Origin: a virus
DNA length: 26,194 bases
Strand: one strand, 5' to 3'
IMG/VR virus record: IMGVR_UViG_3300033141_005967
Coordinates: 1 to 26,194 of that record
The position numbers and the translations under genes were made by a program. The notes under the pieces are model-generated. The model was not told where the DNA came from. It was given only the letters and a program-made list of their open reading frames with translations, and ran no database searches. This document shows positions 1-26,194 of the stretch, piece by piece; the first letter of the stretch is position 1; each line of letters begins with the position of its first letter.

Positions 1-425
1 ACCCATTGGTCGAACTCGGCCAGTTTGGCGGTCACACTCACCGTGACGCCCTCTTCGAGCGGTTCGTTGCGCGAGAAGTTGGTGATCGAGAAATCACCCA
101 ACGGGCCCTCCGTGCCCGACGTGGCTTTCTCGCCGGTGAGCACGGCCAGCCGGAGCGTACCGCTGCTCAAGAACGCGGTCTTGATCGCCTCGAAACCTGC
201 ATCGCCCGGCTTCCAGAGCATCTCGAACTCGACCGTGCATTCGCGCAGCGTCGGGGCAGTCGCCCGCCAGCCCTGGTTGCCCCGGGTGGTAACGTCCGCC
301 TCGCCCGCTTCGAGGTTGAGCGTGACGTCCTTGACGTTGCTCATTTCGGTGAGCGACGCGAGATCGCCGCCGGCGGCACCTTGATAAATCTTGGCATTCA
401 TGCCCAACAGAAATGTCTGTGACAT
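1..425 (-). CDS. Phage tail tube protein (partial, C-terminus beyond window)
   Basis: The minus-strand frame opens with ATG at 425-423 and runs off the left edge of the window, giving about 141 residues. The start is preceded by GGAGG seven bases upstream. The protein begins MSQTFLLGMNAKIYQG and contains a segment reading NVKDVTLNLEAGEADVTTRG, then a Trp-rich stretch and a region ending VTVSVTAKLAEFDQW. This pattern of beta-rich, Thr/Val-rich sequence with an early 'DVTLNLEAGEADVT' block is typical of phage tail tube (major tail) proteins that polymerise into the inner tube of long-tailed phages. It lies last in the visible head-to-tail gene order, where a tail tube gene is expected. The family assignment is from sequence resemblance and position only; a tail sheath-less (siphovirus) type is likely but not shown. 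Confidence 0.6.
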   Translation of the reverse strand, partial: MSQTFLLGMNAKIYQGAAGGDLASLTEMSNVKDVTLNLEAGEADVTTRGNQGWRATAPTLRECTVEFEMLWKPGDAGFEAIKTAFLSSGTLRLAVLTGEKATSGTEGPLGDFSITNFSRNEPLEEGVTVSVTAKLAEFDQW

Positions 426-441
426 GCTGTGTCCTCCGTGG

Positions 442-879
442 TTACTTCACACTGTCCCGCCACAAGGCGGGCAGCTTGGGTTTTTCTTTCTCGATGGCCG
501 GGCCCATGAACGGCCGCGGGCGGATGCGGGCCCTGGTCTTCTTTCCCCTTCGACGGGGCGACTGCATCATTACGATCCCCCCATGCTCCAGCGCGGACGG
601 CGCCTCGCCGCGGCCCTTCTGCGAAAGCCGCACCGGGCCGATGACCACGCTGCGGCGAACCACGTCATAGCCGAACCAAATGAACTTTTTGAGCAGCCCC
701 CTATGGCTGCTGGGCGGGCGGCCCGGCTGGCTGGCCTTCTTTCGCCGGCGGATACTCCGCCGGGCCGTCTGCCGGACGAAGGCACCGAACCGCGACAGCA
801 CGCGGCGCGTCGCCTTGTTCGTCTTGGCACGGACTGCCTTCGTGTCGAAGAACACTCGCTTCACATCGAAGCCGATCAT
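442..879 (-). CDS. Head-tail/tail completion protein (HK97 gp10-like, tentative)
   Basis: This is a 145-residue, very basic protein starting at the ATG at 879; an in-frame TGA lies a short way upstream, so no much longer start is available. It is rich in Arg and Lys (for example RQTARRSIRRRKKASQPGRP) and has a central block with a hydrophobic stretch (LLKKFIWFGYD) followed by a C-terminal RPFMGPAIEKEKPKLP segment. The 'RPFMGPA' motif close to the C-terminus is characteristic of small phage proteins of the gp10/tail-completion group, which sit at the head-tail joint or tail terminator. It lies between two other connector-type genes and the tail tube gene, which agrees with that role. Assignment to an exact family is uncertain. 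The only good ribosome-binding sequence (GGAGG) is about 14 bases from the ATG, which is longer than usual. Confidence 0.5.
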   Translation of the reverse strand: MIGFDVKRVFFDTKAVRAKTNKATRRVLSRFGAFVRQTARRSIRRRKKASQPGRPPSSHRGLLKKFIWFGYDVVRRSVVIGPVRLSQKGRGEAPSALEHGGIVMMQSPRRRGKKTRARIRPRPFMGPAIEKEKPKLPALWRDSVK

Positions 880-910
880 CTTGGCGTTGCCATCCTCCGG
901 TTCACTTCAC

Positions 911-1348
911 TCACTTCATGGCCCGGTAGGTCACCGTCAAAACGCTGGTGAACACCCGCCGCTCGGCCAGGTGTTCCGGCACGTAGACCGGCTCGTTTCG
1001 GATGCCGACCCATACGGCGAACGGGGTCTGGTCGAGCGTCCGCCGGCGCAGATAGTCGGCCATCTCGTCGACAAGCGTTTCCAAAGCCGCGACCTCTGCG
1101 TCCAGGTCCTTACCGAGCTTCTTCTGGACGCCGATATCAACGGCGATGTCGTACTGGCTGGCGGCCCGTGTGGAACCAGTGATCTCGACCGACTTGGGCA
1201 CGACCGACACCTTCAGCTCCGCCAGTTCAGGCAAGTTGAACTCTGGCAGCACGGTCCGCCGTGCCGTCATCGTTTGGCTGAATGTGCCGTCTGGGGCCTC
1301 GTTCAATTCGGCCACAATGGCATCGGCTATGTCGGTCGCCAAGCTCAC
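911..1348 (-). CDS. Phage minor tail / tail-terminator-like protein
   Basis: This is a 145-residue protein if it starts at the GTG at 1348-1346. That GTG follows the TAA of the preceding gene (1350-1352) by one base and has GGGAG eight bases upstream, so I prefer it to a TTG at 1363 that would extend the frame by five codons and overlap the upstream gene. The sequence opens VSLATDIADAIVAELNEAP and continues with a beta-rich centre (LKVSVVPKSVEITGSTRAA, YDIAVDIGVQKKL) and a C-terminal VLTVTYRAMK. Small proteins with an N-terminal 'adaIvaeLN' helix and alternating beta strands occur in the tail terminator/minor tail slot of siphophage modules. The function is inferred from this layout and from the position between the capsid genes and the tail tube; no catalytic motif is present or expected. 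Confidence 0.5.
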   Translation of the reverse strand: MSLATDIADAIVAELNEAPDGTFSQTMTARRTVLPEFNLPELAELKVSVVPKSVEITGSTRAASQYDIAVDIGVQKKLGKDLDAEVAALETLVDEMADYLRRRTLDQTPFAVWVGIRNEPVYVPEHLAERRVFTSVLTVTYRAMK

Positions 1349-1349
1349 G

Positions 1350-1703
1350 TTACACGCTCCCAACGTCCCGAGTGTGAATTCGATACGTTTGTCGGTAAGG
1401 GTCGCTGAACCGCCAACAGCCTTCGCCGCCGAGGTTCATGACCTCGTACTTGCGACCACTGGCCGCGATGACGTCGCCCGATTCCGGCTCGAAGCCCAAC
1501 TCGTCGGCCCGTATCAGGAAATCCCAAACGTGCGAACCGACCGTGAGGCCCGCCTCGTCGGCAATCTCGAAGTCAGTCTTGCCGAACGTGGCGTTGACTG
1601 TCTCGGCCGGATGCCCTTCCCGGCGATACTCCACCGGGCTAGCGGCATGCGTCGTTCGCATCCGTTCGAGCCACTCGGAACCTTGTCGAAGCAGGTCGGT
1701 CAC
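1350..1703 (-). CDS. Putative phage head-tail joining protein
   Basis: This is a 117-residue protein beginning with GTG at 1703-1701, with AGGAG seven bases upstream. It starts MTDLLRQGSEWLERMRTTHA, an N-terminal helix, then a mostly beta segment including VEYRREGHPAETVNATFGKT and a late block reading ADELGFEPESGDVIAASGRK followed by YEVMNLGGEGCWRF. The 'P..GD.I...G..YEV' pattern is common in small head-tail joining/stopper proteins, where a beta-barrel closes the connector. It sits directly downstream of the capsid cement gene (10 bases apart) and one base upstream of the next gene's GTG, so the genes are almost certainly co-transcribed and translationally coupled. The role is inferred from order and fold pattern rather than a recognised family signature. 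Confidence 0.45.
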   Translation of the reverse strand: MTDLLRQGSEWLERMRTTHAASPVEYRREGHPAETVNATFGKTDFEIADEAGLTVGSHVWDFLIRADELGFEPESGDVIAASGRKYEVMNLGGEGCWRFSDPYRQTYRIHTRDVGSV

Positions 1704-1713
1704 GGGCGGTCTC

Positions 1714-2079
1714 CTATTGGCTCAACCGAACGCGGACCGTCACATCGGCGTCGGCCGCGTCCTTGACCGCCTTACCCAGGAAGGCCGTACCTTCGAGCGA
1801 ATCCGAGCCGCTGTCCGACTCGTCGCCCTCTTCGCTGGCCTGCTGGGTGTCCTCGTCCCAATAGACCTTCACGCCCGCGGCGATCGCCGTACCGGCGCCG
1901 GTCGCCTTGGGGAAGTCGAACACACCGTCAACGGCCAGAGCGCCAGGCATATTGGCGGCGATCGGCTGCTTGGCCACCCCAACGAGATCCCCCAGCACGA
2001 TCACGTCACCGGCCGCCACATCGGCGCTGGGCGTGTAGTCGATCTGGTTTCCCTCTTGAACGAAAACTGCCGTAGGCAT
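1714..2079 (-). CDS. Capsid cement/decoration protein (DUF2190 family)
   Basis: This is a 121-residue acidic protein with ATG at 2079 and GAGGAG seven bases upstream. The N-terminus reads MPTAVFVQEGNQIDYTPSAD, followed by VAAGDVIVLGDLVGVAK and PGALAVDGVFDFPKATG, a run of short beta strands with Gly/Ala/Val repeats. This is the usual look of DUF2190 proteins, which decorate and stabilise phage capsids. It lies immediately downstream (42 bases) of the major capsid gene, the standard position for a decoration protein. An unusual feature is a Ser/Asp/Glu-rich insert around residues 83-96 (EEGDESDSGSDSLEG), probably a surface loop. The family call is confident for a protein this small because sequence type and gene position agree. 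Confidence 0.75.
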   Translation of the reverse strand: MPTAVFVQEGNQIDYTPSADVAAGDVIVLGDLVGVAKQPIAANMPGALAVDGVFDFPKATGAGTAIAAGVKVYWDEDTQQASEEGDESDSGSDSLEGTAFLGKAVKDAADADVTVRVRLSQ

Positions 2080-2121
2080 GTGATTACTCCTCGAATGTCA
2101 GAGACTTATGGTTCGCGTGGT

Positions 2122-3987
2122 CTACGCCTCGCCCTTGGATTTCACGCCGCCTCGCGGATCCTGGAGGTTCACCCCGAAATCGTGGTAGCCACGCATTTGG
2201 ACCCCCAAGACGTTGAATTGGGCATCTGCCGTCTCAATCGTGGGCGACTCCTGGCCGTTGAGAAACGCCACCTCGATCACCGGCAGGTCGTTCGGATCGG
2301 CCAGCAGGTACCACGCCTTGCTGGAGTTGCCCGTGTAGTGGCTGTTGGACAGGTAGCGGCTCACCTCCACCCGGAACTTGCCCTGGTGCGGGTTGGCCAC
2401 CGGGTACTTGACGTTGGAACCGGTGTCCCGCAGCTCCATCGACTTGTAGAGCTGGGAGCCGATGGCCGACAGCGCGGTGGGTACGAGCATAAGCGAGGGC
2501 ATGATGCCGATCGGCTTGCCGTCGGTGTCGACCTGGTCCATGAAGGCCACTTCCGCTTTGGTCAATCCATCGATCGACAGGGCCGTGTCGGCACCTTCCA
2601 GGTAGTTGTTGTTGCCGGCCGCGAAGAACGCGGCGTTGTCCATGAAGGCGGCCCAGAAGATATCGTTGATCTTCAGGCCCGACCCTCGCCCCAGCTTGCG
2701 AGGCACCCGTGTGATGGCTCCCAGGTCGTCGTTGATGATGTCCCGACGATCAATCGAGAGCATCAGACCGTAGGTGTCGGCCTTGTTGGTGTAGTTCTCC
2801 TCCCCCAGCGTCCCGTGCTTGAGTTCCCCACCGGGGGCGACTTCCTCGTACTGGTCCTTCCCGACGAGCCGGTAACTGGTCACGGTTTTGAAGTCCGAAA
2901 CGTTCCGCGTGGCACAGATGTTCAGCCAAGTCCGCTCCACGGAGTAGAAGCCGTCCAGCAGGAACTTGTTGGCCACGTTGGAGAGGATCCCGCCAATGTC
3001 GACCGTGGAGAACCCGGCCTCGAGATGCGGCTGGAACGCGAACCGCATCACGCGACGCGCGTCACGGAAGTTGCGGCCCGTGTACCCGTTCGCCCAAGCC
3101 GCCTCCAAGAAGAGTTCCTGTAGGCCAATCCCGCCGCGGAACCGCCGGCCGACCACATCGAGCGTCGGACCGTCGAACAGTTTGTCGGCCTCCGGAAGCT
3201 TGGCCGTCAGGAGGCAGGCCGCTTCCAATGTTGTGGCGTCGATCGTGTTGTCGTGAAAATGCGCCGCCGGCGCCTTGGGGCGGCTGGCGCGTAGCACCTC
3301 CAAGGCGCACTTGTCCGGATTCCAGCCTTCGCGGATCGCCTGGGCCTCGATCTGGGTATGCTGCCCGGCGCACACCTCGCGGATCTTGGCGATCCGGTTG
3401 GTCTCCGTGACAGCCTCGGCCCGGATCTCCGCCGAAGTGGGATCGGCGTGCTGGGCCTCCGTCGTCTCCGGGGGCGTGGTGGTCGGCTTGCCGTTGGCCT
3501 CGGCCGGCTCGGGAGCGGCGTCCGGCTTCGGATCGACCGTGATTTCCGTATTTGTGTTGGCGTTGTGAGCCATTTCCGAATTCTCCTTACGATTGTGCAA
3601 TGCCGAGGCTGCCACACGGGCACTTGTCTGGCCGTCGGCGCCTAGATCCACGAAACTGATCTCGCCCAGCAAGGCGCGGCGAATGACGTTCAGCGGCCCA
3701 GTGAATTCCCGGCCGTTGACCGTGACTCGCTGGTTCTCCTTGACGAACTCAAACTCTTCGATCGCAGCGGTGATCGAGGCCTGCCAAGGAAACCCGTTTC
3801 GAGCACTGACAACGACCTCCTTCGCCGCAGCCGTATCGCGCGACACAAGGCCGGTGGCCAGGAGCTTACCGTCCTCGATCTTGATGGCGTCGGTGTGCCC
3901 CACGCCGCTAGCCATATCGTGCCCGAAGCGAATGGGCCGGCTCTGCGAGGGAATCCCGCTCGCAGACGGCACGTCGCTGGTCGGCAT
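2122..3987 (-). CDS. Prohead protease-major capsid fusion (Mu gpT-like capsid)
   Basis: This is a 621-residue protein with ATG at 3987 and AAGGAG seven bases upstream. Residues about 20-135 look like a prohead maturation protease of the S78/Mu type: LLATGLVSRDT, NGFPWQASITAA and the characteristic EISFVDLGAD block containing the likely nucleophile Ser. A low-complexity linker rich in Pro/Thr/Glu/Ala follows (about 140-200), probably acting as scaffold. Residues about 260-621 form the major capsid domain, with segments such as GGILSNVANKFLLDGFY, RRDIINDDLGAITRVPRKLG and a final QMRGYHDFGVNL typical of Mu gpT-like capsid subunits. Fusion of protease, scaffold and capsid would be self-cleaved during head assembly. 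The protease N-terminus seems short, and an overlapping upstream ORF (4078-3908) carries a motif commonly found with this class of gene. Capsid identity is confident; the protease catalytic assignment is less so. Confidence 0.8.
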   Translation of the reverse strand: MPTSDVPSASGIPSQSRPIRFGHDMASGVGHTDAIKIEDGKLLATGLVSRDTAAAKEVVVSARNGFPWQASITAAIEEFEFVKENQRVTVNGREFTGPLNVIRRALLGEISFVDLGADGQTSARVAASALHNRKENSEMAHNANTNTEITVDPKPDAAPEPAEANGKPTTTPPETTEAQHADPTSAEIRAEAVTETNRIAKIREVCAGQHTQIEAQAIREGWNPDKCALEVLRASRPKAPAAHFHDNTIDATTLEAACLLTAKLPEADKLFDGPTLDVVGRRFRGGIGLQELFLEAAWANGYTGRNFRDARRVMRFAFQPHLEAGFSTVDIGGILSNVANKFLLDGFYSVERTWLNICATRNVSDFKTVTSYRLVGKDQYEEVAPGGELKHGTLGEENYTNKADTYGLMLSIDRRDIINDDLGAITRVPRKLGRGSGLKINDIFWAAFMDNAAFFAAGNNNYLEGADTALSIDGLTKAEVAFMDQVDTDGKPIGIMPSLMLVPTALSAIGSQLYKSMELRDTGSNVKYPVANPHQGKFRVEVSRYLSNSHYTGNSSKAWYLLADPNDLPVIEVAFLNGQESPTIETADAQFNVLGVQMRGYHDFGVNLQDPRGGVKSKGEA

Positions 3988-4078
3988 CCGGAAACTCCTT
4001 GACGATGAGCGGGGCCTTCATGCAGCGTTGGAGGAAATCATCGTGGGTTTCGTTGGGTTTTCGCTCAGGCAGCGGCAC
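3908..4078 (-). CDS. Small phage protein overlapping portal end and capsid-fusion start
   Basis: A 56-residue frame starts with GTG at 4078-4076 and ends TAG at 3908-3910. It has a strong ribosome-binding sequence (AAGGAGGAGG) six bases upstream, overlaps the portal stop (4065-4067), and overlaps the capsid-fusion gene by 80 bases in another frame. It reads PNETHDDFLQRCMKAPLIVK then EFPDADQRRAVCERD. The 'DFl.RCM....v..eFPd..QR.AVC' motif recurs in phage head proteases and neighbouring morphogenesis proteins, where it usually continues into a 'W' helix. Here that helix is missing and the frame ends with unrelated residues. It may be a genuine small protein whose C-terminus overlaps the next gene, or the amino end of the protease-capsid fusion reached by frameshifting. 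The start is well supported; the function is not known. Confidence 0.55.
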   Translation of the reverse strand: MPLPERKPNETHDDFLQRCMKAPLIVKEFPDADQRRAVCERDSLAEPAHSLRARYG

Positions 4079-4529
4079 GTTTCACCTCCTCCTTATCTTG
4101 CTCCATGTCGTCGCTTTGCGGCTGGGCCTGTGTCGGCGTCAAGCCAAGATCCTCCATCAGCGCCACTTCCTTGGCCCGCTGATGCAACTCGCTCTCCCAA
4201 TCCCGGCCCTGCCGGGCATACTCAAAGGCCAGCGTGGTCGTGTGGTTGGCCAGCCGCGTGGCCTGGGCGTTGGCCTCCTTGGCCGGATCGACGTGCTCGT
4301 GCCCGTCCCAGAACCACTGGTGCGGCCAGCCGGCGATGGGACCCAGGCCGGCGGGCAGTAGATTGGGGATGAGCACCGCCTCGTCGAACCAGGCGGCGAG
4401 AATGCGATCCAGCACCGCCACCTCCAGGTCGGCCTGTTCGACACGGATCGATTTGAAGTACGTCTGGTGGTCCAAGCGGCCGGAGGCGTAGTTGTAGCCC
4501 GACGAGTTGCCTGCTGCGACGTTGAACGG
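4065..4529 (-). CDS. Portal protein, 3' fragment (interrupted by mobile element)
   Basis: This frame carries the C-terminal third of a lambda-type portal protein. From the element boundary it reads NVAAGNSSGYNYASGRLDHQ then TYFKSIRVEQADLE, the highly conserved block of this family, followed by FDEAVLIPNLLP and a C-terminal DMEQDKEEVKRAAA, ending with TGA at 4065-4067. The matching N-terminal part is at 23077-22085. Joining the two at the shared 8-bp repeat gives 1,458 bases, an open frame of 485 codons plus stop, a normal length for the family. As it stands the fragment has no portal start; a TTG at 4475 could start a truncated product. The portal forms the dodecameric DNA gate at the capsid vertex and is essential, so the prophage should be defective while the element is present. 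Confidence 0.85.
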   Translation of the reverse strand, partial: PFNVAAGNSSGYNYASGRLDHQTYFKSIRVEQADLEVAVLDRILAAWFDEAVLIPNLLPAGLGPIAGWPHQWFWDGHEHVDPAKEANAQATRLANHTTTLAFEYARQGRDWESELHQRAKEVALMEDLGLTPTQAQPQSDDMEQDKEEVKRAAA

Positions 4530-4542
4530 AGTGCAAGAGGCG
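4522..4542. other. Left attachment site (attL-like junction)
   Basis: The 8-bp core TTGAACGG (4522-4529) is followed by the element arm GTGCAAGAGGCG (4531-4542). To the left is portal coding sequence; to the right is element DNA leading to the recombinase stop at 4571. The arm CAAGAGGCG (4534-4542) is the perfect inverse of CGCCTCTTG (22058-22066) at the other end. Confidence 0.8.
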
Positions 4543-4570
4543 CGAAAAGAGCGAACAACACAGAACGCGT

Positions 4571-6394
4571 TTATTCTGCGGCGATCCAGCCTTTTTGATG
4601 GCCCAGGTTGCGGATCTTGCCGGAGAGCGTTGCCTGGGCCAGGAGGCGGGAAGTGAAGGCCTTGTGGACGCCGAGAGCGTCGGCCACGTCTTGCACGTAG
4701 ACCACGTCGCCTCGCTCGCGAATGAACTGCACCGCGTCGCGCCAGCGGCCAGGGCTGGGGATGTCGTCGTCGCTGAGGGGAATCGTGCCGGCGACGCCCA
4801 GGTCGTCGCGAAGTTCGATCACGCCGTCCCAGAGCGTGATGCGGTGTTTCCCGTTGCTACGCCGCTGGCGTCGCAAGATGACACGCTTGACCGTTTGGCG
4901 AATGGCAAACGCCAGCTTTTCGCGGTCGGCTTCCGAAAGCCGCTCGAGCAACTCGTCCAGGCGGCCTATGACCTCGAGCGCTTCGGGCGACGGAGCATGG
5001 TCGCCATGGGCCTGCCGCAACTTGTCCTTCAGTTGCTCTTCCTGTTCGCGCCAGCCGGCCAGCAGCTTCGAGATGCCAGGAATGTCCTCGGGATTGGCGA
5101 GGGCCAGGTTCTCGGTACCGCGTTCGATCTTGGCCCGCACCTCCTCCAACTGCAATTCGAGCCGACCGACGTTGGCCTCGACCTTCTTGGTGCGGCGGCT
5201 GATTTCGCTGCGGATGGCCCGCTTGGTGCGCTCGTCAGACATGAAGGCCTTTAGCTTGGCCAGCACGCCTTGCTCGATGGTGTCGGCGCGGAAGCTGGGG
5301 CGATCCGATTCGTCCGGATTCTCTTCGAACGCCCTGGCTGGCAAGCTGTAATACCGCCGCACGATCTTGCGGTCCGAATGTCTCATGGTGCAGCCCTGCA
5401 ACCGCTGGCCATCGCTCAGATAGACGAGGCCCGTCAGCAGGTACCGGCCCGGCGTCGGGGCTTTCGACGGTTTGTGATTGCGCCGCAGCATCCGTTGGAC
5501 GCGGTCGAACAATTCCCGCGACACCAGCGGCTCGTGGGCGTCTTCGCAGACCACGCCGCCATCGTCGTAAAGGCTGCGAAACTTGCCGCGCCGCTTGCGG
5601 CCGGCGACGATCTTGCCGATGTAGGCCGGGTTGGTCACCGTGCGGCGAACGCTGCTGGCGTTGAACCGCTTGCCGAACATCGTGCGGACGCCGTCGCGAT
5701 TCAGTTGCCGGGCGACCGCGCCGCACGACGCCCCGCCGGCGACCGCCTCGAACATCGTCCGCACCGCCTCGACCGCTTGCACATCGCTGGAAGCGACCAG
5801 CCGTGACGACCATTGAATCGGCCGGCGAAACTTCTCGGTGGCAGAAACGCGGCGCACGACGCGACCGGTCTCGTCGAGGATTTCCCGGTCGTACCCATAC
5901 GGCGGTCCGCCTTGCTTCTGCCCACGGCTGATCGCCAGTCGCTTGCCGCTGATCACGCGGTCTGCCAGCTTGATCGACTCTTCGCGGGCACCGTACTGGT
6001 CGACAATGGCGGTGATCACGCCGCCGAGGTTGTTGAAATCGAGTTCTCCTCGCTGGCAGGTGACGATCTTCACGCCGGCGTCCCGAAGCAATTTCCAATG
6101 CACCATCGCGTCGAAGACATCCTCACGCGACATGCGGCTCTGCTCGGAAAGCAAAACGGCCTGGAATTTCCCGGTCTTGGCGTCGTTCAGCAGCCGTTGG
6201 AACTCGGGACGGTTGACGGAATCCGTTCCGGTCAGACCGTGGTCTTCGTACCAGCGGACGATGTGGTAGCCCAGCCGCTTGGCCAGGGCCTCGATATCCT
6301 TCCGCTGTCGGGCCGGGCTGTCCTGCTGCTGGTCACTGCTCATGCGGATGTAGCCCACGGCGGGCTTCAGCTTTGGTTTTGCAGGTCGCTTCAT
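4571..6394 (-). CDS. Large serine recombinase (integrase of the element)
   Basis: This is a 607-residue protein with ATG at 6394 and AAAAGGAGG six bases upstream; the start overlaps the stop of the preceding gene (ATGA). Residues 10-155 form the resolvase catalytic domain: YIRMSS with the nucleophile Ser19, then QSRMSRED (85-92), and a dimer helix region. Residues about 165-330 form the recombinase domain (PPYGYDRE, then GVRTMFGKRFNASSVRRTVT and NPAYIGKIV). The region about 325-375 is placed like the zinc-ribbon domain but has no CxxC pairs (LLTGLVYLSDGQRLQGCTMR). A coiled coil spans about 395-440. Enzymes of this family integrate and excise DNA between attP and attB through a 2-bp staggered cut. 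It lies beside the element's left att site, the usual place, and is very likely the integrase. Excision normally also needs a directionality factor, which I cannot identify with certainty. Confidence 0.93.
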   Translation of the reverse strand: MKRPAKPKLKPAVGYIRMSSDQQQDSPARQRKDIEALAKRLGYHIVRWYEDHGLTGTDSVNRPEFQRLLNDAKTGKFQAVLLSEQSRMSREDVFDAMVHWKLLRDAGVKIVTCQRGELDFNNLGGVITAIVDQYGAREESIKLADRVISGKRLAISRGQKQGGPPYGYDREILDETGRVVRRVSATEKFRRPIQWSSRLVASSDVQAVEAVRTMFEAVAGGASCGAVARQLNRDGVRTMFGKRFNASSVRRTVTNPAYIGKIVAGRKRRGKFRSLYDDGGVVCEDAHEPLVSRELFDRVQRMLRRNHKPSKAPTPGRYLLTGLVYLSDGQRLQGCTMRHSDRKIVRRYYSLPARAFEENPDESDRPSFRADTIEQGVLAKLKAFMSDERTKRAIRSEISRRTKKVEANVGRLELQLEEVRAKIERGTENLALANPEDIPGISKLLAGWREQEEQLKDKLRQAHGDHAPSPEALEVIGRLDELLERLSEADREKLAFAIRQTVKRVILRRQRRSNGKHRITLWDGVIELRDDLGVAGTIPLSDDDIPSPGRWRDAVQFIRERGDVVYVQDVADALGVHKAFTSRLLAQATLSGKIRNLGHQKGWIAAE

Positions 6395-6672
6395 CGCGAA
6401 CCTCCTTTTCGCGTCTTGGCCAGGGTGAACTTGCCCGGCGCGGTCTTCTTGAACCGGGCGTCTTTGCCCTTCTTCAGGTCGCGCAGGATCGATGCGTACA
6501 ATGTCGCATGCGGCGTCTTGCCGCCGGGTGATTTCCAGAGTCGCTTGGCCTGCATCGCCTCGACCAGTTCCCGACAGGTCATCGGCTTCTTGGTTCTCGC
6601 CAGCACCTTGGCCGCCGCCTCGATCTGACTCAGCTTCTTGACCGGCTTCTTCGTGGTCTTCTTGGTTGCCAT
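6391..6672 (-). CDS. HARE/winged-helix-like DNA-binding protein
   Basis: This is a 93-residue basic protein with ATG at 6672, AGAAGGAG seven bases upstream, and a 4-base ATGA overlap with the recombinase start, so the two are translated together. After a Lys-rich tail (MATKKTTKKPVKKLS) it reads QIEAAAKVLARTKKPMTCRE then LVEAMQAKRLW, followed by GKTPHATLYASILRDLKKGK and a C-terminal FKKTAPGKFTLA. The pattern 'aa..vL.....pm...Elv......LW...GKTP..TLya.i.rdik......F.k...g.f.L' is that of the HARE-HTH winged-helix domain, also found in RNA polymerase delta subunits. The role is probably DNA or chromatin binding that modulates the recombinase, or possibly excision control. Its leader is nearly identical to the leader of the coiled-coil gene at 18118, which is odd. 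Confidence 0.75.
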   Translation of the reverse strand: MATKKTTKKPVKKLSQIEAAAKVLARTKKPMTCRELVEAMQAKRLWKSPGGKTPHATLYASILRDLKKGKDARFKKTAPGKFTLAKTRKGGSR

Positions 6673-6926
6673 CGTTTGGCTCCTTCTGAAAAGGGAAACG
6701 GGTTTACGCGAGCCACCATGGCTCAGTCACACAGCAGCCATGGGTTCGCGTGAAGTTCAATAGCAGCCGGCGAGAATCTTGCCGGAATCCCAGAAGTTCT
6801 TCAGACGACCCAGGATCGCGACATTTGGCCCGTGTGGCGGCGGGATGGGCTGGCCAACCAGAACGCAACTGGCGAGAAAAGGCCCCACGTTGGGCCTCGT
6901 GGGCGACGTGGCGAGAACTTGCCGCC
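6673..6926. other. Non-coding stretch carrying leader and first copy of a 120-bp repeat
   Basis: No convincing gene is seen here. The stretch holds the ribosome-binding leader of the HARE-like gene (6673-6700), a short hairpin (GAGCCA-CCA-TGGCTC, 6710-6724), and repeat copy 1 (6725-6844). The minus-strand frame covering it (7210-6704) is Ser/Arg/Gly-rich and looks like chance coding in GC-rich DNA. Confidence 0.4.
6725..6844. repeat. Direct repeat copy 1 (about 120 bp)
   Basis: It begins AGTCACACAGCAGCCATG and ends near TTGGCCCGTGTGGCGGCGGG. It matches 7214-7334 in the same orientation, about 80% identical by eye with one 2-base gap. The most conserved parts are AGTCACACAGCAGCCATG, CAATAGC and GATCGCGACA-TTGGCCCGTGT. 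Confidence 0.8.
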
Positions 6927-7160
6927 TCAGATGCCAGCGGTCGTTTCGACCGCGAACTCACCGCCGCGCGGTGCCCGGGCATGGGCGCCTTGCCGGCCAG
7001 GTCGCGTGCGGAGCAACCGGCATTTAGCAGCAATCTCCCGTCGCGTCGGATGGTATTCCAACGTCCCGTTGGCCGCCCGAATCCACCGCCCGCGATCGAC
7101 CCACCGCCCTTCCGCCTGCCAACGGCGCACGTGTTCTGCAACCAAATCGTTCTCGTCCAT
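6927..7160 (-). CDS. Small conserved-looking protein of unknown function (77 aa)
   Basis: This is a 77-residue frame with ATG at 7160 and a GGGAG sequence about ten bases upstream. It reads MDENDLVAEHVRRWQAEGRW then VDRGRWIRAANGTLEYHPTR and REIAAKCRLLR, followed by an Arg/Gly/Ala-rich tail. The N-terminal 50 residues have a natural composition, with an amphipathic 'Lv.eHvrrWq.eGRWvdRG' helix and a 'PTRrEIaakC' helix, and look like a real small protein of a kind I associate with planctomycete genomes. The tail looks like random GC-rich coding, so the gene may be truncated or frame-shifted at its 3' end. It lies between the two copies of a 120-bp direct repeat, suggesting it arrived or was duplicated with them. 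I cannot assign a function; a small DNA-binding or regulatory protein is possible. Confidence 0.5.
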   Translation of the reverse strand: MDENDLVAEHVRRWQAEGRWVDRGRWIRAANGTLEYHPTRREIAAKCRLLRTRPGRQGAHARAPRGGEFAVETTAGI

Positions 7161-7213
7161 TTCGTTCCGGCTCCCGTTTGCGTGTCTCCCGCCGGCGGCC
7201 CATCCGCCAACGC

Positions 7214-7334
7214 GAGTCACACAGCAGCCATGCGGGGCGAAACGAATCAATAGCCGCCGGGAAGAATCTGGCAGGAATTCCAGAAGTTTTTCAGATGGCC
7301 CAAGATCGCGACACTTGGCCCGTGTCGCTACGGG
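7214..7334. repeat. Direct repeat copy 2 (about 120 bp)
   Basis: Same orientation as copy 1 at 6725-6844, with start points 489 bp apart. It contains a perfect GGAATTCC palindrome (copy 1 has GGAATCCC at that place). It lies upstream of the 77-residue gene, with copy 1 downstream of it. Confidence 0.8.
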
Positions 7335-7524
7335 CGGAAAGGACGTTCGCGTCCAGCAGACGCGCGAACGTGGTGGCATCCGATTGGTCGACATCACGGA
7401 GACACGGGCCGAATGAGGGAGAACGACACCGCTCCGTAGCGAACGTAAGCTGTGTGCGTACCTGGACGCCTGATCGAATCGCACAGCGCCCCCCCGACCC
7501 GATTGCAGCGGCCGCCTCGGTCTG

Positions 7525-7544
7525 GTAAGGTTAGACAAGCTTAC
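7525..7544. promoter_or_regulatory. Candidate operator of the restriction operon
   Basis: GTAAG (7525-7529) and CTTAC (7540-7544) form an inverted repeat with a 10-base spacer, 28 bases before the ATG of the MerR-like gene. The position would suit autoregulation by that protein. The arms are only five bases, so chance is not excluded. Confidence 0.3.
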
Positions 7545-7571
7545 TGCGGCCCCGAAGTCAGGACATTCACT

Positions 7572-7799
7572 ATGCCGAGAATGCAGAAACTCGACCGATA
7601 CCTGCGGATCAAGGATGCTGCGGAATACCTGGGTGTGTCGCCGAATACGCTCCGCAATTGGGGACGCAGCGGGAAAATCACGGAACGCCGCCACCCCCTG
7701 AACAGCTATCGCCTTTATGCCAAGGAAGAGTTGGACGCTTTGCTAGCCGAGGCACAAAGTCCAATCAACGTTGACTCCCCAAGACGCAAGCCGAAGTGA
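7572..7799 (+). CDS. MerR-like / excisionase-type helix-turn-helix protein
   Basis: This is a 75-residue protein with ATG at 7572; a second ATG four codons in would give MQKLDRYLRIKDAAEYLG. It consists of one helix-turn-helix domain: YLRIKDAAEYLGVSPNTLRN then WGRSGKITERRHP, ending in SYRLYAKEELDALLAEAQ. The 'iGVSpnTLRnWe..GkI...R......YR.Y...eL..ll' pattern is that of the MerR/HTH_17 group, which includes transcription regulators and phage excisionases. It lies 25 bases before hsdR in the same direction, so the most likely job is control of the restriction operon, delaying nuclease expression until methylation is established. A second possibility, that it serves as the element's recombination directionality factor, cannot be excluded because such factors share this fold. 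Confidence 0.8.
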   Translation: MPRMQKLDRYLRIKDAAEYLGVSPNTLRNWGRSGKITERRHPLNSYRLYAKEELDALLAEAQSPINVDSPRRKPK

Positions 7800-7824
7800 A
7801 ATGTTGCCCTGCCAATAGTCGATC

Positions 7825-10524
7825 ATGCACGATCGTTCGTCCCACGAATCCGAATGGTTGACCCGCAAGAAACGGATCGACCCGAAACTGAAGGCCCTCG
7901 GCTGGAAGATCGTACCATACGATGAGGGTGCAGATATATCCTCATATCGTCGGCATGCCATCGAAGAGTTTCCCACCGCCAACGGCCCGGCCGACTATGC
8001 CTTGGTCGTCGACGGCCAGCTACTCGGCGTGATCGAGGCCAAGAAGCTCTCGCTTGGGCCGCAGGGCGTGTTAGTCCAGGCAGAGCGATACTCGAAAGGC
8101 GTCATCGACAGTCCGTTCGACTTCCGGGGTTTCCGGGTCCCGTTCCTCTTCTCGACCAACGGAGAGGTCATCTGGTTTCACGACGTACGGCACGAACTCC
8201 ACCTGTCGCGCAAGATCGCCAACTTCTTCACGCCTGGTGGTCTGGCCGAGCTGATCCAAACAGACGTCGAAGCCGCTTACAGTCGCCTCCGGCAACTTCC
8301 CAACAACCATCCTCGCCTGCGACCCTACCAGATCGAAGCGAATGACGCGGTCGAAGCCGCCATTATCCGGCGAAAGCGGCAGATGCTCCTTGCGATGGCC
8401 ACCGGCACGGGCAAGACCTTCACCACGGTCAATCAGATCTACCGGCTCATGAAGTCGGGTGCGGCCCGGCGGATTCTGTTCCTGGTCGACCGTCGCGCTC
8501 TGGCAGCCCAAGCCGTCCGAGCGTTCGCCGCCTTCGAGCCGGAGCCAGGGCTGAAGTTCGACCACATCTACGAGGTCTACAGCCAGCGCTTCCAGAAAGA
8601 GGATTTCGACGAAGACGACAAGTTCGATCCAAGAGTTCTGCCCAGGGCCTACCTGGAAAACCCCACCGGCGGACACGCCTTCGTCTACGTCTGCACGATT
8701 CAGCGGATGACCATCAACCTGTTTGGTCGCCAGGCCGTGTTTCGGACCTCCTCCGATGAGGAGATTGACGAAGATGCCGAACAGCTCTCTATCCCGATTC
8801 ACGCCTTTGACCTCATCATCGCCGACGAATGCCATCGCGGGTACACGACGGGAGAAGTCTCCGTCTGGCGAGACACGTTGAATCACTTCGATGCCATTCG
8901 CGTTGGCCTTACCGCCACGCCTGCCGCCCACACGAAGGCCTACTTCAAGGACGTCGTCTACCGCTACGAATACGAACGGGCCGTCCGTGAAGGTCATCTG
9001 GTCGACTACGACGCGGTCAAGATCAAGTCCGACGTCCGCATGAACGGCGTGTTCCTCAACGAAGGTGAGGAAGTCGAGATCGTCGACCCAGACAGCGGGG
9101 CCGAGACCCGCGACAGCCTGGAAGACGAACGGCAGTTCGACAGTAGCGAGGTCGAGCGCAAGGTCACTTCCCCCGACTCCAATCGCAAAGTCGTCCTGGA
9201 ACTCAAGAAGTATGCCGACGAGCACCGGGAGCGTACCGGCCGATTCCCCAAGACACTCATCTTCGCCGCCAACGACGTGCCGCACACGTCCCATGCCGAC
9301 CAACTCGTGGAGATCTGTCGCGAGGTATTCGAGCAGGGAGAGTCATTCGTTCGCAAGATCACCGGACGCGTCGACCGCCCCCTGCAACAGATTCGCGAGT
9401 TCCGCAACCGCAAGAAGCCTGGCATCGTTGTGACGGTCGATCTGCTGAGCACCGGCGTCGATATCCCCGACCTGGAGTTCATCGTCTTCCTGCGAACGGT
9501 GAAATCCCGCATCCTCTTCGAGCAGATGCTCGGACGCGGCACACGCAAGGGCGAGCATCACCCAGATAAGTCCCACTTCGTTGTCTTCGACTGCTTCGAC
9601 GGCACCTTGCTCGAATACTTCCGCAAGTCGACCGGCATCACGGCCGAGCCGCCCGACAAGCCGGCCCGAACCATCCAGCAAATCATCGACGACATCTGGA
9701 GCAATCGCGACCGCGACTACAATATCCGCTGTCTGGTCAAGCGGCTGCAGCGAATCGAAAAAGAGATGGATGCCTCGGCCCGGGAGGATTTTGCGGCCTT
9801 CGGCATCCCCGACGGCGATATCGGCACCTACGCCCGTGCTCTCCCTCGCAAGCTCCGCGACGACTTCGTCGAGACGATGAAGCTGCTGCGGAACGAAGAG
9901 TTTCAGGACTTGCTGGTCAACTACACCCGCCGCAAAAAAGTCTTCCTCCGGGCAATCGAGCACGAAGATACCGTCTCCAGCGAGTACCTGATTCGCGACG
10001 GTAAGGGCAAAGAGTACAAGCCGGAAGACTACCTGGTTGCGTTCACCCGCTTCGTGGAAGAGAACACCGACAAGATCGACGCCATCGGCATCCTGCTCGA
10101 CCACCCTCGCGACTGGAGCACGTCCGCACTGTCGCAGCTCAAGGACAAGCTGGCCACCGCTCCCGAGCGGTTCACCATCGAGAACCTCCAGCGAGCCCAC
10201 GAGCTGTACTACAATAAGGCCCTAGTGGAGATCATATCGATGGTCAAGCACGCGGCCGACCAGTCTCAGCCGCTGTTGACGGCCGAGGAACGTATCCGCC
10301 GGGCATTCGCCAAACTCACCGCCGACAAGACATTCACCGACGAACAACAGCGGTGGCTCGACCGCATCCGCGACCACCTGGTTGCCAATCTCTCAATCGA
10401 CCAGGAGGACTTCCTCCTAATGCCCGTCTTCGAACAAGCCGGCGGCTGGGTGCAAGCCAACCGCGTGTTCGACGGGAAGCTCCAAGAATTACTTGCGGAA
10501 CTGAACGAAGCCATTGCCGCATAA
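7825..10524 (+). CDS. hsdR: Type I restriction enzyme, R subunit
   Basis: This is an 899-residue protein with ATG at 7825 and no clear ribosome-binding site. An N-terminal nuclease domain has the PD-(D/E)xK residues Asp57 (PADYALVVDG), Glu71 and Lys73 (IEAKK). The SF2 helicase/translocase core follows: Walker A ATGTGKT (192-198), motif II DECH (334-337), motif III LTATPA (about 362-367), motif V STGVDIPDLE (542-551) and motif VI QMLGRGTR (567-574). The C-terminal third matches the EcoEI-type R-subunit C-terminal region that docks on the methylase core. Together with HsdM and HsdS it would form a complex that translocates unmethylated DNA and cuts at a distance. All key motifs are intact, so the enzyme is probably active. 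The gene is followed 27 bases later by hsdM. Confidence 0.95.
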   Translation: MHDRSSHESEWLTRKKRIDPKLKALGWKIVPYDEGADISSYRRHAIEEFPTANGPADYALVVDGQLLGVIEAKKLSLGPQGVLVQAERYSKGVIDSPFDFRGFRVPFLFSTNGEVIWFHDVRHELHLSRKIANFFTPGGLAELIQTDVEAAYSRLRQLPNNHPRLRPYQIEANDAVEAAIIRRKRQMLLAMATGTGKTFTTVNQIYRLMKSGAARRILFLVDRRALAAQAVRAFAAFEPEPGLKFDHIYEVYSQRFQKEDFDEDDKFDPRVLPRAYLENPTGGHAFVYVCTIQRMTINLFGRQAVFRTSSDEEIDEDAEQLSIPIHAFDLIIADECHRGYTTGEVSVWRDTLNHFDAIRVGLTATPAAHTKAYFKDVVYRYEYERAVREGHLVDYDAVKIKSDVRMNGVFLNEGEEVEIVDPDSGAETRDSLEDERQFDSSEVERKVTSPDSNRKVVLELKKYADEHRERTGRFPKTLIFAANDVPHTSHADQLVEICREVFEQGESFVRKITGRVDRPLQQIREFRNRKKPGIVVTVDLLSTGVDIPDLEFIVFLRTVKSRILFEQMLGRGTRKGEHHPDKSHFVVFDCFDGTLLEYFRKSTGITAEPPDKPARTIQQIIDDIWSNRDRDYNIRCLVKRLQRIEKEMDASAREDFAAFGIPDGDIGTYARALPRKLRDDFVETMKLLRNEEFQDLLVNYTRRKKVFLRAIEHEDTVSSEYLIRDGKGKEYKPEDYLVAFTRFVEENTDKIDAIGILLDHPRDWSTSALSQLKDKLATAPERFTIENLQRAHELYYNKALVEIISMVKHAADQSQPLLTAEERIRRAFAKLTADKTFTDEQQRWLDRIRDHLVANLSIDQEDFLLMPVFEQAGGWVQANRVFDGKLQELLAELNEAIAA

Positions 10525-10551
10525 TGCCCGCATTGCCGAAAGGAAGCTACA

Positions 10552-12042
10552 TTGTCCGACGTTGTTCAAAAACTCTGGGGATTCTGCCATACGCTTCGCC
10601 ATGACGGCATCGACTATGGGGATTACATCGAGCAGATTACCTATCTGCTCTTCCTCAAGATGTCGGACGAACGGGGGATCGACCTCACGAAGGTCTCGAT
10701 GCGGGCACTCGATGGCAAGACGATCAAGCTCGATTGCTCCTGGCCGGCGCTGACCGCCAGGTCGGGCACTGATCTGACCGACTACTACGCCAACCTGCTC
10801 CGGGCACTCGGCCAGCAAGAAGGACTCTTGGGCGACATCTTCTCGGGTGCCCAGTCGCGTTTCAGCAAGCCGACCAGTCTCAAAAAGCTGCTCACCACCA
10901 TCGACGAAACGGAATGGACCACGCTCGAAGTCAACGTCAAGGCCGAGGCCTTCGAGGGCCTTCTTGAAAAGGCTGCCAGCGAGGGGAAGAAAGGGGCGGG
11001 CCAGTATTTTACGCCCCGGCTCTTGATCCAGTCGATCGTCCGCTGCATGAAGCCCGACCCGCGTGAGAACCGTCAGTACAGGATCTGTGACCCCGCCTGC
11101 GGCACGGGCGAGTTTCTCGTTGCTGCCTATGAGTGGCTGCTGAGCGTCACCAAAGGCGGGGCCGAGCTGGACCGAGCGACCGCCCGTCGCGTCAAAACCA
11201 AGACCTACTTCGGCCAAGACCTCGTTCCCCGGCCGCGCCGGTTGGCCTTGATGAACCTCTATCTCCACAACCTCCAGCCCCATATCACGCTAGGCGACTC
11301 GATCTACGACCCGCCGCCGGCCGACCGTTTTGATTGCGTGCTGACCAATCCGCCCTTCGGCACTCGCGGGGCCAACCAGGCCCCCACACGGGACGACTTC
11401 ACCATCGCCACCAGCAACAAGCAACTCAATTTCCTCCAGCACGTGCTCACCATACTCAAGCCGGGCGGCCGGGCGGCGGTGGTCGTGCCCGACAATTGTC
11501 TCTTTGCCGACCGGGCGGGCGAGGTTTTCAAGATCATCGCCGAAGATTGCGACCTGCACACCGTGCTCCGTCTGCCCAACGGCACCTTCACGCCCTACAG
11601 CCCCGGCACCAAGACCAACGTCGTCTTCTTCAGCAAGGGCTACCCCACTGAAACCGTCTGGATCTACGACGCCCGAACCAACGTGCCGCGAATCACGAAG
11701 AAAGACCGCCCGCTGACCGCTGCTCATTTCAAGGAATTCGAAAAGTGCTACGGCCGAGACCCCAACGGCCAATCACGACGAAAGCCGAGCGACTCGAGGG
11801 AAGACCGCTGGCGGAAGTTCGGCATCGAAGAACTCAAAACCCGCGACTTCAAAATCGACAGCCTGAAATGGCTCCGCGACGACTCCCTCGAAGACGCCGA
11901 CGACCTGCCGCCACCGGAGGAACTGGCCACCGAAGCGGTTGGCGAACTTGAGGCGGCTATTGAGGAGCTGAACGCGGTCGTTGGAATGTTGGAGAACGGT
12001 AACGACACTGAGGCTGCTTTGGCAAAGGAGGATGCGTCGTGA
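10552..12042 (+). CDS. hsdM: Type I DNA methyltransferase, M subunit
   Basis: This is a 496-residue protein. I chose the TTG start at 10552 because AAAGGAAG lies just upstream and the residues that follow (SDVVQKLWGFCHTLRHDG) form the expected N-terminal helical domain. The methylase core has GQYFTPR (150-156), the AdoMet-binding motif DPACGTG (180-186) and the catalytic NPPF motif (266-269), the pattern of N6-adenine methyltransferases. The C-terminal part is helical and charged, as expected for contact with HsdS. It modifies adenine in the bipartite recognition site read by HsdS and protects the host. The TGA stop overlaps the GTG of hsdS by three bases, so M and S are translationally coupled. 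Confidence 0.95.
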   Translation: MSDVVQKLWGFCHTLRHDGIDYGDYIEQITYLLFLKMSDERGIDLTKVSMRALDGKTIKLDCSWPALTARSGTDLTDYYANLLRALGQQEGLLGDIFSGAQSRFSKPTSLKKLLTTIDETEWTTLEVNVKAEAFEGLLEKAASEGKKGAGQYFTPRLLIQSIVRCMKPDPRENRQYRICDPACGTGEFLVAAYEWLLSVTKGGAELDRATARRVKTKTYFGQDLVPRPRRLALMNLYLHNLQPHITLGDSIYDPPPADRFDCVLTNPPFGTRGANQAPTRDDFTIATSNKQLNFLQHVLTILKPGGRAAVVVPDNCLFADRAGEVFKIIAEDCDLHTVLRLPNGTFTPYSPGTKTNVVFFSKGYPTETVWIYDARTNVPRITKKDRPLTAAHFKEFEKCYGRDPNGQSRRKPSDSREDRWRKFGIEELKTRDFKIDSLKWLRDDSLEDADDLPPPEELATEAVGELEAAIEELNAVVGMLENGNDTEAALAKEDAS

Positions 12043-13619
12043 ATCCCCGTTACGCCAAAGCGTTACGCGAGAACGAACACGACGTGCCTGATGGCTGGAT
12101 GACTGCCGCCTTGGGCGACGTTGTCACTGAAGTGCAACCCGGCTTCGCCTGTGGTGCGAACAATCGGGATGGCAACGGGGTTGCTCATCTCCGACCAATG
12201 AATGTAAATGCCGAAGGCGAAATTGATCTATCGGATGTGAAATACGTGCCAGAGGGCAGGGTCGACAACGCTCGGCGGTGGCTCAAGAAAGGCGACGTCT
12301 TGTTCAATAACACAAACAGTACAGAGCTTGTCGGCAAAACGGCTTTCTACGGCCACGATGAACCACGTGCCTTCTCAAATCACATGACTCGCGTGCGTGT
12401 CTGCGAACAGGCATTTGACCCCGCGTATTGTGCGGCATTCCTACATCACTGTTGGCGAGAAGGGCATTTTCAGGAGGTCTGCAATCAGCACGTATCACAG
12501 TCAAGCGTAAGCCGAACGGTCCTTCTTCAGACCCCTGTCCTCGTCCCACCACTTGCCGAGCAGAAGCGGATTGTGGCGAAGGTGGAGGCTCTATTGGAGC
12601 GAGTGAATAGAGCCCGCGAGCGTTTGGCCCGCGTGCCGGACATCCTCAAGCGCTTCCGCCAATCCGTCCTCTCCGCCGCCTGCTCCGGCCAACTCACCGC
12701 CGACTGGCGAGAAGCCAATGAAACTGGCTGTCCAGCAGAATTGCTTCGTTCCATCCTTGACAAACGGCAGGAACGCTACGAAGCCAACAACTCGACCCGC
12801 TATCGGGCACCGCTAGAACCGAGATTCGATCGAGAATACGAGTACCCGGACGACTGGGCTGTCGCTTCAATGGACCAACTCACGTGCTTGGTGACGAGTG
12901 GCTCGCGAGGCTGGGCCAAATACTACTCAGACCATGGGCCGCTCTTCGTGCGTGCTCAGAACATCAACACGGACGAACTCCGCTTGGATAACATCGCTCA
13001 CGTCACGCCGCCTGACTCGGCAGAAGGACGTCGGACGCGGGTACAACAGGACGACCTGTTGGTCACGATAACGGGTGCGAATGTTACGAAGTCGGCAGTG
13101 GTCCGTGACAACATCGGTGAAGGTTACGTGAGCCAACACGTCGCGATTGCGAGGCCAGTTGACCCTCAAGTGTCACCTTTCATCTTCCTTTGGATCATAA
13201 GCCCGGCACACGGCCGGGCGAAGCTGAACGACGATGCTTATGGGGCTGGTAAACCCGGATTGAATCTCGACAACATTCGCGACATGCCCGTTGCGTTGCC
13301 CCCACTTGCCGAGCAGCGAGAAATCGTCCGAAGAGTAACCGCCTTGTTCGCCCTGGCCGACCGAATTGAACAACGCCTGACAGCCGCCACCGCGCGAACC
13401 GAGCGAATCACCCAGTCGATCCTCGCCAAGGCATTCGCCGGCGAGCTGGTCGAAACCGAAGCCGACCTGGCCCGCCGCGAAGGCCGAGACTACGAACCCG
13501 CCTCCGTGCTGCTTCAGCGCATCGCCGCCGAACGCCAGTCCGCCGCCAACGCCAAACCCAAGCGACCAAGGAAACCCAAGAAACGGCCACCCAGGGCCAA
13601 GAAGCGGGCGATGAAATGA
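12039..13619 (+). CDS. hsdS: Type I restriction-modification specificity subunit
   Basis: This is a 526-residue protein starting with GTG at 12039, preceded by AAAGGAGG and overlapping the hsdM stop (GTGA). It has the two-fold layout of HsdS. Target recognition domain 1 spans about residues 15-175. The first conserved spacer helix follows, with PPLAEQKRIVAKVEALLERV and SVLSAACSGQLTADW. Domain 2 spans about 270-425. The second spacer has PPLAEQREIVRRVTALFALA and SILAKAFAGELVETEAD. The two domains differ, so the site should be asymmetric and bipartite. The C-terminus is an unusually basic Lys/Arg/Pro tail of about 25 residues (PKRPRKPKKRPPRAKKRAMK). The recognition sequence cannot be read from the protein by eye. 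Confidence 0.95.
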   Translation: MNPRYAKALRENEHDVPDGWMTAALGDVVTEVQPGFACGANNRDGNGVAHLRPMNVNAEGEIDLSDVKYVPEGRVDNARRWLKKGDVLFNNTNSTELVGKTAFYGHDEPRAFSNHMTRVRVCEQAFDPAYCAAFLHHCWREGHFQEVCNQHVSQSSVSRTVLLQTPVLVPPLAEQKRIVAKVEALLERVNRARERLARVPDILKRFRQSVLSAACSGQLTADWREANETGCPAELLRSILDKRQERYEANNSTRYRAPLEPRFDREYEYPDDWAVASMDQLTCLVTSGSRGWAKYYSDHGPLFVRAQNINTDELRLDNIAHVTPPDSAEGRRTRVQQDDLLVTITGANVTKSAVVRDNIGEGYVSQHVAIARPVDPQVSPFIFLWIISPAHGRAKLNDDAYGAGKPGLNLDNIRDMPVALPPLAEQREIVRRVTALFALADRIEQRLTAATARTERITQSILAKAFAGELVETEADLARREGRDYEPASVLLQRIAAERQSAANAKPKRPRKPKKRPPRAKKRAMK

Positions 13620-13662
13620 GCACTACCGCCGCGATGCCATTTCAGATAGACACCGGCACTGC

Positions 13663-16131
13663 TTACGTCTCGATCTTCGTCTCCAGCGGCACGGAGATTT
13701 GCGCGGCAATCGGCGTGTAGAGATCAATCTCGACGGAGTCGGTTTCGATGGTAACGATCAAGCTGTAGCGGGCCTGACGATCCCAACATCCCAGGTGCTT
13801 TCGGTCTCGCCACCAACCACTGACGGAATATACGGCCAAGATACCGCATTGGGCCAGTTCCACGGCCGTGCCGGTCCAGGTGTCGGAGTGGATTGAGCCC
13901 TTGCTGCGCAGTCGGGGGCCAATCTCCCAATTGCGATCGTCCCTTTCCACATCCAGTTCTTCATCTTCATCCCGCGCCGCCTTGCTGATTCGCTTGTGAA
14001 AATCCTTTTCCGTCTCCAGTGGTCGTTTCACATCGAAACGCAAGCCGTGCGACTGATAGCGGTGCTTCCTCGTCCAGCCGCGCCGTCCGGGGCTTGGCTC
14101 GATGAAATAGGAAAGCGTTATCCGCATGCGCACTTCGACTTCGCCGAGGTCTTCGAGCACTTCACCGGGCCAGGGAAGCCGGTGTAGGTGCATATCCTTC
14201 GTGGTTACTTGGGAACCTTCCATTTGGTACGGTTGCAGCGAACACTCGATGATCTGTGTGGCGGAACTACTGACGCTTCGCAAGGCTCGTTGCAAGTCAG
14301 GCACTCCATAGCCGTAGCATCGCAATCGATTATGCCGCTGGGGCTTTGGGAACTCGGCAAGCATCGCGTCTGTCCAGCGGGCTGAGTGGACCAGGAGGCC
14401 GCGAACGGTTTCGGGCCACAAATCAGGGTAGTGGGACCAGATGATTGCGGCGTATCGGGCAGCCAGGGCGGTTGCGGCGCTGGTATCGCCGGTGGTCGTC
14501 AGCAGGGCCCCGTCGGGACTGACCCGGGTGGTGAGAAGCATCAAGTCATCCACGCTGTCGGCTCGCCTCGTTGCGGGATCGATGGCGTTGTTGCCACCCT
14601 CCATCACAATATCCGGTTTCAGCGGCCAACTCTTGTTTGCCCAAACCAGCGAAGTCGAACTGGCCGGGCTCAACTGCCCGGGCTCTTTGGCAATCGGTTG
14701 CCAATCGTCGTAGCCAGCGGTGTGAATATCCGTTTTTTCCGTATACGCGCCGACCGACACGGCATTCCACGACTGCGCCGGGTCTTGCATGCCTTGCACG
14801 TGATTGTAGTTGGGATAGTTGTGCCGTCCGTCCAATGGGACATTGCCTGCCGAGACGAAAAGCAGACGGAAGGGGGCGGCCCTCTTGTTGTCTTCAATGC
14901 CGGCACAAATCTCGTCGACACGGCCCGACCAGGATGACGGATACCCTTCGTCGCGGCCGTCGGCCGTGACGGTGAGGCAGAAAGCTCGCCGCAGTCGATC
15001 TGGGGCTGCAATTTCTATCCGAGCCGCCGCCTGGGCGGTAATCTCGCCGTACAAGTCCGGATCATGTGGTTGGTCTTCCCGGTAGAACTTGACCGATTCA
15101 AGACGGTGGCGAAGCTCGACCGGGCCGTCGCTTTCCAGCAATGAAGTGAGATCGCCGTAAAGGGCCAATCCCGCCATCTCCGTGCCGTGCCCATCTTGAT
15201 CGGCAGGTGACCAGCTAGGCACGACGGTCAACAGGTGCTCCTCTGCCAGCGCAACCTCAAGCAACGGATGGCTGCGGTTGACGCCGGTATCCAGGTGGCA
15301 AACGCTCGGCGCGTTCGGCGGGGGCGGCTCAACGCGCTCGCGCGCTTCCTGCACGAGCTTACCTTGGTCGCGAGGAGGAAGCTCGGCATATGCTCCAGCC
15401 AGCGTCTTCGCCAGCCGAAGCTCCGCGAGAATGTCAAACAGATTCTCGAAAGCCGTCCACTGTCGAACGGTTGCACGGGCAAGCAGTACGCAACGTTCGG
15501 GAAAGTGGATTTCATGCGAGCCGACCTGGATCTGGGCAGCTTGGGCCCGTTCCCGAAACACGGCGGCAACGTCATGTGGATTAGTGGCTTCGTGGAGCCA
15601 CACTTCCCACCAGAACGGTTTGTCGGTTTCCTTGGGAAATGCGCCTGCGTCCGTCCAAAATGACTCGAGCGCAGCCAATCGGATTGCTGTGATGCTTTCA
15701 GCGAGATCCTTGTTCTTGGGTTTCCCCGTCTTCGTGTTCTCGTTTGCGTAGGCCTCGAACTTGCGAACAAAGATGCCGACTTTACCTTCGGGCACGAAGA
15801 CCGTGCCGTGCATCACGTTGCCGACCATCCGGGAATTCAGCAACTCGATGCCGCTACGAAGTGCCTCCAGGCTTTCCAGCTTCAGCTTGAAGCCCGGATC
15901 GCTTTGGAAGTCCAGAACGACTCCCTCCGGTCGCTTCTGCTGGGGAAATTCCTTCCCGTGTTCCTGGACTGCTTGCTCGGCATCCAGGACTTGTTGTGCA
16001 AGCCGTTCGCCGTGGTCCACCCGATCGTCGCGGGGCGGCACGCTGAATTCACCTGACGAGACCTTGTGCGGATACTTGTAGTGTTCAGTCGAGGCCGTGT
16101 CTTTGGGGAAGAGATGCCTGAATTCGTCCAT
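13663..16131 (-). CDS. S8 (subtilisin-like) serine peptidase, defence-associated
   Basis: This is an 822-residue protein with ATG at 16131, three bases after the stop of the AAA ATPase gene. Residues 1-270 form a long N-terminal region without a signal peptide, so the enzyme is probably cytoplasmic. The peptidase domain has an intact triad: Asp281 (CHLDTGVN), His315 (DGHGTEMAG) and Ser551 (GDTSAATALAARYAA), with the oxyanion Asn430 (SAGN). A C-terminal beta-rich extension of about 220 residues follows. Cytoplasmic S8 peptidases paired with an AAA ATPase occur in bacterial defence islands, often beside restriction systems; the accepted idea is that the ATPase recognises or unfolds targets or gates the protease after infection. 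It converges with hsdS (43 bases apart). The substrate is unknown. Confidence 0.9.
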   Translation of the reverse strand: MDEFRHLFPKDTASTEHYKYPHKVSSGEFSVPPRDDRVDHGERLAQQVLDAEQAVQEHGKEFPQQKRPEGVVLDFQSDPGFKLKLESLEALRSGIELLNSRMVGNVMHGTVFVPEGKVGIFVRKFEAYANENTKTGKPKNKDLAESITAIRLAALESFWTDAGAFPKETDKPFWWEVWLHEATNPHDVAAVFRERAQAAQIQVGSHEIHFPERCVLLARATVRQWTAFENLFDILAELRLAKTLAGAYAELPPRDQGKLVQEARERVEPPPPNAPSVCHLDTGVNRSHPLLEVALAEEHLLTVVPSWSPADQDGHGTEMAGLALYGDLTSLLESDGPVELRHRLESVKFYREDQPHDPDLYGEITAQAAARIEIAAPDRLRRAFCLTVTADGRDEGYPSSWSGRVDEICAGIEDNKRAAPFRLLFVSAGNVPLDGRHNYPNYNHVQGMQDPAQSWNAVSVGAYTEKTDIHTAGYDDWQPIAKEPGQLSPASSTSLVWANKSWPLKPDIVMEGGNNAIDPATRRADSVDDLMLLTTRVSPDGALLTTTGDTSAATALAARYAAIIWSHYPDLWPETVRGLLVHSARWTDAMLAEFPKPQRHNRLRCYGYGVPDLQRALRSVSSSATQIIECSLQPYQMEGSQVTTKDMHLHRLPWPGEVLEDLGEVEVRMRITLSYFIEPSPGRRGWTRKHRYQSHGLRFDVKRPLETEKDFHKRISKAARDEDEELDVERDDRNWEIGPRLRSKGSIHSDTWTGTAVELAQCGILAVYSVSGWWRDRKHLGCWDRQARYSLIVTIETDSVEIDLYTPIAAQISVPLETKIET

Positions 16132-16134
16132 GGG

Positions 16135-17136
16135 TTACTCTTCAGTGGTTCCAGCGTTGTGGTTGGAAGGCCGATGGCGATCTTCGAGACATTCCTTCAA
16201 CGCAGCCGTGTTAATGGTTTTCCTCTCGTGCAGAATGCAGTCCTTGGCCGCATCATCACATGCTCGGGCGATTTCCGCATGACTCAGCCCGGTTGCCGCG
16301 CGTCGGATCTTCGGCCAACTAAGACGGCTCGCGAGGAACACCTGCAGCCGGTTGCGAACGAGCGAGTCAACCTGATCCTCAGTCGGGCGCGTGTAGTGAA
16401 CAACATCGTCAAAGCGACGGAAGAGAGCCTCGTCCAGCATGGCGACATAGTTCGTTGCAGCAAGAATCAGGCTGTCGGATTCGTCCTGTTCAAGGAATTG
16501 GAGAAACGAATTCAGGATTCGCCGTATTTCGCCCACATCGTTCCTGACGCCTCGGTCGCTTCCAATCGCGTCGAATTCATCGAAGAAGTACACGCCGCGA
16601 GTCTGCGTCATGGCCTCGAAAACCATGTGCAACTTGACCGCGGTTTCGCCCATGTACTTGGTGATCAATCCATGAAGCTGGACCGAGAACAACGGCAACT
16701 TGAGTTCACCCGCGAGGGCCGACGCGGTCATTGTCTTTCCACAACCAGGTGGCCCGACCAGAAGCAGCTTGCGACGTGCCGAGAGGCCGTGGCTGCGGAA
16801 CTTGTCCTGGTTGCGATACTCTCGGATAACTCGTTCAAGCGGCTTGCGTGTTTGATCGCTGAGCACCATTTCTGCGAACCGTGTCTTCGGATAGGTAACG
16901 GTCAGAAGTCCTGCCAACTCGCCCTTCGGCCTGGCCATCGGTACGGCGCCGCCAATCTTGCCAGATGCCTGCCTGCTCTTGATCTCGTCGACAATGTCGC
17001 GGAGTTCTTGCGCGAGCTTCCCCTTTCCACTGCGCGCGGCACGGGCGGCGATCTGGAGGGCAACCGAGACAAAATGCTCGGCGTTTCCCTCAGAGTAGCT
17101 CTTCAGCAGCGATTTGACTTGTTCTGCGCTCGCCAT
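16135..17136 (-). CDS. AAA ATPase partner of the S8 peptidase
   Basis: This is a 333-residue protein with ATG at 17136 and a GAAGGGAAGG stretch upstream. The N-terminal helical region (1-75) is followed by an AAA core: Walker A GPPGCGKT (128-135), a pore-loop-like KYMGET (160-165), Walker B FFDEFDAIG (184-192), sensor 1 AATN (226-229) and arginine residues in FRRFDD (239-244). This resembles the classic AAA family (FtsH/spastin-like ATPases) that form hexamers and remodel or thread proteins. Only three bases separate its TAA from the peptidase ATG, so the two proteins are made together and probably act as one system. The promoter should lie in the 270-bp region to the right. Confidence 0.9.
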   Translation of the reverse strand: MASAEQVKSLLKSYSEGNAEHFVSVALQIAARAARSGKGKLAQELRDIVDEIKSRQASGKIGGAVPMARPKGELAGLLTVTYPKTRFAEMVLSDQTRKPLERVIREYRNQDKFRSHGLSARRKLLLVGPPGCGKTMTASALAGELKLPLFSVQLHGLITKYMGETAVKLHMVFEAMTQTRGVYFFDEFDAIGSDRGVRNDVGEIRRILNSFLQFLEQDESDSLILAATNYVAMLDEALFRRFDDVVHYTRPTEDQVDSLVRNRLQVFLASRLSWPKIRRAATGLSHAEIARACDDAAKDCILHERKTINTAALKECLEDRHRPSNHNAGTTEE

Positions 17137-17410
17137 GTTGGAGACCTTCCCTTCCCAGAATCATACTCAAATACCGTGTCGGCCGATAGCATATTGGTCG
17201 GCACCGCTCGGTCTCAGCGTTGAGAGAACTGAGGGGCATCGGCGGTATTTCGCACCCCCCAGCCGCCGGGGTCGCCACGCCCGGCGGCTTGTGACAAGAA
17301 CCGAATTGTCAAAGAACAATACCGGGCGCACATACTCGCCCGGTTGACCACTTGGCCGGCACACTGGACACCACGAGGCTCATCCCGCCACGTGGACTGA
17401 TGCCAATCGA
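17137..17410. other. Intergenic region with hairpin, upstream of the AAA-S8 operon
   Basis: No gene is seen. It holds a perfect 9-bp inverted repeat (17262-17288) and next to it a tandem near-repeat, TTGTGACAAGAAC followed by TTGTCAAAGAAC (about 17289-17317). It separates the coiled-coil gene from the AAA gene and is the likely site of the AAA-S8 promoter on the minus strand. It may also mark the border between cargo and backbone. Confidence 0.4.
17262..17288. other. Perfect hairpin, 9-bp arms
   Basis: GCCGCCGGG (17262-17270) and CCCGGCGGC (17280-17288) flank a 9-base loop. The stem is very GC-rich. There is no T-tract on either strand, so it is not a classic intrinsic terminator, though it could attenuate transcription running from the coiled-coil gene towards the AAA gene. 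Confidence 0.5.
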
Positions 17411-18118
17411 TCACGCTTCCCGCATCTTCTGCTCGATCTTCTGACGACGCTTGTCGAGATCGGCCCGTGTTTTTTCCAGCTTCCGCGCCTCGCGCAGCAG
17501 GGCGTCGGCCTTTTTCTGGTGCTCGTCGGCCTGTTCCTTGTGGCGTCGCCGGTCGGGAATCAACAGGGCCTGCTCGGCTCGTTCCCGTTCATACTTCGCC
17601 TGCTTTTCGACGCGGCGGGCCCTTTCCTTCAGGTCGTGGCATTCCCGCTCGAGCCGGTGCGATTCGGCTTCGGCTTCTTCCAGCTCGAGCCGCAGATCCC
17701 CGTCTTCACAGGTGTAGACCAGTTCGCCCAGCGCCGTGCTGCCTTCCGATAAAGCCGCGAGCACCTCGCGACGACGGGCGTGAAGTGGACGAGTGGCTTC
17801 CTCGTGCTGTTGCTCGGCCGCTTCGAGGATCTTGTCTGCCGCTGCGATTTCCTCTTCCAGTTTGTCGCGCTCGGCCTCCAGTTGGGGCATCGCGGCCACT
17901 GCCGCTTTGAGCTTCATTCGGTGCTGGCAGCGCTCGACGTCCTGCCGCAACTCGTCTACCGACTTGTCCACATCGGCGAGCAGGCGTTCGACTTCCACAG
18001 GATCGGGTTCGTCGTCCCGTGCGATTGCGGCGACCAGTTCGCGGTAGTTGCCAATGGCCGTGTCGGCGCGTTGCTTCTGGAGACCGACGAGCTTTTCGAA
18101 GAAAGATAGGGCACTCAT
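17411..18118 (-). CDS. Long coiled-coil protein of unknown function
   Basis: This is a 235-residue protein with ATG at 18118, AGAAGGAG seven bases upstream, and a 4-base ATGA overlap with the end of the metallopeptidase-like gene. After MSALSFFEKLVGLQKQRADT it is almost entirely alpha-helical heptad-like sequence rich in Glu, Arg, Lys and Ala, for example MPQLEAERDKLEEEIAAADK and LEEAEAESHRLERECHDLKE. A short break with a 'YTCEDGDLRLELEE' motif lies about residue 147. There is no signal peptide, membrane segment or enzyme motif. I do not recognise the family. As a structural or adaptor protein it might tether the metallopeptidase-like protein encoded just upstream. A start further upstream is unlikely because it would lie wholly inside the preceding gene. 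Confidence 0.75.
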   Translation of the reverse strand: MSALSFFEKLVGLQKQRADTAIGNYRELVAAIARDDEPDPVEVERLLADVDKSVDELRQDVERCQHRMKLKAAVAAMPQLEAERDKLEEEIAAADKILEAAEQQHEEATRPLHARRREVLAALSEGSTALGELVYTCEDGDLRLELEEAEAESHRLERECHDLKERARRVEKQAKYERERAEQALLIPDRRRHKEQADEHQKKADALLREARKLEKTRADLDKRRQKIEQKMREA

Positions 18119-18873
18119 GGTTTGGCTCCTTCTGAAAGGGGGAAACGTTTGTGGTAAGCAATGAAGTCGTCGCACCACAGCGACGAAAAGGCGATCGGGG
18201 GCTTCGTGGCCAGAATTTTGCGGATCGGCATCGATTCGCGTCGTGCCGGCTCGTCGCCCAAGGCTTCCTGGTAGCGGCTCGCGTGGGAAAGGCCGTAGCG
18301 GTAGCCGCCGCAAATGACCGAAGGGGCTATCGCGACACCGTGCCGCTCCGCTCGGTGACACAGGTGCAGGACGATCCGGATGAACGAATGGTCGTGGCCG
18401 AAGTAGGCGGGCAAGTCCGCGCAGGAAGGCCGCCGGGTCGCGTATGCCACAACCAATTTCTCAAAGGTGATCCGCGCCGGATCGGTGCCTTCGCGATCTG
18501 CGAACAGCGCCGGGCGATCCAGAACGTGGGCCAACTCGTGCAGAACGTTGACGCAGATCAGGCAATCGAGATCCTCCTCGAAATGGTCTTCACGCAAGGC
18601 CACGTCGTTGACCACCATGCACGGCCCCCGGCCCCGCCAGTCGGGGATATGGTCCTGCAGGTACAGATCGAGTCTGGGCGTCGTGTAACCGTAGCAGTGG
18701 TCGCCGGTTCCGAAGGCGACGGGCAGGCTCGACTGCGGCACGACATACAGAGGCGCCGTGCCGAGGTCGGAACCGGCCACGGCGTGGCAAAGTTTGTCGG
18801 CCTTGGCCAACAGGATGGCCACGTGGTCGCCCAGGTGGCCCGCTGTCGCGGTGTGTTGTGTAAGTTGCTTCAT
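18115..18873 (-). CDS. HExxH metallopeptidase-like protein
   Basis: This is a 252-residue protein with ATG at 18873 (no clear ribosome-binding site; start less certain). The key feature is the zinc-peptidase motif in LICVNVLHELAHVLDRP, where His112, Glu113 and His116 form HExxH. A hydrophobic strand and helix precede it and several acidic and His residues follow that could give the third ligand. There is no signal peptide, so it should act in the cytoplasm. Upstream segments such as YVVPQSSLPVAFGTGDHCYG and LDLYLQDHIPDW look like the strands of a compact gluzincin-type fold. It lies between the primase gene and the coiled-coil gene, all minus strand. I recognise the motif but not a named family. 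Proteolytic control of phage or element proteins is possible but unproven. Confidence 0.7.
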   Translation of the reverse strand: MKQLTQHTATAGHLGDHVAILLAKADKLCHAVAGSDLGTAPLYVVPQSSLPVAFGTGDHCYGYTTPRLDLYLQDHIPDWRGRGPCMVVNDVALREDHFEEDLDCLICVNVLHELAHVLDRPALFADREGTDPARITFEKLVVAYATRRPSCADLPAYFGHDHSFIRIVLHLCHRAERHGVAIAPSVICGGYRYGLSHASRYQEALGDEPARRESMPIRKILATKPPIAFSSLWCDDFIAYHKRFPLSEGAKP

Positions 18874-19104
18874 GGGTTGGCATTCAGAAGTTCGGACAAC
18901 TGAAAGAAACTGTCCTTGATACCGCGACTGTTCTCGCGGGCCTCTCCTGTCGGATTTGGCCGGGAAGGAACCGCTGACACGGACTGACGCGACAGTGACC
19001 ATTGCGCCCAAATCTCATTTCGCGCGCGTGCGCGCCCGCGTACGCGCGTTGAAATGCAATGCGTACTACCGCGACAGTGCGTGACAGTTGGCGTATCAAA
19101 CCGC
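18874..19104. other. Intergenic region with alternating CG-rich tract
   Basis: No convincing gene is seen between the primase stop and the metallopeptidase-like gene. It contains a nearly pure alternating C/G tract at about 19019-19047 with CGCGCGT/ACGCGCG inverted arms, and several copies of GACAGT around it (for example GCGACAGTG twice). It may be an attenuator, protein-binding site or a second promoter for the two downstream genes. Confidence 0.4.
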
Positions 19105-21426
19105 TCACACCGGGCCTCCCTTCAGCGCGATGCCTTCATAGAACGGCCGCATGCCCGTACCGCGTCGGCGAGTGATGCCAGCCACAGCCGCCGCGAGGTC
19201 GCGGCCGAACGTCTGCCGCGTGGTCACGGCTTGCCGTCCTTCGGACTCGCACCACTGCCTCCAGGCGTCGTAGAGCAGATCGACGGCAACTCTGTGGCCG
19301 GGTCCGACGACGCACTCCTCACCAACGAACGCCGCGACGGGGGACGACAGATCCTCGATCTCCTGGACTACGTCTTGGACGCTGGCCGGCACGACGAAAT
19401 GGCCCCGCTCGTTCAGTCGCTGCCAGCCTTCGATCGACCAGTTCAGGATGCCGGGCAATTCGGCTAGCAGCCGGTCCGTCAACCGCGTGTCTTCGCGCCC
19501 GTAGAAGGTCTTGGTGAGCCGCAGGATGATGAAGCGGCCCGCCAGCGCTCCGCTGGAATCGTTGAGCCGGGGAAACTCGTTCGTGAGGAACATGAATCGC
19601 GTGGGCAGCTTGAGCGTGACGCTGGTGATGTTCTTGCGGTCCACGGTCAGCGTGTCCTCGCCGCTGATGCAGAGCAGGCGCTCAACCACCGTGGCGATGT
19701 TCTCGCCGTGGAAGCGGGCGTCGCTGACGATGGCTAGGCTCTTGCCGATGAGCGGCTGCAAACCGAACGGACCGGCGAGGCTCGATGTGGTCGGGCCACA
19801 GACGTTTCCCGTGCCGATCAATCGGGCCAGCACACGGGCGATCGTTCCCTTGCCGCTGCGCCGGGGTCCGACGATCAGCAGCATCTTCTGCTGCGAGGTG
19901 TCGCCGGTCAGGCAGTAGCCGAACCATTCCTGCAACAGGTCATGCGACTCGATGTCGCCGTCGAGCAACTGGTGCAGGAATCCATGCCACGCCATCGGAT
20001 GGGCGGCGTTCGGATCGGGGTCGAACTCCAAGGCGCAGGTCGTGAAGAATAGCGGCGTGGGCGGCAAGCGTCGCATCGAGGGGAGATGCAACAGCAGCGA
20101 TCGGCAGGCAATGATCTCGTTGGGCGAAGGCCGGTTCGCGTCGTCATCGAGCCACGAGGGGCAGAGCGTGGCCGCCGGGAGGTGAACGAACGCCTTGATT
20201 GATTCCAGTGCGGCTTTGACCGTGGATGGATTGGACTGGTAGTCGGCCAGTTCAATCGCTCCGGTGCGGCGAACGAGAACATATCGCAAGGCGTCGTGCA
20301 GCCACACCTGAAGCCGTTTCTTGACCGCGTTGTCTTCCAGTTCGCAGTAGCGGTTGTCTCGCCATTCGGTCAGCAGGCCGGCGTAGCAGTGCAAAGTGCG
20401 GCCGTCGGGATGGAGATGGAATTCGCGCACATAGGCTTCGGCGGTGGGCAGCGTTCGCGTCGGTGAGAGCACCAGCTTGCCCGACTGCGGATCGCGACTT
20501 CCCAGTTGAATGCAACCATCCGTGTCGATCTCCAGCGCCTGGCCGCGCTGGCAGTGATTTTCAGCATCGCGCAGACGCTGCGCGATTTCGTCATCGCTCC
20601 ACGCCCGTGGAAACGGCCGCTGCCGGGCGTATCGGCGGATCACATCAACGGCCGCCGCATCGTTCAGGTCGTACTCGACTGCTCGGCAAGCACAGACGAA
20701 GAGGCGATGTGAACCGTCCCTTTGGTCGCTGAGCTTGATGCGCAACATCGCCGCCAGGCAACGTGCAGAGCGATCCTGCATCGAGATGGGCGCTTTCGGT
20801 TCGGGGGCCTCCCGCTGGCCTACTGACGGTCGGCGTTTCCGCGTCTCATGTGTAGGGTGCTTCTCGCCGAGTTCCACGAGCACGGCGTCGGCCAGCCGCT
20901 TCGCGCTCTGCATCAGCGTTTCGGGATCGACCTGGGCGGGCTCTTGCCCTTCATCTTCCCAAACGATCGCCTCGCCCGACTCGTGTGTGCTGGGCGGAAA
21001 CACCGTTTGCGTTCCCGTCGAGCGGACCTCCACGATCATACCGGCCGACTTGCTACGAAACTTCTTTGTGGCCAACGGCCCCGTGACGCGATATAGCCAA
21101 TGCGAGCGCAGCTTACTCGCTCGCCCGAAGATCGCTGGCGTCGGCGGCAGAAACTGCGAAGCCAGTTCGATCGCACGCAGATGGTCGAGATCGACATCGA
21201 TCAGCCAGCCTGAAGGCTCGCCCAAGAGAACGCCGAGGTTCTGCGGACGGCCGTTGAAGTGCTCGTTGAGCGACTCCAGCGTAAGCCGCAACCGTTGCCA
21301 CCCCTTGCGGGTCGTTTTCTTCTTTCGGTAGGGAATCGGTATCACCGACCAGCCACGCAGCGTATATCGCTCCGCGGCGCTCCGGATGCCGCATTCCGCT
21401 TGTTCCCGATGGCCGTCACTCGTCAT
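19105..21426 (-). CDS. Primase-polymerase / SF3 helicase replication protein
   Basis: This is a 773-residue protein. I chose the ATG at 21426 because GGAGG lies nine bases upstream and the Prim-Pol fold starts directly after it (AAERYTLRGWSVIPIPY). The N-terminal primase-polymerase domain (about 15-170) has the metal-binding Asp77-Val-Asp79 in WLIDVDLDH and the later SHWLYRV motif (108-114). The C-terminal half is a superfamily 3 helicase of the P4/D5 type: Walker A GPRRSGKGT (520-528), then VSDARFHGEN (Walker-B position) and a sensor block PTRFMFLTNEFPRL. Proteins of this layout start and drive replication of phages, satellites such as P4, and plasmids. It is the only replication gene in the element and suggests the excised circle can replicate. 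It overlaps the 61-residue gene upstream by 11 bases. Confidence 0.9.
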   Translation of the reverse strand: MTSDGHREQAECGIRSAAERYTLRGWSVIPIPYRKKKTTRKGWQRLRLTLESLNEHFNGRPQNLGVLLGEPSGWLIDVDLDHLRAIELASQFLPPTPAIFGRASKLRSHWLYRVTGPLATKKFRSKSAGMIVEVRSTGTQTVFPPSTHESGEAIVWEDEGQEPAQVDPETLMQSAKRLADAVLVELGEKHPTHETRKRRPSVGQREAPEPKAPISMQDRSARCLAAMLRIKLSDQRDGSHRLFVCACRAVEYDLNDAAAVDVIRRYARQRPFPRAWSDDEIAQRLRDAENHCQRGQALEIDTDGCIQLGSRDPQSGKLVLSPTRTLPTAEAYVREFHLHPDGRTLHCYAGLLTEWRDNRYCELEDNAVKKRLQVWLHDALRYVLVRRTGAIELADYQSNPSTVKAALESIKAFVHLPAATLCPSWLDDDANRPSPNEIIACRSLLLHLPSMRRLPPTPLFFTTCALEFDPDPNAAHPMAWHGFLHQLLDGDIESHDLLQEWFGYCLTGDTSQQKMLLIVGPRRSGKGTIARVLARLIGTGNVCGPTTSSLAGPFGLQPLIGKSLAIVSDARFHGENIATVVERLLCISGEDTLTVDRKNITSVTLKLPTRFMFLTNEFPRLNDSSGALAGRFIILRLTKTFYGREDTRLTDRLLAELPGILNWSIEGWQRLNERGHFVVPASVQDVVQEIEDLSSPVAAFVGEECVVGPGHRVAVDLLYDAWRQWCESEGRQAVTTRQTFGRDLAAAVAGITRRRGTGMRPFYEGIALKGGPV

Positions 21427-21601
21427 CCACAAGATCCTCCGTGACGGGCGTGCTCTTTGTTTGGTGATCGTCCTGATGGGAGACATCAGAGTGCCGGTGT
21501 GACCGCGACCGCTTCTCCCACAGGTCCAGCAATACGGTCGCCCACGCGCTCGCGAAATCCTCGGGCAATTCCTGGTCGGCAATCGCCTTGTCCTGTGTCA
21601 T
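21416..21601 (-). CDS. Small acidic protein at the head of the replication operon
   Basis: This is a 61-residue frame with ATG at 21601 (a TTG at 21607 is also possible) behind a strong AAAGGAGG. It reads MTQDKAIADQELPEDFASAW then ATVLLDLWEKRS, followed by a polar His/Ser/Asp-rich tail ending TPVTEDLVDDE. The stop overlaps the primase ATG by 11 bases, so the pair is translationally coupled. The first 30 residues could form one helix; the rest is probably unstructured. I do not recognise it. Its place as first gene of the operon at the recombination end makes it a candidate regulator or recombination directionality factor, but nothing in the sequence proves this. Confidence 0.6.
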   Translation of the reverse strand: MTQDKAIADQELPEDFASAWATVLLDLWEKRSRSHRHSDVSHQDDHQTKSTPVTEDLVDDE

Positions 21602-22076
21602 CGCCAAATTGCCTCCTTTCCCTCGGCGCGTACCGCGAGCGCCACTATGCTCTGGGTTCGTTTTCGAGCTGTCCGCCCCTTAGTTACCTATGCCGTTGGC
21701 AGTCGGCAGTGCGCGCCAAGCCGCTCGATTTCGCATTGCGGTTTCGCGGCCACACGCATCGGGCGTACATTGATGACCTACCGGATCGCGGGGCGAACTG
21801 TCGGAAACAGTGCGGTGATACCGGGGATTTCCGCTTCGGGGTTTGAGCCGACAACCAACACGTCCGTCTATTAGGTTAAGAACCCGGTTGCGGCGCGAAC
21901 TGACGAAACAATCGCGAAAAATGCCGCCAGAGCATGCCCAACACGGCCGTCTATTTGTTGACCTACCCGGCGGAGGTGCGGAATGACGAGAGCGGGCAGA
22001 GAAAATCGGGCAACCCGCAGTCAACGCTGGCCGGAATTGCGTTGTTGACCAAAACCCCGCCTCTTGAACGCCCTTC
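21602..22076. other. Repeat-rich right end of the element
   Basis: This stretch of about 475 bp between the replication operon and the right att site has no gene of its own, although the interrupted portal frame runs through part of it until a stop at 21680. It should hold the promoter of the minus-strand replication operon and contains about four degenerate direct repeats (see 21771-22060). Confidence 0.5.
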
Positions 22077-23077
22077 TTGAACGGCATGTTCAGGCACCGG
22101 GCGATCTCATTGAGGATCTCTCGTTTGAACTCGCCATAGGTGGTTGCCGGCTGCTCGGCGTGGATTTGGCCCATCTTCCAGCCGCCTGGCATAGTCAACA
22201 GCGCCCGTTGCTCCAGCTCGATCGGCTCGAACGGCTCGGCGGCGTCGGCCTCGCCACTGGCGGGCGAATCCGTGTAGAGGATGCCTGCAAAGTCGGCAGC
22301 CGTTTCCGCGGCGGCGATCACCGCTAGCGTGTAGCGCCGAAGTTGGGCGAATAGCGGCAGTGCCGGCATGATGTCGGGGATGCCGCGGGCCTGGCCGGGA
22401 CGATCCACGCGAAACCAGTGGATCACAGATTCCGCCGGAACGCGGTCGTAGTCCAATCCATACGGATATGCGGCCGCCATGTCGCCCGGGTGCCGTTTCA
22501 GAATGTGGTATTCGACCGGGTTGCCCGCGGAGTCGAAGACGATGCCGTCCACCGCGTTGCGCTTCAGGACGCTGAGGTCCGGCGTGGCAACCTGGTCCGC
22601 CTCGACCAGTCGCAAGTCGAGCTTCATCGGCGTGGGAATCGCCGGGTTGCTCGTGAGGATGATGAAGCCTTCCCCGTCCTCGGCCCGCGCCATACGCAGT
22701 GTGCGGAGCTTTTCAGCGAGGCCCACCGCCCTGGACCAGAAGGCAAAGTCACGTTCGATGCGCCGGTTGGCTTTGGCATCGCCGGTGAACATTTGTAGCC
22801 GCGGTCCCGTGCCGATCACGTCGTTGGCCAGAGTGAGCACGATTCCGCGGGCATAGCTGTTGTTCGCGATCTCATAGCGCGACCGGTTCCGGAGAATTCG
22901 GCGAACCTCGGCGCTGTTGGCCGCGTTGGCGGAAAGCTCGTCGGCGCCGGCCCAGTGTCTGCGGTTGTCGTTGGTGGTGACCGCCGCGTCGTAGCGGGCG
23001 CGGAGCAGGGGCAACACGCGCCTGGGCAGACGTGCCTTTCGCGACGAAGTGACCAGGTTTTTTAGCCACGTCAGCAC
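21680..23077 (-). CDS. Portal protein, 5' part fused to element-encoded tail
   Basis: The frame starts with GTG at 23077-23075, overlapping by one base the TAG of the 65-residue gene, and codes for 331 native residues up to 22085. It then runs 134 codons into element DNA and stops at 21680. The native part is a lambda-family portal: NNSYARGIVLTLANDVIGTG, RMARAEDGEGFIILTSNP, LRLVEADQV, VIHWFRVDRPGQARGIPDIM and EFKREILNEIARCLNMPF. The missing remainder is at 4529-4065. The foreign tail (KKGVQEAGFWSTTQ and on) is Ser/Arg/Pro-rich and is probably meaningless. The fusion lacks the conserved NSSGYNYASG block and C-terminal crown, so a working portal is unlikely. It could in principle poison assembly if it were stable. 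Confidence 0.85.
   Translation of the reverse strand: MLTWLKNLVTSSRKARLPRRVLPLLRARYDAAVTTNDNRRHWAGADELSANAANSAEVRRILRNRSRYEIANNSYARGIVLTLANDVIGTGPRLQMFTGDAKANRRIERDFAFWSRAVGLAEKLRTLRMARAEDGEGFIILTSNPAIPTPMKLDLRLVEADQVATPDLSVLKRNAVDGIVFDSAGNPVEYHILKRHPGDMAAAYPYGLDYDRVPAESVIHWFRVDRPGQARGIPDIMPALPLFAQLRRYTLAVIAAAETAADFAGILYTDSPASGEADAAEPFEPIELEQRALLTMPGGWKMGQIHAEQPATTYGEFKREILNEIARCLNMPFKKGVQEAGFWSTTQFRPALTAGCPIFSARSRHSAPPPGRSTNRRPCWACSGGIFRDCFVSSRRNRVLNLIDGRVGCRLKPRSGNPRYHRTVSDSSPRDPVGHQCTPDACGRETAMRNRAAWRALPTANGIGN
21771..22060. repeat. Four degenerate direct repeats (period about 86-101 bp)
   Basis: Junction sequences of similar pattern recur: TGATGACCTACCGGATCGCG (from 21771), TAGGTTAAGAACCCGGTTGC (from 21872), GTTGACCTACCCGGCGGAGG (from 21957) and GTTGACCAAAACCCCG (22044-22059). 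The first three are followed by GGCGAACTG-, GCGAACTGACG- or GGAATGACG-like blocks. Preceding blocks share ACACG.CCGTCTATT (21858 on and 21940 on). They are diverged but ordered, as iterons or recombination-protein sites would be. Confidence 0.55.
22058..22084. other. Right attachment site (attR-like junction)
   Basis: The element arm CGCCTCTTG (22058-22066) is followed by the 8-bp core TTGAACGG (22077-22084), after which portal codons begin on the minus strand. The core is identical to 4522-4529. Bases on both sides of the core differ between the two ends, so the shared sequence is exactly eight bases. Confidence 0.8.
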
Positions 23078-23274
23078 TACGATATCCCCGGCGGAACGAG
23101 CTTGTTGAAGACCAGTCCGCGGCGCTTTGAGCGAGCGGCCTCCTTGGACGCGAGGTAGCGGTCGGCCTCGATCTGCTCGGACAGTCTGTACTGTTCCACC
23201 GAGCCCGAGTCGCCAGCGGCCTTCGCCGGCCCCTGGGCGTTGTTGCGGATCGTGTCTTTCAGATCGTCGGCCAT
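23077..23274 (-). CDS. Small conserved phage protein upstream of portal (65 aa)
   Basis: This is a 65-residue protein with ATG at 23274 and AAGGAG six bases upstream, which decides against an ATG ten codons earlier. It reads MADDLKDTIRNNAQGPAKAA then GDSGSVEQYRLSEQIEADRY and LASKEAARSKRRGLVFNKLV, ending PPGIS. The two-helix plus 'RGL.f.KLvPPG' layout recurs in small genes directly before the portal in this type of phage. Lambda gpW-like or head-tail joining proteins occupy the same slot, so a small head component or joining role is plausible. The TAG stop shares its last base with the portal GTG, so portal translation depends on it. Confidence 0.65.
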   Translation of the reverse strand: MADDLKDTIRNNAQGPAKAAGDSGSVEQYRLSEQIEADRYLASKEAARSKRRGLVFNKLVPPGIS

Positions 23275-23378
23275 CACCCACTCCTTCAGGGTGCAATTGC
23301 GCAATCAAATGATGCTGTTGGGTTACATATGCTTTGCAGACGGCCAGTGTCCGAGACAATGTGTTCAGGGAAGCGACT

Positions 23379-23396
23379 ATTGCTACATATAGCAAT
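23379..23396. other. Perfect inverted repeat at the end of the zinc-ribbon gene
   Basis: ATTGCTA (23379-23385) and TAGCAAT (23390-23396) are separated by CATA. It spans the stop codon of the zinc-ribbon gene. It may be an operator or a weak RNA hairpin protecting the upstream message; there is no T-tract. Confidence 0.35.
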
Positions 23397-23583
23397 TCCC
23401 ACCTCGGAGAGCGGTCAGCGTCCCCTCGTACGTGACGGATTTTCGCCCGCAGTGTCGGCAAACTTTGCGGCGGCGAATCCGCCCGTCCCGCAGCGGTTCG
23501 GTGTGCGTGGTGTAGAAGTGCCGGCATCCGCACAGCGGGCAGCAGATGCCGCGGTCATCTTTCTTGTCTCGGGACTGGCTCAC
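23383..23583 (-). CDS. NrdR-like zinc-ribbon small protein
   Basis: This is a 66-residue protein starting with GTG at 23583, overlapping the terminase stop by three bases (GTGA), which decides the start against the longer reading inside the terminase. It has two cysteine pairs, CPLC (15-18) and CRHC (42-45), separated by a basic stretch GRIRRRKVC, then GRKSVTYEGTLT. This closely resembles the N-terminal zinc ribbon of NrdR regulators and Ogr-like phage activators, which bind DNA. It lacks the ATP-cone domain of NrdR. Standing between the large terminase and portal genes, it could regulate the late operon or help DNA packaging; a direct packaging role is less usual. The inference is from motif spacing and position. 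Confidence 0.75.
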   Translation of the reverse strand: MSQSRDKKDDRGICCPLCGCRHFYTTHTEPLRDGRIRRRKVCRHCGRKSVTYEGTLTALRGGNCYM

Positions 23584-25847
23584 CGCCGCTTCCTCCGCTG
23601 CATCTCGGCGAAGCTGACCCGCTTCCTTTGCGCCGGCGCGACCGGCTCGGTGCCAAGCAGCACCGCCCCCTGAATCGAAGCGGCCACAGCACAGCCCACC
23701 AGGCAGTCGAGCCAGTGATTGTCGGCCCGCTCGGGGCGGAGCTTCCATTCGTCGACCGTCCGGCCGCGGCCCTCGGTCTTCACGCGGTACTCGGCTGTCA
23801 GGTGGTCGGCCAATAGGCGATGCTGATCTGGCTTGTCGCCGAACATGGCCAAGCAGCCCGGGTCGCCCATCGGCGTGGCCAGCCGGGCGTGGATGAATGA
23901 CTTCCAGTAGTTGGTGTCATAGACCACGTGCCGGATCGCCCGCTTGCCCCGCACGTTGGGGATTCGCCAGTTGTGTCCCACCCGGTCGCCCACCTTCCGC
24001 TTATACTCCGAGAAGGGTTGGCTGGAGGCCCCGACAAACCGCCCGTGGCTGGGCATCAGGACACCGGCGTGCGACGATTGGCGGCAGAACTGGTAGACCA
24101 CATCAGTGGAGCTGCCCCAGTTGGCATCGACCAGGCACCGCTCGATCCGCAGCATGGCCCCGTCGTCGCGGCGCCACTCGCGGCCCAGGCAGCTCTTGGT
24201 CAGTACCTCCAACCCAGCGTAGATCGAGCCCTCCAAGCCCGCTCCCCTGGCCGCCAGCGCCAGCGTGCGCCGGGCGTCGCGCAACGTGAAATACGGCCGC
24301 TTCTGATCCGGGTAGCTGCCATAGTCCACCACGTATCCGGTGAAGTCGTCCTCCCACGCGGTGACGACGAAGAACAGCAGCGACGCCTGCACGTCGACGA
24401 ACATGGCCAGATGATTTGCACCGAGCGGGATTTCGCCACGGCGCATGCCGCTGGTCTTGCCGGCGATCTGGTCGGCCGTGAGCAGGTCTTCGTCAACCGT
24501 TTCTTCCGGTAGTGGCTCGTTTTGGTACTCGGCAAAGAACGCCGCTTCGTCCTGAAGCTTCAGGTTAATCGCGTGCTGCACGGCGCTCAGCTCGTCATGG
24601 TTGTAACGCTCGGGCCAGGCGATGACCGAGCCGGCGTCCATTTCGTCGCGATGGGCCCGATAGAACTCCGTCGCCTCCGCAATTCCCTCGCCGCGCCGGA
24701 GGCACTCGGCTCGGATTTCAGCATAGCGGTCCCAGAGCTTCTCGTTTGTGGGGAACGAGTACACCATCTTTGTCCGCTCGCCGTTCCATTCCGGGTGCTT
24801 GTCGCGGTCCAGGATATTGTCGGCCATGTCGCTGGGACGAATCACCATGCACGGCATGATGCCCGAGATCTTCTTGCCGGGACCGCCGAGGCCGAGCACG
24901 GCACCGGCCAACGTGCTTTCCCGCGTCGCGCATTGCGTGAGTGAACGGGCCGATTCGTCCGTCTGTGGATCGTCGAGCACCACAAGCGACGGCCGCACCG
25001 TGCGGCCGTCGGCCCGTTTATACTTCATGCCTCGGATGCGACCCGTGATGCCGGCCACCTTGATGATGGCCCCGCTGGCGCTGGAGCCCGGCATTGTCGG
25101 CAGCACAACCTCGCGGGCGGTCCAGCCAATGTGCGTGCGCTCGCCCTGGTAGAGTTGCCCGCTACACCGGTTGGCGATCCCATCCAAACACTGGATCGGG
25201 TAGACAACCTCGGGGAAGTCGGCCAGCAACAGATCGTTGCCGTCGAGCTCCATCTTGATCGAGTCGAGCATGTCCATGGCGTGCCCTTCGTCGGACCCGA
25301 TCAGGCACACGAATTCCCGGTGGCCGTTGAGCACCGCCCAGATGCACGCGCATTCGCAGATGGTCGTCTTGCCACTGCCACGCGGCATGGCCATCGCGAA
25401 CAGACCGCCGTGCAACACGGCCTGTTCGATCTTGGCGATGACCTTCAGATGGTCGGGCGACCACTTCAGATGAAACGTCTGCGGGAAGTACGACTCGCAG
25501 AAGAAGCGGAAGTTGGTCGATGACTTTTCCTTCCGTTCGGGATCGACGACCGCAGGCAGCTCGCCGATGTCGCGCCCGGCCAGCGACAACGCGGCGTTGC
25601 GCGCCCGGGCACGCTCCTTGAGCGTCTCGTAGGGATCGTTGTCCGGTTCGCGCCTTGGCTCGTGGCAGATTTGCACCAGCCAGGCGACGTAGCGGAGAAG
25701 GTCCACAAACCGCCCGTCCCCGGTCCGCAGGCCGGCCCGCGTGCGGTGGCGATGCAGTTGCCGCTCGGTGATCACCTCGCCCAGCGGCGTGGAATTCAAG
25801 AGCCGGCACAACTCGCTCGGTCGTAGTTTCCGGGGGTCACTCGCCAC
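23580..25847 (-). CDS. Phage terminase large subunit (GpA-like), with N-terminal HTH-like domain
   Basis: This is a 755-residue protein starting with GTG at 25847, with AAGGAGA six bases upstream and an 11-base overlap with the preceding gene. The ATPase domain has Walker A PRGSGKTT (155-162, Lys160) and a Walker B-like LVVLDDPQTDE. The C-terminal nuclease domain has acidic residues in LAMFVDVQ, CLVDANWG and DNHWLDCLVG. This is the motor that cuts and pumps phage DNA into the prohead through the portal. The first 60 residues (LRPSELCRLLNSTPLGEVIT and on to VAWLVQI) look like the small DNA-binding protein encoded just upstream, suggesting a fused small-terminase-type domain. All key motifs are intact, so the prophage packaging engine is probably complete apart from the interrupted portal. 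Confidence 0.9.
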   Translation of the reverse strand: MASDPRKLRPSELCRLLNSTPLGEVITERQLHRHRTRAGLRTGDGRFVDLLRYVAWLVQICHEPRREPDNDPYETLKERARARNAALSLAGRDIGELPAVVDPERKEKSSTNFRFFCESYFPQTFHLKWSPDHLKVIAKIEQAVLHGGLFAMAMPRGSGKTTICECACIWAVLNGHREFVCLIGSDEGHAMDMLDSIKMELDGNDLLLADFPEVVYPIQCLDGIANRCSGQLYQGERTHIGWTAREVVLPTMPGSSASGAIIKVAGITGRIRGMKYKRADGRTVRPSLVVLDDPQTDESARSLTQCATRESTLAGAVLGLGGPGKKISGIMPCMVIRPSDMADNILDRDKHPEWNGERTKMVYSFPTNEKLWDRYAEIRAECLRRGEGIAEATEFYRAHRDEMDAGSVIAWPERYNHDELSAVQHAINLKLQDEAAFFAEYQNEPLPEETVDEDLLTADQIAGKTSGMRRGEIPLGANHLAMFVDVQASLLFFVVTAWEDDFTGYVVDYGSYPDQKRPYFTLRDARRTLALAARGAGLEGSIYAGLEVLTKSCLGREWRRDDGAMLRIERCLVDANWGSSTDVVYQFCRQSSHAGVLMPSHGRFVGASSQPFSEYKRKVGDRVGHNWRIPNVRGKRAIRHVVYDTNYWKSFIHARLATPMGDPGCLAMFGDKPDQHRLLADHLTAEYRVKTEGRGRTVDEWKLRPERADNHWLDCLVGCAVAASIQGAVLLGTEPVAPAQRKRVSFAEMQRRKRR

Positions 25848-26061
25848 GGCCCATCTCCTTTACGAGCCAAGCGGCGAAGTGCACCAGGTTGACCGTGCCA
25901 TCCGGATTGGTGGGGGCGCCGGCCTCGATGTCGTTGCGAAGCATCTCCACGGTAACCGGCTTGGTGCCCGAAGCGGTCAACACGCGGGCCGCATCGGAGA
26001 GCGATAGCGCCTGCGGATTCAGCGGGCCTTCATGCCGTCCTTGGGCGTTACTCTCACTCAT
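25837..26061 (-). CDS. Small-terminase-like DNA-binding protein
   Basis: This is a 74-residue protein with ATG at 26061. It reads PQALSLSDAARVLTASGTKP then VTVEMLRNDIEAGAPTNPDG and TVNLVHFAAWLVKEM. The pattern of a short helix, a 'TvemLr.Di..Ga..n.dGt.nlv.faAWLv' block and a C-terminal helix is that of a small winged-helix domain. Position before the large terminase suggests it is the DNA-recognition (small) terminase subunit, or a regulator. The same pattern is found again in the first 60 residues of the large terminase. It overlaps that gene by 11 bases. The family identity is inferred. Confidence 0.65.
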   Translation of the reverse strand: MSESNAQGRHEGPLNPQALSLSDAARVLTASGTKPVTVEMLRNDIEAGAPTNPDGTVNLVHFAAWLVKEMGRGE

Positions 26062-26096
26062 CCGGTGCTACGCCTTTTGCACTGCACTTTAGGCGA

Positions 26097-26194
26097 TCAC
26101 AAGGCGAGTGCAATCAGGGCCTCGAAGAGCGCCTGAAATTTGCCGTTGTTTGGGCTGCGAGGCAGAGCGGCGAGGAATTGTTTTTGCAGCATTT
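26097..26194 (-). CDS. Partial ORF at right window edge
   Basis: A minus-strand frame enters from the right edge and ends at TGA 26097-26099. It codes for MLQKQFLAALPRSPNNGKFQ then ALFEALIALAL, with the visible ATG at 26192-26190. It may be the C-terminal end of a longer gene beyond the window or a very short ORF. The sequence is too short to identify. A 35-bp gap to the terminase operon may hold its start signals. Confidence 0.3.
   Translation of the reverse strand, partial: MLQKQFLAALPRSPNNGKFQALFEALIALAL

Follow-up and report, generated by a model that had tools for sequence, protein, structure and literature searches.

A probable phage satellite with a large serine integrase embedded in a prophage portal gene

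HE-PICIs, the closest described systems, carry tyrosine integrases only, together with AlpA and Bro-N proteins, and are found in Enterobacteriaceae and relatives (Tommasini, Mageeney & Williams 2023, PMC10111431). They disrupt their target gene without supplying a replacement sequence in attP, and the gene is restored on excision (PMC10111431). The HE-PICI integrase clade repeatedly retargets late genes, the portal (lambda B) among them, and forms site-respecting subclades; off-target chromosomal relatives and a variable zone have also been described, and for one HE-PICI excision has been demonstrated, following excision and replication of the composite (PMC10111431). Satellites in helper structural genes were known before from this one tyrosine-integrase clade in Enterobacteriaceae. 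The V. cholerae PLE (PICI-like element) depends on a phage, has a large serine recombinase and is excised when triggered by the phage (PMC6002521), and P4-like satellites have defence hotspots with exchangeable defence genes (PMC9122126). No description of serine-integrase helper-embedded satellites, or of such elements in planctomycetes, was found in the open literature, a scope that leaves subscription journals and preprints outside.

The DNA analysed here (the window) spans the whole of an IMG/VR contig, 26,194 bp in length. Because the contig is a linear fragment, the host chromosome lies outside view, and the host, judged from relatives only, is taken to be a planctomycete. The window contains a portal gene in two parts, held apart by a 17,555-bp element with one copy of CCGTTCAA on each side, and neighboured by TerL, the head protease/major head protein and other late-region genes:

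2122–3987, minus strand: helper prophage fused head protease/major head protein
4065–4529, minus strand: portal gene 3' part, core included
4522–4529, no strand assigned: att core, left copy; CCGTTCAA on the portal strand, inferred crossover dinucleotide AA
4571–6394, minus strand: large serine integrase, 607 aa (Pfam Resolvase and Recombinase; PHROG integrase); site-respecting clade
6391–6672, minus strand: HARE-HTH protein, with a homologue in helper early regions; overlaps the start of the integrase
6726–6763, minus strand: helper-type regulatory motif copy 2, 53 bp upstream of HARE-HTH
6927–7160, minus strand: 77-aa ORF with conserved counterparts in about ten further element loci
7216–7253, minus strand: helper-type regulatory motif copy 1, 55 bp upstream of the 77-aa ORF
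7452–7799, plus strand: HTH_17/mad1-like regulator of the R-M cargo; start codon uncertain
7825–10524, plus strand: HsdR, type I restriction subunit
10552–12042, plus strand: HsdM, type I methyltransferase
12039–13619, plus strand: HsdS, specificity subunit
13663–16131, minus strand: IetS, subtilisin-like protease of the IetAS defence system
16135–17136, minus strand: IetA, AAA ATPase of IetAS
17411–18106, minus strand: coiled-coil core gene, all-helical, 231 aa (in 9/9 complete elements)
18115–18891, minus strand: HExxH (zincin-like) core gene (in 9/9 complete elements)
19105–21582, minus strand: Prim-Pol/D5-type primase-helicase, replication gene
22077–22084, no strand assigned: att core, right copy
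22085–23077, minus strand: portal gene 5' part, followed by the core
23580–25847, minus strand: helper prophage terminase large subunit (TerL)
25837–26061, minus strand: helper prophage small-terminase candidate, kept upstream of TerL in five helpers

Read along the portal strand, the 5' part of the portal gene is followed by the Prim-Pol/D5, HExxH, coiled-coil, IetA and IetS genes, then by hsdS, hsdM, hsdR and the MerR/HTH_17 regulator gene on the opposite strand, by motif copy 1, the 77-aa ORF and motif copy 2, and finally by the HARE-HTH gene, the large serine integrase (LSR) gene and the 3' part of the portal gene. The integrase, replication and core genes lie on the minus strand like the portal, in the orientation of the late genes, and the same order and sense are found in the other complete elements. 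The 77-aa ORF, for which no family match was found, is a candidate recombination directionality factor; no known excisionase was identified in the element. With a probability of roughly 0.75, we interpret the element as a phage satellite that is embedded in its helper and carries a large serine integrase, and among the readings offered in the preliminary description it is the satellite that fits best.

Like the HE-PICIs, the planctomycete element sits within a prophage late gene that is restored by precise joining, and has a retargeting late-gene integrase with site-respecting clades, off-target chromosomal relatives and a variable zone; in the window it also has its own replication gene (Prim-Pol/D5). 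Unlike theirs, the window integrase is a serine and not a tyrosine recombinase (Resolvase, Recombinase). No AlpA gene lies beside int, whose neighbours are the HARE-HTH gene and the 77-aa ORF, the sole HTH_17 gene being divergent with hsdRMS. Further differences are the core of HARE-HTH, HExxH and coiled-coil proteins with a replication gene of D5 or AAA_25 type, the strong defence cargo, the occurrence in Planctomycetota, and the regulatory motif common to helper and satellite. HE-PICIs were set apart by description; by name, the DUF5906/D5-type replication domains are a common family. Functionally the element resembles an HE-PICI without belonging to that group, as its integrase is outside the tyrosine clade and no AlpA gene stands beside int. 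P4 combines D5/primase-type replication with a tyrosine integrase and chromosomal sites, whereas a serine integrase and a portal site are found here. P4-like satellites, likewise set apart by description, carry exchangeable defence genes, as does the window element family. Phage dependence (here predicted) and a serine integrase are shared with the PLE, but PLEs reside in the bacterial chromosome and answer a lytic phage, whereas the window element resides in a helper structural gene.

The preliminary description had proposed that a recombinase element splits the portal gene and that its removal restores the gene exactly, and this was borne out. The 8-bp sequence TTGAACGG is present at 4522–4529 and 22077–22084, the identity being exactly 8 bp without extension, and the LSR gene ends 42 bp from the left core. 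Deletion of one core copy and the intervening 17,547 bp re-formed a portal frame of 485 codons plus stop, with GTG at 23077. The split falls between Met-Pro-Phe and Asn-Val-Ala, ahead of NSSGYNYASG, and the rejoined product is a lambda-family portal (Pfam Phage_portal_2, E 2e-57). It follows from this anatomy that the prophage would be off while the element is integrated and on when it is excised.

On its own, an 8-bp repeat could be a chance match. Chance is excluded by the recurrence of the identical core CCGTTCAA at identical codons in a second element (L041) and of a common TTCAA at the same codons in a third (L048), together with the continuity of joined and uninterrupted portals and the symmetry of attP. 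In all nine complete elements (9.9–17.6 kb, both portal halves present), joining produces a portal that is in frame and aligns with intact relatives without gaps. Uninterrupted homologous portals, which the preliminary description had named as the decisive comparison, were found in number and align without gaps across the joint: 80/80 retrieved are unbroken across the site, and 41 of these have the exact sequence ATGCCGTTCAACGTC at site A. The closest natural empty site, L086, matches the joined flanks of L044 at 94% identity across 1,100 bp, with no gap. Two-fold symmetric attP sites are typical of serine integrases. The rebuilt circle junction, with arms CGCCTCTTG...CAAGAGGCG, showed dyad symmetry in 23/36 pairs, compared with a shuffle maximum of 19, centred on the AA of CCGTTCAA, the predicted crossover; the symmetry thus fixes the crossover independently of the repeat. 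The attP dyad exceeded all shuffles in 6/9 elements (two of the six being identical), was marginal in L043 and L047, and failed in L046, and the same 36-pair scoring revealed no comparable dyad symmetry in attB sites. LSR domains, a short att core and a two-fold symmetric attP centred on the crossover mark the element as a large serine integrase element.

A scan of IMG/VR with the window integrase recovered 11 loci, and in 11/11 the 3' part of a homologous portal comes directly after the integrase. As IMG/VR is preselected for viral sequence, the family was also sought in a genome collection, which yielded 24 integrase-family loci, nearly all in Planctomycetota; those outside the groups named below end too early or cannot be judged. 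A lambda-type portal adjoins the integrase in 8/24 (L015, L016, L017, L020, L022, L024, L027, L033), and another portal type (PHROG portal) in L025. Three chromosomal off-target loci (L013, L014, L031) have the same att half, with the integrase broken in L013 and L031 and intact in L014. In L030 (8122–8841), an integrase relative adjoins the 3' part of an HK97-type major capsid gene (PF05065, E 2e-45), which suggests capsid genes as a further possible target of the family. A type I-G (I-U) CRISPR-Cas operon (Cas3g, Cas8g, Cas5/6g) adjoins the off-target family member of L014 (positions 2–8336) and is possibly cargo. L017 and L022 are MAG contigs labelled Sphingomonadaceae and Nealsonbacteria, yet contain the same composites as planctomycete contigs, and are probably mis-binned. 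In a phylum sample, 9/392 genomes had the integrase at E <= 1e-40, most of them remote relatives. INPHARED phages contained only distant LSRs of <60% identity, and no DNA match to the portal region tested.

The family occupies fixed portal codon sites, at least three in number. In group A (the window and at least nine others) the portal is split between Pro-Phe and Asn-Val, and in group B at the Gln of QPATTY, about 25 residues upstream. In CP036272.1, the closed chromosome of the isolate Planctomycetes bacterium SV_7m_r (L047), the split is at Val-Asp-Pro, about 80 residues downstream of the group A site, and in L027 the integrase follows a more N-terminal portal point. The CP036272.1 genome has a second, uninterrupted prophage with the same portal family. 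In its prophage locus L147 (10037–13288), a row of three tyrosine recombinase genes that overlap one another lies between the small-terminase gene and the early region and resembles a RIT (recombinase-in-trio) element.

The family moves between phages. In L044 and L045, from different metagenomes, the elements are identical (15,724/15,724), the flanking phage DNA is 90–92% identical, and the identity falls exactly at the predicted crossovers; at the sequence level, this pair offers the strongest evidence for recent site-specific movement. The anticipated portability across many phages was confirmed: roughly two dozen related loci are set in different portals, and one element recurs unchanged in two phages. 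Integrases of site A form a single well-supported clade with the off-target members nested inside. Integrases of group A and group B share 74–94% identity over their first 145 residues and 31–38% over the remainder, suggesting that the target site goes with the C-terminal module; target sites are tracked by the C-terminal and not by the catalytic modules, and the catalytic module appears to have been exchanged between integrases. The integrases of L005 (site A) and L007 (site B), 94% identical in the catalytic domain and 35% in the C-terminal part, are apparent natural chimeras.

Small early genes in the CP036272.1 helper are preceded by a 38-bp motif (consensus cgCTTG.TGTgTTc...acgCATGGCTCATGTGTG). 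A matrix built from seven helper sites only matched in elements L004, L008/L042, L009/L043, L016/L048, L024 and the window. These matches all lie upstream of HARE or int on the integrase strand, and there was none in 1.27 Mb of Markov-shuffled sequence. At the scan threshold, the motif was not found in elements L041 and L044–L047. The window copies scored 22.9 and 12.8 bits, the next best score being −2.1. Both copies lie within a direct repeat at 6724–7356, imperfect (81% identical) and about 120 bp long. In the closed 7.1-Mb genome G007, 12/12 matches to the motif pattern fall in early regions belonging to the genome's two prophages of this type, with none elsewhere and none for reversed-pattern controls. 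In five composites, the helper has a HARE-HTH gene upstream of the terminase genes and directed away from them, and small genes are common to helper and element. The helper's motif thus stands before the integrase operon and is confined to the early regions of the two prophages, from which we infer that a helper regulator probably controls the satellite integrase operon and switches the element on. The motif may act as promoter or operator, or else be a start-associated element. Its use as a cos site was dropped, as it recurs many times, about 30–55 bp before gene starts. A blastn comparison of elements with helper flanks for a shared cos/pac site returned only the HARE/small-gene homology and the 38-bp motif, with no long non-coding block in common, and in this comparison the window contig stops about 130 bp past the small-terminase gene, without the helper cos region.

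In the proposed satellite life cycle, prophage induction would allow the helper regulator to act on the motif and turn on the 77-aa/HARE/integrase operon, and the integrase, probably with a directionality factor, would excise the element. The restored portal would permit helper virions to be made, while the element would replicate by its own primase-helicase and be packaged with helper proteins. On reaching a new cell, it would integrate into the portal gene of a phage from the same family, whether resident or incoming. Excision, replication, packaging and transfer are here predictions from sequence. Residence in the portal would guarantee a helper and make phage morphogenesis wait for satellite excision, and the R-M and IetAS cargo would guard the host, and hence satellite and helper, against other phages.

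At about even odds, we further propose an independent, phylum-wide lineage of helper-embedded satellites whose serine integrase modules recombine, so that it hops between codon positions in portal (and capsid) genes, and in which many members have the helper motif before the integrase operon, so that helper induction would directly time portal restoration. It seems independent of the published case from gut bacteria, and a separate lineage that arose by convergence describes it best. With an unrelated recombinase and another phylum involved, the nesting of satellites in helper structural genes would be a repeatable strategy, and many of the 'broken' prophages seen in genome collections would be expected to prove satellite/helper composites. 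The family also provides a natural set of serine integrases, with apparent domain swaps, whose target preference can be read from portal sequences; it links defence islands to phage-to-phage movement, and through the common motif, control of satellite excision by the helper can be tested directly.

The elements share a core of replication gene, HExxH protein, coiled coil, HARE-HTH and LSR, with variable cargo, mostly defence genes, in a slot between the coiled coil and HARE. The cargo is type I R-M plus IetAS in the window, other type I R-M in L043 and L048, a methylase with a helicase-like protein in L042, a candidate PDC-M30 pair in L046, a methylase in L047, and a 1,809-aa surface-type protein in L044/L045. 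Such rich defence cargo would suit a defence island for which prophages are a conserved, dispensable place to land and which is moved by other means, without exploiting the phage for transfer, as would the related integrases at chromosomal sites and the lack of recognised structural or packaging genes in the element (no virion structural genes by Pfam, PHROG or PADLOC, with the HExxH and coiled-coil products unmatched to function). We consider this explanation unlikely: the helper regulatory motif precedes the integrase operon, HARE-HTH and small genes are common to the element and the helper early region, integrase retargeting is mostly within phage head genes, and among the proteins searched none was recognised as serving conjugation or mobilisation.

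It is very unlikely that the element is instead a switch that silences the prophage, is thrown by a host signal and serves host or prophage, as in active lysogeny. The structure, with its precisely restored portal, would permit such regulated gene integrity, for which there are precedents of the sigK/comK type. However, the element is found in many different phages and at several sites, most portals are without it, and the cargo and common motif serve the element, with no host benefit of a switch visible; the host-serving switch or 'taming' raised in the preliminary description gained no specific support. We likewise give little credence to a dead end, in which insertion permanently inactivated a decaying prophage (domestication). 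The portal 3' part of L005 is frameshifted, and the off-target integrases of L013 and L031 are broken, but the interrupted 3' parts are open in 16/17, the window integrase and adjacent head genes are open, and the identical element in two phages indicates recent movement. Assembly of an unrelated contig into the portal gene, conceivable for a metagenomic contig, is refuted by the recurrence of the same layout in many independent contigs and the closed isolate chromosome CP036272.1; the joints, too, are codon-exact.

Within the satellite core, each complete element has a replication gene of D5/Prim-Pol or AAA_25 type, and HARE-HTH was detected by tblastn in 8/9, L041 being the exception. In the HExxH protein, the His-Glu and the third His are invariant across the nine complete elements. 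Its AlphaFold model is of moderate confidence, and its assignment to a known peptidase was rejected, Pfam and PHROG being negative and the Foldseek similarity to Zn peptidases weak (no E below 0.001). The coiled-coil protein is 235 aa in 6/8 aligned, and its AlphaFold model shows helices at high confidence. Coiled-coil homologues in other genomes (L156–L158) were without portal context. Among these, L157 (9450–12649, in a Planctomycetota genome) contains a coiled-coil/AAA_25 gene set resembling the satellite core, possibly a relative with a different integration strategy.
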